Shown here one piece after another: positions 1-64,000 of a DNA stretch of 64,000 nucleotides. A model generated the notes under the pieces. The model had not been told where the DNA came from, did not search any database, and saw only the letters and a list, made by a program, of their open reading frames with translations. The DNA is taken from NCBI RefSeq assembly GCF_004343705.1, contig NZ_SKFH01000001.1:248001-312000 (forward strand). Reading direction: 5' to 3'. The DNA comes from Flaviaesturariibacter aridisoli (GTDB lineage Bacteria; Bacteroidota; Bacteroidia; Chitinophagales; Chitinophagaceae). The position numbers were made by a program, and so were the translations under genes. Every line of letters begins with the position of its first letter. The stretch's first letter is position 1.

Positions 1-135
1 GCTTGCGGACGGGTTTCTGCGGAATCGGAAAAGCTTGTACCTTGAGGAGTTTGCTTCACTTCGTTCGCAATGACGACCTACGGCCATCGCTGGCGTCAGC
101 AACTACAAACCAAAAACTACAAACTACAAACTGTT
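1..135. repeat. Intergenic repeat stretch at the window edge
   Basis: No gene is visible here. Positions 50-76 carry the phrase TTGCTTCACTTCGTTCGCA, which resembles a dispersed intergenic phrase I associate with Bacteroidota genomes. Positions 101-131 are near-tandem copies of the word CTACAAAC. On the minus strand this is GTTTGTAG repeated just after the stop codon of the DUF296 gene. The same word family follows rimM (24759-24846) and the LptF/G permease (58411-58443). Confidence 0.5.
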
Positions 136-591
136 CTACTGCGTCTTCCGAATCTGCAGTTCCTCCCACGGTGTCGTTCCATCTTTCTCCCGGGTGAATA
201 CGAGCGAAGGATCTTCCTGCAACACGATCTCGGCGGTTGTATAAATACGGTTGCCCTCGAGAAGGTGGCCGCCGATGGTTCGACCCGCGCTGTCGGCGAT
301 GGCGATGTGGAGGTGGGAGCCGTTTTTCGACAGCGTGCCGGTAAGGCTGACGATCTCGAAGTGGCCCGCGCCGCCGCTGCCTTCGGGCTGGTTGGCGAAG
401 CGGATGTGGTAGTCGGTGAGGCTGCCGGCGCAGGTAACGATCCAGCCGGCTTCGATCCCGTTGCGTTCGGCATACGACTGGAGCTCGCGCCTGAGGTCGG
501 CGCCGGGGCGAAGGCGGAGGGCGTGTGTTTTGTTCATGGCGGAGTGGCAGGAGAGCAGGGGGAGCAGCCCGATGAGCAGGTAGCGTTTCAC
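136..591 (-). CDS. PPC (DUF296) domain lipoprotein
   Basis: A single PPC/DUF296 domain fills most of the protein. The family's metal-binding signature is visible as GSHLHIAI followed by GGHLLEGN. I chose the GTG at 591 because it gives VKRYLLIGLLPLLSC, a lipoprotein signal whose lipobox LLSC puts the acylated cysteine at residue 15 of 151. The ATG at 537 would instead give a 133-residue cytoplasmic protein. PPC proteins are usually annotated as DNA-binding, so an exported version would need another role, which I cannot name. The gene is divergent from the lipoprotein gene at 684. Domain identity is likely; the start is less certain. Confidence 0.7.
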   Translation of the reverse strand: MKRYLLIGLLPLLSCHSAMNKTHALRLRPGADLRRELQSYAERNGIEAGWIVTCAGSLTDYHIRFANQPEGSGGAGHFEIVSLTGTLSKNGSHLHIAIADSAGRTIGGHLLEGNRIYTTAEIVLQEDPSLVFTREKDGTTPWEELQIRKTQ

Positions 592-683
592 CGCGTCAAG
601 GTAGCGAGAAAAAAAATTCGCGGGGCTGGTTACGTTTACTCCCGCTGCGGGGACCATATCGTATAGCAACAAAAATTACCGTT

Positions 684-1355
684 ATGAAATGCCCCTCCCT
701 CCTGACCGCCCTTTCCTTTGGAATTCTCCTGGCCAGCTGCTCGAAGTCGAAAGAAGACACGAACGGCGCCGCGTCGTTCGACTATCAACTGAAAGCCACC
801 AATCCCGCGGCTACGCTGGCCCGTGTGCAGGGCGGCACGCTTACCTGGACGGCCGGAACGGCGTCCGCACAGCAGATCAAGTTTGAGGCGAAACGCGCAG
901 GCAGCGAGGTGGAATACAGCCGCAGCCTGCAGCAGAGCGTGGACCTCTTCGCGGCCGCGCCGGTGTTGGGCAGCATCAGTCTGGAAGCCGGCACCTACGA
1001 CGAGGTGGAGTTCAAAGCCTTCCTTGCACCCAACGGGGCCACGCCCGCCCTCGAGCTGCAGGGGCAGTATGTATCGAACGGCGTCACGACACCCGTGCTG
1101 TTCCGCGCCAACGAGTCGGTGTTGCTCAAAGCCGAAAAGCACAACGTGACCCTCAGCGCCGCTACGGGCTACCAGGCCGTCACCCCGTTGAACCTCTCCC
1201 TGGGCACCTCCAGTATTTCCGGCAGCGCCTTCGACAACGCGGTTCGGAATAACGGCACGATCCTCATCACGGCTTCGGTGAACGGCACGCTGTACAACAG
1301 CATCGTCAACAACCTGCGCAGCAGCAGCCACGGTGAGGCCGGCTTCCATCGCTAA
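684..1355 (+). CDS. Hypothetical lipoprotein
   Basis: This 223-residue protein begins with a lipoprotein signal (lipobox LLASC, Cys19), so it should be an envelope lipoprotein. The rest is beta-rich, with Ser/Thr/Gly-rich strands and a segment from about residue 95 to 150 that reads like an Ig-type sandwich. I recognise no catalytic motif or named family. The upstream gap (592-683) is shared with the divergent DUF296 gene and holds TACGTTTA, one mismatch from the -7 consensus. A second lipoprotein and a TPR-CHAT protease follow on the same strand. Confidence 0.6.
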   Translation: MKCPSLLTALSFGILLASCSKSKEDTNGAASFDYQLKATNPAATLARVQGGTLTWTAGTASAQQIKFEAKRAGSEVEYSRSLQQSVDLFAAAPVLGSISLEAGTYDEVEFKAFLAPNGATPALELQGQYVSNGVTTPVLFRANESVLLKAEKHNVTLSAATGYQAVTPLNLSLGTSSISGSAFDNAVRNNGTILITASVNGTLYNSIVNNLRSSSHGEAGFHR

Positions 1356-1452
1356 CCTATGCCCGGCGCGGCTTCCAGCCAAATGCTTTATCTTTACCCG
1401 AACACCCCTGCCTACCGGCGGGGGTGTTGCGGCGAATCGCAACCTTCCGACT

Positions 1453-2226
1453 ATGAAACAGATTTTTCCCTTCCTCCTCCTGCTGCTGGCCTGCTCGCGC
1501 AAGCCCCAGGCCGATACGCCCGCCGCGCCCCTCAGCTACGGCGACTCGGTGCTGTTCCTGCGGCCCGGTACCGGCGAGACCGTCGTGGCGCCTGTAAGCC
1601 CGCAGCCCGGCCGCTATTCGGCCTTTCCCGAAGGACTGGAGATCGACGAGCGCAGCGGCGTCATCAATGTATCGCGCAGCGAGACGGGCCTGCGCTACCG
1701 GGTAGATTATGTGTCGGAAAGCGGCGCCACGGCCAGCACCTACGTGGTGCTTTCGGGCGTCAACTACGTGGACAAGTATTTCAATCTCGCCGCCGGCGAC
1801 AGCGTGCTGCGCCCGGTATACAACGCCGACCCGGCCCGCAGCCTTCCGGCGGGTTCTTTCGATGAAAGCCGCCTGGCAGCAGGACAAGGCTGCGCCGTGG
1901 CCACGGGCAACGGCAGCATCAACCTCGCCAAGACCCTTCGCGACGGCTTCCTGGGTGCCAGTCCGCAAAACGATGCCTGCAAGGAAGTGGAGATCGCCTA
2001 CACGCTCAACGACGGCAGCAGCCGCGCCGCCAATAAGATCAAGGTCAAAATCTACTACTACAACACAATGGCGGACGTGACTTCCGAGATCCGGCAAACG
2101 CTGCAGGAGCGCGAAGGAATGATCCTGCGCACTGCTTCGGCACCGTTGCCCGCATCGGCTACAACGGCCCGCGTTACCGGCCGTGCCAAGCCCCGCCCGC
2201 CCTGCATCATCATCATTGCGCATTGA
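1453..2226 (+). CDS. Hypothetical lipoprotein upstream of the CHAT protease
   Basis: The ATG at 1453 gives MKQIFPFLLLLLACSRK, a clear lipoprotein signal (lipobox LLAC, Cys14). The 257-residue product is a probable surface or periplasmic beta-rich lipoprotein with no family I recognise. Its last ten residues include four consecutive isoleucines, perhaps the product of drift near the gene end. It ends 23 nt before the preferred GTG start of the TPR-CHAT gene, or overlaps it by 4 nt if the TTG at 2223 is used, so the two are probably co-transcribed. An 8-bp hairpin (1401-1408 with 1421-1428) lies in its leader. It could supply a partner or sensor for the CHAT protein, but that is inference from position only. 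Confidence 0.6.
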   Translation: MKQIFPFLLLLLACSRKPQADTPAAPLSYGDSVLFLRPGTGETVVAPVSPQPGRYSAFPEGLEIDERSGVINVSRSETGLRYRVDYVSESGATASTYVVLSGVNYVDKYFNLAAGDSVLRPVYNADPARSLPAGSFDESRLAAGQGCAVATGNGSINLAKTLRDGFLGASPQNDACKEVEIAYTLNDGSSRAANKIKVKIYYYNTMADVTSEIRQTLQEREGMILRTASAPLPASATTARVTGRAKPRPPCIIIIAH

Positions 2227-2249
2227 CCGGAATTCCCGATCTTAGGCAG

Positions 2250-5000
2250 GTGCGTTCCGCCCTGCTCATACTGCTTTGCTCCCTGGGTATAACCACTGTT
2301 GCGCAGAACGGTACTTCCAACCATGCAGCCGGGTTGACCACTAACAGCAATACGTTGTTGCGGGCCGCTGATGCCGCCTACGGCCGGTCGATGGTTATGG
2401 AAGATGAAGACGCATCGGATGCGCTCGCCCGCACCGCCCTGGACAAATACCGGATTGCTTTACGGCAACCGGGTAACCCGGCCCCGCTGCAGGCGCAGGC
2501 CGCAACCCGTGCCGGCGAACTGGCGCAGTACTTTCGTTTAGAAGAAGAGGCCTTGCGTTGGTACCGCACGGTGATCGATCTGCCTGGCATTGCCGACTCG
2601 CTGCGCTTTCGTCCCCTGATCTTTTGCGGGATTATCAACTACGGCCGCAGCCGTCTCGACAGCGCCGAATACTACTTCGACGCCGCCGAACGGATCCAGG
2701 CTCGGTACCCTGCGCCTTTATCCGAAGCCCAGCGCCTGTATAACAACCGAGGCGCGCTTTTCTTCGCAGCGGGCAATTACCGGCAGGCGCGCAATTACTT
2801 CGAGCGGGCGCTGGAGTTGTTGCCCCGATCGAGCCCTTCGTACCGCGACCTCTTTGTAAATTACGAGAGCAACCTGGCGGCCATCCAGGTGCGCCTGGGT
2901 GAATACAACGATGCGCTGGCCCGTTACCGGCGCCTGCTGCCCTACGGCCTGCAGCTGACCGAGATCCGCAACAACATTGGGATCATTCACCTCCGCCAGG
3001 GCCGGGCGGCTGAAGCGCTCCGTTGGCTGGAACCCCTGCGCTACGACGATGCGCGCATGTCCGGGCTCTGGAACGACCGTGCCGAAGCCTGGCTGACGGC
3101 CGGCAATCGCGATCAGGCAAACGCCTGCCTCCGGTCGGCAATGGCCGAGGCGGAGCGCCGCCAGGGCACCGCGCCCCACGCCGAGCGCGGCCGCTCGCTG
3201 CGCCTCCGTGGCGACCTGAAAAGATCCCAGGGCGATCCGCGCGGCGCCCTTGATGACTACCAGGCGGCCCTCCACCAGTTCGACCCCGCATTCGTGTACC
3301 GTAGAAATACGGACAACCCGCAGCATTTCGCCGGGCTGTTTGCCTACCTGCCCTTTTATGAGACCTTGCTGGCCAAGGCCGGTACGCTGGCCGGGCTCGG
3401 TACAAGCGAAGGTGCCGATGCGGCATTGGATACCTATGCAGCGGCCTTCCGGCTCGCCGACTATGTAAGCCGCACCTACGACAACGACGAAGCGCGGCTG
3501 CTGCTGCAGAAAGCCAAGTATGGCGCGCACGGCGCGTCGATCGACCTTGCTTTTGCGCGCTACCGGCAAACGGGCGGGCGCCGCTACCTGGAGCAGGCGT
3601 TTTCTTTCGATCAGCAAAACAAGGCATCGCTACAAGTGCTGTACGAGCAGGAAGCCCGCGGTGGGAGCGGGGCCGACAGCCTCTGGCGCCAGGTGCGGCT
3701 ACTGCGTGCGGAGATCGGCCGGCTGTCGCTGCGGGCGCGGAGCGCCGACCCGGTGCAACAGGCCGCGCTGCGCAGCGAGGGTCGCCGGCAGGAGATCGGG
3801 CTCGAGCGGTTGCTGCGCAGGCTGCACGAGCGGCATCCCGGCGGCGCCGACAGCCTGCCTTCGGTGGCAGCGCTGCAGGCACTGTTGCCCCGGCAAACGG
3901 CGCTGCTGTCGTATCATTTCTCCGGCCGCCGGCTTACCGTATTTCTACTGTCCGGCAATCGTTTCGAAGGGAGGCAGGCGGAATTGTACCGCGGTTTTGA
4001 AGAGGACCTCCGCGCCTGGCAGGCGGCCTTACGCTCGGGCGGTCTTTTGCCGCAGGGAGCAGGCCAACGGCTGTATAGGCTTCTGTTGGCGCCGTACCGG
4101 CAATCGGAAAAACGCCTCTTACTCATCCCCGACGATGAATTGCTGTACCTCCCCTTTGAGTCGCTACCCACCGAAAGTGGGTACCTGGCGGAGCAGTGCG
4201 TGCTGCAATACGCCGCCACCACGGCCTTGCTGCGGCGGGGCGGGCCTGTGGCTCCGGGGCCGGTACTGACCTTTGCCCCCTTCTCGGCGGCTGGCTTCAG
4301 TGGCGGTCCGGTCAGCTTTTCGCGGTTACCTGCTTCGGCCTCCGAAACAGAATCAATGAAAGGCGCGGCTTTGACCGGCGCCGTGGCCAGCAAGGAACGG
4401 TTTCGCGCGCTGGCGGGCCGCTACCCGCTGCTGCACCTCGCCACGCATGCCGTGGCCAACGATTCGCTGCCCGGACTTTCTTACGTAGCGTTCGCGCCGC
4501 GGGGGCTTGCGCCCGATTCGTTCCTGCTCTATGCATCGGAAATATATGACCTGTCGCTGCCGCAAAACCGGTTGCTGGTGCTGAGTGCCTGCGAGACCGG
4601 TACGGGCGCGCTGGTGCGGGGCGAAGGCCTCTTCAGCCTGGGCCGCGCCTTTGCCTATGCCGGCTGCGCAAACCGGATCACAACCCTGTGGAAGGCAGAC
4701 GATGTATCGACTGCCGATATTCTGCGTCGGATGTACCGCTACCTGGAAGAAGGAAAGGACCCGGGAGCGGCGCTGCAGCTGGCCAAGGCCGCGTACCTCG
4801 CCGATCCTCAGGTGCACCCGCGGCGTAAGGCGCCGGCCTACTGGGCCCACCTGGTGTATACCGGCGAGTTGCCCGCCGAACGTCCGGCGCACTGGCTGTG
4901 GTGGGTGCTGGCCGACCTGTTGCTCGTAGGCCTCTCGATCGGGTTGCTACGGCGCCGGCGCAAACGGATCACTGCGCGAGCCGGCGGGCAGAACGGATAA
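2250..5000 (+). CDS. TPR-CHAT caspase-like protease, exported and membrane-anchored
   Basis: A large protein (916 residues from the GTG at 2250) with an N-terminal signal peptide ending VAQ, an array of TPR-like helical hairpins over about residues 40-380, a helical linker, and a C-terminal CHAT domain (Caspase HetF Associated with TPRs) over about 600-860. The catalytic pair is visible: His733 in HLATHA and Cys781 in LSACETG. A C-terminal transmembrane helix (about 881-900) is followed by RRRRKR, so the protease would face the periplasm with a short cytoplasmic tail. CHAT proteases cut or sense partners presented by the TPRs. The GTG at 2250 gives a clean signal peptide; the TTG at 2223 adds nine residues. 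The 3' end overlaps the convergent anti-sigma gene by 32 nt. Confidence 0.85.
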   Translation: MRSALLILLCSLGITTVAQNGTSNHAAGLTTNSNTLLRAADAAYGRSMVMEDEDASDALARTALDKYRIALRQPGNPAPLQAQAATRAGELAQYFRLEEEALRWYRTVIDLPGIADSLRFRPLIFCGIINYGRSRLDSAEYYFDAAERIQARYPAPLSEAQRLYNNRGALFFAAGNYRQARNYFERALELLPRSSPSYRDLFVNYESNLAAIQVRLGEYNDALARYRRLLPYGLQLTEIRNNIGIIHLRQGRAAEALRWLEPLRYDDARMSGLWNDRAEAWLTAGNRDQANACLRSAMAEAERRQGTAPHAERGRSLRLRGDLKRSQGDPRGALDDYQAALHQFDPAFVYRRNTDNPQHFAGLFAYLPFYETLLAKAGTLAGLGTSEGADAALDTYAAAFRLADYVSRTYDNDEARLLLQKAKYGAHGASIDLAFARYRQTGGRRYLEQAFSFDQQNKASLQVLYEQEARGGSGADSLWRQVRLLRAEIGRLSLRARSADPVQQAALRSEGRRQEIGLERLLRRLHERHPGGADSLPSVAALQALLPRQTALLSYHFSGRRLTVFLLSGNRFEGRQAELYRGFEEDLRAWQAALRSGGLLPQGAGQRLYRLLLAPYRQSEKRLLLIPDDELLYLPFESLPTESGYLAEQCVLQYAATTALLRRGGPVAPGPVLTFAPFSAAGFSGGPVSFSRLPASASETESMKGAALTGAVASKERFRALAGRYPLLHLATHAVANDSLPGLSYVAFAPRGLAPDSFLLYASEIYDLSLPQNRLLVLSACETGTGALVRGEGLFSLGRAFAYAGCANRITTLWKADDVSTADILRRMYRYLEEGKDPGAALQLAKAAYLADPQVHPRRKAPAYWAHLVYTGELPAERPAHWLWWVLADLLLVGLSIGLLRRRRKRITARAGGQNG

Positions 5001-5715
5001 ACGAATCGTCTACCTGGCGGTGGTACAGATGTGCGGGGTTGTTGCGGATCTTTTCAAGCAGCGCCAGCGCATCGCCGTAGCGCGTTACCCGTAGAAATAC
5101 AAGTGCTTTGTAGTAATCCGCGTCGTCGCTGAAGGGGGATGATTCAAGCTCCGTCAGGAACGACAATGCCGTAGACCATTCCTTCAGGTGCATGGCTGCC
5201 AGGGCGCCCCGGAGGTACTGATCCTTGGGAATTGCATCGGTGCCGCGCATCCGGTACGCCTGCTGCAGGTCGTCTACCACCTGCCGGTAGTTGCCGGCGA
5301 GGTACGGGGTGCTTTGGCGCGAGGCCGTGTCGCCGCCCCGCAGCTGCGTCGGCTCCCATTCCACGAAATGTTGTGCATATAAGGTTTCGGGGCCTGCAGC
5401 CGGCGCCATTAAGCGGGTTCCGATCCACGCGAGGAGCAACACCGCCGCGGCGGTGAGGCTATAGCGCAGCCAGGGCATGCGCCGGATGGTCGCCGTCGTT
5501 GTTGCGGCCGATTCGTGTTGCGATCGTGCCGAGGCCACCTGCTGCTGCAGCGCGCCCCAGTGCAGCGCCCGGGTAGCCAGCTGCAGGTTGTCGAGGCCTT
5601 CCCGGAGCGCGGCTTCCTGTTGCAGGCGCCCCTCGAGGGAACTACGCTCGCCTGCGTTCAGTTCTCCATCGAGGTAGCGTGCCAGCAGTTCATGATCGTT
5701 CTCAGAAAGGGCCAT
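4969..5715 (-). CDS. Membrane anti-sigma factor with periplasmic TPR-like domain
   Basis: The cytoplasmic N-terminus holds RYLDGELNAGERSSLEGRL, the typical helix of anti-sigma domains, but lacks the HxxxCxxC zinc motif of the ZAS class. A single transmembrane helix follows at about residues 83-101 after RRMPW. The remaining ~147 residues should be periplasmic and look like alpha-helical TPR pairs (for example AALAAMHLKEWSTALSFL). The start codon overlaps the end of the ECF sigma gene by 14 nt, so the two are translationally coupled. It probably holds the sigma at the membrane until the periplasmic part receives a signal. The neighbouring CHAT protease is an obvious candidate to deliver it. 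Family assignment rests on layout and the N-terminal motif. Confidence 0.75.
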   Translation of the reverse strand: MALSENDHELLARYLDGELNAGERSSLEGRLQQEAALREGLDNLQLATRALHWGALQQQVASARSQHESAATTTATIRRMPWLRYSLTAAAVLLLAWIGTRLMAPAAGPETLYAQHFVEWEPTQLRGGDTASRQSTPYLAGNYRQVVDDLQQAYRMRGTDAIPKDQYLRGALAAMHLKEWSTALSFLTELESSPFSDDADYYKALVFLRVTRYGDALALLEKIRNNPAHLYHRQVDDSFIRSARRLAQ

Positions 5716-6310
5716 ATAGGAGGTTTTTCAATTGTCGGGCAAGGGACGGTGCGGCTTCGAGTCGCTCCGCCAGTTTTTTAAGGCAGCGGACCTTCTTGTT
5801 GCGGGCCGCCTGCTCGGAGCCAAGGCCGGCTTCGTCGGCAAGCTCCTTCATGGATTTTCCGCCGTAATAGAAGCCGGTGAGCAGTGCGCGGCAGCCTTCG
5901 CCGGTGGCGGCCAGTACATCCTTCAGGGCGGCTGTGGCTTCCTTGTGCTCGAGCAGCGCCACTGTTCCTTCGTCAAGGGCGGGGCGATCGGCTTCGTAGC
6001 GTTCCGCGCGTCCTTCGGCGCGGCCGCGGCGGCGCAGCTCGTTGTACCACTTGTGGCGCGTCAGCACCGACAGGTAGGTGCGGATGCCCGCTTCTCCGCG
6101 GTAGCGGTCCTGCTGCACGCTGTACACAAAGGCCAGCACCACATCCTGGAACACGTCCTGCCCGTCGGCATAGGTGCCGCCGCCGGCCTGCACGAGGCGT
6201 GCCATCTCGTCGGCATAGAGCGCATACAGCCGGGCGATGCCCGCTTCGCTCCGCTGCCGGTTGCACAGCCATTCGAGAAGTTGCTGGTCGTTGATCGTGC
6301 CGCTTTTCAT
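5702..6310 (-). CDS. ECF-type RNA polymerase sigma factor
   Basis: A 202-residue sigma-70 family protein of ECF size. Region 2 is visible around DGQDVFQDVVLAFVYSV and RTYLSVLTRHKWYNEL. Region 4 is the helix-turn-helix around KSMKELADEAGLGSEQAARN. It would direct polymerase to a small regulon after release from the anti-sigma encoded directly downstream. The gene is preceded by a 45-nt spacer filled by a hairpin (6320-6349) whose T-tract points the other way. The region between domains 2 and 4 is longer than usual and rich in charged residues. Confidence 0.88.
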   Translation of the reverse strand: MKSGTINDQQLLEWLCNRQRSEAGIARLYALYADEMARLVQAGGGTYADGQDVFQDVVLAFVYSVQQDRYRGEAGIRTYLSVLTRHKWYNELRRRGRAEGRAERYEADRPALDEGTVALLEHKEATAALKDVLAATGEGCRALLTGFYYGGKSMKELADEAGLGSEQAARNKKVRCLKKLAERLEAAPSLARQLKNLLYGPF

Positions 6311-6319
6311 ATAGTACCC

Positions 6320-6357
6320 GCCGGCATTGGAGATGTAACCAGTGCCGGCCTTTTTTT
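6320..6357 (+). terminator. Intrinsic terminator on the strand opposite the sigma operon
   Basis: An 11-bp stem, GCCGGCATTGG (6320-6330) with CCAGTGCCGGC (6339-6349), contains one G-U pair and is followed by C and seven Ts. The T-tract orientation serves plus-strand transcripts only, yet all genes from here to 9816 are on the minus strand. The nearest plus-strand gene upstream is the CHAT protease ending at 5000. It also sits 10 nt upstream of the sigma start codon, so on the minus strand it becomes a leader hairpin. Confidence 0.75.
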
Positions 6358-6811
6358 ACCAGTTGCCCATCTGGTCGCGGTTAATCCGCTCGTTGTGTTC
6401 AAGGGGATGCTGGCGCCAGTCGGGGTCGTAGCGCACAAACCAGGAAAGCCAGAGGGCGCGCGAAAAGCGCATCAGGAAGGGCTGCAGGAAACCCAGCAGC
6501 ACACTGTTGAAGACCACCCAGTACAGGAAGCGGTTGTCGTGGAAGGAAAACCCGATGACGAGCCACCAGAGCAGGAGCGTGGCCACCGACAGGAAGATAC
6601 CGATGAAGTAGCTTACGTAGCCGGTGCCGTAGTAAAAGCCCACCTCGATATCGGTGATCTGCCCGCACACAGGACAGTGCTCGTGCATTTTCATCGTGCC
6701 CTTCAGGCGAAAGCTGAGCGGGCGCTCGAAGAGCTTGCCCTCGCGGCAGCGCGGACAATAGCATCCGAAGACGGTGGCCCAGTAGCCGCGGTGGGGTTTG
6801 GCTCCGCTCAT
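6356..6811 (-). CDS. DUF983 membrane protein
   Basis: A 151-residue DUF983 protein. It starts with a treble-clef-like zinc site, CYCPRCREGKLFE and later CPVCG (four cysteines in two CxxC pairs), followed by two or three hydrophobic segments (about residues 55-80 and 85-110). DUF983 proteins are small inner-membrane proteins of unknown function, common in Bacteroidota. It starts 3 nt after the murF stop codon, so it is in the murF transcription unit. Its TAA stop overlaps the T-tract of the plus-strand terminator at 6351-6357. Confidence 0.85.
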   Translation of the reverse strand: MSGAKPHRGYWATVFGCYCPRCREGKLFERPLSFRLKGTMKMHEHCPVCGQITDIEVGFYYGTGYVSYFIGIFLSVATLLLWWLVIGFSFHDNRFLYWVVFNSVLLGFLQPFLMRFSRALWLSWFVRYDPDWRQHPLEHNERINRDQMGNW

Positions 6812-6814
6812 AGT

Positions 6815-8098
6815 TTAGATGTAGTCCAATACTTTTTCCATACCTGTGCTCCGCGAGCCCTTCACCAGGAAGCTCGTGTTCCGGTAGCCCTGTTGGCGCA
6901 GCCATTCACCGGCCTCGCCGGCTGTGGCAAAGCGCCGGAAAGGATGGTCGATCTTTTGAAAATCGCCGCCCACCAGCAGCACCTCCGTCCAGGGATGCTG
7001 CCCGATGAGCGCGGCGAGGCTGCTGTGTTCGTGCAGGCTTTCCGGACCGAGTTCGGCCATCGCGCCGAGCACCAGCACTTTGCCCGAACCGCTGGCGCGG
7101 GCGAAGTTCTCCACGGCCAGCTTCATGCTGCTGGGGTTGGCGTTGTAGGCGTCGAGGATGATTCGGTTGGAGCCTTTCTCCACCAGCTGCGAGCGGCTGT
7201 TGGAAGGGGCATAGCCTTCGAGGGCTGTGCGGATCGCTTCTTCGGGCACCGCAAAATGGCGACCCACGGCCACCGCCGCCAGCACGTTGGGCAAGTTGTA
7301 GCTGCCTACGAGCTGTGTGCGCACCGTGCCTTCAAAGCCTTTTTCAAATGCAACGGAAAGAAAGGGATCGGCCTGCGCGACGGTGCCGGTGTAGTCGGCG
7401 TTGCTGCTGCCGTAGGTGATCACTTCGGGGATACCGCGGCTCATCTCATGGAGGTAGTCGTAATCCGCCATAATGAAGGCGCTGCCGCCCGCCGCGCGGA
7501 GGTGGTCGAAGAGCTCGCCCTTGCCCTTGCGCACGCCTTCCTCGCCGCCGAACCCTTCGAGGTGTGCCTTACCGCAGTTGGTGATGAGGCCGTGCGTTGG
7601 CTGCGCATAGCGGCAATAAGAGGCGATCTCCTGCTGGTGGTTGGCGCCCATTTCGATGATGGCGTACTCTGCGTCGTCGCGGATTTTGAGAATCGTCAGC
7701 GGGACGCCGATGTGGTTGTTGAGATTGCCTTCGGTAGTATAGGTGCGGTAGCGGGCCGACAGCACGGCATGAATGAGTTCCTTGGTGGTCGTTTTGCCGT
7801 TGGAGCCCGTGATGGCCAGGAAGGGGATGCGGAACTGGCGGCGGTGCTGCGCGGCGAGGTCCTGCAGGGCCTGCAGCACGTCGGGCACGAGGAAGGTCTT
7901 GCCTTCCACCGCGTGCTCGGCCTCATCGATCACGCAGGCGGCGGCGCCGGCGGCGAGCGCTTGCGGCACAAATGCGTTTGCGTTGAAATTGGGGCCTTTC
8001 AGGGCGAAAAAAAGATCGCCCTCTTTTAGCTTGCGGGTGTCGGTTTGCACCGAAGGGTACCGGCGATACAGTTCATAAAGCGCTTCGATCTGCGACAT
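6815..8098 (-). CDS. murF: UDP-N-acetylmuramoyl-tripeptide--D-Ala-D-Ala ligase
   Basis: MurF adds D-Ala-D-Ala to the UDP-MurNAc tripeptide, the last cytoplasmic step of peptidoglycan precursor synthesis. The protein has 427 residues, normal for the family. The N-terminal uridine-binding domain is followed by the ATP-binding P-loop GSNGKTTTKE (98-107), then NNHIGVPLT and the C-terminal Mur ligase domain containing DAYNANPSSM. A -7 box TACCTTTG lies only 4 nt before the ATG, which suggests a leaderless message. It is transcribed away from gldJ and leads into the DUF983 gene. Confidence 0.96.
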   Translation of the reverse strand: MSQIEALYELYRRYPSVQTDTRKLKEGDLFFALKGPNFNANAFVPQALAAGAAACVIDEAEHAVEGKTFLVPDVLQALQDLAAQHRRQFRIPFLAITGSNGKTTTKELIHAVLSARYRTYTTEGNLNNHIGVPLTILKIRDDAEYAIIEMGANHQQEIASYCRYAQPTHGLITNCGKAHLEGFGGEEGVRKGKGELFDHLRAAGGSAFIMADYDYLHEMSRGIPEVITYGSSNADYTGTVAQADPFLSVAFEKGFEGTVRTQLVGSYNLPNVLAAVAVGRHFAVPEEAIRTALEGYAPSNSRSQLVEKGSNRIILDAYNANPSSMKLAVENFARASGSGKVLVLGAMAELGPESLHEHSSLAALIGQHPWTEVLLVGGDFQKIDHPFRRFATAGEAGEWLRQQGYRNTSFLVKGSRSTGMEKVLDYI

Positions 8099-8102
8099 AG
8101 CT

Positions 8103-8110
8103 CAAAGGTA
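8103..8110 (-). promoter_or_regulatory. murF -7 box, leaderless spacing
   Basis: On the minus strand this reads TACCTTTG, the Bacteroidota TAnnTTTG consensus, ending 4 nt before the murF ATG at 8098. A start site at the usual distance would fall on or beside the start codon. The box overlaps the TAATGGG word repeat at 8107-8140. Confidence 0.6.
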
Positions 8111-8204
8111 ATGGGGTAATGGGATAATGGGTGATGGGGGAATGTGCGTTTGCCTTAAAGGATGGTCGGTCCCTTTTACCAATTAGCCCATGGGCCAATC
8201 CACC
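8107..8204. repeat. Inverted word-repeat spacer (TAATGGG family)
   Basis: The left arm 8107-8140 holds four near-copies of the word TAATGGG. The right arm 8174-8204 carries the inverse words (ACCAATTAGCCCAT). The arms could fold into a long imperfect stem. The element lies between gldJ and murF. Confidence 0.5.
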
Positions 8205-8212
8205 GACAAACA

Positions 8213-8238
8213 AAAAGCCTCCCGGGTGGGAGGCTTTT
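8213..8238 (-). terminator. gldJ terminator
   Basis: An 11-bp perfect stem, AAAAGCCTCCC (8213-8223) with GGGAGGCTTTT (8228-8238), loop GGGT. On the minus strand it ends in Ts, 21 nt after the gldJ stop. It can act in both directions. Confidence 0.85.
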
Positions 8239-8259
8239 CTATGAAAGACAGTATGCTTG

Positions 8260-9816
8260 TTAGCGCTTTTGTTTTTTCTTGGCGAACCAGTTGCCGGTCT
8301 TGCGTCCGTTGCCTTCGGGCGATCCCATGCGGTCCATGGCGCAGCGGAATCCGATCATGCTCGAGGCCTGGTCTTCTTCCATGTAGCGGCGGGTGCCGGG
8401 GCTCAGCCAGTAGGCGCGGTCGTTCCAGCTACCGCCTTTGTACACGCGGCTCTTGTCGGACACGAGCGTGGTCTTGCCGTAGCCGTAAGCAGCGTCGGAG
8501 AGGGTATCACCGTCGAGGAAGTTGATCACGTTGCCACGCTGGTAGTTGCGGCGGCTCTTGCTTTCTTCGTCAGTTACGGCGGTCATCTTCACGCGGCCCA
8601 TCGAATCGATCTCGGCTTCGCCACTCGAGTTCTTGTAGAGCTTCATGAATTTGTTGCCGCGGAAGGGTGCTACGTCGTCGGCGTCGAGGTTGGTCATCGG
8701 GCGATACACGTCGGCTACCCACTCGCTAACGTTACCGGCCATGTTGTACAGACCGAAACCGTTGGGGTAGAACGACTGAACCGGGGCGGTGTAGATGGCC
8801 TTGTCGTTGAGGCCACCGGCTACACCGGCGTTGTCGCCCGCGCCGCGCTTGAAGTTGGCGAGGAAGGAACCGTGCCAGGAGCCGTGCTTGGTTTCACGCA
8901 GGCCGCTGTAGTTCATGTTGGCCGTCCAGGGGTACACCTGCTTGTTGGTCACGAGCTCTTCGCCGCGCTTGCCTTCCTTCTTGGAGGGGCGGGGGTTGTT
9001 GGCTACATAACCGTAGGCAGCGTATTCCCACTCTGCTTCGAAGGGCAGGCGGTAGTCGGGCATCAGCAGGCCGTCTTCCATCGTTACGTTGGGACGGGGC
9101 TGGCCCTGCGGGGTCTTCAGCGGGTTCTTCTTTGAGCGGGCCATCGTGCCGGGCTGGGCCTGGTAGAGGCCGAGCAGGTACGACTTGGTGGTGAAGATCT
9201 GCGATTCGCCCTCGGCATTGCCCTGCTGCTGCAGGATGCCTTGCTTGTTCACATATTTTTTCTGGATGAGGATGTTCTCGTTCACACGGTCGGTGCGCCA
9301 CAGGCAGAAGTCGTGCGCCTGCTTCCAGCTCACACCCACCACCGGGTAGTCGTTGAAGCCCGGGTGACGGAAGTAATACTCTACAAGGGGTTCGTTATAG
9401 CTCAGCTCGCTGCGCCATACCAGGGTATCGGGCAGGGCGCCGTCGGTGATCTTTTTGTTTTCCGGAACGTCGGAAGGGAAGAGGCGGTTCAGCCAGAAGA
9501 GGTACTCGCGGTAGTGTACGTTGGCGACCTCGGTGCGGTCCATGTAGAAGGCAGGAACCGTTACACGGCGCGGAACGTTGTTCCAATCGCCCATCACGTC
9601 TTCTTCGGTCTGGCCCATGGTGAAGGTACCGCCGGGTACGAATACGAGACCGGGACCGGTGCCCTGCTCTTTGGACTTGGCCACCTGGTAGCCGCCCATT
9701 TTCTTGTCGTTGTAGCTCCAGCCGGTAACCGAGGATTTTCCGCCGCTCTTGTTAGACTTACAGGAAGCCAGCAGACAGGCTGAGGATAAAAGGATTGCGA
9801 AAGTTTTCAGTTGCAT
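8260..9816 (-). CDS. gldJ: Gliding motility lipoprotein GldJ
   Basis: An outer-membrane lipoprotein needed in Bacteroidota for gliding and for stability of the type IX secretion motor proteins. The ATG at 9816 gives a lipoprotein signal with lipobox LLASC (Cys19). Most of the 518 residues form a formylglycine-generating-enzyme-like (FGE-sulfatase) fold, with FVPGGTFTMGQTEEDVM near residue 60, VSWKQAHDFC, GLYNMAGNVSEWVADVY and GFRCAMD near the end, as in GldJ and GldK. A longer reading from 9888 would bury the signal peptide, so I reject it. It is divergent from porU. The choice of GldJ over GldK rests on family features and the porU-porV neighbourhood. Confidence 0.9.
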   Translation of the reverse strand: MQLKTFAILLSSACLLASCKSNKSGGKSSVTGWSYNDKKMGGYQVAKSKEQGTGPGLVFVPGGTFTMGQTEEDVMGDWNNVPRRVTVPAFYMDRTEVANVHYREYLFWLNRLFPSDVPENKKITDGALPDTLVWRSELSYNEPLVEYYFRHPGFNDYPVVGVSWKQAHDFCLWRTDRVNENILIQKKYVNKQGILQQQGNAEGESQIFTTKSYLLGLYQAQPGTMARSKKNPLKTPQGQPRPNVTMEDGLLMPDYRLPFEAEWEYAAYGYVANNPRPSKKEGKRGEELVTNKQVYPWTANMNYSGLRETKHGSWHGSFLANFKRGAGDNAGVAGGLNDKAIYTAPVQSFYPNGFGLYNMAGNVSEWVADVYRPMTNLDADDVAPFRGNKFMKLYKNSSGEAEIDSMGRVKMTAVTDEESKSRRNYQRGNVINFLDGDTLSDAAYGYGKTTLVSDKSRVYKGGSWNDRAYWLSPGTRRYMEEDQASSMIGFRCAMDRMGSPEGNGRKTGNWFAKKKQKR

Positions 9817-10031
9817 AAAGCGGTTTATTTGTCTTTCAAAAGGACTACTGGTGAAAACATTACCCCACGAGCCTTTGATCAGGAACAATAAAAACGCCGT
9901 CGAAACGGAATTATTGTATCACCCCGGATATTGGATCAAGGAGGTTTGCGAATATAGAAAGTTTGTCCTAAACCCCGAAGCGGAATTCGTTTTTTTGCCG
10001 ATATTACCGTATCACTCGTTATTTTACTGCG

Positions 10032-13000
10032 ATGACCTTCTCGTGCCGAACTGTTTTGCTGCTGCTGTTTACCACCTTTTCCGTCGCCGTTCTCCATGCC
10101 CAGCGCAACTGGAAGCCCCACTCGGTTCTCGCTTCCGGGACCTGGTACCGCGTGGCCGTGCCGGCCGACGGGGTGTATAAAATGGACGCCGCTTTCCTGT
10201 CCGGTCTCGGCCTCGGAGCAGCGATCCCATCGGCGGCACTGCGCGTATGGGGCGGCGGCGCCGGCGCCGTGCCCGAAAGCAACGCCACCCCCCGCGTAGA
10301 CGACCTCGAGGAGGTGGCCCTCCTGGTGCAGGATGGCGGCGACGGCAGTCTCGGCGGCTCCGACTACGTGCTGTTCTACGCCCGCGGCCCGCACCCCTGG
10401 CAGAAAGATTCGGTCAACCGCTCCTTTACCCACGAACAGAATCCCTATTCGGACGTCGCCTGGTATTTTATTACCGTGGGCGGCAACGGCAAGCGCGTAG
10501 GCACCGCCGCCGGCGGGGGCGGCCCCCAGGTCGTTACGGGCTTCGATGAACATATATATTATGAAAAAGACTCGGTCAACTTCCTGTCGAGCGGCAAGGA
10601 CTGGTGGGGCGAGGAATTCAGCAACCTCCCGGGCCGCACGCTGAGTCGCTCCTTTGCTCCCGATGCGCCCGATGTGCTCGCCGGCACCCAACTGCAGCTC
10701 CGCACCCGTGTGGCGGCCCGCTCCATCGGCAACGGCTCCTCCTTCCGCATCGAGCTCAACGGTGCCCCGGCCCTCCAGGTTCCGGTGCTGCCGGTGAGCG
10801 GGATCTTCAACGACCTGTTTGCCCAGCAAAGCAGCCAGACCGGCTACACCATATATAGTGGCAGCGGGTTCAGCCTGACGTATACCTATGTGCCCGGCGG
10901 CCCCAATGCCCAGGGCTGGCTCGACTGGTTCGAAGTGGTCTACCGCCGGGCCCTACGCCTGCCGGCGGGGCGGCAGCTTCTCTTTCGCGACTGGAGCTCG
11001 GTGGGCGGCGGGGGCGCTACCTTCCAGCTGTCGGGCGCCAGCAGCTCCACCGGGGTGTGGGATGTGACCGATCCTTTCAACGCCCGCGCGGTGAGCGGCA
11101 CGCTGAGCGGCGGCACCTTCTCCTTCGGGGCCGCCACGGACCGCCTCCGCGAATACGCCGCTTTCGGCACGGACTTTCCCGTTCCGGCAGCCGCCGGCAC
11201 CGTGCCCAACCAGGACCTTCATGCCACCACACCGGCCGACCTGCTCATCGTGACCCATCCCGCCTTCGTGGCGCAGGCGCAGCAGCTGTCCGCTTTTCAC
11301 CGGCAGCACGACGGCCTCCGCGTGGTGACAGTCAGCACCGAGCAGGTATACCGCGAATTTTCGGGCGGCTCGCCCGACCCCGGCGCCCTCCGCGACTTCG
11401 TCAAAATGTATTATGACCGCTACCGCTCCACCTGGGGCGCCTCCGGCAAATACCTGCTGCTGCTCGGCCGCGGCTCCTTTGATTACAAAGACCGTGTGCG
11501 CAACAACAGCAACTTCGTCCCGGTTTACGAAAGCCCCATCTCGCTCGACCCGCTGTCGACCTATGCCTCCGACGACTTCTTCGGGTTTCTCGACGACAAC
11601 GAGGACATCAACAGCGGCCTCGTGCTCAATACCCTCGACATCGGCATCGGCCGCATTCCCGCCCGCAACGCCACCGAGGCGCAAAACTTCGTAAACAAGG
11701 TGCTGGCCTACCATAGCCCGGCCTCCTTCGGTCCCTGGCGCAACAACGCGACCTTCGTGGCCGACGACGGGGACTACAACCTGCACCTCGACGACGCCGA
11801 AACGATGGCCGCCACCGCGGCGGCGCAGGATCCCTTTCTCAACGAAACGAAGATCTACCTCGACGCCTACCGCAAGGAAGGGGGCACCGCCGGCGGCACC
11901 TACCCGCAGGCCAACGCGGCGATCAACAACAACATCCTGAACGGTACGCTGATCTGGAACTACAGCGGGCATGGCGGCTACGCCCGCCTCGCGGAGGAAA
12001 CCATCGCCGACCAGGACATCATCAACAACTGGAACAACGCCAACCGGCTGCCCCTGTTTGTAACGGCCACCTGCGACTTCGCACCCTACGACCTTCCGGG
12101 GATCAACTCGCTGGGAGAGGACCTGCTGGTGCGGCCGCGCACGGGCGCCATTGCCCTGATGACCACCAACCGCGTGGTGTTTGCGTTCAGCAACCGCCTG
12201 CTGAACAACAATTACCTGAAGGTGGCCCTGCAACCCGACGCAAACGGCCGTTATAAAACATTAGGTGAAGCCGTGCAGGCATCGAAGAATTTGACCTACA
12301 GCACCAGCGGCGACCTGACCAACAACCGGAAGTTTGCCCTGCTCGGTGACCCGGCGATGACCATCGGCTTCCCGAAGGGCCGTGTGCGCCCGCTGCTGTT
12401 GAACGGGCATCCCATTGCCAACATCGATACGCTGAGCGCCACCGAGTTTGCGGAGATCGAGGGCGAGGTGACCGACATCGCCGGCGCGCGCCTGTCCGAC
12501 TTCAGCGGCACCGTGTCGCTGACACTGTTCGACAAGCCGCAGACGGTGCGCACCCTCGGCAACGATCCGACGAGCACCCCGGTTCCCTTCCAGCTGCAGA
12601 CGAATTCGCTGTTTCGCGGAAAGGTAACGGCGCAGGGGGGGCGCTTTAAGTTCCGCTTCCGCCTGCCCCGCGACATCAACTTCCAGTACGGCGCCGGCCG
12701 AATGAGCTTTTATGCGCAGGACAGCAGCCGCGACGCAACGGGTGTGTCGGGCAATGTGCTGATCGGTGGGCTCGCGCCGGGCGCTATCACCGACAACGAA
12801 GGCCCGCAGATCAGGGCCTGGCTCAACGACGAGCGCTTTGTAGGCGGCTCTGTAACGAACCAGAACCCAGTGCTGCTGCTGCGCCTTGCCGATTCGTCGG
12901 GGATCAACACCGGCAACGCCGGCATTGACCACGACATCGTGGTGACCCTCGACGGCAACAACCGTAATTATTACGTCCTCAACGACTTTTACGAAACGGA

Positions 13001-13451
13001 GCCCGACACCTACCAGAGCGGATCGGTGCGCTTCCAGCTGCCTGAGCTCACGCCGGGCCATCATACACTGACCATCAAGGCCTGGGACGTGCTGAATAAC
13101 TCCAGCACCCGCACCCTCGAATTCACCGTGGCCAACGACGAGGAGCTCGTGCTCGGTCACGTGCTGAATTACCCGAACCCTTTTACAACGGGCACCCAGT
13201 TTTGGTTTGAGCACAATAAACCCGGCCTGGAGCTGCGGGTGCGGGCCGAAATCTTCACCGTCACGGGCCGCTTAATAAAAACGATCCGGCACACAATATT
13301 GACGGATGGAAACCGTTCCAATGACACCGAATGGGACGGTCGCGACGATTTTGGCCAGCGCGTTGGGAGAGGGGTGTATATCTACCGGTTGACGGTGGAG
13401 AGCAGTGATGGAAAAAGGGCCAGCCAGCTTCAAAAACTGGTCGTCTTGTAG
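10032..13451 (+). CDS. porU: Type IX secretion sortase PorU
   Basis: PorU is the outer-membrane-associated cysteine protease that removes the C-terminal signal of type IX cargo and attaches the cargo to the surface. The 1139-residue product starts with a signal peptide ending LHAQ. The gingipain-type C25 domain occupies about residues 400-780. Its catalytic His (about 646) is in NYSGHGGY and its Cys (about 680) in VTATCDF. Beta-sandwich domains follow, and the last ~90 residues form a T9SS C-terminal domain with a FlgD-like segment (LNYPNPF near 1045, then GRGVYIYRLTVES). porV lies 70 nt downstream. The upstream gap (9817-10031) is shared with divergent gldJ. Confidence 0.95.
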   Translation: MTFSCRTVLLLLFTTFSVAVLHAQRNWKPHSVLASGTWYRVAVPADGVYKMDAAFLSGLGLGAAIPSAALRVWGGGAGAVPESNATPRVDDLEEVALLVQDGGDGSLGGSDYVLFYARGPHPWQKDSVNRSFTHEQNPYSDVAWYFITVGGNGKRVGTAAGGGGPQVVTGFDEHIYYEKDSVNFLSSGKDWWGEEFSNLPGRTLSRSFAPDAPDVLAGTQLQLRTRVAARSIGNGSSFRIELNGAPALQVPVLPVSGIFNDLFAQQSSQTGYTIYSGSGFSLTYTYVPGGPNAQGWLDWFEVVYRRALRLPAGRQLLFRDWSSVGGGGATFQLSGASSSTGVWDVTDPFNARAVSGTLSGGTFSFGAATDRLREYAAFGTDFPVPAAAGTVPNQDLHATTPADLLIVTHPAFVAQAQQLSAFHRQHDGLRVVTVSTEQVYREFSGGSPDPGALRDFVKMYYDRYRSTWGASGKYLLLLGRGSFDYKDRVRNNSNFVPVYESPISLDPLSTYASDDFFGFLDDNEDINSGLVLNTLDIGIGRIPARNATEAQNFVNKVLAYHSPASFGPWRNNATFVADDGDYNLHLDDAETMAATAAAQDPFLNETKIYLDAYRKEGGTAGGTYPQANAAINNNILNGTLIWNYSGHGGYARLAEETIADQDIINNWNNANRLPLFVTATCDFAPYDLPGINSLGEDLLVRPRTGAIALMTTNRVVFAFSNRLLNNNYLKVALQPDANGRYKTLGEAVQASKNLTYSTSGDLTNNRKFALLGDPAMTIGFPKGRVRPLLLNGHPIANIDTLSATEFAEIEGEVTDIAGARLSDFSGTVSLTLFDKPQTVRTLGNDPTSTPVPFQLQTNSLFRGKVTAQGGRFKFRFRLPRDINFQYGAGRMSFYAQDSSRDATGVSGNVLIGGLAPGAITDNEGPQIRAWLNDERFVGGSVTNQNPVLLLRLADSSGINTGNAGIDHDIVVTLDGNNRNYYVLNDFYETEPDTYQSGSVRFQLPELTPGHHTLTIKAWDVLNNSSTRTLEFTVANDEELVLGHVLNYPNPFTTGTQFWFEHNKPGLELRVRAEIFTVTGRLIKTIRHTILTDGNRSNDTEWDGRDDFGQRVGRGVYIYRLTVESSDGKRASQLQKLVVL

Positions 13452-13521
13452 CGGAAACGTTCCCGAAGAAAAAATTGCGTTTAAACCAAAACTCTATATT
13501 TTCACACCTCTATTACAAAAA

Positions 13522-14742
13522 ATGTCTATGAGAGCAACTGCTTTGAAACTAACTGTTGGCGCGATCTTGCTAGGTTCTTCCACGCTGCACGCGCAGCAAA
13601 AGCTCAATGTCGTTACAACGGCTGTACCCTTCCTGCGTATCTCTCCCGATGCCCGCGCCGGCGGCATGGGCGAACTGTCGGTAGCTACCAATCCTGATGC
13701 GGCTGCTTCCTACTTCAACCTCGGTAAAGTTCCCTTCAACGAGCAGCGCGGTGGCATCAATGTTACCTATACGCCCTGGCTCAAGAAATTTGTGAACGAT
13801 GTATATATGGCATCGGCTGCCGGTTACTACAAGATCGATGATAATTCGGCTGTTTCCGGTTCGCTGCGCTACTTCAGCCTCGGCAACATCCAGTTCACCG
13901 ACGAGAACGGCAACGCCCTCAGCGAAGGCCGTCCCCGCGAATTCGGCGTGGACCTCGCCTACAGCCGCAAGCTGTCGCCCCGCACCGGCATCGGCGTGGG
14001 TCTGAAATACATCCACTCCAACCTCGCCGGCAACACCACCATCGGTTCTACCAGCTACAAGCCGGGCAACGCCATCGCAGGCGACATCGGCCTGTACCAC
14101 AACCGCCAGAACTCCCTCGGACAGGGCTGGGCCTTCGGTCTCGCACTGACCAACCTCGGTTCCAAGATCGCGTATACCAACAACGCGCAGCAGAAAGACT
14201 TCATCCCCGCCAACTTCGCCATCGGTACCACCTACACCTTCGTGTTCAACGAGAGCAACAAGCTGATGGTAGGTGCTGACTTCAACAAACTCCTGGTGCC
14301 CACGCCCCCGGCCTTCGACGAGTACGATCCCAACGGCACCGTGACGCAAAACCAGGTGGATTCCATCAACAGCGCCCGCGCCACTTCCTACCGCAACAAG
14401 AGCGTTGTAGGCAGCTGGTTCTCCTCCTTCGGCGACGCCCCCGGCGGCTTCAGCGAGGAACTCCGCGAATGGCAGGTTTCGGCAGGTGCTGAATACTGGT
14501 ACAACAACCAGTTCGCACTCCGCGCCGGTTATTTCTACGAAGACAAAACCAAAGGCAACCGCCGCTATTTCACTGCCGGTGTGGGTCTGAAGTACAGCTC
14601 TTTCGGCCTCAACTTCTCTTACCTCGTTCCTTCGGGAGGCAACAGCGTGAACCAGAACCCACTGTCCAACACCCTCCGCTTCTCGCTGATGTTCGACCTT
14701 GGTGGCAACAATGGTTCCGCCACGAGCACGACGGCGCAATAA
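13522..14742 (+). CDS. porV: Type IX secretion outer-membrane protein PorV (LptO)
   Basis: PorV is a FadL-like 14-strand outer-membrane barrel that shuttles cargo from the translocon to PorU. The ATG at 13522 (another at 13528) gives a 406-residue protein with a signal peptide ending LHAQQ. The family's opening motif is present: VPFLRISPDARAGGMGE, followed by ATNPDAAASYFN. Alternating beta-strand patterns run to the C-terminus. It lies downstream of porU with a 70-nt gap containing TATATTTT, a weak -7 match, so it may have its own promoter. The hairpin at 14778-14804 ends the unit. Confidence 0.94.
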   Translation: MSMRATALKLTVGAILLGSSTLHAQQKLNVVTTAVPFLRISPDARAGGMGELSVATNPDAAASYFNLGKVPFNEQRGGINVTYTPWLKKFVNDVYMASAAGYYKIDDNSAVSGSLRYFSLGNIQFTDENGNALSEGRPREFGVDLAYSRKLSPRTGIGVGLKYIHSNLAGNTTIGSTSYKPGNAIAGDIGLYHNRQNSLGQGWAFGLALTNLGSKIAYTNNAQQKDFIPANFAIGTTYTFVFNESNKLMVGADFNKLLVPTPPAFDEYDPNGTVTQNQVDSINSARATSYRNKSVVGSWFSSFGDAPGGFSEELREWQVSAGAEYWYNNQFALRAGYFYEDKTKGNRRYFTAGVGLKYSSFGLNFSYLVPSGGNSVNQNPLSNTLRFSLMFDLGGNNGSATSTTAQ

Positions 14743-14745
14743 GAA

Positions 14746-14845
14746 CGTGAGCCGTGAGCTCGCTACCTACCGCATAAAGAAAGGATGCCAGAGGCATCCT
14801 TTCTTCGTTACCGGCGTCCGCGTTTACGCCTCAAGGCTCACGGCT
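14746..14845. repeat. Inverted word-repeat spacer (CGTGAGC family)
   Basis: CGTGAGCCGTGAGC begins 3 nt after the porV stop and is answered by an inverse copy (CTCAAGGCTCACGGCT) at 14829-14845. The terminator hairpin 14778-14804 sits between the arms. Confidence 0.5.
14778..14804 (+). terminator. porV terminator
   Basis: A 12-bp perfect stem, AGAAAGGATGCC (14778-14789) with GGCATCCTTTCT (14793-14804), loop AGA. Confidence 0.8.
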
Positions 14846-14880
14846 AGCGCTTCGCTATCTTCGCCCGAAAATCTCCCCTC

Positions 14881-15360
14881 ATGTCCTTCCGAATCGGATC
14901 CGGTATTGATTTTCACCAGCTCGCCGAAGGCCGTCCCCTGATGCTCGGCGGCGTGCACGTGCCCTACGAACGCGGCTGCATCGGCCACAGCGATGCCGAC
15001 GTGCTGTTGCACGCCATCTGCGACGCGCTGCTCGGCGCCCTGGCGCTGGGCGACATCGGCGTGCACTTCCCGGATACCGACAACCGCTACAAGGGGATCG
15101 ACAGCAAGCTCCTTCTGGAAGAAACGGTGCGCCTGGTTACGGCCGAAGGCTACCGCGTGGTGAACATCGACAGCACCCTGTGCCTGCAGGAACCGAAGAT
15201 CAAGCCCTACGTGCCGCAGATGCAGGAAACCATCGCCGCGCTCACGGGCCTCACCCTGCGCGACGTGTCGATCAAAGCGACTACTACCGAGAACCTCGGC
15301 TTCGTAGGACGCAAGGAAGGGGTGGTGGCCTACGCCTCTGCATTATTGCAGCGGATTTAA
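14881..15360 (+). CDS. ispF: 2-C-methyl-D-erythritol 2,4-cyclodiphosphate synthase
   Basis: IspF closes the cyclic diphosphate in the MEP route to isoprenoids. The protein has 159 residues, the usual size. Metal ligands are visible in GIDFHQL (Asp10 and His12) and GHSDADVLLHAICDALLGA; the C-terminal signature is KATTTENLGFVGRKEG. TATCTTCG at 14856-14863 is one mismatch from the -7 consensus and 17 nt before the ATG. dut follows after 35 nt. Confidence 0.96.
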   Translation: MSFRIGSGIDFHQLAEGRPLMLGGVHVPYERGCIGHSDADVLLHAICDALLGALALGDIGVHFPDTDNRYKGIDSKLLLEETVRLVTAEGYRVVNIDSTLCLQEPKIKPYVPQMQETIAALTGLTLRDVSIKATTTENLGFVGRKEGVVAYASALLQRI

Positions 15361-15382
15361 CATACTTCGCCGCGGGCACCCT

Positions 15383-15390
15383 TATCTTTG
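15383..15390 (+). promoter_or_regulatory. dut -7 box, leaderless spacing
   Basis: A perfect TATCTTTG ending 5 nt before the dut ATG at 15396. The spacing predicts a message with almost no 5' leader. Confidence 0.6.
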
Positions 15391-15395
15391 GCGCT

Positions 15396-15839
15396 ATGCC
15401 CCCGGTAGCAGTCCCCATACGGAATGAGTCGCCCTGGCCCCTGCCGGCCTATGCCACGCCCGGTGCCGCGGGCCTCGACCTCCGTGCATTCCTGGAAGCC
15501 CCGATGACGCTCGCCCCGCTGCAACGGGCGCTGGTGCCCACGGGCCTCTACCTGGAGCTGCCGGCCGGCTACGAAGCGCAGGTGCGGCCCCGCAGCGGGC
15601 TCGCCTGGAAGCAGGGGATCACCTGTCTCAACAGCCCCGGTACCATCGACAGCGACTACCGCGGGGAGCTCAGGGTTTTACTGATCAATCTCGACGCGGC
15701 CCCGCAGGTGCTGCAGCCGGGCGAACGCATCGCCCAGCTCGTGCTTCAGCGCGTGGAGCAACTGCAATGGGTGCCCGTAACGGAACTCGCCGCCAGCCAC
15801 CGCCAGGACGGTGGATTCGGCTCGACCGGAAAAGACTAG
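15396..15839 (+). CDS. dut: dUTP diphosphatase
   Basis: Hydrolyses dUTP to dUMP, keeping uracil out of DNA and feeding thymidylate synthesis. The 147-residue trimeric-type dUTPase shows the five family motifs: AGLDLRA, RPRSGLAWKQG, NSPGTIDSDYRGEL, RIAQLVLQ and the C-terminal GGFGSTG. The ATG at 15396 fits the family N-terminus and sits just after a -7 box. The gene is 6 nt upstream of the DUF4292 lipoprotein, so the two are probably co-transcribed. Confidence 0.96.
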   Translation: MPPVAVPIRNESPWPLPAYATPGAAGLDLRAFLEAPMTLAPLQRALVPTGLYLELPAGYEAQVRPRSGLAWKQGITCLNSPGTIDSDYRGELRVLLINLDAAPQVLQPGERIAQLVLQRVEQLQWVPVTELAASHRQDGGFGSTGKD

Positions 15840-15845
15840 GAACAC

Positions 15846-16652
15846 ATGAAGAAACTGATACTGATCGCATTGATCGCCGCCGTAGCGGCTTCCTGCCGCT
15901 CCACCAAGAAGATTGGCGTGGCGCTGGCCAAGAAAGATTCTGCGCAGGTGGGGCAAACCAACAGCGGCCACAACGACAGCCTCGCGCTCATTCAACGGAC
16001 GCTCGAAGGGCTGCGCAGCCACCGCATTGACTTCAACTCCTTTACTGCGAAGATCAACGTGGACTACAAAGACGCCACCAACAAGAACCAGAATCTTAAC
16101 GCCAACCTGCGGATGATCCGCGACAGCGCCATCTGGATCTCGGCCACCGGCTTCATGGGCATCGAAGGCATGCGCGCCCTCATCACCAAAGACTCGGTGA
16201 AGATCCTCAATAAGCTCGATAAGGTGTATACGGCACGCAGCATGGCCTACCTGCAGGAAGTAACCGACATGCCGCTCGACCTCACTACGATGCAGAACCT
16301 GCTCGTGGGCAACCCGATCTTTTTCGACAGCGCCACCAGCTATGCCCGCAACTCGGGCACGCTGACCCTGCTGAGCGTGGGCACCTGGTTCAAGCACCTG
16401 CTGGCGCTCAACGAAGGCGACGGCAGCATCAGCCGCAGCAAGATCGACGACGTGGATCCCAGCTCGAACCGTACGGCCGACATCACTTACTCGGACTATG
16501 AACTAAAGAACGGCGTCCGGTTTGCGACGAAGCGGCAGATCATCCTGTCGGAAGCGAAAAAACTGAGTGTGAAAATGGACTTCCGGCAATATGCGTTCAA
16601 CGAGGAAGTAAGCTTCCCGTTCAACGTTCCGAAAAATTACAAACGCCAATAA
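15846..16652 (+). CDS. DUF4292 lipoprotein
   Basis: A 268-residue envelope lipoprotein with signal MKKLILIALIAAVAASC (lipobox AASC, Cys17). The body matches the DUF4292 family of Bacteroidota: long antiparallel strands, IWISATGFMGIEGMRALI, the segment LLVGNPIFF, and a C-terminal half like LolA/LolB-type lipid-binding half-barrels. Function is unproven; by fold it may carry lipids or lipoproteins across the periplasm. It is followed after 52 nt by the EnvC-like gene, a common Bacteroidota pairing. Confidence 0.82.
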   Translation: MKKLILIALIAAVAASCRSTKKIGVALAKKDSAQVGQTNSGHNDSLALIQRTLEGLRSHRIDFNSFTAKINVDYKDATNKNQNLNANLRMIRDSAIWISATGFMGIEGMRALITKDSVKILNKLDKVYTARSMAYLQEVTDMPLDLTTMQNLLVGNPIFFDSATSYARNSGTLTLLSVGTWFKHLLALNEGDGSISRSKIDDVDPSSNRTADITYSDYELKNGVRFATKRQIILSEAKKLSVKMDFRQYAFNEEVSFPFNVPKNYKRQ

Positions 16653-16704
16653 AAATATACCCGGGCTTTGCGGCGTTATACGTCTCCGGCCAAAACTGTA
16701 GCGG

Positions 16705-17991
16705 ATGAAAAAACAGCTTCTCGTATTTCTACTGGTGCTCTTCGGAGTCGCGGCGTCGGCGCAGCCGGCGGCCGAGCGCGCGCGCATGGAAAACGAACGC
16801 AAGGCGATCCAGAAAGAACTCCGCGAGCTGCAGGCGCAATACAGCCAGATCAAAGGCAAGACCAAGGCGACGCTGGGCCAGCTCAAAGTGATCCAGGACC
16901 GCATGGAGGTGCAGAACCGCCTGCTCCGTAGCATCGACAAGGAGATCCACATTCTCTCCGACGACATTTACACCAGCACCCTCGAACTCAACCGCCTCCA
17001 GCGCCAGCTCGATACGCTGAAGCAGGAATATGCCCGCAGCGTGGTGTATGCCTACAAGAACCGCAGCTCCTACGACTACCTCAACTTCATCTTTTCGGCC
17101 GAAAGCTTCAACGACGCCCTGAAGCGCGTGCGCTACCTGCGCACTTACCGCCTCTATCGTCAGTCGCAGCTGACCACGATCCGCGAAACGGCCAAGGCTA
17201 TCGAGGAACGCAAGCAGCAACTCCTGGCCAAGCGCAACGACAAGAACCGCGTGCTGCAGAACCAGACCGAGCAATACAATGAGTTGGAAGACCAGAAGAA
17301 GGAAAAAGACCGCGTGGCGACGCAGCTGAAGTCGCAGGAAAAAGAGCTCTCGCAGCAACTGGCCAGCAAACGCAAGCGCGACAACCAGCTGAAGCAGCAG
17401 ATCGCCGCAATGATCCGCCGCGAGATCGAAGCGGCCAAGCGGGAAGCCGAGCGCCGCGAAGCGGAGCGCCGGGCGGCCGAAGCCGCTGCGGCCAGAGCCA
17501 ACCCCACTGCGCCTAAGGCAACAACGCCCAAGCCGAAGCCCAAGGGCGAAAGCGTGCTGATCTTCAACGAAGGCGAGCGGGCATTGGCCGCCACCTTTGA
17601 GCGCAACCGCGGTAACCTGCCGTGGCCGGTAGACCAGGGAAGCGTCAAGATTCCCTACGGCATCAGCAAGGTGGGCGGGCTCGACTTCGACAACGCGTTT
17701 CTCACCCTGTCCACACCCAACGCAGGCGCGTCGGTCAAAGCGGTGTTCGACGGTGAGGTGACCATGGTTACGGGCACCGCCGATGTAATGACGGTGATGA
17801 TCCGCCACGGTAAATACTTCACCATCTATTCGGGCCTGGCCAACGTGAACGTGAGTAAGGGCGCGCAGGTGAAACGCGGCCAGGTGCTCGGTACTACCTC
17901 CGAAGACGATGACGGATCGGGCGGCAAGCTGGACTTCGGGATGCAGATGGAATACACCCGCCTGAACCCGAGCTCGTGGCTGCACCGGTAG
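16705..17991 (+). CDS. EnvC-like murein hydrolase activator (degenerate LytM)
   Basis: A 428-residue periplasmic protein: signal peptide ending ASAQ, a long coiled coil (about residues 20-260, rich in Glu, Lys, Arg and Gln), an Ala/Pro/Lys linker (about 262-282) and a C-terminal LytM/M23 domain. Most zinc ligands of active LytM endopeptidases are missing. The HxxxD site reads VGGLDFD, the HLH-type site reads KLDFGMQ, and only IRHGKYFTIYSGL keeps one histidine. EnvC and its relatives have inactive LytM domains and activate amidases during septum splitting, so that is the likely role. One GTAGAAATAC motif falls in its signal peptide codons. Confidence 0.85.
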   Translation: MKKQLLVFLLVLFGVAASAQPAAERARMENERKAIQKELRELQAQYSQIKGKTKATLGQLKVIQDRMEVQNRLLRSIDKEIHILSDDIYTSTLELNRLQRQLDTLKQEYARSVVYAYKNRSSYDYLNFIFSAESFNDALKRVRYLRTYRLYRQSQLTTIRETAKAIEERKQQLLAKRNDKNRVLQNQTEQYNELEDQKKEKDRVATQLKSQEKELSQQLASKRKRDNQLKQQIAAMIRREIEAAKREAERREAERRAAEAAAARANPTAPKATTPKPKPKGESVLIFNEGERALAATFERNRGNLPWPVDQGSVKIPYGISKVGGLDFDNAFLTLSTPNAGASVKAVFDGEVTMVTGTADVMTVMIRHGKYFTIYSGLANVNVSKGAQVKRGQVLGTTSEDDDGSGGKLDFGMQMEYTRLNPSSWLHR

Positions 17992-17998
17992 GAATTGA

Positions 17999-18115
17999 CC
18001 AGTGAATAATGCTTAGTGAATAAGGTATAAAGAAAGAGCCCTCTCCGGAGGGCTTCTTCTTTTTTGGGAAGTTTCATGAAACGATCCGATAAACATTATC
18101 CAATAGTCATTATTC
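17999..18115. repeat. Inverted word-repeat spacer (GTGAATAATG family)
   Basis: AGTGAATAATG and AGTGAATAAGG directly follow the EnvC gene stop. The inverse words (CATTATCCAATAGTCATTATTCC) lie at 18092-18117, just beyond the bshA stop side. The same words recur at 25592-25657. A terminator hairpin sits in the middle. Confidence 0.5.
18031..18066. terminator. Bidirectional terminator between the EnvC-like gene and bshA
   Basis: Core stem GCCCTC (18038-18043) with GAGGGC (18048-18053), extended by A-rich and T-rich flanks and ending in a T-run on the plus strand. It serves two convergent genes. Confidence 0.75.
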
Positions 18116-18122
18116 CATACGC

Positions 18123-19259
18123 CTAAACCACCGACTCTTTGCTCAGCACGTCGTCGTACAGGCGCTCGTAAATGGGAATGATGTTGTGGATGTCGAAGCG
18201 ATGCGCGTGCTCGAGGGCATCGCGCTTGAACTGCTGGAGGCACTCGTCGTCGGACAGTATTTCTACGGCCCGCCGGCTCATTGTGTCGATGTCGCCGATG
18301 TTGCCCATAAAGCCGGTCTTGCCTTCGATCATAATCTCGCCGAGGCCGCCGGCATTGGTGCTGATCACCGGCACGCCGGCCGCCATCGCTTCCAGTGCGG
18401 CTAGGCCGAAGCTTTCGTATTCGGAAGTAAGTAGGAACAGGTCGGCGATGGCCAGGATGTCTTCCATCTGCTCCTGCTTGCCCACAAAGCGCACCTCGTC
18501 GTATACCCCGAGCTGACGGCTCAGGTCTTCGGCCGTGGCGCGCTCCGGACCGTCGCCCACGAAGAGCAGCTTGGCCGGGGTTTCTTTCAGCACGTTGGCG
18601 AAGATGCGCACCACATCCTGCACGCGCTTCACCTTGCGGAAGTTGGAGGCGTGCAGCAGGATGCGCTCGTTGTTGGGCGCAATGACCTTGCGAAAGGCAT
18701 CGATGGGCTTGCGCTGGAAGCGAGCCACATCCACGAAGTTGTGGATGACATGAATGGGCTTGGTGATCTGGAAGTGCTTGAAGGTTTCGTCCTTCAGGTT
18801 TTCCGAAACCGCCGTGATGGCGTCGCTTTGGTTGATGGAGAACGTGACTACGGGCGCATACATTTTGTCGCGGCCCACGAGCGTGATGTCAGTGCCGTGC
18901 AGCGTGGTGATCACCGGGATGTGGATGCCTTCCTGTGCCAGGATCTGGCGGGCCATATACGCCGCCGAGGCGTGTGGAATGGCGTAGTGCACATGGAGCA
19001 GCTGCAGGTGGTTGTTCTTGATCACGTCCACCATCGTGCTGGCCAGGGCCGTTTCGTAAGGCGGGTAATCGAAGAGGGGATAGGTGGGCACCTGCACCTC
19101 GTGGTAAAAGATATTGGGAATAAAGCCGGTGAGCCGCACCGGTTGCTGGTAGGTGATGAAGTGAACCTGGTGTCCTTTCTGGGCGAGGGCCTTGCCGAGC
19201 TCTGTAGCGAGCACACCGCTTCCGCCGAAAGTAGGATAGCAAACTATTCCAATGCGCAT
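18123..19259 (-). CDS. bshA: N-acetyl-alpha-D-glucosaminyl L-malate synthase
   Basis: BshA joins GlcNAc from UDP-GlcNAc to L-malate, the first step of bacillithiol synthesis, a thiol cofactor used in many Bacteroidota. The protein is a 378-residue GT4 GT-B glycosyltransferase. The N-terminus MRIGIVCYPTFGGSGVLATELG and the C-terminal EX7E signature in SEYESFGLAALEAMAAG are typical. The segment ITTLHGTDITLVG is diagnostic for BshA. It converges on the EnvC-like gene through a shared terminator. No bshB or bshC is in the window. Confidence 0.95.
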   Translation of the reverse strand: MRIGIVCYPTFGGSGVLATELGKALAQKGHQVHFITYQQPVRLTGFIPNIFYHEVQVPTYPLFDYPPYETALASTMVDVIKNNHLQLLHVHYAIPHASAAYMARQILAQEGIHIPVITTLHGTDITLVGRDKMYAPVVTFSINQSDAITAVSENLKDETFKHFQITKPIHVIHNFVDVARFQRKPIDAFRKVIAPNNERILLHASNFRKVKRVQDVVRIFANVLKETPAKLLFVGDGPERATAEDLSRQLGVYDEVRFVGKQEQMEDILAIADLFLLTSEYESFGLAALEAMAAGVPVISTNAGGLGEIMIEGKTGFMGNIGDIDTMSRRAVEILSDDECLQQFKRDALEHAHRFDIHNIIPIYERLYDDVLSKESVV

Positions 19260-19382
19260 GGGACCAAATACCGTTTAAGAAGCTAAGGTACGTGGGGAAT
19301 GTTCATCACTCCCTATTCAATGCACAGAGGCACAAAGACCAACTTGAATTAGGAGCATGGAAAATTGAATATTTTTAGTCCC

Positions 19383-20756
19383 ATGAAACGTGCCCTTGCC
19401 CTTCTCGCCGGCCTCCTGCTGGCGACGCTTTCCGAGGCCCAGAACCCGGATTCCGTTTTTCTCCGCCGCCTCGCCGATGAGATCCTGGTCAACAGCGGCG
19501 CCTACGAAAACCTCCGCCAGCTCACAAAAAGCGTGGGCGGACGCCTGGCCGGTTCTCCCGCCATGGCGCGTGCCGAGCGCTGGGGACAGGGCGCCCTCGA
19601 GGCTGCCGGCGCCGAACGCGTATGGCTGCAGGAATGCCTGGTGCCACATTGGGTGCGCGGTGGCAAAGACCGCTTCGAGATCCGCCTCAGCGGTGCCAAA
19701 GGCCGCAAAACCCGTACGCTCCAGGCCCTGGCGCTGGGTAATTCGCCGGGCTCGAAAGGACCCCTGACGGCACCGGTGCTGGTCGTTCGCGACTTCGCCG
19801 AGCTCGACGCCAAAAAAGATTCGGTAAAGGGAAAGATCGTGTTCTTCAACTACAAGTTCAATCCCCGGTTCGTGCACACTTTCGAGGCCTACAGCGACGC
19901 CGGCATCTACCGCGGACAGGGGCCGGTGCGGGCGGCAAAATACGGCGCCGTGGGCGTCGCCATCCGCAGCCTCTCCGGTGGCACCGACAACTTTCCGCAT
20001 ACCGGCACCACGGCTTCGGGCGATACGATCCGGACCGTTCCCTCTGTTGCGCTCGGCCTCCGCGATGCCGACCTGCTCGATAGCCTGCTGCGCGGCGGGC
20101 AGCCTGTAGTTGCCACTCTGCAAACTTTCGGTCGCTTTCTGCCCGACACCATCGGCCACAACGTGATCGGCGAGCTGCGCGGCACCGAAGCCCCCGACGA
20201 GATCATCACCATCGGCGGCCACCTCGACTCCTGGGATCCGGCCGAAGGCGCCCACGACGATGGCGCCGGCATCGTGCATACCATCGAGGTGCTCCGGGCC
20301 TTCCGGGCCCTGGGCTATCGCCCCAAACACAGCATCCGCTTTGTGCTGTTTGCCAACGAGGAGAACGGGCTGCGCGGCGGCCGCAAATACGCGGAGGAGG
20401 CCAAGGCGAAAGGGGAGCGCCACATTTTCGCCCTCGAGAGCGATGAGGGCGGTTTCACGCCGCGCGGCTTCGGGCTGACGGCCTCCGACGAGCAGTTTGC
20501 TAGGTTTCGGAGCTGGGCCCCGCTGCTGGCGCCCTATGGCGCCTCGGAGCTCCGCCGCGGAGGCGGTGGCTCGGACATCGGTCCGCTGGGCCGGCAAGGA
20601 ACGCCCACCTGCGGCTTCATACCGGATTCGCAGCGGTACTTCGATGTGCACCACGCCTCCAACGACGTATTCGAGAACGTCAACAAGCGCGAGCTGGAGC
20701 TAGGTGCGGTTACCATCGCCGCGCTCATTTACCTCGTGGACAAATACGGACTCTAG
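19383..20756 (+). CDS. Secreted M28-type metallopeptidase
   Basis: An exported aminopeptidase/carboxypeptidase of the M28 (peptidase Q/Y-like) class, 457 residues from the ATG at 19383, with signal peptide ending LSEAQ. A PA-type insert occupies about residues 100-240. The two-zinc site is visible: His and Asp in GGHLDSWD, Asp in GAHDDGAGI, Glu-Glu in FANEENGLRGG, Asp in ESDEGGF, and His in VHHASNDVF. It probably degrades peptides in the periplasm or outside. The gene is alone between bshA and a small membrane protein. Confidence 0.88.
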   Translation: MKRALALLAGLLLATLSEAQNPDSVFLRRLADEILVNSGAYENLRQLTKSVGGRLAGSPAMARAERWGQGALEAAGAERVWLQECLVPHWVRGGKDRFEIRLSGAKGRKTRTLQALALGNSPGSKGPLTAPVLVVRDFAELDAKKDSVKGKIVFFNYKFNPRFVHTFEAYSDAGIYRGQGPVRAAKYGAVGVAIRSLSGGTDNFPHTGTTASGDTIRTVPSVALGLRDADLLDSLLRGGQPVVATLQTFGRFLPDTIGHNVIGELRGTEAPDEIITIGGHLDSWDPAEGAHDDGAGIVHTIEVLRAFRALGYRPKHSIRFVLFANEENGLRGGRKYAEEAKAKGERHIFALESDEGGFTPRGFGLTASDEQFARFRSWAPLLAPYGASELRRGGGGSDIGPLGRQGTPTCGFIPDSQRYFDVHHASNDVFENVNKRELELGAVTIAALIYLVDKYGL

Positions 20757-20816
20757 GAATCAGGCCTGCGCTCCCGGCGTGGCCTGCGTTTTTTAGTAGC
20801 TCTGGAAACTCCTGCC

Positions 20817-21221
20817 ATGGATCGCCTTACCATTTCCGACCGCACCCGGGGCGGTGCCCGCAAGCTGATCTGGACGATCGTGCTGCTTTGCCTGCTCGTA
20901 CTCAGCATCTTTATTTATTGGAGATACTACAATACCTACAGCGAAGGCAACCGCTTTGGCCTGTTGCAGAAATTTTCCCGCAAGGGCAACCTGTTCAAGA
21001 CCTACGAAGGGGAGCTCATATTAAGTTCGGTAAGCAGCACCAACAATGTGCCTATCGCCTCGGAGAAGTTCTTCTTTTCCGTGGCCGAAGACAGCGTTGC
21101 GAAGCGGCTGCTGGAGCTCGAGGGACACCGTGTATCGTTGCATTATACCGAAAAGCGGGGAGCGCTGTTCTGGCGCGGGGAATCGAACTATATTGTCGAT
21201 GGCGTAAAAGCAGAGCCCTGA
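20817..21221 (+). CDS. Hypothetical single-span membrane protein
   Basis: A 134-residue protein with one strong transmembrane helix (about residues 17-36, LIWTIVLLCLLVLSIFIYW) after a basic N-terminus, so the ~95-residue C-terminal part probably lies in the periplasm. That part is beta-rich (EGELILSSVSS, RVSLHYTEKRG). I recognise no named domain. High third-position GC over the whole length supports it as a real gene. Confidence 0.6.
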   Translation: MDRLTISDRTRGGARKLIWTIVLLCLLVLSIFIYWRYYNTYSEGNRFGLLQKFSRKGNLFKTYEGELILSSVSSTNNVPIASEKFFFSVAEDSVAKRLLELEGHRVSLHYTEKRGALFWRGESNYIVDGVKAEP

Positions 21222-21229
21222 GGCTTCGG

Positions 21230-21934
21230 TCAGCCTGCGGCAAACAGCAGGAAGATCGCCGGCCTCTTGTGCAGCTCCGGCAGCGACGCCCGCCACTGTG
21301 CGGGCGTTTTTGTTTGCACCGACTCCTGCGGGCCGGTGAGGTCCACCGCCACGCAGATCAGCGTTTGCGGCGCGCAGGTTTTGAGCAGTACCTCCAGCAG
21401 CTGGTTGTTGCGGTACGGCGTTTCAATGAAGATCTCCGTGCAATTATTCTTGCGCGAGTCGGATTCGAGGGCACGGATGGCCTTCTGGCGCTCGCCCGCT
21501 TCGATGGGCAGGTAGCCGTTGAAGCGGAACTGCTGGCCGTTCATCCCCGAAGCCATCAGCGCCAGCAGGATCGAAGAGGGGCCGACCAGGGGTTTTACCA
21601 GGGCGCCTTCACCCTGCGCCAGGTGCACCAGCAACTGCCCCGGGTCGGCCACACCGGGGCACCCGGCCTCGCTGAGAATGCCCACGGTATGGCCGGCCTG
21701 CAGGTCCCGTAGAAATACGGTCCGCAGCTCGGAGGTGAGCTCTTTCATATTGTGCCAGCCGTAGTCGTCGATCACCATTTCCTTCCAGATGCTCTTCAGG
21801 AAGCGGCGGGCGGTGCGCTCGTTTTCAACATAGAAAACACGACAGGCTTTTATCGCGTCGAGCAGGTAGGCGGGAAGGCACTGCGTGGCGCCTTCGTGCA
21901 ATACGGTCGGGATCAGGTAGACGGTGGCGCTCAT
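21230..21934 (-). CDS. RsmI-like tetrapyrrole-family SAM methyltransferase
   Basis: A 234-residue member of the tetrapyrrole (corrin/porphyrin) methylase superfamily closest to RsmI, which 2'-O-methylates C1402 of 16S rRNA. Supporting motifs are ILSEAGCPGVADPG and PLVGPSSILLALMASG, and FIETPYRNNQLLE. The N-terminus lacks the usual GTPxGN motif and reads LIPTVLHEG, a feature of a shorter Bacteroidota subgroup, so the exact substrate is uncertain. Its ATG overlaps the stop of the upstream EI24-like gene (ATGA at 21931-21934), so the two are translationally coupled. Confidence 0.85.
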   Translation of the reverse strand: MSATVYLIPTVLHEGATQCLPAYLLDAIKACRVFYVENERTARRFLKSIWKEMVIDDYGWHNMKELTSELRTVFLRDLQAGHTVGILSEAGCPGVADPGQLLVHLAQGEGALVKPLVGPSSILLALMASGMNGQQFRFNGYLPIEAGERQKAIRALESDSRKNNCTEIFIETPYRNNQLLEVLLKTCAPQTLICVAVDLTGPQESVQTKTPAQWRASLPELHKRPAIFLLFAAG

Positions 21935-22689
21935 GCCTTTTTTATTTTATGGAGACTCAGGGTGGCGGCGATCACGGAGTAGGCCGGGGCCAGCACCCAG
22001 CCCAGCACGGGCACCAGGTGCATCCCGTAAAACAGCATGCCGTTGCCGATGGCGAGGCCCTTGTGGCGGCCGATGTAGTCGATGCTTTCGGGGGCGCTCA
22101 TCCGCGCGCGCTCCAGCGAATAGTCGAGCATGGAAAAACCGTAGTAATAGCATTCTACGAACAGCGCAATCAGTGGCGCGATCCAGCCCGCCACCGGGAT
22201 GAGCGAGATAAGGAACAGCGCAACCATGTACACTGTTTGCCAGAGTCCATTGCGCAGGGCGATGCGGATACCGCGGGCCACATCGTGCAGCAGCTGCGAC
22301 AGGGAAAAGGGAAAATCCTTCCCCTCCAGGATCGCTTCGGTCTTCTCGCTCAGGTAAGCAAACACCGGCGACCCCACGATGAGGAAAAAATATTTGAAAA
22401 AGGAGAAGTAGAGCACGAAGGCCAGCAGCCACAGGAAAATGCCGGCAAAAACGAACAACGCGCCCAGCAGGCCGCTGCGGTCCTTACGCACCCAGGCCGC
22501 CAGTCCTGTTTTGAGGCTGAACCATTCGTAGGCCGATTCGAAAGAGTGCAGGAAGAAGTAGCCGCCTACGAGGAACAGGAGCGTATAGATGATCCCCGGC
22601 ACCAGGATCCAGCGCCACAGCCGCTCGCGACGGATGAAGGCATGGGCTTCCACGAAGGACTGTATGGCGATGATGAGCTCTTTGAGCAA
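21931..22689 (-). CDS. EI24/CysZ-like inner-membrane protein
   Basis: A 252-residue multi-pass membrane protein of the EI24 domain family (CysZ-like). Hydrophobic segments are near residues 25-50, 75-110, 145-175 and 200-245; PVAGWIAPLIALFVECYYYGFSMLDY is typical. No ATG precedes the first helix at a sensible place, and reading back to 22839 runs through the repeat-filled spacer, so I place the start at the TTG at 22689 (LLKELIIAIQ). Bacterial EI24/CysZ proteins include a sulfate channel, but the substrate here is unknown. Confidence 0.78.
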   Translation of the reverse strand: MLKELIIAIQSFVEAHAFIRRERLWRWILVPGIIYTLLFLVGGYFFLHSFESAYEWFSLKTGLAAWVRKDRSGLLGALFVFAGIFLWLLAFVLYFSFFKYFFLIVGSPVFAYLSEKTEAILEGKDFPFSLSQLLHDVARGIRIALRNGLWQTVYMVALFLISLIPVAGWIAPLIALFVECYYYGFSMLDYSLERARMSAPESIDYIGRHKGLAIGNGMLFYGMHLVPVLGWVLAPAYSVIAATLSLHKIKKA

Positions 22690-22718
22690 GGCAACGGGTT
22701 TGCGGCAAGATACGGAAA

Positions 22719-22856
22719 ACGTGAGGCGTGAGGCGTGAAGCGTGAATGGCTGACGTCGATAGCCAGGAACGGCTGCCGATGGCATCCATTCCTCGTTTGC
22801 TGCGCGTTGCGAATTCACGATTGACGCCTCACGGTTCACGGTTCACGCTTCACGTC
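22719..22856. repeat. Inverted word-repeat spacer (CGTGAGGCGTGAA family)
   Basis: The left arm 22719-22748 repeats GTGAGGC/GTGAAGC four times. The right arm 22812-22856 carries inverse words (TTCACGATTGACGCCTCACG, then two more TTCACG copies). The element fills the divergent gap between the EI24-like gene and the glycosylase, so here it lies in promoter rather than terminator territory. Confidence 0.55.
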
Positions 22857-22869
22857 CTTAACTTGCAGC

Positions 22870-23472
22870 ATGCGCATCCTGCCCCTTTCCTGGTACCAGA
22901 ACCCCGATGTGGTGGCCCTTGCCCGCGACCTAGTGGGTATGGTGCTGGCCACGGAGTTCGGCGGGGAGCGGACGGCAGGCCGCATCGTGGAGACCGAAGC
23001 CTACATGGGCGCCCAGGACCGCGCCTCACATGCCTACAAGGGGCGCACGCCGCGCACCGAGGTGATGTTTGGCGCAGGCGGCCGGGCTTATGTGTACCTC
23101 TGCTACGGCATTCACCAGCTGTTCAATATCGTGACCAATACCGGCGGTATTCCCCACGCCATCCTGGTGCGCGCGCTGGAGCCGCTGGAAGGGATCGAAA
23201 CAATGTTGCGGCGAACGGGCAAAAAAAGCCTCGACGCCTCGCTTACCCGGGGTCCCGGGAACGTGGGGAAGGCACTCGGCTTTCATACCACTCAATGCGG
23301 CCGGTTGCTGACCGGGCCGGAGCTCAGCATTGGCGACGACGGTTTCCGGTTTCCGCCCGGGCAGGTGCTCGCTTCGCCACGGATCGGGGTCGATTATGCC
23401 GGGGACGATGCCGCCCTGCCCTTCCGTTTTTATGTGTCCGGCCACCCCAATGTGAGCGGAAAGCCACGCTAA
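22870..23472 (+). CDS. DNA-3-methyladenine (alkyladenine) glycosylase
   Basis: A 200-residue AAG/MPG-type glycosylase that removes alkylated and deaminated purines in base excision repair. Family features include DLVGMVLATE, the general-base glutamate in RIVETEAYMGAQDRASHA, GRTPRTEVMF and AYVYLCYGIHQLFNIVT, and the C-terminal PLPFRFYVSG. Length is normal. Together with DNA polymerase IV 3 kb downstream it makes a small DNA-damage neighbourhood, though they are not in one operon. Confidence 0.92.
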   Translation: MRILPLSWYQNPDVVALARDLVGMVLATEFGGERTAGRIVETEAYMGAQDRASHAYKGRTPRTEVMFGAGGRAYVYLCYGIHQLFNIVTNTGGIPHAILVRALEPLEGIETMLRRTGKKSLDASLTRGPGNVGKALGFHTTQCGRLLTGPELSIGDDGFRFPPGQVLASPRIGVDYAGDDAALPFRFYVSGHPNVSGKPR

Positions 23473-23526
23473 ATGGACCCTTTCAACCGGTTTTTTCAAA
23501 AAGTTATCGAAAAAGAAGACCTATCC

Positions 23527-23557
23527 TTGTTCGGTTTCACGTCAATCCGTAGATTTG
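23527..23557 (+). promoter_or_regulatory. rpsP promoter
   Basis: TTG at 23527-23529, a 20-nt spacer, and TAGATTTG at 23550-23557: a full Bacteroidota -33/-7 arrangement. The -7 box is 45 nt before the rpsP ATG, so this message has a normal leader. Confidence 0.6.
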
Positions 23558-23602
23558 TAGCCCTTAATTTTATTTGTTCACGCATTTAAATGTCTATTTA
23601 AA

Positions 23603-24067
23603 ATGCCAGTTAAAATCCGACTGCAGAGACACGGGTCCAAGAAGCGACCCTTCTACTTCATCGTTGTTGCCGACGCACGCGCCCCCCGCGACGGCAAGTT
23701 CATTCAGAAATTAGGTACCTACAACCCCCAGACTTCGCCGGCTACGGTTCAGCTGGATCGTCAGCGCTCCCTGGAGTGGCTGAACAAAGGTGCCCAACCT
23801 ACCGACACCGTACGTAAGATCCTGTCGAACAAAGGTGTTCTGTACCTGAAGCACTTGCTCCGTGGTGTATCCCTGGGCCTGTTCGATGAGGCTACGGCTA
23901 TGGAGAAATTCCAGCAGTGGCACACCGAGCACGAAGCTCAGTTCCGCAAGAAGCAGGAAGAGGCCATGAGAGCACGCCGCGCTATGCGTAACCCGCCCTA
24001 TCAGCGTCGTGAGCGCCCCGCCGCACCGGCAGCGCCCGCAGCTGAAGACGCAGGTTCCGAAGCGTAA
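23603..24067 (+). CDS. rpsP: 30S ribosomal protein S16
   Basis: S16 is a small-subunit protein. The N-terminus ([20 protein letters not shown]) and the block [14 protein letters not shown] are classic. At 154 residues it is much longer than the ~80-90-residue minimum; the C-terminal extension (about residues 100-154) is basic then Ala/Pro-rich, as in many Bacteroidota. Codon choice is less GC-rich than in neighbours, as expected for a highly expressed gene. rimM follows after the terminator at 24091-24118. Confidence 0.97.
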
Positions 24068-24090
24068 GCACCCAAAACCTCAAATCATTC

Positions 24091-24118
24091 AAGGTCCCGC
24101 ATTGCCGGGACCTTTTTG
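24091..24118 (+). terminator. rpsP terminator
   Basis: A 9-bp perfect stem, AAGGTCCCG (24091-24099) with CGGGACCTT (24106-24114), followed by Ts, 24 nt after the rpsP stop. Confidence 0.85.
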
Positions 24119-24234
24119 TTGATTGGTACGAAAACGCGTGCGCCAATCCTACTTAAGTTTGCCTGCAGTGGAACGCTGCCACCGAAACGACTTTTTACCA
24201 ATAGACCAGTAGACTACCAGACCAATCGACCTTT

Positions 24235-24753
24235 ATGACGGAGTATTTCAAGATTGGCCGCCTCGTAGCGGCACACGGAGTGAAAGGCGAGCTCATCCTG
24301 CGCCACAGCCTGGGCAAAAAAACAGCCCTGAAAGGGCTGCAGGCCCTCTTTGTGGAAGAGGGTAAAGATCGCTTCCTGCCCTGGTTCGTGGCCGAGGCGC
24401 GTGCTAAAAGCGATGAGGAAGTGCTACTCCTGCTCCAGGATGTGGATACCCGCGAAAAGGCCCTGCGCCTCACCCAGAAAGACGTGTGGCTGGCAGAGCC
24501 CGATTTCAAGAAACACTCGGGCAAATCGGCCCCCATCTCGCTGCTCAACTATATGATCGTGGAAGACGGCAAAGAGCTGGGCATCATCCTCGAGGTGATC
24601 GAGCAGCCACACCAGGTGCTGTGCCGCATTGAAGTGGAGGGCAAGGAAGCCCTCATTCCCCTCAACGAAAACACCATCCGCAGCGTCGACCGCAAAAAAA
24701 AGCAGGTCCATGTGGAACTGCCGGAAGGATTGCTGGAGATCTATCTAGGCTAA
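24235..24753 (+). CDS. rimM: Ribosome maturation factor RimM
   Basis: RimM assists 16S rRNA processing and 30S head assembly and binds S19. The 172-residue protein has the N-terminal RimM beta-barrel (FKIGRLVAAHGVKGE, then LRHSLG) and a C-terminal PRC-barrel-like domain ending ALIPLNENTIRSVDRKKKQ. It follows rpsP, the ancestral order, but trmD lies 6.9 kb away. The spacer 24119-24234 has its own word repeat (AGACCAGTAGACTACCAGACC near 24208) and no clear -7 box. Confidence 0.93.
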   Translation: MTEYFKIGRLVAAHGVKGELILRHSLGKKTALKGLQALFVEEGKDRFLPWFVAEARAKSDEEVLLLLQDVDTREKALRLTQKDVWLAEPDFKKHSGKSAPISLLNYMIVEDGKELGIILEVIEQPHQVLCRIEVEGKEALIPLNENTIRSVDRKKKQVHVELPEGLLEIYLG

Positions 24754-24758
24754 AGCCT

Positions 24759-24846
24759 GTTTGTAGTTTGTGGTTGGTGGTTTGTAGTTGGCTGGCGCAC
24801 AAAGCTGGCGCCGCATCGCGGAACTACAAACCCCAAACTCCAAACT
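24759..24846. repeat. Inverted word-repeat spacer (GTTTGTAG family)
   Basis: The left arm 24759-24791 starts 5 nt after the rimM stop and repeats GTTTGTAG/GTTTGTGG. The right arm 24821-24846 is the inverse (AACTACAAACCCCAAACTCC). The element sits between two convergent genes, and the same words recur at 101-131 and 58411-58443. Confidence 0.6.
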
Positions 24847-24849
24847 GAT

Positions 24850-25479
24850 CTACGCCAGGGCTGCCTGCGACGCGCGCGGCGCCATTTCGAAGAGCACCGG
24901 GAAGCGGTCGGTGGCGATACCGAGCGTTTTCAGCATCGTACGCGCCTGGATGAGGTGCCGCTGCTCGTGGGCGATGAGAAAGCGCAGCGTGTCGCCAAGC
25001 CGCAGCTTGATCATCCGGGTGATCGTGATGGGCACGCGCACCGCGCCGACATCCACGTGCTGGCACAGGTCGATGAGCCGGGACAGCTCTTCCTGCTGCG
25101 CCTCGAACTCGTTGAGCACCGTATCTACATGGAGGCTGTTGGGAAAGCTGTAGGCTTTCATCGCCTTCATCTTGTTCTTTACCTCGTATATGTTGGTGGG
25201 CTTCATCGCTTTCGTGAAATAATCACCCCAGAAGCCCGAGTGGAACCAGGCGTTCTTGTGCGTCACTTTATCGGTCATCGCTTTGCGCATGGCCGGCAGG
25301 TAATAGCGGCCATAGGCGTTGAGGTGCTCCAGGATCTGCACCACGCTCCACTTGTCGGGCGACGGCGTATAAGTGAGCTTATTCTTGTCTGCTTCCTTGA
25401 AAAATGCGGCCGCAGAGCGGATGCGTTCTACATCGGTGCGCAGTTGCTGCAGCAGGTCTTCTGTTTTGAATTTTGCCAT
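24850..25479 (-). CDS. DinB-fold (DUF1569/DfsB-like) protein
   Basis: A 209-residue four-helix DinB-superfamily protein, typically a metal-dependent thiol transferase or bacillithiol-related enzyme. Metal-ligand histidines are visible in VVQILEHLNAYGRYY (near residue 50), near CQHVDVGAVRV, and in LIAHEQRHLIQARTML near 165. The ATG at 25479 (MAKFKTEDLL) is chosen because upstream sequence is spacer. With bshA in the same window a bacillithiol-linked role is plausible, but this is inference. TAGCTTTG (25497-25504, minus strand) lies 17 nt upstream. Confidence 0.8.
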   Translation of the reverse strand: MAKFKTEDLLQQLRTDVERIRSAAAFFKEADKNKLTYTPSPDKWSVVQILEHLNAYGRYYLPAMRKAMTDKVTHKNAWFHSGFWGDYFTKAMKPTNIYEVKNKMKAMKAYSFPNSLHVDTVLNEFEAQQEELSRLIDLCQHVDVGAVRVPITITRMIKLRLGDTLRFLIAHEQRHLIQARTMLKTLGIATDRFPVLFEMAPRASQAALA

Positions 25480-25496
25480 AACGGGAGGGTTTTTTA

Positions 25497-25504
25497 CAAA
25501 GCTA
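25497..25504 (-). promoter_or_regulatory. -7 box of the DinB-fold gene
   Basis: On the minus strand this reads TAGCTTTG, a perfect TAnnTTTG match, 17 nt before the ATG at 25479. I do not see a -33 element at the usual distance. Confidence 0.5.
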
Positions 25505-25591
25505 CCCGGGCTATTAGTACAAAATCTTTGCCTACACCAAGGTTTGGGAAGGAAAAACCACAGCCGGAGCCCGGAGGCGATTGAATTTTGA

Positions 25592-25657
25592 CTAAGGTCT
25601 AATCGATATACAATAATGCGCTTTCGTCCATTATTCAATAGACATTATCCAATTAGG
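25592..25657. repeat. Inverted word-repeat spacer (CATTATTCAATAG family)
   Basis: The right arm 25629-25657 reads CATTATTCAATAGACATTATCC. The left arm 25592-25618 is its imperfect inverse. The words match those at 18092-18117. The element lies between the Crp-like gene end and the DinB-fold gene. Confidence 0.5.
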
Positions 25658-25673
25658 GTTAGTCAATGGCTGC

Positions 25674-26255
25674 CTACAGCCGCACCGTTCCCAGCAACTT
25701 GCTGAACGTAGCCGCATCGAGGCCCAGGTAGCTCGCCAGGTATTTGTGCGGAATGAGCTGCAGCAGGTGCGGGCTGCGCGTGAGCAGGCTGCGGAACTTC
25801 TCCTCGGCACCGGCGGTCTGCTGCTCCGCCATCCGCTCCAGTACACCCCGCAGCACAAACGACGTCGTGCGCAGCACCAGCGATTGCACCGCCGGGTATT
25901 GATGCATCAGCGCCGACAGGCCGCTGTAAGGAGCGCGCAGGAAGTGGGAAGCCGTCAGCGTTTCGAAATGAAAGCGGGACGGCATCTGCGTGAGAAACGA
26001 ATCGGCCACGCCCGAAAAGGAATGCGGGTAGGTAAACACGATGGTGGCCTCCTTGCCCGCCGGCGACAGGTAGTAACTGCGCTGTACGCCTTCCAGCACG
26101 AAATAGAGATAACGCTCCGTTTCGCCCGGCGCCGTCAACAGCATTTTACGCTTGCACGCAAAGGGCTGCCACAGGTCCGCGAAGGCTTCCCACTCGGTGT
26201 CGGGCAGTGGGAAAAGCGCATGAACAAAGGCTTGAAGCGAGGAAAGGGGCGTCAT
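25674..26255 (-). CDS. Crp/Fnr-family transcriptional regulator
   Basis: A 193-residue Crp/Fnr-type regulator. The cyclic-nucleotide-binding-like barrel is in the first ~120 residues (LLTAPGETERYLYFVLEGVQRSYY is the usual strand pair). The C-terminal helix-turn-helix is around LIPHKYLASYLGLDAATFSKLL. The cAMP phosphate-binding signature is not conserved, so the ligand is unknown. It diverges from DNA polymerase IV, with 98 nt between start codons. TATCTTGA just upstream is a one-mismatch -7 box. Confidence 0.85.
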   Translation of the reverse strand: MTPLSSLQAFVHALFPLPDTEWEAFADLWQPFACKRKMLLTAPGETERYLYFVLEGVQRSYYLSPAGKEATIVFTYPHSFSGVADSFLTQMPSRFHFETLTASHFLRAPYSGLSALMHQYPAVQSLVLRTTSFVLRGVLERMAEQQTAGAEEKFRSLLTRSPHLLQLIPHKYLASYLGLDAATFSKLLGTVRL

Positions 26256-26342
26256 TCGTCGGGGTCAAGATACGGTCATTTTTCAATTCCCTAAAACCTT
26301 CCAAAAGCCGTCAAAACCTACCCAAAACCCTGGCTGAAGCTG

Positions 26343-26350
26343 TACCTTTG
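26343..26350 (+). promoter_or_regulatory. DNA polymerase IV -7 box, leaderless spacing
   Basis: A perfect TACCTTTG ending 3 nt before the GTG start at 26354. It supports that start over upstream alternatives. Confidence 0.6.
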
Positions 26351-26353
26351 GCT

Positions 26354-27517
26354 GTGACCGCTTCCCCCCGTCATATTGCGCATTTCGACCTCGACGCTTT
26401 CTTCGTGTCGGTTGAATTGCTGAAGCGTCCCGAGCTCCGGGGCAAGCCCCTGATCGTGGGCGGCGATGGCCAGCGGGGAATCGTGGCGGCCTGCTCCTAC
26501 GAGGCGCGCAGGTTTGGCATCCAGAGCGCCATGCCTTCGGTGACCGCGAAAAAGCTTTGTCCCGAGGCGATCTTCATCTCCGGCTCGCACGGCGAATACA
26601 GCAAGTATTCGCGCCTGGTGACGCAGATTATTGCCGACTCCGTGCCCCATTACGAGAAAGCTTCTATCGACGAATTCTACGTAGACCTCACCGGCATGGA
26701 CAAGTTCTTCGGGGTGTCGCAATACACCCGTGAACTCCGCGAAAAGATCATGCGTGAATCGGGGCTGCCCATTTCGTACGGGCTCTCGGCCAACAAGCTG
26801 GTGAGCAAGATGGCCACCAACGAGGCCAAGCCCAACGGCTTCCTGGAAATCGCCCATGGGCGGGAGACCTCGTTCCTGTGGCCCCTTACCGTAGACAAGA
26901 TCCCCGGCGTGGGTGGCGCTACGCAGCAGCAGCTGTACGGCCTCGGCATCCGCACCATCAAAGACCTGGCGCACACGCCGGCGGAGCACCTCGAAGCCTG
27001 GCTGGGCAAGTGGGGAAAAAAGCTTTGGGAAAAAGCCCACGGCATTTCCGATTCGCCGGTGGAAGCCTACAGCGAGCAGAAGTCGCTGTCGCACGAGACC
27101 ACCTTTTCAGAGGACAGCAACGACCTGGATTTCCTGCATCGCCAGCTTGTGCAGCTCACCGAAGAAACCGCTTATGACTTGCGGAAGGAGGAAAAGCTGA
27201 CGGGCTGTGTTACCGTAAAAATACGGTACTCCGATTTCACCACGGTGTCGCGGCAGGAAGTGGTGGACTACACCGCCTTCGACCCCGTGTTGCTGACGCG
27301 GGTGAAAAACAATTTCGAGAAGCTGTGGAAACGGGGAGAGAAAGTGCGCCTGCTGGGCGTGCGCTTCTCGCACCTCATCCCGGTAACGCTTCAGATGAAC
27401 CTATTCGACGACGCGCTGGAGCAGCTCGAGCTGTTCAAGGCCGTCGACGCGATCAAAAATAAATTCGGCAGCGCGCTGGTACAGAAGGCGGCGACCGTGA
27501 AAAAGAAAGAACCCTGA
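26354..27517 (+). CDS. dinB: DNA polymerase IV (Y family)
   Basis: An error-prone translesion polymerase. The 387-residue protein starts at a GTG. Catalytic acidic residues are in HFDLDAFFVSVE (family: DxDxFF) and ASIDEFYVDLTG. The helix-hairpin-helix block DKIPGVGGATQQQLYGLGI and the little-finger domain (about 240-345) are present. A longer reading from 26207 would run antisense into the Crp-like gene and past the -7 box, so I reject it. The stop codon overlaps the FkbM gene start by 1 nt (TGATG). Confidence 0.93.
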   Translation: MTASPRHIAHFDLDAFFVSVELLKRPELRGKPLIVGGDGQRGIVAACSYEARRFGIQSAMPSVTAKKLCPEAIFISGSHGEYSKYSRLVTQIIADSVPHYEKASIDEFYVDLTGMDKFFGVSQYTRELREKIMRESGLPISYGLSANKLVSKMATNEAKPNGFLEIAHGRETSFLWPLTVDKIPGVGGATQQQLYGLGIRTIKDLAHTPAEHLEAWLGKWGKKLWEKAHGISDSPVEAYSEQKSLSHETTFSEDSNDLDFLHRQLVQLTEETAYDLRKEEKLTGCVTVKIRYSDFTTVSRQEVVDYTAFDPVLLTRVKNNFEKLWKRGEKVRLLGVRFSHLIPVTLQMNLFDDALEQLELFKAVDAIKNKFGSALVQKAATVKKKEP

Positions 27518-28260
27518 TGAACGAGCGCTTCCTGTTCCTGAAAAATGCGGCCAAGAAAGTAGTGGCCCTGCTCCCCTTTGCCCTCACGCAAAACCAGCGC
27601 TACGACCGCGACACGGCGCTCGTGTTGCGGAAAGTATGCCGCCCCGACAGCAACTGCGTGGATGTAGGCGCCCACCGGGGCGAGATACTCGAACTGATGC
27701 GCCGCGCCGCGCCGCGCGGCCACCACTTTGGCTTCGAGCCCCTACCGCAGCTCTTTGCGCGCCTGCGCCAGCGCTACGGCACTGTGCCCAGCGTGCACAT
27801 CTTTCCCTACGCGCTGGCCGAGGAAGCCGGCAGCGCATCCTTTAACTGGGTGAAGACCAACCCGGCCTACAGCGGCCTGCGCAAACGGCACTACGACCGG
27901 CCCAACGAGGAAGACGAGACCATTACGGTGGAAACGCGTCGTCTCGACGATGTGCTGCTGTCGTACGGCCTGCCCGTGCACTTACTCAAGATCGACGTGG
28001 AAGGCGGCGAGCTGGGTGTGCTCCGCGGCGCCACGGAAGTGCTTCGCCGCCACCGCCCGGTGGTGGTGTTCGAGTTCGGGCTCGGTGGCTCCGACGTGTA
28101 CGGCAGCAACCCCGAGCTGCTCTGGGAATTCTTCAGCGCACTCGGCTACCACATCTCGCTCATGGAGCGCTTCCTGGCCGAAGAGCCGCCCTTCACTGCC
28201 GAAGAATTGTCCGACCAGTTTCACCAGCGCAAGAACTATTATTTCATCGCCTACCCGTGA
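27517..28260 (+). CDS. FkbM-family SAM methyltransferase
   Basis: A 247-residue class I methyltransferase of the FkbM type, usually O-methylating sugars or polyketides. The SAM site is CVDVGAHRGEILELM (about residues 45-60). Further family blocks are FGFEPLPQLFARL, the LDDVL block and LLKIDVEGGELGVLRGA. It starts inside the stop codon of the polymerase IV gene, so it is translationally coupled, though a functional link to repair is not obvious. The acceptor is unknown. Confidence 0.87.
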   Translation: MNERFLFLKNAAKKVVALLPFALTQNQRYDRDTALVLRKVCRPDSNCVDVGAHRGEILELMRRAAPRGHHFGFEPLPQLFARLRQRYGTVPSVHIFPYALAEEAGSASFNWVKTNPAYSGLRKRHYDRPNEEDETITVETRRLDDVLLSYGLPVHLLKIDVEGGELGVLRGATEVLRRHRPVVVFEFGLGGSDVYGSNPELLWEFFSALGYHISLMERFLAEEPPFTAEELSDQFHQRKNYYFIAYP

Positions 28261-28261
28261 G

Positions 28262-28362
28262 CGGATCGCTGATGGAGGATGCCGGATGTCAGATGGCGGG
28301 AGAGGAAACGGATCGGGATTTTCAAATCAGACATCCGGCATCCTACATCCGACATCTCCTCC
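28262..28362. repeat. Inverted word-repeat spacer (GGATGTCAGATG family)
   Basis: The left arm 28262-28300, starting 1 nt after the FkbM stop, carries GATGGAGGATGCCGGATGTC. The right arm 28323-28362 carries the inverse CATCCGGCATCCTACATCC. Related words appear at 32298-32400 and 56529-56593. Confidence 0.55.
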
Positions 28363-28370
28363 TACCTTTG
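28363..28370 (+). promoter_or_regulatory. M20 dipeptidase -7 box
   Basis: A perfect TACCTTTG, 27 nt before the ATG at 28398, at the edge of the right arm of the inverted repeat. Confidence 0.55.
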
Positions 28371-28397
28371 ACGCATTCATCAACAATTCATTTTGCC

Positions 28398-29774
28398 ATG
28401 GAACATACCCACACGGCCTGGACCGAATACCAGAAGCAGCACCAGCAGCGCTTTCTCGACGAGATGCTCGAACTGCTGCGCATCCCCTCGATTTCCGCAA
28501 AGAGCGAGCACAAGGACGATATGCGTAAGTGCGCCGAACTCGTGCGGCAGCGCCTGCTCGACTCGGGCTGCGACCGCGCCGAGGTACTGGAAACGGCCGG
28601 CCACCCGGTAGTGTTCGGCGAAAAGATCGTTGATCCCGCCAAGCCTACCGTGTTGGTGTACGGCCACTACGATGTGCAGCCCGCCGACCCGCTGGAGCTC
28701 TGGCACAGCGGCCCTTTCGAGCCGGTGATCAAAGACGGTAAGGTCTTCGCACGCGGCTCCGCTGACGACAAGGGCCAGTTTTATATGCACGTGAAAGCGC
28801 TTGAGACGATGGTCAAGACCGGCTCGCTCGAGTCGAATGTCAAATTCCTCATCGAAGGCGAAGAAGAAGTGGGCTCGCCCAACCTCGGCACCTTCGTAGC
28901 CCAACATAAAGACCTCCTGAAGGCCGACGTCATCCTCATCTCCGACTCGTCGATGATCTCGCTCGACACGCCGTCGCTCGACATCGGCGTGCGCGGCCTC
29001 TCCTACATACAGGTGGAAGTGACCGGTCCCAACCGTGACCTCCACAGCGGCACCTACGGCGGCGCCGTAGCCAACCCGATCACGATGCTGTGCAAGATGA
29101 TCGCCTCGCTGCACGACGAGAACAACCACATCACCATTCCCGGCTTTTACGACGACGTGGTGGAAGCTTCGAAAGAAGAACGCGAGCTGATGGCCCGCGC
29201 GCCCTTCAGTGAGAAGGAATACAAGGAAGATCTCGGCGTGAAAGAGGTGTGGGGTGAGAAAGGCTATACCGTCAACGAGCGCACCGGCATCCGCCCTACC
29301 CTCGAGGTGAATGGCATCTGGGGCGGCTATACGGGCGAAGGCGCCAAGACCGTGCTTCCCTCGAAAGCCTACGCGAAGATCTCCGCCCGCCTGGTGCCCA
29401 ACCAGCAGTCGCGCAAGCTGACCGACATGCTGCTGGAGCACTTCCGCAGCATCGCCCCCGAAGGCGTAACCGTGCACGCCGAAGAGCACCATGGCGGTGA
29501 GCCCTATATGACGCCTATCGACAGCAAAGGCTACCAGGCGGCGGCCAAGGCGATCCAGACGACGTTCGGCAAAGAGCCGATCCCGGTACGCGGCGGTGGC
29601 TCCATCCCCATCTGCTCCATCCTGGAACGCGAGCTGGGCACCAAGATCATCTTCATGGGCTTTGGTCTCGACAACGACAACCTGCACTCGCCCAACGAAA
29701 AATACAACCTGGAGAACTACTACAAGGGCATCGAAACGATCCCGTATTTCCACAAGTTCTTTGCCCAGGGCTAA
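28398..29774 (+). CDS. M20-family dipeptidase
   Basis: A 458-residue zinc dipeptidase of the M20/ArgE-DapE-CNDP class. Zinc ligands and catalytic residues are in VLVYGHYDVQPAD (His and Asp), RGSADDKGQF, the Glu-Glu of LIEGEEEVGSPNL, ISDSSM, and a late histidine in DNDNLHSPNEKYN. A lid/dimerisation domain occupies about residues 185-340 (NRDLHSGTYGGAVANP). I chose the ATG at 28398 because upstream in-frame sequence is the repeat spacer. No signal peptide, so cytoplasmic. Ended by the hairpin at 29799. Confidence 0.93.
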   Translation: MEHTHTAWTEYQKQHQQRFLDEMLELLRIPSISAKSEHKDDMRKCAELVRQRLLDSGCDRAEVLETAGHPVVFGEKIVDPAKPTVLVYGHYDVQPADPLELWHSGPFEPVIKDGKVFARGSADDKGQFYMHVKALETMVKTGSLESNVKFLIEGEEEVGSPNLGTFVAQHKDLLKADVILISDSSMISLDTPSLDIGVRGLSYIQVEVTGPNRDLHSGTYGGAVANPITMLCKMIASLHDENNHITIPGFYDDVVEASKEERELMARAPFSEKEYKEDLGVKEVWGEKGYTVNERTGIRPTLEVNGIWGGYTGEGAKTVLPSKAYAKISARLVPNQQSRKLTDMLLEHFRSIAPEGVTVHAEEHHGGEPYMTPIDSKGYQAAAKAIQTTFGKEPIPVRGGGSIPICSILERELGTKIIFMGFGLDNDNLHSPNEKYNLENYYKGIETIPYFHKFFAQG

Positions 29775-29798
29775 GCGGCAGGAACACGATCTTTACCG

Positions 29799-29827
29799 GC
29801 CGGGAGCGTTGCGCTCCCGGCTTTTTT
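29799..29827 (+). terminator. Dipeptidase terminator
   Basis: A 10-bp perfect stem, GCCGGGAGCG (29799-29808) with CGCTCCCGGC (29812-29821), followed by six Ts. Confidence 0.88.
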
Positions 29828-29924
29828 CTTTCACCGCAGCAGTTGCAGGTGCGCAGGAACGGCTGAGGTAAGACCCGCTCCGGTGTAAGGCCGGCAATTT
29901 GCTACATGCGTCTAAAACCATTTT

Positions 29925-31043
29925 ATGGAGAAAAGGGAATATCCTTTTTATATAAAAGTGACCGCGATCCTTTTGGGACTTGTCCTGACGACCTACATCC
30001 TGAAAGGCCTTGGTGATATCCTGACCCCGCTGGCCTTTGCCGTGATCATTGCCATCCTGCTCAACCCGCTGGTAAATAAGCTGGCGAAGTTCCGCCTCGG
30101 AAAGATCCCCGCCATCATTCTGGCGATGCTGCTGGCGATCCTTGTTTTCGCCGGGATCTTTTATTTTCTCTCCTCGCAGATCATGGGCTTCGGGGAAAAC
30201 CTGCCGGCCCTGAAGGCCAAATTCGGCGGCCTCACGTCGAAGCTGCAGGTCTGGATGCAGCAGAAGTTCGGTCTTTCCCTGCAAAAGCAGGCAAACCTCA
30301 TCAACGAAGCCGCCAACAACAGCAAAGCGCTGATCGGCGGCACCCTCACCACGGTGATCGGCACGCTGGGAGTGCTGCTGCTGCTGCCGGTGTATGTGTT
30401 CCTCTTTCTTTTTTACAAGACCCTCATCCTGAATTTCCTGTTCAAGGTGTTTGCCGAAGACGATGCCAGCAAAGTGGGCGAGATTCTGGGCGAAACGAAG
30501 CTGGCCATCCAGAGTTATATGGTGGGCCTGCTGCTGGAAGCCGCGATCGTGGCCGCCATGAACTCGACCGCCCTCCTCCTGATCGGGGTGAAATATGCGC
30601 TGCTGCTGGGCGTGCTGGGGGCCTTGCTCAATATGCTGCCTTATATCGGCGGCCTCATCGCCATCGGCCTCCCGGTGCTGATGGTTACCGTCACCAGCGA
30701 AGGCTTCAGCAAGCAATTGTGGATCGTGCTGGCGTACCTGTTCATCCAGTTCATCGACAACAACGTGCTGGTGCCGCGCATCGTGTCGTCGAAAGTGAAC
30801 ATCAACGCCCTCATTTCGGTTGTGGTGGTCTTGCTGGGCGGAGCCCTGTGGGGCATCGCCGGCATGTTCCTGTCCATTCCTTTTGTAGGAATACTGAAGA
30901 TCATCTTCGACCGGGTAGAGGGCCTGAAGCCCTGGGGCGAACTCCTCGGCGTAGAGGTGCCCACGAGCTACAACCGGTTTTCTTTCCGGAAAAAGAACGA
31001 CACGTCCGTGGCCGAAAAAGTGGTGAAGAAGTCCGTAGATTAA
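29925..31043 (+). CDS. AI-2E family transporter (PerM-like)
   Basis: A 372-residue inner-membrane protein with about eight hydrophobic helices (for example residues 10-30, 35-55, 60-85, 145-170, 205-250, 260-285, 300-335). PerM/AI-2E signatures include LTPLAFAVIIAILLNPLV and the C-terminal NVLVPRIVSSKVNINAL. Family members export varied small molecules or ions; the name from E. coli TqsA should not be read as proof of autoinducer-2 export. The C-terminal tail is basic and cytoplasmic. Confidence 0.88.
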   Translation: MEKREYPFYIKVTAILLGLVLTTYILKGLGDILTPLAFAVIIAILLNPLVNKLAKFRLGKIPAIILAMLLAILVFAGIFYFLSSQIMGFGENLPALKAKFGGLTSKLQVWMQQKFGLSLQKQANLINEAANNSKALIGGTLTTVIGTLGVLLLLPVYVFLFLFYKTLILNFLFKVFAEDDASKVGEILGETKLAIQSYMVGLLLEAAIVAAMNSTALLLIGVKYALLLGVLGALLNMLPYIGGLIAIGLPVLMVTVTSEGFSKQLWIVLAYLFIQFIDNNVLVPRIVSSKVNINALISVVVVLLGGALWGIAGMFLSIPFVGILKIIFDRVEGLKPWGELLGVEVPTSYNRFSFRKKNDTSVAEKVVKKSVD

Positions 31044-31110
31044 CGCCGGTGGCGCCGCTCAGCAGCTGTACCGCTCGGCCGCCTGCATATTCAAGCTATA
31101 TTAAGAATAA

Positions 31111-31569
31111 ATGGGCTATGTTGCGGGTCTATTCCAAAAGGGTGCAAACGTGAAAACAGAAACGAAAGAAAAGATCCGCATCGACAAGTACCTCTGGTCC
31201 ATCCGCATCTTCAAAACGCGCTCGGAGGCGGCCGCGGCCTGCGAATCGGGTAAAGTTCGACTGGGCGGCAGCCCCGTGAAGGCCGCCCGCGCCGTGGGCG
31301 TCGGCGATGAATACGAGATCCGCACCGAGGCCCGTAAATGGGTGATCAAGGTGACGGCCCTGCTGTCGGCCCGCGTGGCCTACCCCGAGGCGATCAAACA
31401 CTACCTCGACATGACGCCCGAAGAAGCACCGGACCTGAACAAGTTCCAGGCCGCGACCTTCCACACCGGCAAGCGCCGCAGCAAGATCGGGCGCCCCACC
31501 AAAAAGCAGCGCCGCGATATCGAGGACTTCACCGGAGATGACGCCGCGGAGCCCGACACGGAAGCCTGA
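31111..31569 (+). CDS. S4-domain RNA-binding protein (Hsp15/HslR-like)
   Basis: A 152-residue protein with an S4 RNA-binding fold (about residues 20-75: RIDKYLWSIRIFKTRSEAA, then GSPVKAAR). The C-terminus RRSKIGRPTKKQRRDIEDF is the basic tail seen in Hsp15/HslR, which rescues stalled 50S subunits carrying nascent chains. The ATG at 31111 is used; a GTG at 31150 would give a form closer to family length. trmD follows closely (54 nt), so the pair is probably one unit for rRNA/tRNA functions. Confidence 0.88.
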   Translation: MGYVAGLFQKGANVKTETKEKIRIDKYLWSIRIFKTRSEAAAACESGKVRLGGSPVKAARAVGVGDEYEIRTEARKWVIKVTALLSARVAYPEAIKHYLDMTPEEAPDLNKFQAATFHTGKRRSKIGRPTKKQRRDIEDFTGDDAAEPDTEA

Positions 31570-31623
31570 TTGCCGGCCCATAAGACCCATCCCAACCTGC
31601 CCAAACGCCAAGAACCCATCCAG

Positions 31624-32298
31624 ATGCACATCGACTTATTGACCGTACTTCCCGAGCTGCTCGAGAGCCCCCTGAATCATTCCATCATGAAGCGCGCCCA
31701 GGACAAGGGCCACCTCACCGTAACCGTGCACCAGCTCCGTAAATGGGCCGTGAACGCCTACGGGCAAGTGGACGACTACCAGTACGGTGGCGGCGCCGGT
31801 ATGGTGATGATGTGTGAGCCGCTGGTGGCCGCCATCGAGGAGCTGCAGCGCGAGCGCCGCTTCGACGCGATCATCTACATGACGCCCGACGGCGAGCGCT
31901 TTGAGCAAAAGACCGCCAACCGGTTGTCGCTCCTCCAAAACATACTGATCATCTGCGGGCACTACAAGGGTATCGACCAGCGGGTGCGCGACCACTTTGT
32001 AACGCACGAGATCTCTATCGGCGACTATGTGCTGAGCGGCGGCGAGCTGGCCGCGGCCGTGCTCGTAGACGCCATCGGCCGCCTGCTGCCAGGCGTGCTC
32101 AACGACGAGACCTCCGCCCTGACCGACTCCTTCCAGGACGGCCTGCTGGCGCCGCCTGTATACACACGGCCCGCGGAGTTTCGCGGCTGGAAGGTGCCCG
32201 ACATCCTGCTCAGCGGCGACCCCCGGAAGGTGGAAGAGTGGCGCCACGACGAAGCCGTGAAGCGCACCGAAGAACGCCGCCCCGACCTATTGGATTGA
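31624..32298 (+). CDS. trmD: tRNA (guanine-37-N1)-methyltransferase
   Basis: TrmD methylates G37 next to the anticodon and prevents frameshifts. The 224-residue protein (ATG at 31624, [12 protein letters not shown]) has the trefoil-knot SPOUT signatures: [29 protein letters not shown] and [14 protein letters not shown]. It is usually found in rpsP-rimM-trmD-rplS; here it lies 6.9 kb downstream of rimM with unrelated genes between. The stop codon runs straight into the repeat at 32298. Confidence 0.96.
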
Positions 32299-32400
32299 TG
32301 TCTGATGTCGGATATCTGATATTGAAAAGATCGCCTTGCGATCTTTTCAATATCCGTCGCCCGCCAAATCAGCGATCCGGGATCAGACTTCCGCCATTAG
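32298..32400. repeat. Inverted word-repeat spacer (TGATGTC family)
   Basis: TGATGTCTGATGTCGGATAT starts at the trmD stop, and inverse words (AAATCAGCGATCC, GGATCAGACTTCCG) lie at 32366-32393. A perfect 17-bp hairpin (32318-32354) forms the inner part. Confidence 0.55.
32318..32354. terminator. Perfect 17-bp hairpin after trmD
   Basis: GATATTGAAAAGATCGC (32318-32334) pairs perfectly with GCGATCTTTTCAATATC (32338-32354), loop CTT. There is no T-run outside the stem on the plus strand, but the stem itself carries TTTT. A strong transcript-end structure for trmD, possibly protecting the 3' end. Confidence 0.65.
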
Positions 32401-32403
32401 AAA

Positions 32404-32421
32404 GCCCCGCTTTTGCGGGGC
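32404..32421 (-). terminator. Terminator of the PorP/SprF-like gene
   Basis: Stem GCCCCGC (32404-32410) with GCGGGGC (32415-32421), loop TTTT. On the minus strand it is followed by TTTCT, about 90 nt after the porP-like stop. Confidence 0.65.
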
Positions 32422-32508
32422 ATTCAATAAGCAGGCAGTTCTACACGTTTCCGTGTGTTGTTTGGGAAACTTGATTTCAGCAGGTTGGAGGGATAAGGTA
32501 TCGGGAAA

Positions 32509-33525
32509 TCAGAATTTCGGGCAATTCAGCTTCGGCAGGTGATCCGCCGGCTTGGCGATGTAGATGAGCGACAGCTCGATACCACCGCGCATGTTGGAAG
32601 CCGCTTTCAGCGAAGAGACGTTGATGTCGTAGCTCGCACCCACGCGGAAAGAGCCGAATTCAAGGCCGAGGTAGGGAATGATCGCGTCTTTGAAGCGGTA
32701 CCAGCTGCCTACGTAGAAGCTGGTGGGTGCGTCGGACTGCTGGTTGAGGTTCCACTCGTAGGCGCCGCCCAGCATCGTGTTGGTGGCGTTGGCCTGGCGG
32801 CTGTAGTTGGCGCTGAAGTGAATGGCGTTGAACTCACCCACCGGCAGGCGGGCGCCACCGTGCACGGTTACGCGGGGCTGGAGGAAGTATTCGCCCTTGT
32901 TGAACGTTTCTTTCTGGCGGTTGATGTGGTACATCGACACGCCGAGGTAAATGTTGTTGTCGCCGTTGGTAGTGCCGCTATAGAGGGCGCCGGCGTTTAC
33001 ATCGAGGTAAGAAACCGAGAGCTTGCCTTTGTCGGAAAAGTCTTCGGAAGTAACGCCCGTGAAGCCATCGGAGCGGAGCATGTCTTCGAAGTTGAGGCCC
33101 ACTACGTTGAGGCGTTTGTTGACATACGAGCCCTGGAAGCCGAGGCCGATCTGGTTGGAACCTTCCTCGTCGAGGGCCTTGTGGTAGGAAGTAGAGAAGG
33201 AGACGACGTTGTTCTGCAGGGCGCCGTTGCCGCTCTTGTCGGAGAACATCATCACGCCGAAGCCGAACACATCGTTCTCGGGGATCCGGTTCTTCAGGAT
33301 GCCCATATCGGCAGAAGCGGTATAGGTGGTAAATGCGTTGTTGATCGTCGGCCACTGGTTGCGGTAGTTGCCGGCCACGCGTACGGTGCCGTCGAACTTA
33401 CCCGTCAGCGCCGGGTTCAGCGTAAGCGGGGAGACGAAGAACTGGGAAAAATTCGGATCCTGTGCCTGCACAGAAAAAAAGCCCAGACACAGTATGATGG
33501 TTGCGTAAAGACGGTTCATGCTCAC
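32509..33525 (-). CDS. PorP/SprF-family type IX secretion outer-membrane protein
   Basis: A 338-residue outer-membrane barrel of the PorP/SprF family, linked to type IX secretion and adhesin attachment. Signal peptide MSMNRLYATIILCLGFFSVQAQ is followed by the diagnostic DPNFSQFFVSPLTLNPALTGKFDG. Family blocks (FGFGVMMFSDKSG, YHKAL) and the closing strand GGIELSLIYI follow. Genomes often have several paralogues, each next to a large adhesin gene; here it stands alone, with upp upstream on the same strand. It could be PorP itself, but the porKLMN partners are not in view. Confidence 0.88.
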   Translation of the reverse strand: MSMNRLYATIILCLGFFSVQAQDPNFSQFFVSPLTLNPALTGKFDGTVRVAGNYRNQWPTINNAFTTYTASADMGILKNRIPENDVFGFGVMMFSDKSGNGALQNNVVSFSTSYHKALDEEGSNQIGLGFQGSYVNKRLNVVGLNFEDMLRSDGFTGVTSEDFSDKGKLSVSYLDVNAGALYSGTTNGDNNIYLGVSMYHINRQKETFNKGEYFLQPRVTVHGGARLPVGEFNAIHFSANYSRQANATNTMLGGAYEWNLNQQSDAPTSFYVGSWYRFKDAIIPYLGLEFGSFRVGASYDINVSSLKAASNMRGGIELSLIYIAKPADHLPKLNCPKF

Positions 33526-33581
33526 ATAAGTTAGGAGAGTGGAAAATTAAGATTTATTTTAATACACACCCAAATAAATCG

Positions 33582-34244
33582 TCAGCTCTGGATTTTCGGT
33601 CCGAAGGCGAGATCGCCCGCGTCGCCGAGGCCGGGCACGATATAACCCTTGGCGGTGAGCTCCTCGTCGATGGCGCCGCACCAGATGGTGGCGTCGGGAA
33701 TGTGGCGCTGCACGTGCTCGATGCCTACGGAGCAGGCAATGGCAGCCACGATGTGGATGTTCTTGGGCTCACCCTCCTCGCGGAGGTACTGCACCGTCTT
33801 TACCAGCGAGGCGCCGGTGGCCAGCATCGGGTCCGACAGGATCAGGATCCGGTTTTCAATGTCGGGGGAAGAGTAATATTCCAGGGCGATCTCGAAAGAG
33901 CCGTCCGGGTTGTGCTTGCGGTACGCCGACACAAAGGCGCAGTCGGCCTTGTCGAAGTAGTTCAGCAGGCCCTGGTGCAGGGGCAGGCCGGCGCGCAGGA
34001 TGGTGGTCAGCACCGGCTGCTCGCCCAGTACCTGGGCGGGGGCGGTGCCCAGCGAGGTCGTCACTTCGATGTCACGCGTGGGCAGGATCTTCGAGATTTC
34101 GTAGGCAGCGATCTCTCCGATGCGCTCGAGGTTGCGCCGGAACCGCATCCGGTCCTTCTGGATCTCGGTGTCGCGCAGCTCGGCGACCCAGTTGCTCACC
34201 AGCGAGTGCTCCTCGCTCAGATTAATTACCATTCCTGTTGACAT
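33582..34244 (-). CDS. upp: Uracil phosphoribosyltransferase
   Basis: Salvages uracil to UMP using PRPP. The 220-residue protein carries the PRPP loop ILILSDPMLATGASLVK and the uracil-binding C-terminal block GYIVPGLGDAGDLAFGP. The ATG at 34244 is preferred over an in-frame TTG at 34253, since the -7 box TAGTTTTG overlaps that TTG. Divergent from anmK. Confidence 0.94.
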   Translation of the reverse strand: MSTGMVINLSEEHSLVSNWVAELRDTEIQKDRMRFRRNLERIGEIAAYEISKILPTRDIEVTTSLGTAPAQVLGEQPVLTTILRAGLPLHQGLLNYFDKADCAFVSAYRKHNPDGSFEIALEYYSSPDIENRILILSDPMLATGASLVKTVQYLREEGEPKNIHIVAAIACSVGIEHVQRHIPDATIWCGAIDEELTAKGYIVPGLGDAGDLAFGPKIQS

Positions 34245-34250
34245 AGCGGC

Positions 34251-34258
34251 CAAAACTA
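34251..34258 (-). promoter_or_regulatory. upp -7 box, leaderless spacing
   Basis: On the minus strand this reads TAGTTTTG, a perfect TAnnTTTG, 6 nt before the upp ATG at 34244. Confidence 0.55.
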
Positions 34259-34262
34259 AGAT

Positions 34263-34396
34263 AAATGTGCTAATCTGCTAATGTGCTGGTCCGCTAATGC
34301 GGGTTCTGTACCAACATTAAAAGAAGGAGCGTCTCGACAACGTCGGAGCATTGGCCTGTCAGCCCATTAGCAGACAAGCAGATTAGCACATTACAT
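34263..34396. repeat. Inverted word-repeat spacer (GCTAATCTGCTAATG family)
   Basis: The left arm 34265-34300 reads GTGCTAATCTGCTAATGTGC. The right arm 34361-34394 is the inverse (CATTAGCAGACAAGCAGATTAGCACA). It lies between two divergent genes, with a -7 box on each side. The same words occur at 54666-54802. Confidence 0.6.
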
Positions 34397-34399
34397 TTG
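34392..34399 (+). promoter_or_regulatory. anmK -7 box, leaderless spacing
   Basis: A perfect TACATTTG ending 4 nt before the anmK ATG at 34404. It begins inside the right arm of the word repeat. Confidence 0.58.
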
Positions 34400-34403
34400 T
34401 GCA

Positions 34404-35495
34404 ATGATTTACCGCGCCCTGGGCCTTATGAGCGGCTCTTCACTGGATGGACTGGACCTGGTGTTTGCCGAATTTCACGTCAATGCCGGGCATTGGAGCT
34501 GGGACATCCGCGCAGCGGCCACCGTGCCCTACGCCGAAGACTGGGCCGACCGCCTGCGCGGCGCCGCGGAACTCAGCGCCCGCGACTACCTGGTGCTCCA
34601 CGCTGCTTACGGTCGCTACCTGGGTGAAGCCGTCAACCACTTTATCGAGGAGAAGGGCCTGCAGTTCCAGGTGGGCCTGGTGGCCTCGCACGGGCATACC
34701 ACGGTGCACAGCCCACAGGGCGGCGTTTCTGCCCAGCTCGGCGACGGCGCCACGCTTGCGGCCGTCACCGGCCTCGCCGTGGTGAGCGACCTCCGCTCGC
34801 TCGACGTCGCCCACGGCGGCCAGGGCGCCCCCATCGTGCCCCTCGGCGAAAGCCTCCTCTTTACCGACTACCGCCTCTTTCTCAACCTGGGCGGAATCGC
34901 CAACCTGTCGGTGCACGACGGCCCGCCCGTGGCCTTCGACATCTGCCCCGCCAACCGCGTGCTCAACGCGCTGGCGCAAAAGGCCGGCAAGGAATTCGAC
35001 GAAGGCGGCCGCCTCGCCGCCATGGGCACCGTCAATGCGCCCCTGCTGTCGCAGCTCAACGCCCTCGACTACTACCAGCAGCCTTCGCCCAAATCGCTGG
35101 CCAACGAATTCGGCACCGGCGTGGTGCTGCCGCTCATCGAGGCGGCCGGCCTCTCCCACGAAGATGCACTGGCCACCTATACCGAGCACGTGGCCGTGCA
35201 GATCCACGAATCCCTCGAAGACCACCTGCCCGCCCACCTGCAGAACCGCAAGCTGCTCGTTACCGGTGGCGGCGGCTTCAATACGTTCCTGGTCAGCCGG
35301 CTCCGCGAGTGGGTGGAAGACAACCAGGTAGAGCTGGTGGTGGCCGACGACAACCTCGTACATTATAAGGAGGCGCTGGTAATGGCCGCCCTCGGCGTGC
35401 TCCGCTGGCGCGAAGAGAATACAACGCTGGCCTCCGTTACCGGCGCACGCCGCGACAGCATCGGCGGCGCGCTGTGGCTGGGGCAGGAAGCCTGA
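34404..35495 (+). CDS. anmK: Anhydro-N-acetylmuramic acid kinase
   Basis: Phosphorylates and opens 1,6-anhydro-MurNAc released during wall turnover, returning it to amino-sugar metabolism. The 363-residue protein has the family start ALGLMSGSSLDGLDL and the block ASHGHTTVHSP. Further motifs are FDICPANRVLNALA and the second phosphate loop LLVTGGGGFNTFL. Together with murF and the EnvC-like gene it is one of several peptidoglycan genes here. Confidence 0.95.
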   Translation: MIYRALGLMSGSSLDGLDLVFAEFHVNAGHWSWDIRAAATVPYAEDWADRLRGAAELSARDYLVLHAAYGRYLGEAVNHFIEEKGLQFQVGLVASHGHTTVHSPQGGVSAQLGDGATLAAVTGLAVVSDLRSLDVAHGGQGAPIVPLGESLLFTDYRLFLNLGGIANLSVHDGPPVAFDICPANRVLNALAQKAGKEFDEGGRLAAMGTVNAPLLSQLNALDYYQQPSPKSLANEFGTGVVLPLIEAAGLSHEDALATYTEHVAVQIHESLEDHLPAHLQNRKLLVTGGGGFNTFLVSRLREWVEDNQVELVVADDNLVHYKEALVMAALGVLRWREENTTLASVTGARRDSIGGALWLGQEA

Positions 35496-35517
35496 TTCGT
35501 TGATCGCACCTAAAATA

Positions 35518-35543
35518 AGAAGCCCCCGGGAACGGGGGCTTCT
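35518..35543. terminator. Bidirectional terminator between anmK and a DUF2382 gene
   Basis: A 10-bp perfect stem, AGAAGCCCCC (35518-35527) with GGGGGCTTCT (35534-35543), loop GGGAAC, between convergent genes. Confidence 0.82.
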
Positions 35544-35563
35544 GTCATAAGCGCCGTCGCTTG

Positions 35564-36415
35564 TTACAGCGGGCGGTTATTGGTATCGTTGCGGCGATCG
35601 TAGTCCGTAGAACTACGGCCGCTCTCGTTCGTCTTGTCTACATCGATATCCGTGCGGCGTACCGTGTCGCGGATCGTCTCGTCGCGCTCGGTCACTTCCT
35701 TGCGCACGCGCACTTCTTCCACCACGCGGGCTTCCTTGTTCACCACCGGTACTTCCGAGCGTTCCGTGAGCTCGATGTTGCGCTCGCGGAAGGCTTCGCC
35801 TTCGTTACCCGCAAGGGGGCGGTCCACTGGTGTGCGCTCCACGCGGACGTGTTCTTCGCGCAGGCGGATGTGTTCTTCCACCGGCTTCTCCACGATGCGG
35901 CTGCGCACCTGCACGCCACCGCGCTCCACTTCGCGCTTGCCCACTTCGAGGTGTTCTTCCACACGCGGGATCGTGGTGCCGCGCTCAGCGCTCACCGCCT
36001 GGCGATCGCCGGCGCCTTCACTGCGGGTGTTGCTGAAGCCGTACTGTTTGGCGCGCTCGTCCACATCGATGGCGCCGCAGCGGTCGAGGATCTGCGCGGC
36101 CGATTCAGCTTCCTCGCGCGAGGCCGCATGCACGGTCACGATGGTGTTGCTACGCTCGGCTACGCGGCTGTAGCGCGACGCTTCTTCCTTATTGCTGTTT
36201 CCGAAAAGCGAATTGAAAAAGTCGGTGATCGCATTGGTATTGCGGCCGTCGCGGTCGGTGGTCGCCTCGGTACGCTCCGAGCTGACCGTAGTGCCGGTGC
36301 CGCTGCCGCGGGATAGATCGATCCGGTCACGCGCGATGCCACGGGCCATTAACTCACGGATCGCTGTCTGCGCTTCGCTGGATTGGTCGAAAAAGCCGAC
36401 CACTGTTTGTGCCAT
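35564..36415 (-). CDS. DUF2382 (YsnF/AvaK) stress protein with 17M-like N-terminus
   Basis: A 283-residue protein. Residues 1-115 resemble the general stress protein 17M fold (MAQTVVGFFDQSSEAQTAIRELMARGI). A linker leads to a DUF2382 domain (about 135-250) of alternating basic and acidic residues such as RVEEHLEVGKREVERGGVQVR and LREEHVRVERTPVDR. The C-terminus is hydrophilic and disordered (NDTNNRPL). Family members are linked to general, oxidative and osmotic stress; no enzymatic role is known. A second DUF2382 gene lies 23 nt upstream on the same strand, so the two probably form an operon. Confidence 0.82.
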   Translation of the reverse strand: MAQTVVGFFDQSSEAQTAIRELMARGIARDRIDLSRGSGTGTTVSSERTEATTDRDGRNTNAITDFFNSLFGNSNKEEASRYSRVAERSNTIVTVHAASREEAESAAQILDRCGAIDVDERAKQYGFSNTRSEGAGDRQAVSAERGTTIPRVEEHLEVGKREVERGGVQVRSRIVEKPVEEHIRLREEHVRVERTPVDRPLAGNEGEAFRERNIELTERSEVPVVNKEARVVEEVRVRKEVTERDETIRDTVRRTDIDVDKTNESGRSSTDYDRRNDTNNRPL

Positions 36416-36438
36416 AAGTCACTATTTAAGGGTGAAAA

Positions 36439-36906
36439 CTAGAGACGTCGTTTATTGCCCTCCGCATCGGTGCGGATCACGTCCACCTGCTCTTTCAGGA
36501 GGGTGATCTGCTGCACGTGCGGGGTGGTGCTCACGCGCTTCGTGAGGTGCACTTCTTCGGTCACCTCGTAGCGCTTTTCGATCACGAGTATTTCCTTCAC
36601 CACCGGAACGATGATGGTGTCGCCTTCCTGGCGCGGCACCGGCGGTTTCAGATACACATCACTTTTGGCAACCCGCTTCACGTCGTATTGCTCCGACACG
36701 AGCGGGATGTTGAGCGCGGCCTCTTCCTCGCGCACCGTCTTGCGCACGGTTACGCGGCCGGTTTCGACCACTTCCTTTTCCACGGTCATGAATTCCTGGA
36801 TCACGGGGATCACGATCTCTTCGCCGTCGCCGGTGGCCTGCACCGGGCGTTGCTCTTCCGTCCCGTCGTTGCCGGGCTCTGCGCGCCACTCATTCCTGTT
36901 TTCCAT
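36439..36906 (-). CDS. DUF2382 (YsnF/AvaK) domain protein
   Basis: A 155-residue protein that is almost entirely one DUF2382 domain: EEIVIPVIQEFMTVEKEVVE, VRKTVREEEAALNIPLV, then VVKEILVIEKRYEVTEEVHL. The ATG at 36906 (MENRNEW) is chosen over upstream reading. It precedes the longer DUF2382 gene in the same direction. Both may also be read from ade, which ends 78 nt upstream. Confidence 0.78.
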   Translation of the reverse strand: MENRNEWRAEPGNDGTEEQRPVQATGDGEEIVIPVIQEFMTVEKEVVETGRVTVRKTVREEEAALNIPLVSEQYDVKRVAKSDVYLKPPVPRQEGDTIIVPVVKEILVIEKRYEVTEEVHLTKRVSTTPHVQQITLLKEQVDVIRTDAEGNKRRL

Positions 36907-36984
36907 ACGGGGAAGGACCGCCAATTCCGTGCCCTTCCCCAATGGGGCGCTTGTTAAGATTTGCAAAAAGGGCGAAGCCCGTCG

Positions 36985-38619
36985 CTAGGGCACGAACGAA
37001 AACGTGTCGCCGTCGAAGAGGCCGAGGTCGCTCAGCTTCAGGTGCGGGATCACGAGCAGCGCCATGAACGAAAGGGTCATAAAGGGCGCGCCCAGCGGGG
37101 AGCCGAGGGCCTTGGCCGCCTTGTCGATGGCGGCGTATTTCTCCGCCACCACGTAGCCGTCTTCGGTGCTCATGAGCCCGGCTACCGGCAGCGGCAATAC
37201 GTACTCCTCGGCGCCGTCGATGCAGCTGACGCCGCCGCCGGCGGCAATGACCGCGTTGACGGCGCGGGCGAGGCTTTCATCGTCGGCGCCTACGGCCACG
37301 ATGTTGTGGCTGTCGTGCGCCACCGACGAGGCGATGGCGCCGCGCTTGAGGCCGAAGTTTTTGATAAAGGCCGTAGCCACCGGCGCCTCCTTGTAGCGGT
37401 TCACCACGGCGATCTTGAGCACGTCGTTTTCGGGGTCCGACACGATATGGGCATGACTCACTTTGGCGGGCAGCAGCAGCTTGTTGGTAATGAGTTGCCC
37501 GTCGAGCGCCTCGATCACGGGAATGGTCGTTTCGCCTTTTAAGGGCACGGCGAAATCGTTGACCGCCTTCGGTGTGCAGCTGAACTGGTTGATGAGCCCG
37601 GCCTTCGGCGCGGTGATGAGGGTCTTGCCGTTGGCGGCCACCTGCTGCCCGTCGATCCAGGTTTGCAGCACTTCAAAGTGCACGAGGTCTTTCACGAGGA
37701 TGAAGTCGGCGGGGTCGGCGGCCTGCAGCTGGCCCACCTTCATGCCGTAGTGGTGCACGGGGTTGAGGCAGGCGGCCTTCAGCACTTTGAATACGTCGAT
37801 GCCTTTGGCCACGGCGCGGGCGCAGAGCACGTTGATATGGCCTTCCACGAGCGAGTCGGGGTGCTTGTCGTCGGAGCAGAACATGATGGCGTCCTCGTGG
37901 TCGTGGAGCAGCTCAATGAGGGCTTCAAAGTTGCGGGCGGCGCTGCCTTCGCGGATGAGGATCTTCATCCCGTAGTGCAGCTTGTCGAGCGCTTCTTCCT
38001 TGGTAAAGCATTCGTGATCCGTAGAAATACCGGCGTCGATGTATTGCTTTGCCGCCACGCCGCGGAGGCCGGGCGCGTGGCCGTCGATCACCTTACCGTG
38101 CTTTTTGGCCAGCGCGATCTTCTGCATAACGACGGGGTCGGCGTGGAGCACGCCGGGAAAGTTCATCATCTCGGTGAGGTATACGATCTCCTTGCGCTGC
38201 AGCAGGTGGTCTATGTCTTCCACCCCGATGACGGCGCCGGCCGTTTCGAAGCCGGTGGCCGGCACGCAGCTCGGCGCCCCGAAGTAGAATTTGAAGGGCA
38301 CCTTGCTGCCGTTGTGGATCATGTAGTCCACGCCGGCCACGCCGCATACGTTGCCGATCTCGTGCGGGTCGGAGATGGTGCCCACCGTGCCGTGCACGAC
38401 GGCCAGGCGCGCAAACTCCGACGGAACCAGCATGGAGCTCTCTACGTGCACGTGCGCATCCACGAAGCCGGGCAGCAGGTAGGGGAGGCTGTCGGCATCG
38501 GCGCCGGTGTAGGGCGTCACGGAAGCGATGCGTCCGTCTTCAACGACGACCGTGCTGGGCTCGATCGTTTTGGTGGCGATGCGCACGAGGCGGCCGGAAA
38601 TGGTAACGGGAGTGCTCAT
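36985..38619 (-). CDS. ade: Adenine deaminase
   Basis: Converts adenine to hypoxanthine and ammonia in purine salvage. The 544-residue amidohydrolase has the metal site GFVDAHVHVESSML near residue 50, GKVIDGHAPGLRG near 185, ISTDHECFTKEE, CSDDKHPDSL, and the family-specific SVAHDSHNIVAVG near 415. A C-terminal beta domain closes the protein. TAGCTTAG, 5 nt before the ATG, is one mismatch from the -7 consensus. One GTAGAAATAC motif sits in the codons for GISTD. Confidence 0.95.
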   Translation of the reverse strand: MSTPVTISGRLVRIATKTIEPSTVVVEDGRIASVTPYTGADADSLPYLLPGFVDAHVHVESSMLVPSEFARLAVVHGTVGTISDPHEIGNVCGVAGVDYMIHNGSKVPFKFYFGAPSCVPATGFETAGAVIGVEDIDHLLQRKEIVYLTEMMNFPGVLHADPVVMQKIALAKKHGKVIDGHAPGLRGVAAKQYIDAGISTDHECFTKEEALDKLHYGMKILIREGSAARNFEALIELLHDHEDAIMFCSDDKHPDSLVEGHINVLCARAVAKGIDVFKVLKAACLNPVHHYGMKVGQLQAADPADFILVKDLVHFEVLQTWIDGQQVAANGKTLITAPKAGLINQFSCTPKAVNDFAVPLKGETTIPVIEALDGQLITNKLLLPAKVSHAHIVSDPENDVLKIAVVNRYKEAPVATAFIKNFGLKRGAIASSVAHDSHNIVAVGADDESLARAVNAVIAAGGGVSCIDGAEEYVLPLPVAGLMSTEDGYVVAEKYAAIDKAAKALGSPLGAPFMTLSFMALLVIPHLKLSDLGLFDGDTFSFVP

Positions 38620-38655
38620 GCGGCTAAGCTAGGGAAATGAAGGGAGATGAGCGTG

Positions 38656-38693
38656 CCCCTTTCCCTCGGGAAGGGGTTGGGGATGGGCTGGGG
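38656..38693. repeat. G-rich dispersed element, copy 1
   Basis: CCCCTTTCCCTCGGGAAGGG followed by GTTGGGGATGGGCTGGGG. A hairpin plus G-runs, closely matched at 42658-42700. It lies between ade and the methyltransferase gene. Confidence 0.55.
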
Positions 38694-38808
38694 TGAGCTC
38701 CGGATGAGCGCTCCAGGCCTTTCCGCGGCCTAACTTTATCCTTTCCCCGAAAGCACTCCGGTCCGGTCCCCCGTTGCAACGCATTTTTCAACCCAAAAAC
38801 CGATCGTT

Positions 38809-39651
38809 ATGAGTGAATCCGCAATCGTACAGCCCGCCGTCAATCCCAACCAGGCACTCTGGGAGAAGGGCGATTTCACCCGCCTCGCCGAAACGATGCG
38901 CGCCTCCGGCACGCGCCTCGTGGAATCCATCGGCGTCCGTGCCGGCATGGACGTGCTCGACGTGGGCTGCGGCGACGGCACCACGGCGCTGCCGGAGGCC
39001 CGCCTCGGCGCCAACGTACTGGGCGTCGACATTGCCCGCAACCTCGTGGAGGCCGCCCGCCGGCGCGCCGAGGCCGAGGGGCTGACCAACATCGAGTTCC
39101 GCCACGGCGACGTGACCCACCTCGAAGGCATCGCCGACGAAAGCTTCGACCTCGTGGTGAGCATCTTCGGCGCCATGTTCGCCCCGAAGCCGCACGAGGT
39201 GGCGAAGGAGCTCGTGCGCGTTGCCCGCCCCGGGGGGCGCATCGTGATGGGCAACTGGATCCCCGGCGACACTACGCTGGTGGCGCAGATCCTGCGCATC
39301 GCCTCGGCCTACACCCCGCCGCCGCCCGAGGGCTTCGTGAGCCCGATGCTCTGGGGCGTGGAAAGCCACGTCACCGAGCGCTTCGCCGCCGCCGGCATCG
39401 CGCCGGAATGTATCTCGTTCCAGCGCGATACCTATACGTTCGAGGCACCCATCCCGCCGTCGGAATTCCTGGAGCGCTTCCGGTATTTCTACGGTCCGAC
39501 GATGAATGCCTATGCAGCCGCTGCCCAGGCGGGACGCGAAGACGAACTGCAGGCGGAGCTGGAAAAGCTGTTCACCGAACAAAACCGGAGCGGCGACCCG
39601 AACAGCATCTCCATCCCGGCCACCTTCCTGCGCGTGACCGTAAAAAAGTAG
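38809..39651 (+). CDS. Class I SAM-dependent methyltransferase
   Basis: A 280-residue Rossmann-fold methyltransferase. Motif I is DVLDVGCGDGTTALP (about residues 48-62), followed by NVLGVDIARNLVEAA, DLVVSIFGAMFAPKP and the post-IV RPGGRIVMGNWIP. It resembles UbiE-type small-molecule methyltransferases, but the substrate is unknown. Very high third-position GC. TAACTTTA (38731-38738) is a one-mismatch -7 box about 70 nt upstream. One GTAGAAATAC motif occurs near its 3' end. Confidence 0.86.
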   Translation: MSESAIVQPAVNPNQALWEKGDFTRLAETMRASGTRLVESIGVRAGMDVLDVGCGDGTTALPEARLGANVLGVDIARNLVEAARRRAEAEGLTNIEFRHGDVTHLEGIADESFDLVVSIFGAMFAPKPHEVAKELVRVARPGGRIVMGNWIPGDTTLVAQILRIASAYTPPPPEGFVSPMLWGVESHVTERFAAAGIAPECISFQRDTYTFEAPIPPSEFLERFRYFYGPTMNAYAAAAQAGREDELQAELEKLFTEQNRSGDPNSISIPATFLRVTVKK

Positions 39652-39726
39652 GAGCGGTGCGGAACCGGTACATCATAAGGGGCTTGCGCCCCTTTTTTTG
39701 TGCGGCCGGGCGCCCGCCCGTCCCGG

Positions 39727-39734
39727 TATCTTTG
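39727..39734 (+). promoter_or_regulatory. GNAT gene -7 box, leaderless spacing
   Basis: A perfect TATCTTTG ending 4 nt before the ATG at 39739. Confidence 0.6.
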
Positions 39735-39738
39735 ACGC

Positions 39739-40422
39739 ATGCATCCGCTCCTGCACAACCCGGTTTACGAAGCGCTCCTTTCCGGCGACGCCCGCCTCGG
39801 CACGCGCCGCGGGAACGTGGCATTTTTCGACGCCGACGTGTCGCCCTTCGTGGGCTTTCCCGAAGGCCACGAAACAGGGTTTGAGGAATTACGGCGATAC
39901 CTTCCGGCAGGCCGGAAGGTATTGTACGCCCGCACGGAGCCTATCCCGCTGCCCGCGGGCTGGCGGCTCGGCGCTTACCTCGAGGGACGGCAGTTTGTAT
40001 TCGAAGGAGTGGCTGCGGAACCCGACCCACGTATAACGTTGGTGCCGCTGCGGGCGGAGCACGTGCCCGAGATGATCGCGCTGACCGCGCTGACGCGGCC
40101 GGGACCTTTCGACCGCCGCACCATCGCGTTTGGGCACTACTATGGGGTGTTTGAAGACGGCCGCCTCGCATCGATGGCGGGGCAGCGCCTCCACCCGACG
40201 GGTTATTCGGAGATCAGCGCCGTGTGTACGCATCCCGACTTTCTCGGCAGGGGCTACGCCGCCGCGCTCCTGCAGCTGCAGCTCGTGCTGATGCGCGACG
40301 CGGGAACGACACCCTTCCTGCACGTGCGCGCCGACAACGACCGCGCCATCGCGTTGTATGAGCGCCTCGGCTTCCGCGCGAGCCGCCCGATGCATTTCTA
40401 TTTTATGGAGCGGGAAGTGTAG
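39739..40422 (+). CDS. GNAT-family N-acetyltransferase
   Basis: A 227-residue protein whose C-terminal ~120 residues form a GNAT domain of the FR47 type: SEISAVCTHPDFLGRGYAAA is the acetyl-CoA-binding R/QxxGxG/A motif, and HVRADNDRAIALYERLGF is the closing motif B. The N-terminal ~100 residues are a variable cap. Substrate unknown. The gene converges on the WG-repeat gene with almost no space: only 3 nt separate its stop from the end of that gene's probable out-of-frame tail. Confidence 0.87.
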   Translation: MHPLLHNPVYEALLSGDARLGTRRGNVAFFDADVSPFVGFPEGHETGFEELRRYLPAGRKVLYARTEPIPLPAGWRLGAYLEGRQFVFEGVAAEPDPRITLVPLRAEHVPEMIALTALTRPGPFDRRTIAFGHYYGVFEDGRLASMAGQRLHPTGYSEISAVCTHPDFLGRGYAAALLQLQLVLMRDAGTTPFLHVRADNDRAIALYERLGFRASRPMHFYFMEREV

Positions 40423-40425
40423 GGG

Positions 40426-40549
40426 CTATGTACCCTTTGCGCCCAGGGCATCCCGCAGCAGCGTGGTGAGAACGTCGGGGTGCAGGTCGGCTGCTTTGGA
40501 TGCGGGCTGTGTGGCGATGTATTGTTGGATTTGATCGGGGATGGTCCTA
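40426..40549 (-). pseudogene. Out-of-frame C-terminal tail of the WG-repeat protein
   Basis: Beyond the WG-gene stop, the +1 frame on the minus strand stays open for 42 codons to a TAG at 40428-40426. It reads SDRTIPDQIQQYIATQP and ends LRDALGAKGT. Codon choice is coding-like (third-position G/C), but there is no start codon and two TAA codons lie just upstream in this frame. Removing one T from the TTT run at about 40553-40558 joins it smoothly to the WG protein (AYF-SDRT), giving about 241 residues. So this looks like a frameshift, natural or a sequencing error. Confidence 0.55.
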
Positions 40550-41152
40550 TCACTGAAAGTAGGCGCTTATTACCTGCGATTTGTATTTCGGATCCCAGCG
40601 CTGCAGGTTGTTCAACCGCGTGTGAAAATCGAACTGTTGCTCGTTGCTGCTCATTTCGGCCAGTGTCGCTCCCTGGAGTGTCAGCGCTTTCCAGGTCCCG
40701 CCGACGACCGACCACTTTTCCGCCTTCTCATCGCCGCAATGCCATTTTATGATCCGGCTGCCGCCTTCATTGACGACGACGATCGTGTCGGAATAAAAAT
40801 ACAGGGCGTTGTAGCGGATCGGAAGCACGGCTTCGTTCCGCTCATTGACCAGGCCCCAATGGCCTTCCCCCAGCGTGGCTTCGTAGTAGTCGCCGTTCCA
40901 GGACTTGCGGTCGTCGATCAGCTCGTGGAACAGTTCGAAGGTCGCTTCGTCGTATTCGTCCCACGTAAAGTTCCCGGCAAACACGGCGAACAAATCATTC
41001 CGCATCGGCTGCGCGATATAGTCGTAGTCCGTGGGCAGGAGCTCCCGGCCCTGGCTGTCGAGCAGGCCCCACTCCACCCGGTTGTTCACCAGGCGGGTCA
41101 CGCGGCTGATGCCTTGCTGGCTGTCGATCAGGGTGAACTCGGGGGGATGCAT
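40550..41152 (-). CDS. WG-repeat protein, probably truncated by a frameshift
   Basis: A 200-residue protein with degenerate WG repeats: VEWGLLDSQGRELLPTDYDYI and HWGLVNERNEAVLPIRYNAL each have the WGL-x-D/N-x-x-G pattern followed by a proline and tyrosine. WG repeats form beta-propeller-like surfaces of unknown function in many Bacteroidota. There is no signal peptide, so it is probably cytoplasmic. It stops early at 40550, and a coding-like tail continues in another frame, so the native protein may be ~241 residues. Confidence 0.65.
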   Translation of the reverse strand: MHPPEFTLIDSQQGISRVTRLVNNRVEWGLLDSQGRELLPTDYDYIAQPMRNDLFAVFAGNFTWDEYDEATFELFHELIDDRKSWNGDYYEATLGEGHWGLVNERNEAVLPIRYNALYFYSDTIVVVNEGGSRIIKWHCGDEKAEKWSVVGGTWKALTLQGATLAEMSSNEQQFDFHTRLNNLQRWDPKYKSQVISAYFQ

Positions 41153-41411
41153 GCAGCGGGATTTAAGAAGTGGGGCCAGGAGTTGTGGCCGGCAGACAAG
41201 TTAGTATTTATGAATTTACCTGAACGGAACGACGCTGCGATTCATGGGGAAAGCTGATCGCCGTTCTACTCCAAACGCAACAATTCCGTTCCTGATGTAA
41301 TACGGTTGTTGACCTGCTGGAGATGCCATACAGCGGGTGATTGAAATTACCTGCTCACATACATTGATATACACAACTATAGCAGGTCCATTCCTTTCCT
41401 AACTACACACT
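41153..41411. other. Gene-free stretch, AT-richer than its surroundings
   Basis: No open frame here looks coding. The DNA is visibly richer in A and T than flanking genes. One wide inverted repeat, ACCTGCT (about 41350) with AGCAGGT (about 41380-41386), encloses CACATACATTGATATACACA. This could be the promoter region of the WG-repeat gene, but I see no perfect -7 box. The 42-nt minisatellite starts immediately after. Confidence 0.4.
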
Positions 41412-41621
41412 TTCCGCCCCCCTCCCGTTCCGCCCTGCCAAAAATCTTTTCGGCCTTGCCCCCCTCCGAATTAGCCCTGCCCGGAAAAGGAGCGGGCCTG
41501 TCCCGGTCCGGGGCAGCCTCGCCTGGAAAATTTTCGGCCCTTCCCCGGGTAGGGATCGCCTTCGGCAGGAAAATTTCGGCCCTTCCCCGGGTATGGATAG
41601 ACCCGCCCGGAAAATGGACGG
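41412..41621. repeat. Minisatellite: five 42-nt tandem units
   Basis: Five units of exactly 42 nt: 41412-41453, 41454-41495, 41496-41537, 41538-41579 and 41580-41621. They have diverged, but each ends with a block like GGAAAATTTTCGG and starts with a C-rich block like CCCTTCCCCGGG. Units 4 and 5 share CCCTTCCCCGGGTA. Because 42 is a multiple of three, both strands stay open. The minus strand gives an 84-residue frame (41377-41631) with a 14-residue repeat like RAENFPGEAAPDRD; the plus strand gives a 60-residue frame (41456-41638) with ASPGKFSALPRVGI. I cannot say that either is translated. Confidence 0.8.
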
Positions 41622-41760
41622 GGCTATCCATACTGTAGATCAATGCGTTATAAAATGCCTTCGGATGGCCCATCCCGGTAATGCACGCGTTTTCCACAAA
41701 GGGGAGCGGGCTATTGCGGCTGCTTTCGGAGTGCTGTAACTTGGTAGAAAAGGAAACCAC

Positions 41761-42504
41761 ATGAACGAACTGCTCCGCCTCCCCCCGCGCGATCTCAACA
41801 ACGCAGAATGCGTCCACTACAACGACCGCATTGCCAAACGCTTTACCGGCCTCAGCCTGGCGCCCCCGGTAGCGGCAGCCCTCGCGCATTTTTCCGCAAT
41901 CAACGACGAGATGAACGGGCTCGTGCAACTGGCCAAAGGCTCGCGCTTCTCCGACGACGTGCAGGACGCCGATGCCGGCCGCGACCGCTACTCCACTTCT
42001 TTCTTTTACCTCTGCGAAGGCTTCGCCCTGTGCAACGACGAGCGCCGCGTGGTCGCTGCCGTGCTGCTGCTGGAAGCGCTGAAGCCCTACGGACCGGCCA
42101 GCAGGCTGGCGAACGCTAACTTCGACAGCCAGACGAAGCTGACCTCCAACCTCGTGCGCGACCTCCGCGCCCGCCCCGAGCTGCTGGCCGCCCTGGAAAC
42201 CCTCGGCCTCGTATCGCTGCTCCAGGCCATTGAAGGGGCCAACAACCGCTTCATCGAACTCCAGGAGGCGCGTACCGACGACGAAACTGTGAAGCCGGCC
42301 GCCTACCGGATGGTGGCGCTGCGCCGCGAATCGGCCAAGGCCTACACCGCGCTGATGAAGCAGGTGGAAAGCGCCTGCAACTTCACCGGCGGCGCCGAGC
42401 CCTATGCGGGCCTGGTTGCCGGCATCAACGCCGTGACCGCGGAGGCGAAAACGAAGCTGGCCCAGCGCGCCGGCCGGGCGGAAGAAAAGCCCGCACAGGC
42501 CTGA
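41761..42504 (+). CDS. DUF6261 family protein
   Basis: A 247-residue all-helical protein resembling the DUF6261 family of Bacteroidota, with an N-terminal LLRLPPRDLNNAECVHYNDR and long amphipathic helices (PPVAAALAHFSAINDEMNGLVQLAKGS). The family has no known function. No signal peptide or membrane segment. TAACTTGG about 20 nt upstream is an imperfect -7 box. Transcription ends at the hairpin 42525-42550. Confidence 0.72.
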   Translation: MNELLRLPPRDLNNAECVHYNDRIAKRFTGLSLAPPVAAALAHFSAINDEMNGLVQLAKGSRFSDDVQDADAGRDRYSTSFFYLCEGFALCNDERRVVAAVLLLEALKPYGPASRLANANFDSQTKLTSNLVRDLRARPELLAALETLGLVSLLQAIEGANNRFIELQEARTDDETVKPAAYRMVALRRESAKAYTALMKQVESACNFTGGAEPYAGLVAGINAVTAEAKTKLAQRAGRAEEKPAQA

Positions 42505-42524
42505 GTGATGCACAATGATATAAG

Positions 42525-42550
42525 AAGCCCCTTCGCAAAGGGGCTTTTTT
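42525..42550 (+). terminator. DUF6261 gene terminator
   Basis: A 9-bp perfect stem, AAGCCCCTT (42525-42533) with AAGGGGCTT (42538-42546), loop CGCA, followed by Ts. Confidence 0.88.
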
Positions 42551-42657
42551 ATTGTGGTAACCGGACCAAACAGGGGCGTTGGCGGCGGTTCGGGAGCAAC
42601 GATTGGCGACGGGTAGCCTTGCGTCCCTTCGGAACGTTACGTGCGTGGGGTTCTCTA

Positions 42658-42700
42658 TCCCCTCCCTCCCGGGGAGGGGCCAGGGGTGGGGTGGGGGATG
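42658..42700. repeat. G-rich dispersed element, copy 2
   Basis: CCCCTCCCTCCCGGGGAGGG followed by GCCAGGGGTGGGGTGGGGG: a hairpin plus G-runs, like 38656-38693. The rest of the 42551-42765 spacer shows no gene. Confidence 0.55.
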
Positions 42701-42765
42701 GAGCCGGATCGGGTTGATGATGCATGGGCGACTTCATCGTAGTTTGCAAACCGATAACGATTCTT

Positions 42766-45129
42766 ATGAAGCGCATACTCCTCCTCGCATTCGCCCTCTT
42801 CTCCACCGCCGCCGTTTTTTCGCAGGCCGGGCTCTCCAGCAGCTACGGCACGGTCGAAGCGGTGTCCTATGGCAATAACAGCTACAAGATCACCGTCCGC
42901 AGCAGCCGCCCGCACGGCGAGCCCATCAGCGATGCCGTCATTGCGAGGCCCACGGGTAAAACAGCGGCCCTGCGGGCCCTCGGCCGCGATTCCTTCGAGC
43001 TGCGCGCCGGCGGCCACAGTGTTCGCTTCGCGCTGTTCCAGTCGGGCGATACGGCCGGCTTCCGCTTCGCGCTGGCGCCCGACGAACGCTGGTACGGCGG
43101 CGGCGAGCGCGCCCTGCCCCTCAACCGCCGCGGCTACCGCCTGGCCCTCAACAACAACCCCTGGTACGGCTACGGCGAGGGCGCCGACAACCTCAATTAC
43201 AGCGTGCCCTTCTTTACGTCGTCGGGCGGCTACGGCCTCTTCTTCGACAATCCCGCCCGCTCGTATGCCGACATCGGGAAGAAGGCGGCGTCTTCCTTTG
43301 AATGGGGCGCACCCTCGGGCGAGTGGAGCGTATACGTGCTCCTTGGCGACTATGCCGGTGTGCTCTCCGGCTACCACAAGCTGACCGGCACGCAGCCGCT
43401 GCCGCCGCGCTGGGCCTTCGGCAACCTGATGAGCCGTTTCGGCTATACGAGCCAGGCGCAGGTGGAAGGCATCCTCGCCAAAATGGACGCCGAGCACGTG
43501 CCCGTGGAAGCCATCATCTTCGACCTCTTTTGGTTCGGCGACTCCATCAAGCAAACAATGGGCAACCTCGACTGGGTGAACCGCCAGAAGTGGCCCGACC
43601 CCAGGGGTATGATCGCCGGCTTTAAAAAGAAGGGCGTCAACACGATCCTCATCACCGAGCCCTTCCTCGTAGAAACGTCCACGAACTACGCGGCTTCGAA
43701 GCCGTTCCTCGCCGTCGACAGCGCGGGCAAGCCCTACTACCTCACCGACTTCTATTTCGGTAAAGGCGGGCTGCTCGACCTCTTTCGCAACGACGCGCAG
43801 GCCTGGTTCTGGTCGTTTTACAAAAAGCAGATGGCCCTCGGCGTGGAAGGCTGGTGGGGCGACCTCGGCGAGCCCGAGCGGCATCCGTCCAACATGTACC
43901 ACAACCTCCGCGACCTCGGGTATTCGAAGCGCCTGTTCAAGGCCGACGAAGTGCACAACATTTACGGCCATGCGTGGACGAAGATGCTGTATAAATACTA
44001 TGCGAAAGAATACCCCGCCAAGCGCCTCTTCTCGCTCAACCGAAGCGGTTTTGCCGGCTCGCAGCGCTTCGGCATCTTTCCCTGGACGGGCGACGTGGGG
44101 CGCAACTGGAGCGGCCTCCGCGCGCAGCTGCCCGTGCTGCTGGGGATGACGATGAGCGGCGTGCCCTACGTGCACAGCGACGCCGGCGGCTTTGCCGGTG
44201 GGGAAGGCGATGGCGAGCTCTATGTGCGCTGGCTGCAGTTCGCAGCTTTTACACCCATCTTCCGCCCGCATGGTACCGCCCTCTACGAGGTGGACAAAGC
44301 GGCGTTCTCCTATCCCAGCGAAGTGGCGCTGATCGACACACCCTGGCGCGCGCCGGCCAAAGAGGCCATCCGCGGCCGCTACCTGTTCTTGCCGTATAAC
44401 TACAGCCTTGCCTACCTGCAGGCCAAAGAGGGCAAGCCCCTGATGGCGCCCCTGTATTTCTACTACCCGGGCGATACCACGGCCACCAAGATCCAGGACC
44501 AGTATTTCTGGGGGCCGAACCTGCTCGTATGCCCCGTGCTCGAGAAGGGCGCCCGTAGCCGCCACCTTTACCTGCCGGCCGGCAACTGGTTCGACCTCGG
44601 CGGCCGCTCCTACGCCGGCAGCCGCTGGCTCGACCTGCCCGTGGGGCTTTCCACGATTCCCGTATTCCTGAAGGAAGGCGCCCTCGTGCCCACCCAGCAG
44701 GCTGCCCGCCTCCGGAACACCGCCGCCGACAGCGCCGCCCTCCCGATGCTTTATTACTGTCCTTCCAGCACGCCCACGCGCTTCGACTGGTACCTCGACG
44801 ACGGCCAGTCGAAGTCGTCGCTGGCCAGCGGCCGCTATACGCTGCTGCGCTGCGAAGGCGTGCGCAAAGACAGCGTCATCCGCGTAAAGGCGACGCCGTC
44901 CAATCAACGGTATACCCGCAAGCAATTGCAGGTGCTCGTAGCCGGTGTGTCCTCGCGCCCGGCGCGTGTGCTCGTGAATGGCAAGTCCGTGCCGCTCGTG
45001 GGCAGCCCCACCGAAAGCGCCGCGCTCAGGGGGCAATCGACCGCCTACTGGAACGAGCGCTTCGGCACCCTGCTGGTAACCAGCGCCAAAGGCATGAAGG
45101 CCGCGCTGGCGATCGAGGTCAAAATGTAA
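42766..45129 (+). CDS. Glycoside hydrolase family 31 enzyme
   Basis: A 787-residue exported glycosidase (alpha-glucosidase/alpha-xylosidase type) with signal peptide MKRILLLAFALFSTAAVFSQ. An N-terminal galactose-mutarotase-like beta domain is followed by the (beta/alpha)8 barrel, about residues 220-570. The catalytic nucleophile Asp is in WWGDLGEPERHP, near residue 368, with a Gly-Leu variant of the usual WxDMNE. The acid/base Asp is in HSDAGGFAGG, near 476. Two C-terminal beta domains close the protein. The substrate is not predictable from sequence alone. One GTAGAAATAC motif is inside the gene (44454). Confidence 0.92.
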   Translation: MKRILLLAFALFSTAAVFSQAGLSSSYGTVEAVSYGNNSYKITVRSSRPHGEPISDAVIARPTGKTAALRALGRDSFELRAGGHSVRFALFQSGDTAGFRFALAPDERWYGGGERALPLNRRGYRLALNNNPWYGYGEGADNLNYSVPFFTSSGGYGLFFDNPARSYADIGKKAASSFEWGAPSGEWSVYVLLGDYAGVLSGYHKLTGTQPLPPRWAFGNLMSRFGYTSQAQVEGILAKMDAEHVPVEAIIFDLFWFGDSIKQTMGNLDWVNRQKWPDPRGMIAGFKKKGVNTILITEPFLVETSTNYAASKPFLAVDSAGKPYYLTDFYFGKGGLLDLFRNDAQAWFWSFYKKQMALGVEGWWGDLGEPERHPSNMYHNLRDLGYSKRLFKADEVHNIYGHAWTKMLYKYYAKEYPAKRLFSLNRSGFAGSQRFGIFPWTGDVGRNWSGLRAQLPVLLGMTMSGVPYVHSDAGGFAGGEGDGELYVRWLQFAAFTPIFRPHGTALYEVDKAAFSYPSEVALIDTPWRAPAKEAIRGRYLFLPYNYSLAYLQAKEGKPLMAPLYFYYPGDTTATKIQDQYFWGPNLLVCPVLEKGARSRHLYLPAGNWFDLGGRSYAGSRWLDLPVGLSTIPVFLKEGALVPTQQAARLRNTAADSAALPMLYYCPSSTPTRFDWYLDDGQSKSSLASGRYTLLRCEGVRKDSVIRVKATPSNQRYTRKQLQVLVAGVSSRPARVLVNGKSVPLVGSPTESAALRGQSTAYWNERFGTLLVTSAKGMKAALAIEVKM

Positions 45130-45156
45130 GGAACATCGTCCGCTGCAATTGATCAG

Positions 45157-45189
45157 ATCGGCGTAAGCACTGCTTACGCCGATTTTTTT
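45157..45189 (+). terminator. GH31 gene terminator
   Basis: A 12-bp perfect stem, ATCGGCGTAAGC (45157-45168) with GCTTACGCCGAT (45172-45183), loop ACT, followed by six Ts. Confidence 0.92.
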
Positions 45190-45215
45190 GTGGCGTCTCC
45201 CTGCTCATTTCGAAT

Positions 45216-45461
45216 GCATGCCGGCGGCATGCGCGGGATCCGGGTGCGCGGACGTGGCGATGGGGCAATTGACCGCCGAATCCTGCACCTCGCGGCCGGA
45301 CGGCCGCATGCAACCCCTGTCGCGCATGCCTCCGGCATGCCGGGGGAATGCGCACGGATTCGTGAACCCGGGATTTCATCCCGGGCTGTTAAGCGAGCAT
45401 CCCTAAGGGATGGCGTTTCGTTACCAACGCTTGCTACCAAGCGAGCATCCCTGCGGGATGC
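45216..45461. repeat. REP-like cluster of short perfect hairpins
   Basis: At least six compact palindromes in 250 nt: GCATGCCGGCGGCATGC (45216-45232), GCGGCCGGACGGCCGC (45292-45307), GCATGCCTCCGGCATGC (45324-45340), CCCGGGATTTCATCCCGGG (45367-45385), CATCCCTAAGGGATG (45398-45412) and GCATCCCTGCGGGATGC (45445-45461). AGCGAGCATCCCT occurs twice. Stems are 6-8 bp with 2-3-nt loops, as in REP/BIME arrays. No transposase gene is next to it. Confidence 0.65.
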
Positions 45462-45536
45462 GGGCTATGCCGGAAGCGTTTTGACAGACAGGGAAACGTT
45501 GTTCCTACGAAGCTGCTGCTATTAGCATCTTTCTAT

Positions 45537-45609
45537 GACCCTATTAACCGGTTACCTCATTAACCGGTTAACCCGTTCTCCCATTATCTTACGGGCACAA
45601 TTCCCCCGT
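45537..45609 (+). repeat. ATTAACCGGTTA word repeat upstream of the propeller gene
   Basis: The word ATTAACCGGTTA occurs at about 45543-45554 and again at 45559-45570, separated by CCTC, and is itself a palindrome (TAACCGGTTA). TATCTTAC follows (45586-45593), a two-mismatch -7 box before the ATG at 45610. Confidence 0.45.
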
Positions 45610-48600
45610 ATGCGCCGACCCTTACTCTTACTGACGTTGTTTCTTTCCGTGACCGTCTTTGCCCAGAAGCGAAAGGCTGCCGCCGAACCCGATGCTGATT
45701 CGGCCCTGTTCAGCCGCCTCAAATTCCGCCTGGCCGGTCCCTTTCGCGGCGGCCGCGTTGCAGCCGTGGCGGGGAGCACGCGGCAGAAGAATACCTTCTA
45801 CTTCGGTGCGGTGGGTGGCGGCGTGTGGAAGACCAGCGACGGCGGCTCCAACTGGAAAAACGTTTCGGATAAATATTTCGGCGGCTCAATCGGCGCCGTG
45901 GCCGTCGCGCCTTCCGACGACAACGTGCTGTATGCCGGCGAAGGCGAGAACACGCTCCGCGGCAACGAAAGCGAAGGCCTCAACGGCATCTGGCGCTCCG
46001 ACGACGCCGGCCGCACCTGGAAGAACTGCGGGCTCAAAGACGCGCGCCACATCAGCCGCATCCTCGTGCACCCGCGCGATCCCAATACCGCCTGGGCCGC
46101 CGTCATCGGCCATTCGTTCGGACCGAACGACACCCGCGGCGTGTATCAAACCACCGACGGCGGCAAGACCTGGAAGCGGCAACTGTTTGTCAACAGCAGC
46201 ACCGGCGCGGCCGAACTCGCCATGGAGCCGGGCAACCCCTCGGTGCTCTATGCCGGTATGTGGCGCGTTCAGCGCACGCCCTGGAGCATGGAAAGCGGCG
46301 GCACCGGCAGCGGCCTCTGGCGCAGCACCGACGGAGGCGCCACCTGGACCAACCTCAGCGCCCGCAAGGGCCTGCCCAAAGGCGTATGGGGCATCGTGGG
46401 CGTGGCGGTAGCGGCCACGAATCCCGACAAGATCTATGCGCTCGTGGAGAACGAGAAAGGCGGCCTCTTCGTGTCGAACGACGCGGGGGAGACCTGGACG
46501 CTTACTTCCTCCGACAACAACATCCGCCAGCGCGCCTGGTATTACTCGAAAGTGTTCGTGGACCCGAAGAACGAGAACACGGTGTATGCCCCCAACGTCA
46601 ACTTCATGCGCAGCCGCGATGGCGGCAAGACCTTCCAGTCGATCCCCGTCGGCCACGGCGACTGCCACGACGTTTGGATCGATCCCGAAGACGGGGCCCG
46701 CATGATCCTGGGCGACGACGGCGGCGCCGAAGTGAGCTTCGATGGCGGCGGGAACTGGAGCACGCTGCGCAACCAGCCCACCGCTCAGATCTACCGTGTT
46801 TCTACGGATAACAGTTTTCCCTACCGCATCCTCGGTGCGCAGCAGGACAACAGCACCATTCGCCTCCGCAGCCGCGGCCGCGGGCGCGGGGGCATTACCG
46901 ACAGCGACTGGGAGCCCACCGCCGGCGCCGAAAGCGGCTACGTGGTGGCCGACCCGCTCAACCCCGACATCGTATACGGCGGCAACTATGGCGGCTACCT
47001 TTCGCGCCTCGACCATCGTACCGGCGAGAACCGCGCCGTGAGCCCCTGGCCCGACAACCCGATCGGCGCGGGCGCCGACGTGCAGAAGTACCGCTTCCAG
47101 TGGAACTTCCCCATCTTCTTTTCGCCCCACAACCCGAAGCGCCTCTATTGCGCGGCCAACGTGCTCTTCGCCACCGAAGACGAAGGCGCCACCTGGAAGC
47201 AGCTTTCGCCCGACCTCACTACCAACGACAAGAGCAAGCAGGGCCCCAGCGGCGGGCCCATCACCAAAGACAATACCTCGGTGGAATATTACTGCACCAT
47301 CTTCACCGCGCTGGAGTCGCCCTACGAGAAAGACCTGCTCTGGACCGGATCCGATGACGGCGTCATCTCCGTGAGCCGCGACGGCGGCGCTACCTGGGCG
47401 AACGTCACACCGGCGGGACTGCCCAAATGGATGCTATGGAACTGCGTGGAGGCGGACCCCTTCCAGAAAGGCGCCGCCTACTTCGTGGGCACACGCTACA
47501 AGCTTGATGACTTCACCCCGTATATCTACAAGACCGAGGATTACGGAAAAAGCTGGAAGCTGCTTACATCAGGTATCCCGCCCTTGCACTTCACGCGCTG
47601 CCTCCGTGCCGACCCGAAGGTGCCCGGGTTGCTTTATGCCGGCACCGAATACGGGCTCTACCTGTCGCGCAACGGCGGGCAAACATGGCGCCCCTTCCAG
47701 CTGAATCTGCCGGAGACGCCCGTGACCGATATGACCATTAAAGACAACGATCTCATCGTAGCCACGCAGGGCCGCTCCTTCTACGTGCTCGACGACCTCG
47801 GGCCGCTGCAGCAGTGGACGCCGGCCACGGCGCGCAAACGCCTGCAGGTGTTTACGCCGGCGCCGGCCTATCGCCTGGCAGGCAGCGGCAACGCTTCATT
47901 TACCACAACGCCGCGCAATGCCGGGGCCAATCCGCCCGGTGCCATCGTGGTGCCCTTCTGGGTCAGCGGTCTGGCCGACAGCAGCAGCGTGCGCGCGGTG
48001 GTACTCGACAAAGACCACAAAGAGATCCGCAGCTTCAGCAGCCATGCGACAGAAGACGCCCGTAAGATCGACATCGCCGACGGCTTCAACCGCTTTGCCT
48101 GGAACGCGCTCTACCCCGAGTCGGAACGCATCGAGGGGATGATCCTTTGGAACGGCGTGCCCGGCGGCATCCTGGCGCCCCCGGGACAATACTATGTGCG
48201 TATCGTGGTGGACCGCGATTCGGCCGAAGTGCCGGCGACGATCCTGCCCGACCCGAATTACAAAGCGACCGTCGCCGATTACGCCGCGCAGTTCGCATTT
48301 CTGAAAATGGTGCAGGACAAATTCAACGAAACGCAGAAAGCACTGAAAGACATCCGCGCCCTCCGGAGCCGCATCGACGCCTTCCTGGAGCTACAGGGGA
48401 AGAGCGTACCCAAAGAGGTGAAGGAAGCGGCCGATACGGTGCAGAAGCGGCTGCAGCGAATCGAGGAAACGCTGTACCAGACGAAAGCCCGCAGCGGGCA
48501 GGACGTGCTCAATTACCCCATTCGCCTCAACGACAAGCTCTCGGGACTTTTCGACGTGGCCAACAGCGGCAACTTCGCCCCGAGCCGGCAGGTGCAGGAA

Positions 48601-48729
48601 GTTTACCGCGAGCTGGCGGTGCAGATCGATGCCGAACTGGCCCGCCTGCGCCTCGTTCAGGACGTGGATGTGAAGCGCCTCAATGAAATCATCCGGGAAA
48701 AAGCATTGCCGGTGATTGGGGTACGGTAG
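45610..48729 (+). CDS. Exported BNR/VPS10-like beta-propeller protein
   Basis: A 1039-residue secreted protein with signal peptide MRRPLLLLTLFLSVTVFAQ. Residues ~40-700 contain many BNR/Asp-box repeats of the S-x-D-x-G-x-T-W form (TSDGGSNWKN, RSDDAGRTWKN, TTDGGKTWKRQ, STDGGATWTNL, SNDAGETWTL, SRDGGATWAN), the signature of sortilin/VPS10-like ten-bladed propellers. The C-terminal ~200 residues include an Ig-like part and a helical segment (FLKMVQDKFNETQKALKDI). Such proteins are often annotated as glycosyl hydrolases, but I see no catalytic motif, so binding is more likely than hydrolysis. TonB-linked polysaccharide genes are absent nearby. Confidence 0.85.
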   Translation: MRRPLLLLTLFLSVTVFAQKRKAAAEPDADSALFSRLKFRLAGPFRGGRVAAVAGSTRQKNTFYFGAVGGGVWKTSDGGSNWKNVSDKYFGGSIGAVAVAPSDDNVLYAGEGENTLRGNESEGLNGIWRSDDAGRTWKNCGLKDARHISRILVHPRDPNTAWAAVIGHSFGPNDTRGVYQTTDGGKTWKRQLFVNSSTGAAELAMEPGNPSVLYAGMWRVQRTPWSMESGGTGSGLWRSTDGGATWTNLSARKGLPKGVWGIVGVAVAATNPDKIYALVENEKGGLFVSNDAGETWTLTSSDNNIRQRAWYYSKVFVDPKNENTVYAPNVNFMRSRDGGKTFQSIPVGHGDCHDVWIDPEDGARMILGDDGGAEVSFDGGGNWSTLRNQPTAQIYRVSTDNSFPYRILGAQQDNSTIRLRSRGRGRGGITDSDWEPTAGAESGYVVADPLNPDIVYGGNYGGYLSRLDHRTGENRAVSPWPDNPIGAGADVQKYRFQWNFPIFFSPHNPKRLYCAANVLFATEDEGATWKQLSPDLTTNDKSKQGPSGGPITKDNTSVEYYCTIFTALESPYEKDLLWTGSDDGVISVSRDGGATWANVTPAGLPKWMLWNCVEADPFQKGAAYFVGTRYKLDDFTPYIYKTEDYGKSWKLLTSGIPPLHFTRCLRADPKVPGLLYAGTEYGLYLSRNGGQTWRPFQLNLPETPVTDMTIKDNDLIVATQGRSFYVLDDLGPLQQWTPATARKRLQVFTPAPAYRLAGSGNASFTTTPRNAGANPPGAIVVPFWVSGLADSSSVRAVVLDKDHKEIRSFSSHATEDARKIDIADGFNRFAWNALYPESERIEGMILWNGVPGGILAPPGQYYVRIVVDRDSAEVPATILPDPNYKATVADYAAQFAFLKMVQDKFNETQKALKDIRALRSRIDAFLELQGKSVPKEVKEAADTVQKRLQRIEETLYQTKARSGQDVLNYPIRLNDKLSGLFDVANSGNFAPSRQVQEVYRELAVQIDAELARLRLVQDVDVKRLNEIIREKALPVIGVR

Positions 48730-48788
48730 GGTTTTTGCCCTAACTTTCGGGCGGTAAGCGATTCAAGAATCAACGATCATCCTTAGCT

Positions 48789-49484
48789 ATGAAGTGTATT
48801 ATCGTAGACGATAACAAGATGGCCCGCATGGCCATGAAGCAGTTGGTAGGCCAGGTGAAAGACCTGGACCTGGTGGCGGAATGCGAAGATGCGATGGAGG
48901 CCTACAACATCATCAACAAGCAACCGATCGACCTTATATTCCTCGACATCGAGATGCCCGGGATGACCGGACTGGAGCTGACGAAGAACCTCGGACACAA
49001 GTCGCCGCTGATCATCTTCACCACAGCCAAGACCGATTACGCCGTAGAGGCCTTCGAGCTCAACGTGGTGGACTACCTCGTGAAGCCGATCCAGCCGGGG
49101 CGCTTCCTGCAGGCCGTGGAGCGCGCGCAGGAAACCCTCGCTTCCGACAAAGAGGAAGTAAAGGTGGAAGCGCAGGAGTTCGTATTTGTGAAAGACAACG
49201 GCATCCTCAAGCGCATCAACGTGGAGGAGATCCTCTACCTCGAGGCCATGGGCGATTACGTGAAGGTGCATACACCGGCGAAGTTCCACGTGCTGCACGC
49301 CACGCTTAAGTCCATCGAGGAAAAGCTGTCGCCGCAGAAGTTCATCCGTGTGCACCGCAGCTATATCGTGTCGCTGAGCAAGATCGACTTTATCCAGGAG
49401 GGCGTCATCTCCATCGGCAAGGCTTCGGTGCCCGTGGCCGATACCTACCGCACGGCGCTGAACAAACGCCTCAACCTGCTCTGA
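48789..49484 (+). CDS. LytTR-family response regulator
   Basis: A 231-residue regulator with an N-terminal receiver domain (acidic pocket VDD at residues 6-8, phosphoacceptor Asp53 in FLDIEMPG, Lys in DYLVKPIQPG) and a C-terminal LytTR DNA-binding domain (ILYLEAMGDYVKVHT, then FIRVHRSYIVSLSKIDFI). Such regulators usually pair with an LytS/YehU-type kinase. The hybrid kinase 0.4 kb downstream is a different class, so pairing is uncertain. TAACTTTC at about 48740 is a one-mismatch -7 box. Ended by the hairpin at 49538. Confidence 0.93.
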   Translation: MKCIIVDDNKMARMAMKQLVGQVKDLDLVAECEDAMEAYNIINKQPIDLIFLDIEMPGMTGLELTKNLGHKSPLIIFTTAKTDYAVEAFELNVVDYLVKPIQPGRFLQAVERAQETLASDKEEVKVEAQEFVFVKDNGILKRINVEEILYLEAMGDYVKVHTPAKFHVLHATLKSIEEKLSPQKFIRVHRSYIVSLSKIDFIQEGVISIGKASVPVADTYRTALNKRLNLL

Positions 49485-49537
49485 TTTCAACCGCCCGGAA
49501 AGCCGGTTCGCCGAATAAAAGATTACACTTAGCTAAT

Positions 49538-49571
49538 ACAGGGGCCCCGCGGGACCCCTGTCTCTATTTTT
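49538..49571 (+). terminator. LytTR gene terminator fused to the next promoter
   Basis: Stem ACAGGGGCCCC (49538-49548) with GGGACCCCTGT (49551-49561), one mismatch, followed by CTCTATTTTT. The T-run merges into TATTTTTG (49565-49572), a perfect -7 box for the next gene. Confidence 0.7.
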
Positions 49572-49572
49572 G
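49565..49572 (+). promoter_or_regulatory. -7 box embedded in a terminator T-run
   Basis: TATTTTTG, 67 nt before the ATG of the small membrane protein at 49640. Shared with the terminator tail of the LytTR gene. Confidence 0.45.
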
Positions 49573-49639
49573 GCCGGTAGCGTCCCGGCGCTATCCACCA
49601 AAATCTAACCCCGGCTCCCGCTGCCGAAAGGCTACCTGT

Positions 49640-49837
49640 ATGAGCAGACGCTACCTGTTTTTTTTCCTCACCTGCTTCGCCGTGCTTGTCGGCTCGGAGT
49701 ATTTCTTCGTGACCGAGGCCTTCAACAGCCGCCGCCTGGCGGTGCTGCTGCTCTCCGGTTTCGCCCTGCTCGGCAGTATCGTTGTTTCGTGGTGGGGTTA
49801 CCGTAAATTCCGAAAAGCCATCGCCGCTGTTGCGTAG
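49640..49837 (+). CDS. Small two-span membrane protein
   Basis: A 65-residue protein with two hydrophobic helices (about residues 4-26 and 33-53), a short polar loop (EAFNSRR) and a basic tail (WGYRKFRKAIAAVA). No family recognised. Codon usage is coding-like. It lies 30 nt upstream of the hybrid histidine kinase and has a -7 box upstream, so the two may be co-transcribed. Whether it affects the kinase is unknown. Confidence 0.6.
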   Translation: MSRRYLFFFLTCFAVLVGSEYFFVTEAFNSRRLAVLLLSGFALLGSIVVSWWGYRKFRKAIAAVA

Positions 49838-49867
49838 ACCCGCCTTTTTCGTACTTTAGACCTCTTG

Positions 49868-52036
<2,169 letters not shown>

Positions 52037-52110
52037 GGGCTATCCCTTAAACTTTGGGCGGGTGTTTCGGCGAGGTCTACCGTCTTTTTTACGGGTTTGG
52101 ACGATAGAAA

Positions 52111-52142
52111 TTTGCGTGGCGTGCCCCGGAACCGTAGCTTTA
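52111..52142 (+). promoter_or_regulatory. Promoter of a candidate small RNA
   Basis: TTTG at 52111-52114, exactly 20 nt of spacer, then TAGCTTTA at 52135-52142 (one mismatch from TAnnTTTG). This is the expected -33/-7 geometry. Confidence 0.5.
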
Positions 52143-52147
52143 CAACG

Positions 52148-52245
52148 TAAACGAAACAAACAGTACATTCTAACTCAGAATATAAGATCTTGGTTTCGTA
52201 TGGTTAAGGGTGAAGCCCTGTCATTCTTGACGGGGCATTTTTTTT
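52148..52245 (+). ncRNA. Candidate small RNA of about 100 nt
   Basis: A promoter-like pair (52111-52142) and an intrinsic terminator (52215-52245) bracket about 100 nt with no convincing open frame. The 5' half is A-rich (GTAAACGAAACAAACAGT), as in unstructured seed regions. The sequence matches no known RNA family that I recognise (not 6S, tmRNA, SRP RNA or RNase P RNA). It sits in the 406-nt gap between the hybrid kinase and a small lipoprotein gene. Confidence 0.4.
52215..52245 (+). terminator. Terminator of the candidate small RNA
   Basis: An 8-bp stem, GCCCTGTC (52215-52222) with GACGGGGC (52229-52236), one G-U pair, loop ATTCTT, followed by A and eight Ts. Confidence 0.78.
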
Positions 52246-52293
52246 CTTTTAATGTTCCAACTTGCCATAACAAAGGGATAACAAGTCCTGATG

Positions 52294-52325
52294 AAAAGCC
52301 TCTCGTTTCTACGAAGGGCTTTTTA
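52294..52325 (+). terminator. Second terminator-like hairpin in the 52-kb gap
   Basis: AAAAGCCT (52294-52301) pairs with AGGGCTTTT (52315-52323) around a loop containing CGTTTCTACG, ending in Ts. It may end read-through or a second short transcript (52256-52325); no promoter box is visible for the latter. Confidence 0.55.
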
Positions 52326-52442
52326 AGCTGTGGACGGCGCATAGCCATCACCGGGAGCAGGCGGCAGCCGCTCCCGCAATAGCCCGGAAAGACGGGCGCG
52401 TCAGCCCGCTTCCCCCTTTCCGTACTCTTTCTACAACATTTA

Positions 52443-52610
52443 TTACCGGCGACCGCGGCCTACCAGCCAGAGGATCAGCACGACCACCAGGACAATCAGG
52501 ATGATGGCCGTCCAGAAGCCGGCCTTGAAAATGCCGCCTACAACTTCGCAGGAAGTAAGGGTCGTTGCCAGTGCCAGCGCGAAAAGCCAGAGCGAGGAAT
52601 TCCGTTTCAT
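52443..52610 (-). CDS. 55-residue membrane lipoprotein
   Basis: The ATG at 52610 opens a 55-residue frame to a TAA at 52443. It starts MKRNSSLWLFALALATTLTSC with lipobox LTSC (acylated Cys21). After EVVGGIFKAGFW comes one very hydrophobic helix (about 34-50) and a basic end (GRGRR). Tiny lipoproteins with a C-terminal helix recur in Bacteroidota and are often misnamed as enzymes; function is unknown. It is divergent from the Spy-like gene, with 152 nt between start codons. Confidence 0.7.
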   Translation of the reverse strand: MKRNSSLWLFALALATTLTSCEVVGGIFKAGFWTAIILIVLVVVLILWLVGRGRR

Positions 52611-52762
52611 AGTGCCTTTTTATTCCCTTCCTGCAAATGCATTGCCAAGGGGGGCCGGGGAGCGCCAATGGCATTTAACGTTATTTAACGGCAGCCGCCT
52701 TAAACCCTGGTCTTCGGGCTCCGTCTATGTAGTATCCTTTTAAAAAAAACAACACAGAGCAT

Positions 52763-53437
52763 ATGAAACGTATCCTTACCAGTGCCCTCGCCATCCTCCT
52801 GCTGGCAGGCGCCGCCCAGGCACAAACCACCGGCAAAGAAGGGAAAGCGCACAAAGGCGACCGTAAAGAACACCGCCAGGATATGGCCGCGCTCAACCTG
52901 AGCGCCGACCAGAAAACGAAATTGAAATCCATCCACGACCGCGAAAAGACCGAAATGGATGCCCTGCGCGGCAATACGTCGCTGAGCGCCGACCAGCGCC
53001 GCACCCAGGCTAAGGCCATTCATGAAAAATACGGCGCCGAGCGCAAGGCTATCCTGACGCCCGAGCAGCAGCAGAAGGCTGCCCAGTTCCGCGAGCAGTG
53101 GAAAGACCGCCGCGGCGGTCGCGATACGGTACACGGCCGTCGCCCCGAGGGGCAGGCCCGCGGTGATCGCGGCGAACGCTTCCAGAAAATGCAGCAGGAG
53201 CTCAACCTCACCGCCGATCAGCAGCAACGCATGAAGGCCATCCGCGACCAGTACCGCCCCCAGCTTGAGGCCATCCGCCAGGATCAAAGCCTGACACAGG
53301 AGCAGAAGAAAGCCAAGTCGAAAGAGCTGTTCAAGGCCCAGTCAGAGCAAATGAAAGCCGTGCTGACACCCGCCCAGCAGGAAAAAATGAAATCGATGCG
53401 CAAAGGAAAAGGCCGCAAGGATGCTGCGGTACGCTAA
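52763..53437 (+). CDS. Spy/CpxP-like periplasmic protein with two LTxxQ units
   Basis: A 224-residue exported protein (signal peptide ending AAQAQ) rich in Gln, Lys and Arg and predicted all-helical. It contains a tandem duplication: LNLSADQKTKLKSIHD with ILTPEQQQK, and later LNLTADQQQRMKAIRD with VLTPAQQEK. Each carries the LTxxQ motif of Spy/CpxP/CnrX-type proteins, which are envelope-stress chaperones or metal sensors. The central linker is Arg/Gly-rich. It is ended by the 12-bp hairpin at 53461, whose tail supplies the next promoter. Confidence 0.82.
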   Translation: MKRILTSALAILLLAGAAQAQTTGKEGKAHKGDRKEHRQDMAALNLSADQKTKLKSIHDREKTEMDALRGNTSLSADQRRTQAKAIHEKYGAERKAILTPEQQQKAAQFREQWKDRRGGRDTVHGRRPEGQARGDRGERFQKMQQELNLTADQQQRMKAIRDQYRPQLEAIRQDQSLTQEQKKAKSKELFKAQSEQMKAVLTPAQQEKMKSMRKGKGRKDAAVR

Positions 53438-53460
53438 CCCCTTTCACAGCCATCATGAAG

Positions 53461-53489
53461 AAAAGACCGTGCCCTCGCACGGTCTTTTC
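53461..53489 (+). terminator. Spy-like gene terminator fused to the next promoter
   Basis: A 12-bp perfect stem, AAAAGACCGTGC (53461-53472) with GCACGGTCTTTT (53477-53488), loop CCTC. The T-run continues as CTATTTTTG, so the -7 box of the next gene starts 2 nt after the stem. Confidence 0.88.
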
Positions 53490-53497
53490 TATTTTTG
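53490..53497 (+). promoter_or_regulatory. Pseudouridine synthase -7 box, leaderless spacing
   Basis: TATTTTTG ending 4 nt before the ATG at 53502, immediately downstream of a terminator stem. The -33 region would fall inside the hairpin. Confidence 0.5.
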
Positions 53498-53501
53498 CCG
53501 G

Positions 53502-54665
53502 ATGAACAAGAAGTCTGGGTTCGAGAAGTTTCACAAGGGCGGTCCCAAGAAGGGCTCGGCCCTGAAGGAGCAGCTGAGGCAGGAAAAGAAGGCGCAAACG
53601 CGCGAGCGGAAAGCGTTTTTTGAGCAGCAACGTGCCGACAAAGCTGCCTCCCGGCAGGCATCCGCCGACGGTAATGCAGCACCGCGCAGCGGCGGCGGAC
53701 CCCGGCGAGCCGGCGCTGAAGAGCCCGGCAAATTCCCCAAAGAGGGGCGGACCACGGCAGGCAAAGCCAGTCGCCCCGCCGGCGCCAGGAGCCAGGGCGC
53801 CAAGCCCGAACGCAGCAGCGGCAAACCCGATCGCTTTGACCGGGAAGCCCGTCCCCAGGCCGCCGGCCGCACCGAAAAGGCCGAAGGTCCTGCACGGAAG
53901 GTGGTTGTGAAAAGCGGCACAGCCGGAAAGGGTACCCTCGACCAGATGCCGCTCAACAAGTACCTGGCCCACGGCGGCGTTTGCGGTCGGCGCGAAGCTG
54001 CGGAGCTGGTGAAGAAAGGCAAAGTGGAAGTGAACGGAATCGTGGTGACTGAGCCCGGCTATAAAGTGCAGGAGAGCGACGAAGTGCGCTTCGGCGGAAA
54101 AAAAGTAACGCCCACGGGCAACCTGGTGTACATCCTGCTCAACAAACCCAAAGACTACCTGACCACCACCGACGACCCGCAGCAGCGGAAGACGGTGCTC
54201 GACCTCATTGCCAAAGCCACCGACCAGCGGGTATACCCGGTAGGTCGCCTCGACCGCAACACATCGGGCGTGCTGCTGCTCACCAATGACGGCGAGCTGG
54301 CCCAGCGCCTCACCCACCCAAGCAACGAGGTGCGGAAGGTGTACGCCGTGACGCTCGACAAGCCCCTGACGAAGGCGCATTTCGAAGACATCCTGAAAGG
54401 CACACCCCTCGAAGACGGTCTTGCCCACGTGGACTCGCTGGCCTTCACCGATGCGGGTAATAAAAAAGAAATCGGGATCGAGATCCACAGCGGCCGCAAC
54501 CGCATCGTACGCCGTCTTTTCGAACACTACGGCTACGATGTAAAAGGACTGGACCGCGTTATTTTCGCCGGCCTTACCAAAAAGAACGTACCCCGTGGCA
54601 AGTGGCGCTTTCTCAACGAGAAGGAAGTACGCGATCTCAAGTTTTTCAAGAAAGGGAAAAAATAA
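53502..54665 (+). CDS. RluB/RsuA-type 23S rRNA pseudouridine synthase
   Basis: A 387-residue enzyme that converts uridine to pseudouridine in rRNA. Residues 1-145 are a basic low-complexity tail of Lys, Ala, Gly, Pro, Arg and Ser (for example RQASADGNAAPRSGGGPRRAG). An S4 RNA-binding domain follows (about 148-205, MPLNKYLAHGGVCGRREAAELV), then the catalytic domain with the nucleophilic Asp in VGRLDRNTSGVLLLTNDGEL. The C-terminal HSGRNRIVRRLFEHYGYDV is typical of RsuA/RluB. The leader is only 4 nt after a -7 box, so the ATG is well supported. Confidence 0.92.
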   Translation: MNKKSGFEKFHKGGPKKGSALKEQLRQEKKAQTRERKAFFEQQRADKAASRQASADGNAAPRSGGGPRRAGAEEPGKFPKEGRTTAGKASRPAGARSQGAKPERSSGKPDRFDREARPQAAGRTEKAEGPARKVVVKSGTAGKGTLDQMPLNKYLAHGGVCGRREAAELVKKGKVEVNGIVVTEPGYKVQESDEVRFGGKKVTPTGNLVYILLNKPKDYLTTTDDPQQRKTVLDLIAKATDQRVYPVGRLDRNTSGVLLLTNDGELAQRLTHPSNEVRKVYAVTLDKPLTKAHFEDILKGTPLEDGLAHVDSLAFTDAGNKKEIGIEIHSGRNRIVRRLFEHYGYDVKGLDRVIFAGLTKKNVPRGKWRFLNEKEVRDLKFFKKGKK

Positions 54666-54802
54666 TGTGCGAATCAGCTAGTCTGCAAACCTGCTAATGC
54701 AGGCTGGCAACGTACATGCGGATGCTGATCAGTAGCGCAAACAGCAACAAAGCGGGCCTGCCTGGTTAGGTCTAAGGTATTCGCAGACTAGCAGATTAAT
54801 TC
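54666..54802. repeat. Inverted word-repeat spacer (GCTAGTCTGC family)
   Basis: The left arm 54666-54703 begins right after the upstream stop (GTGCGAATCAGCTAGTCTGC, ACCTGCTAATGC). The right arm 54778-54802 is the inverse (TATTCGCAGACTAGCAGATT). Related words occur at 34263-34396. Confidence 0.55.
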
Positions 54803-54803
54803 T

Positions 54804-55514
54804 ATGTCATTCAAGATCTCCGACGCTATCCTATACGAAGACGACTACCTGGTGGCCGTGAACAAGCCTTCGGGCCTGCTGACCATCCCCGACCGGGAAG
54901 CCGTTCCCGGCCTGCGCAACCTGCTGCAGGAGCGCTATGGCGCCATCTTTACCGTGCACCGCCTCGACCGCGACACGAGCGGCCTTGTGATCTTCGCAAA
55001 GACCGAAGAAGCGCACCGGCACTTCTCCAAACAATTCGAGGAGCGCAGCACCCGCAAGATCTACAACGGGCTCGTGCTGGGCACTCCGTTTCAGTCGGAA
55101 GGCGTTGTCAACGAGCCGATCGCCGAGCACCCGACCAAGAAAGGGATCATGACCGTGTGGCGCAAAGGCAAGGAAAGCATCACGGAATTCACCGTGCTGG
55201 AGCGTTTCCGTCTTTATTCGTGGATGCAGTTCCGGATCCTGACGGGCCGCACGCATCAGATCCGCGTGCACATGAAGCACCTGGGCCACCCCGTCGTGTG
55301 CGATCCGCTGTACGGCGACGGCAAGCCCGTGCTGCTGTCGGAGTTCCGGAAGAAATTTACACTGGGCAAGTTCGAGGAGGAGCGTCCGCTGCTTAACCGC
55401 CTGGCCCTTCATGCCGCCGCGCTCACCATACAGAACGTAGACGGAAAAGAGCTGACGATCGAAGCACCGCTTCCGAAGGATATGCGGGCGACATTGCAGC
55501 AGCTGCGGAAATAG
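54804..55514 (+). CDS. RluA-type pseudouridine synthase
   Basis: A 236-residue single-domain RluA-family enzyme without an S4 domain. The catalytic motif is FTVHRLDRDTSGLVIFAK, and RILTGRTHQIRVHMKHLGHPVVCDPLYG is the second conserved block. It modifies uridines in 23S rRNA or tRNA; the exact site cannot be told. The second pseudouridine synthase in a row after the RluB-type gene, but they are separated by a repeat spacer, so not one operon. Confidence 0.92.
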   Translation: MSFKISDAILYEDDYLVAVNKPSGLLTIPDREAVPGLRNLLQERYGAIFTVHRLDRDTSGLVIFAKTEEAHRHFSKQFEERSTRKIYNGLVLGTPFQSEGVVNEPIAEHPTKKGIMTVWRKGKESITEFTVLERFRLYSWMQFRILTGRTHQIRVHMKHLGHPVVCDPLYGDGKPVLLSEFRKKFTLGKFEEERPLLNRLALHAAALTIQNVDGKELTIEAPLPKDMRATLQQLRK

Positions 55515-55519
55515 TTTCG

Positions 55520-55619
55520 GAGTTTACAGTTTTTAGTTTACAGTTACGCAATGCGACAACAGTTAGGAAGGCGGTGCAAAGCACCGCCTTCCTAACTGTA
55601 AACTAAAAACTATAAACTC
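55520..55619. repeat. Large nested inverted repeat (GTTTACAGTTTTTAG family)
   Basis: The outer arms 55520-55547 (GAGTTTACAGTTTTTAGTTT, then ACAGTTAC) and 55592-55619 match as reverse complements at all but about two positions. The perfect 16-bp inner hairpin (55562-55596) lies between them and shares four bases with the right arm, so the two folds compete. It sits between convergent genes. Confidence 0.7.
55562..55596. terminator. Perfect 16-bp hairpin between convergent genes
   Basis: GTTAGGAAGGCGGTGC (55562-55577) pairs with GCACCGCCTTCCTAAC (55581-55596), loop AAA. It serves the RluA-type gene and the Rrf2-type gene. No long T-run follows, so efficiency is unclear. Confidence 0.65.
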
Positions 55620-56071
55620 TTTCTCGGAACCGCCTTTTTCAGTGAAGAAACCAGGTCCTCCTTCCCGGTCTTCAGATCCGCCATTGTCTTGTTTTCGAGA
55701 ATGCCCAGCATGGCGTCGCGCACCTGCTCCATGATGTCGTGGAGACCGCAGTTCTTTTCGTCGCAATTGTGGCAGCGCTCGTAGAAATACAGGCTTACGC
55801 AGGGCAGCGGTGCAATGGGTCCGTCGACGGTGCGCATGATGGTGGCAATGGAGGTTTCTTCCGGGCGGTTGCGGATGAAGTAGCCACCGCCTTTGCCCTT
55901 TTTGCTGTCGAGCACCCCGGCTTTCTTGAGCTGCAGGAGAATGTTTTCGAGAAACTTGAGGGGGATCCGCTTTTTGTCGGCGATGTCGGCAATAAGCACC
56001 GGCCCCGAATCGATATGGTCGACGAGGTAGGTAAGGGCGCGAAAGGCATAGATGGCTTTCTGCGTCAGCAT
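55610..56071 (-). CDS. Rrf2-family transcriptional regulator
   Basis: A 153-residue Rrf2 regulator. The winged helix-turn-helix is at the N-terminus (MLTQKAIYAFRALTYLV and IPLKFLENILLQLKKAGVLDS, then KGKGGGYFI). Cysteines in PLPCVSLYFYERCHNCDEKNCGL (four within 20 residues) suggest iron-sulfur binding as in IscR/NsrR/RsrR relatives, so it may sense redox state, nitric oxide or iron. Its ATG overlaps the stop of the OsmC gene by 1 nt, so they form one unit. One GTAGAAATAC motif lies in the YFY codons between two of the cysteines. Confidence 0.88.
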   Translation of the reverse strand: MLTQKAIYAFRALTYLVDHIDSGPVLIADIADKKRIPLKFLENILLQLKKAGVLDSKKGKGGGYFIRNRPEETSIATIMRTVDGPIAPLPCVSLYFYERCHNCDEKNCGLHDIMEQVRDAMLGILENKTMADLKTGKEDLVSSLKKAVPRKSL

Positions 56072-56472
56072 CAGGCGTCGGGGTTTTGCAGGTGGAGCGT
56101 GTAGCGGATGGGCGAATTCTTGCGCAGCATCGCGGCCACGCCGCAGTATTTATCCAGCGACAATTCGATGGCCTTCACCACTTTGTCTCGGTTTTCTTCG
56201 TCGGTGCGGAGGGTGTAAATGATGTCGATGCCGGTGAACACGCGCGGGTGCATGTCGGTCTGCTCCGCGTTCACCTCGATCTCCAGCGCTGCGAAGGGAA
56301 CGCGCATCTTCTCCAGTATATCTACGATGTCGACGCCTGTGCAACCCGCCAGGCCGCTCAGCAGCAGTGCCTTCGGACTGAAGCCGGCCGTAGCGTTGAT
56401 GGCGATCTTCGCGCCGTTGGGCTGCTCGCTTTCATAGGCCGAGCCGCCTTTCCAAACCGTGGTTGTTTTCAT
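56071..56472 (-). CDS. OsmC-family peroxiredoxin-like protein
   Basis: A 133-residue OsmC/Ohr-type protein. The catalytic Cys pair is represented by LAGCTGVDIVDILEKM (first) and KYCGVAAML (second), as in OsmC hydroperoxide reductases. The ATG at 56472 gives MKTTTVWKGG, the family start. It is coupled to the Rrf2-type regulator downstream, which suggests regulation by oxidative stress. A longer reading from 56571 runs into a repeat spacer. Confidence 0.88.
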   Translation of the reverse strand: MKTTTVWKGGSAYESEQPNGAKIAINATAGFSPKALLLSGLAGCTGVDIVDILEKMRVPFAALEIEVNAEQTDMHPRVFTGIDIIYTLRTDEENRDKVVKAIELSLDKYCGVAAMLRKNSPIRYTLHLQNPDA

Positions 56473-56528
56473 GCATGAAGCGTTTGTGTCAAAAGCGAAG
56501 ATAAGGCAGCCGTTGAGCATACGCAGAT

Positions 56529-56593
56529 CTTCGATGCCTGATCTCGGATGTCTGATGTGGGTTCCAGACAAATCAGGTATCAGACTTCCGACA
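56529..56593. repeat. Inverted word-repeat spacer (GGATGTCTGATG family)
   Basis: The left arm 56529-56560 reads GATCTCGGATGTCTGATG. The right arm 56571-56593 reads AATCAGGTATCAGACTTCCG. The right arm starts exactly at the CDF gene stop. Confidence 0.5.
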
Positions 56594-57592
56594 TCAGAGA
56601 TCTTCAGGTCCGTGTTTCTTGTTCTGGAGAATGTTGTTCACCGTCCACGTGATCTCCTGGCGGAACGGATGCTGCCGCACAGGGCAGTCTTTTTTGTCGC
56701 AAATGGGGCATTGGAAATAGAGGCAGCCATCGGAGTGCACAAAGAGCTCCAGCGATTCTCCAAAGCCGGCGCGCGCCAGTTCGGCCAGCCGGTCGATCTC
56801 GTGGTGTGCCTGGTGCACGTTGAAATACCAGGGCACGGTGAGGTGGCAGTCCATGTGCAGGGTATTGCCGTATTTGATCACCCGCAGGTTGTGCAGGTCT
56901 ACCCAGCCGTCGCGGCGGTTGGCATTGAGCAGGTCCACCATCCGGCCGAGGAGCTCGGTGTCGGCTTCGTCCATGATGCCCGCGAGCGAAGCGCGCAGGA
57001 TTTTGTAGCCGGTGTAGATAACGAGTACGCCCATGGCAACGGCCACCGCCGAGTCGAGCCAGAGGGCGCCGGTAAAGCGGATCAGCAAAAGAGCCACCAC
57101 GATGCCGAGGGTGGAATACGTGTCGGTTTGCAGGTGCTTGCCCGAGGCGATGAGCGCCAGTGACCCATTGCGCTTGCCTTGCCGCACGGCGCCGTAGCCG
57201 AGGATCCAGTTTACCAGCGCGGTGCCGGCGATGATGTAGATACCCGTGTCGAGGGTGCCGAGCTTTTCGGGAACGATAAAGGTCTTGACGGCCTTGTAAA
57301 TGATCAGCGCGCCCGCCGAGAGCACGAGCGTTCCTTCTACGGCGGCGGAGATGAATTCGGCCTTGCCGTGGCCGTAGGGATGGTCGGCGTCGCGCGGCTT
57401 GGCCGACACATAGAGGCTGTACAGCCCGATAAAGGCGGCGGCTACATTGACGATGCTTTCAAGGGCATCGGTAAGTACCGCCACGGAGTTGGTGCGGTAG
57501 TAGGCGAAAAACTTGGCGAGCAACAGCAGGCAGGAGGCGACGGCGATCCAGAACTGCAGGCGCAGGTTGCTTTTTTGGGGCGAATGGGGCAC
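56594..57592 (-). CDS. Cation diffusion facilitator transporter with Cys-rich tail
   Basis: A 332-residue CDF (ZnT-like) divalent-cation/proton antiporter with about six transmembrane helices (roughly residues 10-30, 38-60, 75-95, 115-135, 155-170, 180-195). The metal site is in ALESIVNVAAAF (TM2) and LDSAVAVAMGV (TM5), with HPYGHGKAEF after TM2. The cytoplasmic domain ends with CPICDKKDCPVRQHPF, a CxxCx4C pattern that looks metal-binding. GTG at 57592 is chosen because the sod gene ends 13 nt upstream. Probably co-transcribed with sod, so a metal and superoxide link is plausible. Confidence 0.85.
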   Translation of the reverse strand: MPHSPQKSNLRLQFWIAVASCLLLLAKFFAYYRTNSVAVLTDALESIVNVAAAFIGLYSLYVSAKPRDADHPYGHGKAEFISAAVEGTLVLSAGALIIYKAVKTFIVPEKLGTLDTGIYIIAGTALVNWILGYGAVRQGKRNGSLALIASGKHLQTDTYSTLGIVVALLLIRFTGALWLDSAVAVAMGVLVIYTGYKILRASLAGIMDEADTELLGRMVDLLNANRRDGWVDLHNLRVIKYGNTLHMDCHLTVPWYFNVHQAHHEIDRLAELARAGFGESLELFVHSDGCLYFQCPICDKKDCPVRQHPFRQEITWTVNNILQNKKHGPEDL

Positions 57593-57605
57593 GGTAGAAA
57601 TACGG

Positions 57606-58334
57606 TTAAACGAAATTCTGGTAGCGTTGCTGCAGGTAGTTCCAGTTGACGACTTTCCACCAGTTAGCGATGTAGTCGGCGCGCTTGTTCTGGTAGCGCA
57701 GGTAGTAAGCGTGTTCCCACACGTCGAGGCCCAGCAGGGGTTGCCCGTGGATCTCGGCAACGTCCATCAGCGGGTTGTCCTGGTTAGGCGTGGAGCCGAT
57801 GCGCAGCTTCTTGTCGTTATCGACGTACAGCCAGGCCCAGCCCGAGCCGAAGCGGCCGGTGCCGGCGTCGGCGAACTGCTTGCGGAAGGCTTCGTCGGAA
57901 CCGAAGGAGGCCGTGATCGCCGATGCGAGCGGGCCATCGAGGGTGCCACCGGCGGGGCTCATCGTCTTCCAGTATAATTCGTGGTTGTAGTGGCCGCCAC
58001 CGTTGTTGCGGAATTTGGCCGAGCGCTTCGATACGTTGCGCAGCGCATCTTCCAGCGGCTTCGACGTGTCGACGCCTTCAGCTTTCGCAGCATCGTTCAG
58101 GTTGTTCGCGTAGGCGGCCGCGTGCTTGCTGTAGTGCAGCTCCATCGTGCGCGCGTCGATCGCCGCTTCGAGGGCGTTGTACGCATAGTGGAGCGGCTCC
58201 TGCTTGTAGCCCGTCGGCTCTTTCAACACCAGTGCTTTCTGAGCGCCGGCGCAGGAAGCCAGCGAGGAACCGATAGCCAGGCCGAGGCCGGCCTTGGCAG
58301 AGGTGACCAGGAATTCGCGACGGGAGGGTGCCAT
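57606..58334 (-). CDS. Exported lipoprotein superoxide dismutase (Fe/Mn)
   Basis: A 242-residue Fe/Mn superoxide dismutase. Metal ligands are the family histidines in MELHYSKHAAAY and NNGGGHYNHELYW, and the late pair in LDVWEHAYYLRYQNKR. The N-terminus MAPSRREFLVTSAKAGLGLA has a twin-arginine motif and then a lipobox-like LASC (Cys28), which suggests export, possibly as a folded lipoprotein through Tat. That would protect the envelope rather than the cytoplasm. The ATG at 58334 is supported by TACCTTTG 16 nt upstream. The CDF transporter gene follows. Confidence 0.9.
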   Translation of the reverse strand: MAPSRREFLVTSAKAGLGLAIGSSLASCAGAQKALVLKEPTGYKQEPLHYAYNALEAAIDARTMELHYSKHAAAYANNLNDAAKAEGVDTSKPLEDALRNVSKRSAKFRNNGGGHYNHELYWKTMSPAGGTLDGPLASAITASFGSDEAFRKQFADAGTGRFGSGWAWLYVDNDKKLRIGSTPNQDNPLMDVAEIHGQPLLGLDVWEHAYYLRYQNKRADYIANWWKVVNWNYLQQRYQNFV

Positions 58335-58350
58335 AGGGAGAAGGTTTTGG

Positions 58351-58358
58351 CAAAGGTA
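58351..58358 (-). promoter_or_regulatory. sod -7 box
   Basis: On the minus strand this reads TACCTTTG, a perfect match, 16 nt before the ATG at 58334. Confidence 0.55.
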
Positions 58359-58410
58359 ACCGGGGGACAAAAAGGTTTCCGAAAGTTTAGGGGGTTTAGA
58401 AGGTTCAGGC

Positions 58411-58443
58411 CAACTACAAACCACAAATTCCAAACTACAAACT
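58411..58443. repeat. CTACAAAC word repeat at the end of the permease gene
   Basis: ACTACAAACCACAAATTCCA then AACTACAAAC. On the minus strand it is GTTTGTAG repeated, and the first copy supplies the last codons and stop of the permease gene. Same word family as 101-131 and 24759-24846. Confidence 0.5.
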
Positions 58444-59856
58444 TTTCTTCTTCCGCCGGAACTTCCGGAATAGGCGGCTGTAGTATTCCCTGTTGAACAG
58501 CTGCGAGTCATGGATGGCCTTCCAGGTAAGGAACAGGCCGATAGGTGTTAGCACGAACGTAGCCAGCCACATGCCTGCGAACACCGACCATTCGCCTTCC
58601 TTGGCAAACTTCTCGCCGGTGTTGGCGATGAAGTAGAACAGCATAAAGAACACGATGGAGGAAAGCAGCGAGTTACCGAGCCCGCCCTTGCGGATGATAG
58701 ATCCCAGCGGCGCGCCGATCATGAACAGCACGAGGCAGGCCAGCGACAGCGAGATCTTGCGGTGCCACTCGATTTCGTAGCGGCGCATTTCCTTGGCCTG
58801 GTCTTCGGTGGAGGTGTAGAGAGCGTCGGCACTGCTGCGCAGCATGCCGATGCGGCTCACCACGCGCTGGTTGAGCATGTTGCGCACCGAATCGTTGATG
58901 AGCGTAAGCAGCGGTGCCGGCGCCGGGTCGGCTGGTGGCACGCGGCTCCAGTTGGAGTCGACGAGCGTGGCGAAAGAGCTTTGAACAAATACGTCGCGCG
59001 TTACGCGGCGGCCGATGGTGTCGTTGCCGCGCTTCATCGAGTCGATCACCCTGGCCAGTTGCGGCATGCTCATCACGCGGAAGTTGCCGGCGTTGTTGGA
59101 GTCGGCCTTGGAGCGGGTAAACTGGAAGCCCACGAGGTCGAGGCTTTTCTTGTATTCCTTGAAGCCGAGGCGCACGAATTCGGAGGCGCCGCCCATGCCG
59201 GTGCCGCGCTCCTGGTAGCGCCAGCCGTTCTTCAGGTTGAATTCAAGAAAGCGCTTGTCGGGCGATACGCGCATGATGCCGTCGGTGGCCACGATGAAGT
59301 TGTCCTGCACATTGCCGGCCTGCTCGTAGATGATGATGTCGCGGATGATGGAGTCGTTTTCCTTCTTGCCGATCTTGATGGCGAGCCCGCCGATCTTGTC
59401 GTAGAAAACGCCTTCCTTGATATCGAAGGCGGGCTTCGCCCAAACGATGTCGCTGAGCAGCGTGCGGCTTTTGAGCTGGGTAATGGGGATGACGCTGTTG
59501 CCGAAATAAAAGGCGATGCCGCAAATGACGAGCACCACGAAGAAGAGCGGCCGCATAAAACGCAGCAACGAGATGCCGGAAGACTTGACCGCAACGAGCT
59601 CGTAAGTTTCGCCGAGGTTGCCGAAGGTCATCAGCGAGGAGAGCAGCACCGCCAGCGGCAGGGCGAGCGGCACCAGCGTGGCGCCCTGGTAGAGGATGAA
59701 CTCGAGGATAACGCCCACCGACAGTCCTTTCCCCACGAAGTCGTCGATCCAGAGCCAGAAGAACTGCAGCACCAACACCACCAGCGTGATGAAGAAGGTG
59801 GCCGCGAAGGGACCGAGAAAGGCTTTGATGATGAGCTTGTCTAATTTCTTGATCAC
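58435..59856 (-). CDS. LptF/LptG-family lipopolysaccharide export permease
   Basis: A 473-residue YjgP/YjgQ (LptF/LptG) permease that with LptB extracts lipopolysaccharide from the inner membrane. Three N-terminal helices (about 10-35, 55-80, 95-125), a large periplasmic domain (about 125-380) and three C-terminal helices are present. Typical blocks are IKAFLGPFAATFFI, QGATLVPLALPLAVLLSSLMTFGNL and EWHRKISLSLACLVLFMIGAPLG. The GTG at 59856 (VIKKLDKLIIKAF) fits the family start. In Bacteroidota one long gene of this type is common. Divergent from the hypothetical gene at 59885, with 28 nt between starts. Confidence 0.9.
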   Translation of the reverse strand: MIKKLDKLIIKAFLGPFAATFFITLVVLVLQFFWLWIDDFVGKGLSVGVILEFILYQGATLVPLALPLAVLLSSLMTFGNLGETYELVAVKSSGISLLRFMRPLFFVVLVICGIAFYFGNSVIPITQLKSRTLLSDIVWAKPAFDIKEGVFYDKIGGLAIKIGKKENDSIIRDIIIYEQAGNVQDNFIVATDGIMRVSPDKRFLEFNLKNGWRYQERGTGMGGASEFVRLGFKEYKKSLDLVGFQFTRSKADSNNAGNFRVMSMPQLARVIDSMKRGNDTIGRRVTRDVFVQSSFATLVDSNWSRVPPADPAPAPLLTLINDSVRNMLNQRVVSRIGMLRSSADALYTSTEDQAKEMRRYEIEWHRKISLSLACLVLFMIGAPLGSIIRKGGLGNSLLSSIVFFMLFYFIANTGEKFAKEGEWSVFAGMWLATFVLTPIGLFLTWKAIHDSQLFNREYYSRLFRKFRRKKKSL

Positions 59857-59873
59857 AGCGGCAGTTACGGAGC

Positions 59874-59881
59874 TAATTTTG
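59874..59881 (+). promoter_or_regulatory. -7 box of the 59885 gene, leaderless spacing
   Basis: A perfect TAATTTTG ending 3 nt before the GTG at 59885. It also lies inside the upstream region of the divergent permease gene. Confidence 0.55.
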
Positions 59882-59884
59882 AGC

Positions 59885-60517
59885 GTGGACGAAGCAAAAA
59901 TACAGTTTTCACCTGCGGAGATGGAACTGATGTGCAACGCGGGTGTGATTTTAACGAAAAACAGGATTCTCTACGGCATCCGCCGCCTGCTCGAATCGCT
60001 CGAGGGGCAGATGCAGCGCGCCGCCTACCTCGCCGACCCGGGGCCGCTGGCCGATGCGCTGGGTCCTTCGGCCAAGATCTCGAAGGGCGAGAACTACCTA
60101 GGGCTTCCTTACCTCGTGCTCGACTACCCGCGGTCCTTCGACAGCCGGAGCATTTTCGCGGTGCGCACCCTCTTCTGGTGGGGCCACTCGTTCAGCAGTA
60201 CCCTGCACCTGTCGGGCGCATGGAAAGACCTGTTTGCCCACAACATCGTAGAAGCCCACGGGCTGCTGTCGCAGAACAACTATTTTATCGGCATCAACGA
60301 GGAGGATCCCTGGCAGCATCATTTCGAAGAGGATAACTACCGCGCCATCGCACTGATGAACGCCGGTGCCTTCTCCGACCGGGTGGAGCGCGCCGACCAC
60401 CTTAAGATCGCTGCTGAATTTCCCCTGCGCGACGTGCACTTCGTGGCCGAAGACCTGCTGCAAAGCTGGCAGCGGCTTTTGGAGGTGTGTGGGATGAGGT
60501 TCAGAGGGGAGTGGTAG
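59885..60517 (+). CDS. Hypothetical protein of 210 residues
   Basis: The GTG at 59885 follows a -7 box directly and gives a 210-residue cytoplasmic protein without signal peptide or membrane helix. Notable blocks are TLFWWGHSFSSTLHLSGAWKDLF and the acidic EEDPWQHHFEEDNYRAI. I recognise no domain. Earlier in-frame sequence is antisense to the permease gene and is not coding. Ended by a perfect 18-bp terminator shared with the START-like gene. Confidence 0.65.
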   Translation: MDEAKIQFSPAEMELMCNAGVILTKNRILYGIRRLLESLEGQMQRAAYLADPGPLADALGPSAKISKGENYLGLPYLVLDYPRSFDSRSIFAVRTLFWWGHSFSSTLHLSGAWKDLFAHNIVEAHGLLSQNNYFIGINEEDPWQHHFEEDNYRAIALMNAGAFSDRVERADHLKIAAEFPLRDVHFVAEDLLQSWQRLLEVCGMRFRGEW

Positions 60518-60570
60518 GCCGATTTCTTACCCCATGACTCATGTAATCCATTGCTCATGTACTCTTCCCT

Positions 60571-60608
60571 CCAAAGAAAATGCCTCCGGACGGAGGCATT
60601 TTCTTTGG
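60571..60608. terminator. Perfect 18-bp bidirectional terminator
   Basis: CCAAAGAAAATGCCTCCG (60571-60588) pairs perfectly with CGGAGGCATTTTCTTTGG (60591-60608), loop GA, between convergent genes. Confidence 0.9.
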
Positions 60609-60610
60609 TA

Positions 60611-60991
60611 TCAGTTTCCTAAACGGTGAAAAAGGTCCTTCACCTGGTGGTTCCAAAGCTGGCTCTGGTCTTTAATCTCTTTCTTGTCGGCGAAGTCCTT
60701 GATGACGAGGATGGTCTGGTTCGAAACCTCGGACTTTTCGATGCGGAATTCGAAGAATTCGTCTTTCGGGGCGTGGCTCCAGTGGAAGCGGATGTATTTG
60801 TCGGTTTCCTTTTCGAGCACTTCCGCCGTGTCTTCCGTGCCGTTCCAGCCGAAGGTGAACACATTGTCCTGGTCGTCTACATGGTCGGCGAACCATTCCT
60901 GCAGGCCCGAGGAAGTGGACAGAAATTCATACAGGATGGCGGGGGAACATCGAACGGGGAATTCCAGGGTGAACATTTGCTTTTTACTCAT
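60611..60991 (-). CDS. START-like (AHSA1/SRPBCC-type) domain protein
   Basis: A 126-residue single-domain protein of the START-like/AHA1 class found in Bacteroidota: FTLEFPVRCSPAILYEFLS, then GLQEWFADHV and EVLEKETDKYIRFHWSHAP. These helix-grip folds bind hydrophobic ligands or partner proteins; the function of this subgroup is unknown. The 247-nt region upstream (60992-61238) carries a weak inverted repeat (CACTGACGG with CCAGTG near 61143-61173) and no gene. Confidence 0.82.
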   Translation of the reverse strand: MSKKQMFTLEFPVRCSPAILYEFLSTSSGLQEWFADHVDDQDNVFTFGWNGTEDTAEVLEKETDKYIRFHWSHAPKDEFFEFRIEKSEVSNQTILVIKDFADKKEIKDQSQLWNHQVKDLFHRLGN

Positions 60992-61238
60992 CGGCTCATT
61001 TTAATCCTCAGGTGGTGTGCAATTATAGGAAAATAGCCGAAAGCACAAAATATTTTTTAGCCGCTTCGCCCGGGCGACCCTAAGCTCTGCAAAAAAGATT
61101 TCGGTTGGAGCGCCGGAATCGCTAATTTGGAAAGAGTTATGCCACTGACGGCTCCGTGCTCACGGCCAGTGATGGGTATTCCGGCACAACCAAACCGTAT
61201 CGCCTCCAATCCAGAATCCATAATTCGTTCCTATGAGT

Positions 61239-62108
61239 ATGCGTCAGATCAAGATCGTTAAGTCGATCACCAACCGGGAGTCGCCCAGCCTGGAAAAGTA
61301 CCTCCAGGAAATCGCCCGCGTCGAGCTCGTCACCCCCGAGGAGGAAGCGCGCCTCGCCGCCCGCATCCGCCAGGGCGATGCCGCCGCGCTCGAACGCCTC
61401 ACGAAAGCCAACCTGCGCTTCGTGGTGTCGGTGGCCAAGCAGTACCAGAACCAGGGGCTGTCGCTACCCGACCTCGTCAACGAAGGCAACGTCGGCCTCA
61501 TCCGGGCGGCCCAGCGCTTCGATGAAACGAAGGGCTTCAAATTCATTTCCTACGCCGTGTGGTGGATCCGCCAGTCGATCCTCCAGGCCCTCGCCGAGCA
61601 GTCGCGGATCGTGCGTCTGCCCCTCAACAAGGTGGGGCTTACCGCCCGTGTGCAGCGGGCCGTAACGCAGCTGGAGCAGGAATTCGAGCGCGATCCCACT
61701 GCCGAGGAAGTAGCCGAGCTGCTCGACATGGAGATAGAGGAAGTGCGCGCCACCCTGGCCCTCAACACCCGCCACCTGAGCACCGACTCGCCCGTGTCGG
61801 AAGGCGAGGACGGGACGCTGCTTGACCGCTTCGTGAACCCCAATGCCGACAGCACCGACCGTACCGTAGCCTACCGCGATTCGCTGCGCACCGAGATCCG
61901 GCGCACCCTCCAGACGCTCACCGAGCGCCAGCAGGAGGTCGTTTGCTACTTTTTCGGCATCGGTATCGCCGAGCCCCTGAGCCTCGACGACATCGGCCTG
62001 CGCTTCAACCTCACCCGGGAGCGCGTGCGGCAGATCAAGGACAAGGCCATCGCCAAGCTGCAAAGCACCAATAAAACCACCCTTTTGCGCGGGTATCTCG
62101 GCGCCTGA
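61239..62108 (+). CDS. rpoD: RpoD-type sigma factor (short Bacteroidota form)
   Basis: A 289-residue sigma-70 of the RpoD/SigA class that recognises TTTG/TAnnTTTG promoters in Bacteroidota. Region 1.2 (SLEKYLQEIARVELVTPEEE), region 2 (LRFVVSVAKQYQNQGLSLPDLVNEGN, then RFDETKGFKFISYAVWWIRQSI), region 3 and region 4 (PLSLDDIGLRFNLTRERVRQIKDKAI) are all present. The long N-terminal region 1.1 of proteobacterial RpoD is absent, as usual here. I chose ATG 61239 (MRQIKI) over 61233 by family start. Several Chitinophagaceae carry paralogues, so this could be a second copy. Confidence 0.9.
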   Translation: MRQIKIVKSITNRESPSLEKYLQEIARVELVTPEEEARLAARIRQGDAAALERLTKANLRFVVSVAKQYQNQGLSLPDLVNEGNVGLIRAAQRFDETKGFKFISYAVWWIRQSILQALAEQSRIVRLPLNKVGLTARVQRAVTQLEQEFERDPTAEEVAELLDMEIEEVRATLALNTRHLSTDSPVSEGEDGTLLDRFVNPNADSTDRTVAYRDSLRTEIRRTLQTLTERQQEVVCYFFGIGIAEPLSLDDIGLRFNLTRERVRQIKDKAIAKLQSTNKTTLLRGYLGA

Positions 62109-62245
62109 CGGCGCCGGAACCGCAGGACAGGGAGCTAAGAAGAATGAATGGAGAAGGGGGCGCGTCGTCCCATCTTCCTAACATTCCCACTTCCCGTCTG
62201 AATGCTGAGTTCCTTGTTCCCTGTTCGTCTGTTCCCTCCGGGCCG

Positions 62246-62253
62246 TATCTTTG
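62246..62253 (+). promoter_or_regulatory. ffh -7 box
   Basis: A perfect TATCTTTG, 59 nt before the ffh ATG. The preceding spacer repeats GTTCCCTGTTC-like words (62204-62238). Confidence 0.55.
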
Positions 62254-62312
62254 CCCTCCAAAATTTAAAGTGAATCCTTAGGTTCACTTTTCTGTTTTAA
62301 AACCGACTACAT

Positions 62313-63641
62313 ATGTTCGAATCATTACAGGACCGGCTGGAAGGTGCGTTTAAGAATCTGAAAGGTGAAGGCCGGATCACCGATTTGAATATCGCTTCTA
62401 CCATAAAAGAGATCCGTCGCGCCCTCGTGGACGCCGACGTCAACTACAAGATCGCCAAGGAATTCACCGACACCGTGCGCGAACAGGCCCAGGGCGAAAA
62501 GGTGATCAACGCCATCTCGCCCGGCCAGCTGATGGTCAAGATCGTGAAGGACGAGCTCGTGCGCCTCATGGGCGGCGATGTGGCCGAACTCAACGCCAAG
62601 GGCGCGCCGGCCGTGATCCTCATCGCCGGCCTGCAGGGCTCTGGTAAGACCACCTTTTCGGGCAAGCTGGCCAATTACCTCAAAACGCAACGCAAGCTGA
62701 GCCCCCTGCTGGTGGCTGCCGACGTGTACCGCCCCGCGGCTATGGAGCAGCTCCGGGTGCTGGGCGAGCAGATCGGCGTGGACGTGCACATCGAAGCCGA
62801 GAACAAGAACCCGGTGGAGATCGCCCAGAACGCCATCCGCGAAGCCCGTAGCAAGAATAAAAACGTGGTGATCATCGACACTGCCGGCCGCCTGGCCATC
62901 GACGAGGCGATGATGACCGAAGTGGCCAACATCAAAGGCGCCGTAAGCCCCAACGAGATCCTCTTCGTGGTGGACTCCATGACGGGCCAGGACGCCGTGA
63001 ACACGGCCAAGGCTTTCAACGACCGCCTCGACTTCTCCGGTGTGGTGCTCACCAAGCTCGACGGCGATACCCGCGGCGGTGCGGCCCTCTCCATCAAATA
63101 CACCGTCAACAAGCCGATCAAGTTCATTTCCTCGGGCGAAAAGCTCGACACCCTCGACGTCTTCTACCCCGAGCGGATGGCCCAGCGGATCCTCGGCATG
63201 GGCGACATCACCACCCTGGTGGAGAAGGCCCAAGCCCAATTTGACGAAGAAGAAGCGAAGCGTCTCGAAAAGAAGATCCGCAAAAACCAGTTCGACTTCG
63301 ACGATTTCAAAACACAGCTCGAGCAGATCAAGCGGATGGGTAACCTGAAAGACCTGCTGGGCATGATCCCCGGCGTGGGCAAGGCGATCAAAGACATCAA
63401 CATTTCCGACGACGCCTTCAAGGGTATCGAGGCCATCATCGGTTCCATGACGCCCGCCGAGCGCGGCAACCCCGATCTGATCGACGGCTCGCGCCGCAAG
63501 CGCATCGCCAAAGGCTCGGGCAAAGACATCTCCGACGTCAACAACTTCATGAAGCAGTTCGAGCAGATGCGCGAGCTGATGAAGATGATGAACAAGATGC
63601 CAATGGGGAAGATGATGCCCGGCGGGTTCGGAAAGCGATAA
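62313..63641 (+). CDS. ffh: Signal recognition particle GTPase Ffh
   Basis: Ffh binds 4.5S RNA and directs nascent membrane proteins to FtsY and SecYEG. The 442-residue protein has the N domain (about 1-95), the G domain with GLQGSGKTTFSGKLANYL (P-loop), DTAGRLAIDEAM, TKLDGDTRGGAALS and GEKLDTLDVF, and the methionine-rich M domain (about 325-442), with MRELMKMMNKMPMGKMMPGG at the end. The 4.5S RNA gene is not in view. Confidence 0.97.
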   Translation: MFESLQDRLEGAFKNLKGEGRITDLNIASTIKEIRRALVDADVNYKIAKEFTDTVREQAQGEKVINAISPGQLMVKIVKDELVRLMGGDVAELNAKGAPAVILIAGLQGSGKTTFSGKLANYLKTQRKLSPLLVAADVYRPAAMEQLRVLGEQIGVDVHIEAENKNPVEIAQNAIREARSKNKNVVIIDTAGRLAIDEAMMTEVANIKGAVSPNEILFVVDSMTGQDAVNTAKAFNDRLDFSGVVLTKLDGDTRGGAALSIKYTVNKPIKFISSGEKLDTLDVFYPERMAQRILGMGDITTLVEKAQAQFDEEEAKRLEKKIRKNQFDFDDFKTQLEQIKRMGNLKDLLGMIPGVGKAIKDINISDDAFKGIEAIIGSMTPAERGNPDLIDGSRRKRIAKGSGKDISDVNNFMKQFEQMRELMKMMNKMPMGKMMPGGFGKR

Positions 63642-63651
63642 AGCAAGTTTT

Positions 63652-63728
63652 TAAGTCGGAAGTCGGACACTTCGGCTACGCTCAGTGTGACACAATTGTC
63701 AGCCTGAGCCTGCCGAAGGCCGACTTTC
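63652..63728. repeat. Inverted dispersed element (CTTCGGCTACGCTCAGTG type)
   Basis: The left arm (GTCGGACACTTCGGCTACGC then TCAGTGTGACA) and the right arm (TGTCAGCCTGAGCCTGCCGA then AGGCCGAC) are imperfect inverses. The phrase CTTCGGCTACGCTCAGTGTG resembles one I have seen repeated in intergenic spacers of many Bacteroidota. It lies between ffh and the prenyltransferase gene. Confidence 0.5.
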
Positions 63729-63765
63729 TTACTTTCAGGGGTGGCATATGTTTTTTGCGTAACTT

Positions 63766-64000
63766 ATGCTGATGCTTCGCCGTTCCACCATACAACTGCT
63801 GCGCTTTCCCTTTTCGCTGTTTTTGTTGCCGGTGTTCCTGTTTGCGCTGAGCGAGTCGGAACATCTCGACACCCACATCGCCTGGATCATCTTTGCCATC
63901 CTGCACCTGCTCGTGTACCCGGCATCGAACGGCTACAATTCGTATATGGACCGCGACGAAACGCCCATTGGCGGGCTCGAGCGGCCGCCGGCGCCCTCGC
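63766..64000 (+). CDS. UbiA-family prenyltransferase (5' end only)
   Basis: The first 78 residues of a membrane prenyltransferase, cut by the window end. Two hydrophobic helices are visible (about residues 12-28 and 36-53), followed by NGYNSYMDRDETPIGG, which matches the first Asp-rich motif NxxxDxxxD that binds the prenyl diphosphate through magnesium. The family makes quinones, haem A/O or other prenylated lipids; the residues seen do not decide which. TAACTTAT immediately upstream is an imperfect -7 box. Confidence 0.8.
   Translation, partial: MLMLRRSTIQLLRFPFSLFLLPVFLFALSESEHLDTHIAWIIFAILHLLVYPASNGYNSYMDRDETPIGGLERPPAPS

Follow-up and report, generated by a model that had tools for sequence, protein, structure and literature searches.

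Hundreds of copies of a 14-bp dyad, CCGTA-N4-TACGG, are spread across the genomes of one Flaviaesturariibacter group, mostly in unrelated genes, and they are held there by selection on the DNA itself. We put at about even the chance that these copies are the sites of a putative dimeric DNA-binding protein acting chromosome-wide, probably in an architectural role, a reading that is drawn from the sequences and their comparison. The original prediction, which had noticed a recurrent 10-mer (GTAGAAATAC) in the window (the whole 64,000-nucleotide stretch of F. aridisoli DNA analyzed here), is confirmed, and the observation holds on a larger scale than was stated.

The repeated unit is an interrupted dyad

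In the whole draft genome G000, GTAGAAATAC occurs 278 times, against 4 occurrences of its reversed control. Counts near a Markov expectation had been named beforehand as the outcome that would speak against the signal; in 452 kb of G000 we observe 46 copies, against 1.4 expected under a fourth-order and 2.5 under a fifth-order model. One other 10-mer, AACTACAAAC, reaches a slightly higher z score in the same 452 kb, and in the fetched parts of F. flavus GTAGAAATAC is outside the 14 most overrepresented 10-mers. The 10-mer is real, but the proper unit of the signal is the dyad CCGTA-N4-TACGG, of which the 10-mer is the commonest form, so that GAAA is to be seen as a preferred spacer and not as a tetraloop as such.

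G000 has 240 exact dyads (control, 10), PMG_218 has 254 (control, 7), and F. flavus has 129 (control, 16). In the fetched parts of these genomes (532 kb of 4.37 Mb for G000, 917 kb of about 4.0 Mb for F. flavus, and 469 kb of about 3.8 Mb for PMG_218, with some stretches chosen because the site list showed sites in them), CCGTA and TACGG stand four bases apart 37 times in G000, 28 times in F. flavus, and 35 times in PMG_218, against 0 to 2 times for each of the spacers 2, 3, 5, and 6. CCGTA-N4-TACGG ranks first there among all five-base half-sites with spacers of 0 to 16; when half-sites are cut to four bases, CGTA-N4 is only fifth in F. flavus. The spacer itself varies (GAAC and GATA are found as well as GAAA), with an A/T-A/T center in 34/37, 25/28, and 33/35 exact dyads of G000, F. 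flavus, and PMG_218. In sites with one mismatch it is usually the second base of a half that differs, and in G000 the motif has 55 such matches versus 36 for the composition control GGCAT-N4; at two departures there is no excess (208 at spacer 4 versus 178 to 216 at other spacers in G000). Little is conserved past the 14 bp, and the core flanks carry no T-run.

Copies within the window

All 11 copies of GTAGAAATAC are present at the positions and on the strands originally reported, and their rarity by chance is borne out by 100 dinucleotide shuffles of the window (mean, 0.04; maximum, 1). Ten of them had been placed inside genes; by our approximate gene caller it is nine, with those at 16723 and 57594 being intergenic. 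The codons that had been described as rare are indeed so, at 0.4 (AGA), 1.9 (ATA), and 1.7 (CTA) per 1,000 codons. Rfam gave no match in the window.

The full form, CCGTAGAAATACGG, is found twice, as had been said: at 3299 to 3312 (plus strand; 10-mer, 3301 to 3310) in a TPR/CHAT-domain gene, read as CGT AGA AAT ACG, and at 21707 to 21720 (plus; 10-mer, 21709 to 21718) in a TP_methylase-domain gene, where F. flavus has CCGTAGAAATGCTG and RYN_278 has CCGTTTAAAGGGAG. The TPR/CHAT-domain gene also contains CCGTATTTCTACTG, a dyad with one mismatch, at 3937 to 3950 (minus; 10-mer, 3939 to 3948; codons GTA TTT CTA), and CCGTAGAAATACAA is located at 5089 to 5102 (plus; 10-mer, 5091 to 5100) in a minus-strand gene without a Pfam match; neither of these, nor the site at 3299 to 3312, has an aligned F. 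flavus counterpart. The two copies that are intergenic by the approximate gene calls are TCGTATTTCTACTG at 16721 to 16734 (minus; 10-mer, 16723 to 16732), lost in F. flavus, and CGGTAGAAATACGG at 57592 to 57605 (plus; 10-mer, 57594 to 57603), where F. flavus has a gap and is siteless.

Several sites persist in F. flavus. A glycosyltransferase gene carries CAGTATTTCTACGG at 18255 to 18268 (minus; 10-mer, 18257 to 18266; codons GTA GAA ATA, of which ATA is rare), with an identical 14-mer in F. flavus and CAGTATCTCAATGG in RYN_278, and the 10-mer of CCGTAGAAATACCG at 38019 to 38032 (plus; 10-mer, 38021 to 38030), in an adenine deaminase-like gene with codons ATT TCT ACG, is likewise identical in F. 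flavus. Protein sequence may also account for the identity with F. flavus of a further five genic sites: CGGTATTTCTACGG at 39481 to 39494 (minus; 10-mer, 39483 to 39492; TAT TTC TAC) in a methyltransferase-domain gene; the one-mismatch dyad CCGTATAACTACAG at 44392 to 44405 (TAT AAC TAC), absent from the original list, and CTGTATTTCTACTA at 44452 to 44465 (minus; 10-mer, 44454 to 44463, this 10-mer being the identical part; TAT TTC TAC), both in one GH31 gene; the relaxed site CCGTATATCTACAA at 47518 to 47531 (TAT ATC TAC); and TCGTAGAAATACAG at 55779 to 55792 (plus; 10-mer, 55781 to 55790; TAT TTC TAC) in an Rrf2-family regulator gene.

The near variants named originally correspond to CCGTAAAAATACGG at 27213 to 27226, an exact dyad in an IMS (Y-family DNA polymerase) gene that is lost in F. 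flavus, and to CCGTGTTTCTACGG at 46794 to 46807, which has one mismatch within the GTA core and fails the relaxed site rule. Also missing from the original list is an exact dyad with a different spacer, CCGTAGAACTACGG, at 35605 to 35618 in a DUF2382 gene, with the same arms and an altered spacer in F. flavus (CCGTATTACTACGG). Two relaxed sites, TTGTATAAATACGG at 237 to 250 and CAGTATATCTACGA at 56314 to 56327, each lie in a minus-strand gene and are lost in F. flavus.

Placement with respect to genes, strands, and the chromosome

Sites are found on both strands, within genes and between them. The 10-mer is genic in 82 of 107 cases, and every frame is used but one, in which a site would put a TAG stop in frame. 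Within genes, 54 of the 82 copies are antisense, a count to be read against the number of stop-free frames (2/3 sense, 3/3 antisense). Under a relaxed site rule defined after the motif had been seen, and with genes called approximately by a small script of our own, 52 of 275 sites are intergenic, slightly more than the noncoding share of 14 to 16%; no gene-start preference was seen among these 52 by eye (uncounted).

Spacing between sites is near random (CV, 0.93 to 1.04). Strand counts are 122/156 in G000 (binomial P = 0.048) and even in F. flavus (74/66) and PMG_218 (161/162). Skew at 4-fold sites had almost no replication component, and plain skew tracks the direction of genes; polarity of the KOPS or Chi kind was therefore examined via the agreement of neighboring strands alone. 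Neighbors share a strand slightly above chance in G000 (P = 0.08) and not detectably so in F. flavus (P = 0.30; 100 listed sites each).

We observe no clear regional domain pattern. Sites occur on all 12 contig parts read from these drafts, including near the putative parS. Copies of the parS-like pattern GTTCCACGTGGAAC are present in G000 and PMG_218, and F. flavus has none with this pattern. The 10-mer has average density by the putative parS (5 in 80 kb). Relaxed sites there are 8 versus 17.5 expected in G000 (P = 0.009) and 5 versus 8.7 in PMG_218 (P = 0.14), with comparison stretches partly chosen for holding sites, and this sparseness is possibly a chromosome-position effect. One stretch of G000 (C1:203-236 kb) is dense in a scan (P = 0.010 to 0.025), and scans of F. 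flavus are not significant (P = 0.06 to 0.39). The C1:203-236 kb stretch is diverged and partly rearranged. Between two contigs of F. flavus, density differs, with 42 sites in 237 kb of C46 versus 73 in 680 kb of C42 (P = 0.011).

Conservation exceeds what coding accounts for

When relaxed sites of F. flavus are aligned to G000, 18 of 25 are still sites, compared with 3 of 23 other-spacer controls. In the opposite direction F. flavus retains 18 of 37 G000 sites, about half being unshared, which indicates fast turnover; since these are the same 18 sites as before, the two directions are not independent. Between G000 and PMG_218 the kept sites are 3/5 and 3/10 (small numbers). F. flavus 10-mers have 93% identity in G000 versus 71% in their flanks (9 sites), and at C1:283607 and C1:203351 the spacer changes and the arms stay.

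Site conservation is greater than coding explains. Of 99 codons wholly within sites, 71 are identical, where the record of the same codons elsewhere predicts 33.0, and rare codons are kept in 10/14 cases inside sites versus 39/243 outside (P = 1.5e-5). Absence of conservation in close relatives, the other outcome that would have counted against the original prediction, is not what we find, even if F. flavus shares just about half of the sites of G000. There is good support for the earlier view of a DNA-level signal irrespective of strand, frame, and gene: the motif is in excess genome-wide, its conservation surpasses that of matched codons, and its spacer varies freely.

Distribution across the genus

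The motif is enriched in only 3 of 18 genus genomes (G000, PMG_218, and F. flavus), and these three carriers group together in a one-gene tree (unrooted, one protein, 13 of 68 loci plus the window). The near relative RYN_278 is not enriched, and none of 14 aligned sites, one of which is shared with F. flavus, is a site there; a dyad scan of 395 kb of RYN_278 gave nothing comparable. A scan of 220 kb of another noncarrier, G294, likewise gave no comparable five-base dyad.

Some occurrences were seen elsewhere. The same 220 kb of G294 contain TCGA-N7-TCGA 11 times versus 0.3. Single copies are found in another family; of four 14-mers inspected there, two lie in carB-like coding sequence (PYFYG) and two are terminator-like, both as judged by eye. 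Viral contigs mostly have single copies among the matches listed (at least 120 loci); loci L252 and L326 each carry three relaxed sites.

A putative chromosome-wide DNA-binding protein and its alternatives

Among the functions originally proposed, a binding site for a putative nucleoid or segregation protein fits best. The ideal site would be the 14-bp, 2-fold symmetric CCGTA-N4-TACGG with an A/T center, and its symmetry alone suggests that a homodimeric protein would bind each site as double strand. Such a protein may read the GTA core strictly and the two outer bases of each half less strictly, favoring a soft A/T center without fully reading it. Since the sites ignore gene strand and frame and are mostly genic, the protein would serve not promoters but the whole chromosome (architecture, segregation, or division coupling, with a function like that of MatP, SlmA, or Noc). 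The sites probably arose after the split from the RYN_278 lineage, since RYN_278 is without them. We hold more tentatively, at somewhat less than even, that an organizing system was born within one genus, a new or respecified dimeric protein having recruited hundreds of 14-bp sites, many of them coding at a rare-codon cost. Inspection by eye of the 52 intergenic sites gave no convincing candidate for a DNA-binding gene that regulates itself.

The leading alternative, which we regard as unlikely, is that a DNA methyltransferase or a methyl-dependent mismatch-repair bias makes and maintains the sites, with a selected function or none. Methyltransferase targets are usually shorter than this dyad, which counts against it, the interrupted form with its A/T center is unlike HIP1, and the second-base departures in one-mismatch sites suit protein contacts equally well. 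In its favor, cyanobacterial HIPs are also palindromic, iterated, and lineage-variable, and, according to the accessible part of the source, are in some genomes replaced by other palindromes paired with a matching methyltransferase (PMC4390886); site gain here is a clade-level event too.

Next in rank, and improbable as well, the dyad would be an uptake sequence, with motif-bearing DNA preferred in transformation and copies building up by biased uptake and recombination. This would agree with hundreds of near-randomly spaced copies on both strands, genic and intergenic, in one group only. A ComEC-type protein (PF03772) is above the cutoff in 7/7 genomes but does not discriminate, because carriers and noncarriers alike have it, and the strict symmetry and free spacer indicate a dimer instead.

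That the sites are operators of a global transcription factor is quite unlikely. Their 5-4-5 shape is similar to that of FNR- and LexA-type operators, some copies of CCGTATAAATACGG in the noncarrier G065 look operator-like by eye, and the intergenic share is slightly raised; the predominance of genic copies, with no upstream concentration and, by eye, no gene-start preference, argues against it. We give still less credence to strand-polar recombination or segregation sites (Chi-like or KOPS-like), for which the preferred GAAA spacer lends a weak polarity and G000 shows slight biases in strand count and neighbor agreement, whereas F. flavus lacks neighbor agreement and both F. flavus and PMG_218 have even strand counts.

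An RNA or single-strand hairpin with a GAAA loop, e.g., a terminator, is very improbable. The 14-mer does fold as a 5-bp hairpin and elsewhere lies within terminator-like hairpins (e.g., L220, L221, and the viral piece L302, with three such copies), but any complementary arms would suffice for a hairpin and CCGTA is the sole strongly enriched five-base arm; with most sites genic, the majority of genic 10-mers antisense, spacers other than GAAA in use, and no T-run in the flanks, the originally suggested RNA tetraloop fits badly. Mobile-element footprints or an assembly artifact, suggested by confinement to one genome group, are the least likely reading, as little is kept past 14 bp, the F. flavus stretch is gap-free at 35/37 listed aligned sites, and the same positions recur across separate assemblies.

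Comparison with known systems

Genome-wide DNA signs such as Chi and uptake sequences are often common to whole genera or families, which makes their origin hard to observe. Here, with three carriers and a near relative without the sign, the appearance, spread, and upkeep of such a code against coding pressure are directly testable. If the reading as an organizing system is true, the birth of a genome-wide DNA code could be traced step by step, and a reader that proved to be an architectural protein would offer a way into chromosome organization in Bacteroidota. Our literature searches found no match for the 14-mer or the 10-mer, nothing on intragenic iterated palindromes or on uptake sequences in Bacteroidetes, and, in a narrow search, nothing on nucleoid occlusion in Bacteroidetes; as far as the accessible parts of the Flaviaesturariibacter literature go, none is evidently about this motif.

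The uptake sequences of Neisseriaceae and Pasteurellaceae are dispersed, strand-neutral, often genic, and divided into lineage-specific dialects; to our knowledge, known uptake sequences include no interrupted dyads and are usually much denser than the present sites. Closer in form are the matS sites, dispersed 13- to 14-bp dyads read by the chromosome-organizing dimer MatP, although MatP (PF06303) is missing in 7/7 genomes (E. coli control positive) and the present sites lie on every contig part read. SlmA and Noc sites, which act in nucleoid occlusion, are palindromes of comparable length spread widely over the chromosome; they differ in being unrelated in sequence and less numerous, and each of 9 genomes, drafts included, has one ParB-type protein (one PF02195 match each), with no second, Noc-like family member. 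The HIP1 and alternate HIP (GCGATCGC) sequences are likewise short palindromes repeated along the chromosome, which abound in some lineages but in relatives are scarce or give way to others, with their function unsettled in the accessible part of the source (PMC4390886). HIP1 is, however, a continuous GC-rich 8-mer, whereas the sign described here, from Bacteroidota, is a dyad of 14 bp interrupted by a free, A/T-rich spacer.

Abundance of the 10-mer

All eleven copies of the 10-mer GTAGAAATAC reported for the window by the original prediction were found at exactly their positions, and its estimate that chance would give far less than one copy per window holds up, with dinucleotide shuffles yielding a mean of 0.04 and a maximum of 1. 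Across the 4.37-Mb draft genome of Flaviaesturariibacter aridisoli (G000), of which the window is C1:248001-312000, we count 278 copies, compared to 4 for the pattern read backwards. The excess is also apparent against Markov models (fourth and fifth order, respectively), with 46 copies in the 452 kb fetched from G000 (1.4 and 2.5 expected), 28 in 637 kb from F. flavus (1.4 and 2.3 expected), and 33 in 429 kb from PMG_218 (1.1 and 1.9 expected).

Other words are over-represented as well. The z score of AACTACAAAC, with 40 copies in the 452 kb fetched, is slightly above that of the 10-mer in G000, and in the fetched part of F. flavus the 10-mer falls outside the top 14 over-represented words listed. 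In the window, AACTACAAAC has 8 copies (0.03 expected) in three small clusters at 101-132, 24759-24831, and 58412-58442, the first being an array of the 7-base unit AACTACA. Strongly repeated words also include AATGCGGTAATG and GCTCGCAATGAC in F. flavus (loci L099-L110 and L134-L153) and GAGAAAGAACGC in both F. flavus and PMG_218 (L111-L113 and L154-L173); such words are probably longer dispersed repeats.

Shape of the motif

The real unit is the dyad CCGTA-N4-TACGG, completed by its outer bases, with GAAA as the commonest of several spacers. The GTA-N4-TAC spacers listed in G000 are GAAA (46), TAAA (18), GAAC (14), and GATA (6), and their ranking is nearly the same in F. flavus and PMG_218. 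CCGTA and TACGG stand four bases apart 37, 28, and 35 times in the same 452, 637, and 429 kb of G000, F. flavus, and PMG_218, while spacers of 2, 3, 5, and 6 bases give no match in G000 or PMG_218 and 0, 0, 1, and 2 in F. flavus. Scanning five-base half-sites over spacers of 0 to 16 places CCGTA-N4 first by a wide margin in all three carriers; among four-base half-sites, CGTA-N4 leads in G000 and PMG_218 and takes fifth place in F. flavus. With one departure from the dyad, spacer 4 yields 55, 48, and 53 matches in the three carriers, versus 6 to 25 at other spacers, and the composition control GGCAT-N4 yields 36, 30, and 25. Allowing two departures removes the excess at spacer 4 in the fetched parts of the three carriers. 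In one-mismatch sites, the second base of the half is altered most often and the first and fourth less often, and there is little conservation around the sites outside the 14 bp.

Distribution across genomes

The 10-mer is enriched in 3 of 18 genomes of the genus, namely G000 (278), PMG_218 (323), and F. flavus (140), with the other 15 holding 2 to 23 copies; genomes G298 and G295 were taken as PMG_218 and F. flavus via loci L031 and L049, respectively, and their 10-mer counts agree. G000 also stands out in a family sample of 294 genomes, which does not include PMG_218 and F. flavus and in which the rest hold 0 to 42 copies. Exact dyads number 240 in G000, and the remaining 146 genomes of a second family sample have 0 to 16 each, mostly no more than in their own controls, with G047 exceeding its control (16 versus 4); they number 254 in PMG_218 (control, 7) and 129 in F. 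flavus (control, 16). Across 247 genomes of the phylum, G000 has 56 copies of the exact 14-mer CCGTAGAAATACGG, which is the dyad with the GAAA spacer, and every other genome has 0 to 2.

In an unrooted tree of a single long protein (14 sequences), the three carriers cluster, with the noncarrier RYN_278 adjoining. The whole draft of RYN_278 holds 5 dyads (control, 1), and 395 kb of it contain 2 relaxed sites (a looser dyad rule, defined after the motif was known) and no excess at spacer 4. None of 14 G000 sites aligned to RYN_278 is a site there, and 1 of these 14 is common to F. flavus. The G+C content is 46% in RYN_278 versus 57 to 60% in the carriers, a shift of about 10 points or more that falls on the same branch as the appearance of the motif. 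In a noncarrier congener (G294:C12:1-220000, L183-L193), TCGA-N7-TCGA occurs 11 times versus 0.3 expected.

Elsewhere the 14-mer has other meanings. Of four copies inspected in another family of the class Bacteroidia, two lie within a carB-like coding region and two in hairpins resembling terminators (L220 1501-1514 and L221 1501-1514), and an AT-rich viral contig has three terminator-like copies (L302 1350, 1820, and 2024); such cases illustrate use as a terminator, which the sites of the carriers do not resemble. In G065, from another genus of the family (L174-L180), the spacer is TAAA in 6 of 14 dyads and AAAA in one, and several lie just upstream of genes that by eye encode a response regulator and regulators of the FecR type, which may belong to a small regulon under a similar operator. 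G145, of the same genus, and G060 have one similar copy each. Two viral contigs (L252 7976-8509 and L326 3287-3820) carry three relaxed sites each at equal mutual distances and are therefore probably related sequences.

Conservation of the sites

The window shares synteny with contig C46 of F. flavus (segment identity, 70 to 89%), and the conservation expected in a close relative is observed, with 5 of 8 aligned window 10-mers being identical (18257, 38021, 39483, 44454, and 55781). Because three of these five encode Tyr-Phe-Tyr (TAT TTC TAC), for which constraint on the protein could be reason enough, a codon-matched test was made. Of 99 F. flavus codons contained entirely in relaxed sites, 71 are identical in G000, compared to 33.0 expected from the same codons elsewhere; from G000 to F. 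flavus, the figures are 81 of 132 and 46.0. For the rare codons AGA, ATA, CTA, and TCT, identity is 10/14 inside sites versus 39/243 outside in the first direction (P = 1.5e-5) and 10/19 versus 42/239 in the second (P = 0.001). Among amino acid-keeping codons, it is 83% versus 64% (P = 0.0002) and 74% versus 64% (P = 0.03), respectively. These figures point to selection acting on the DNA itself.

At the level of whole sites, 18 of 25 aligned F. flavus sites are still sites in G000, and 18 of 37 are in the reverse direction, while control dyads with other spacers are kept in 3 of 23 and 3 of 17 cases. Kept sites are 96% identical and their flanks 72%, a difference that partly follows from choosing kept ones; unselected 10-mers of F. 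flavus are 93% identical in G000 (flanks, 71%; 9 sites), and those of G000 are 79% identical in F. flavus (flanks, 70%; 15 sites). The comparison with PMG_218 is weaker, with 3 of 5 and 3 of 10 sites kept among small aligned numbers. At C1:283607 and C1:203351, the arms are kept and the spacer differs.

Placement on the chromosome

In the fetched parts, 82 of 107 10-mers lie wholly inside called genes (28 sense, 54 antisense), and all frames are used but one, the sense frame in which TAG would be read as a stop codon. Relaxed sites touching no called gene amount to 52 of 275 (19%), slightly above the noncoding share of 14 to 16%. Gaps between sites behave randomly (coefficient of variation, 0.93 to 1.04), with those below 500 bases under expectation in two of four contigs (0 versus 3.9 and 2 versus 5.6), and neighboring sites do not share a strand significantly more often than by chance in G000 (P = 0.08) or F. 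flavus (P = 0.30). Relaxed sites cluster locally at G000:C1:203000-236000, reaching 18 in 30 kb (scan P of about 0.01); compared with F. flavus, this stretch has diverged and been rearranged in part. An intergenic stretch following one gene, which we take to be atpA-like, holds two sites each in G000 and PMG_218, with differing sequences.

Paired parS-like sites in conserved synteny (G000:C16:61404 and 61450; PMG_218 C25:55609 and 55646) likely mark the origin region; the parS-like pattern has no exact match in F. flavus. Around putative parS, 10-mer density is average and relaxed sites are sparser in G000 (8 versus 17.5 expected; P = 0.009), with 5 versus 8.7 expected in PMG_218 (P = 0.14), the expected values being a little too high, as the stretches read include some chosen for the sites they contain.

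Possible function and comparison with known systems

The dyad, with the same half-site on both sides of an A/T-rich center and a constant distance between the two, would suit a DNA-bound homodimer that reads the center loosely. The task of the sites would concern the chromosome as a whole, because they ignore gene strand and frame, lie mostly inside genes, and bring rare codons along. Two other origins are less probable: one like that of the highly iterated palindromes (HIPs), in which methylation and repair would generate the sites (PMC4390886), and an origin as uptake sequences, on which the presence of ComEC in all seven genomes tested is not decisive. Since MatP is found in none of seven genomes and a single ParB in each of nine, the known organizers tested do not explain the sites. 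Dimer-bound dyads with an architectural or segregation-type role on the chromosome are the reading that we consider most likely, with about an even chance of being right in full.
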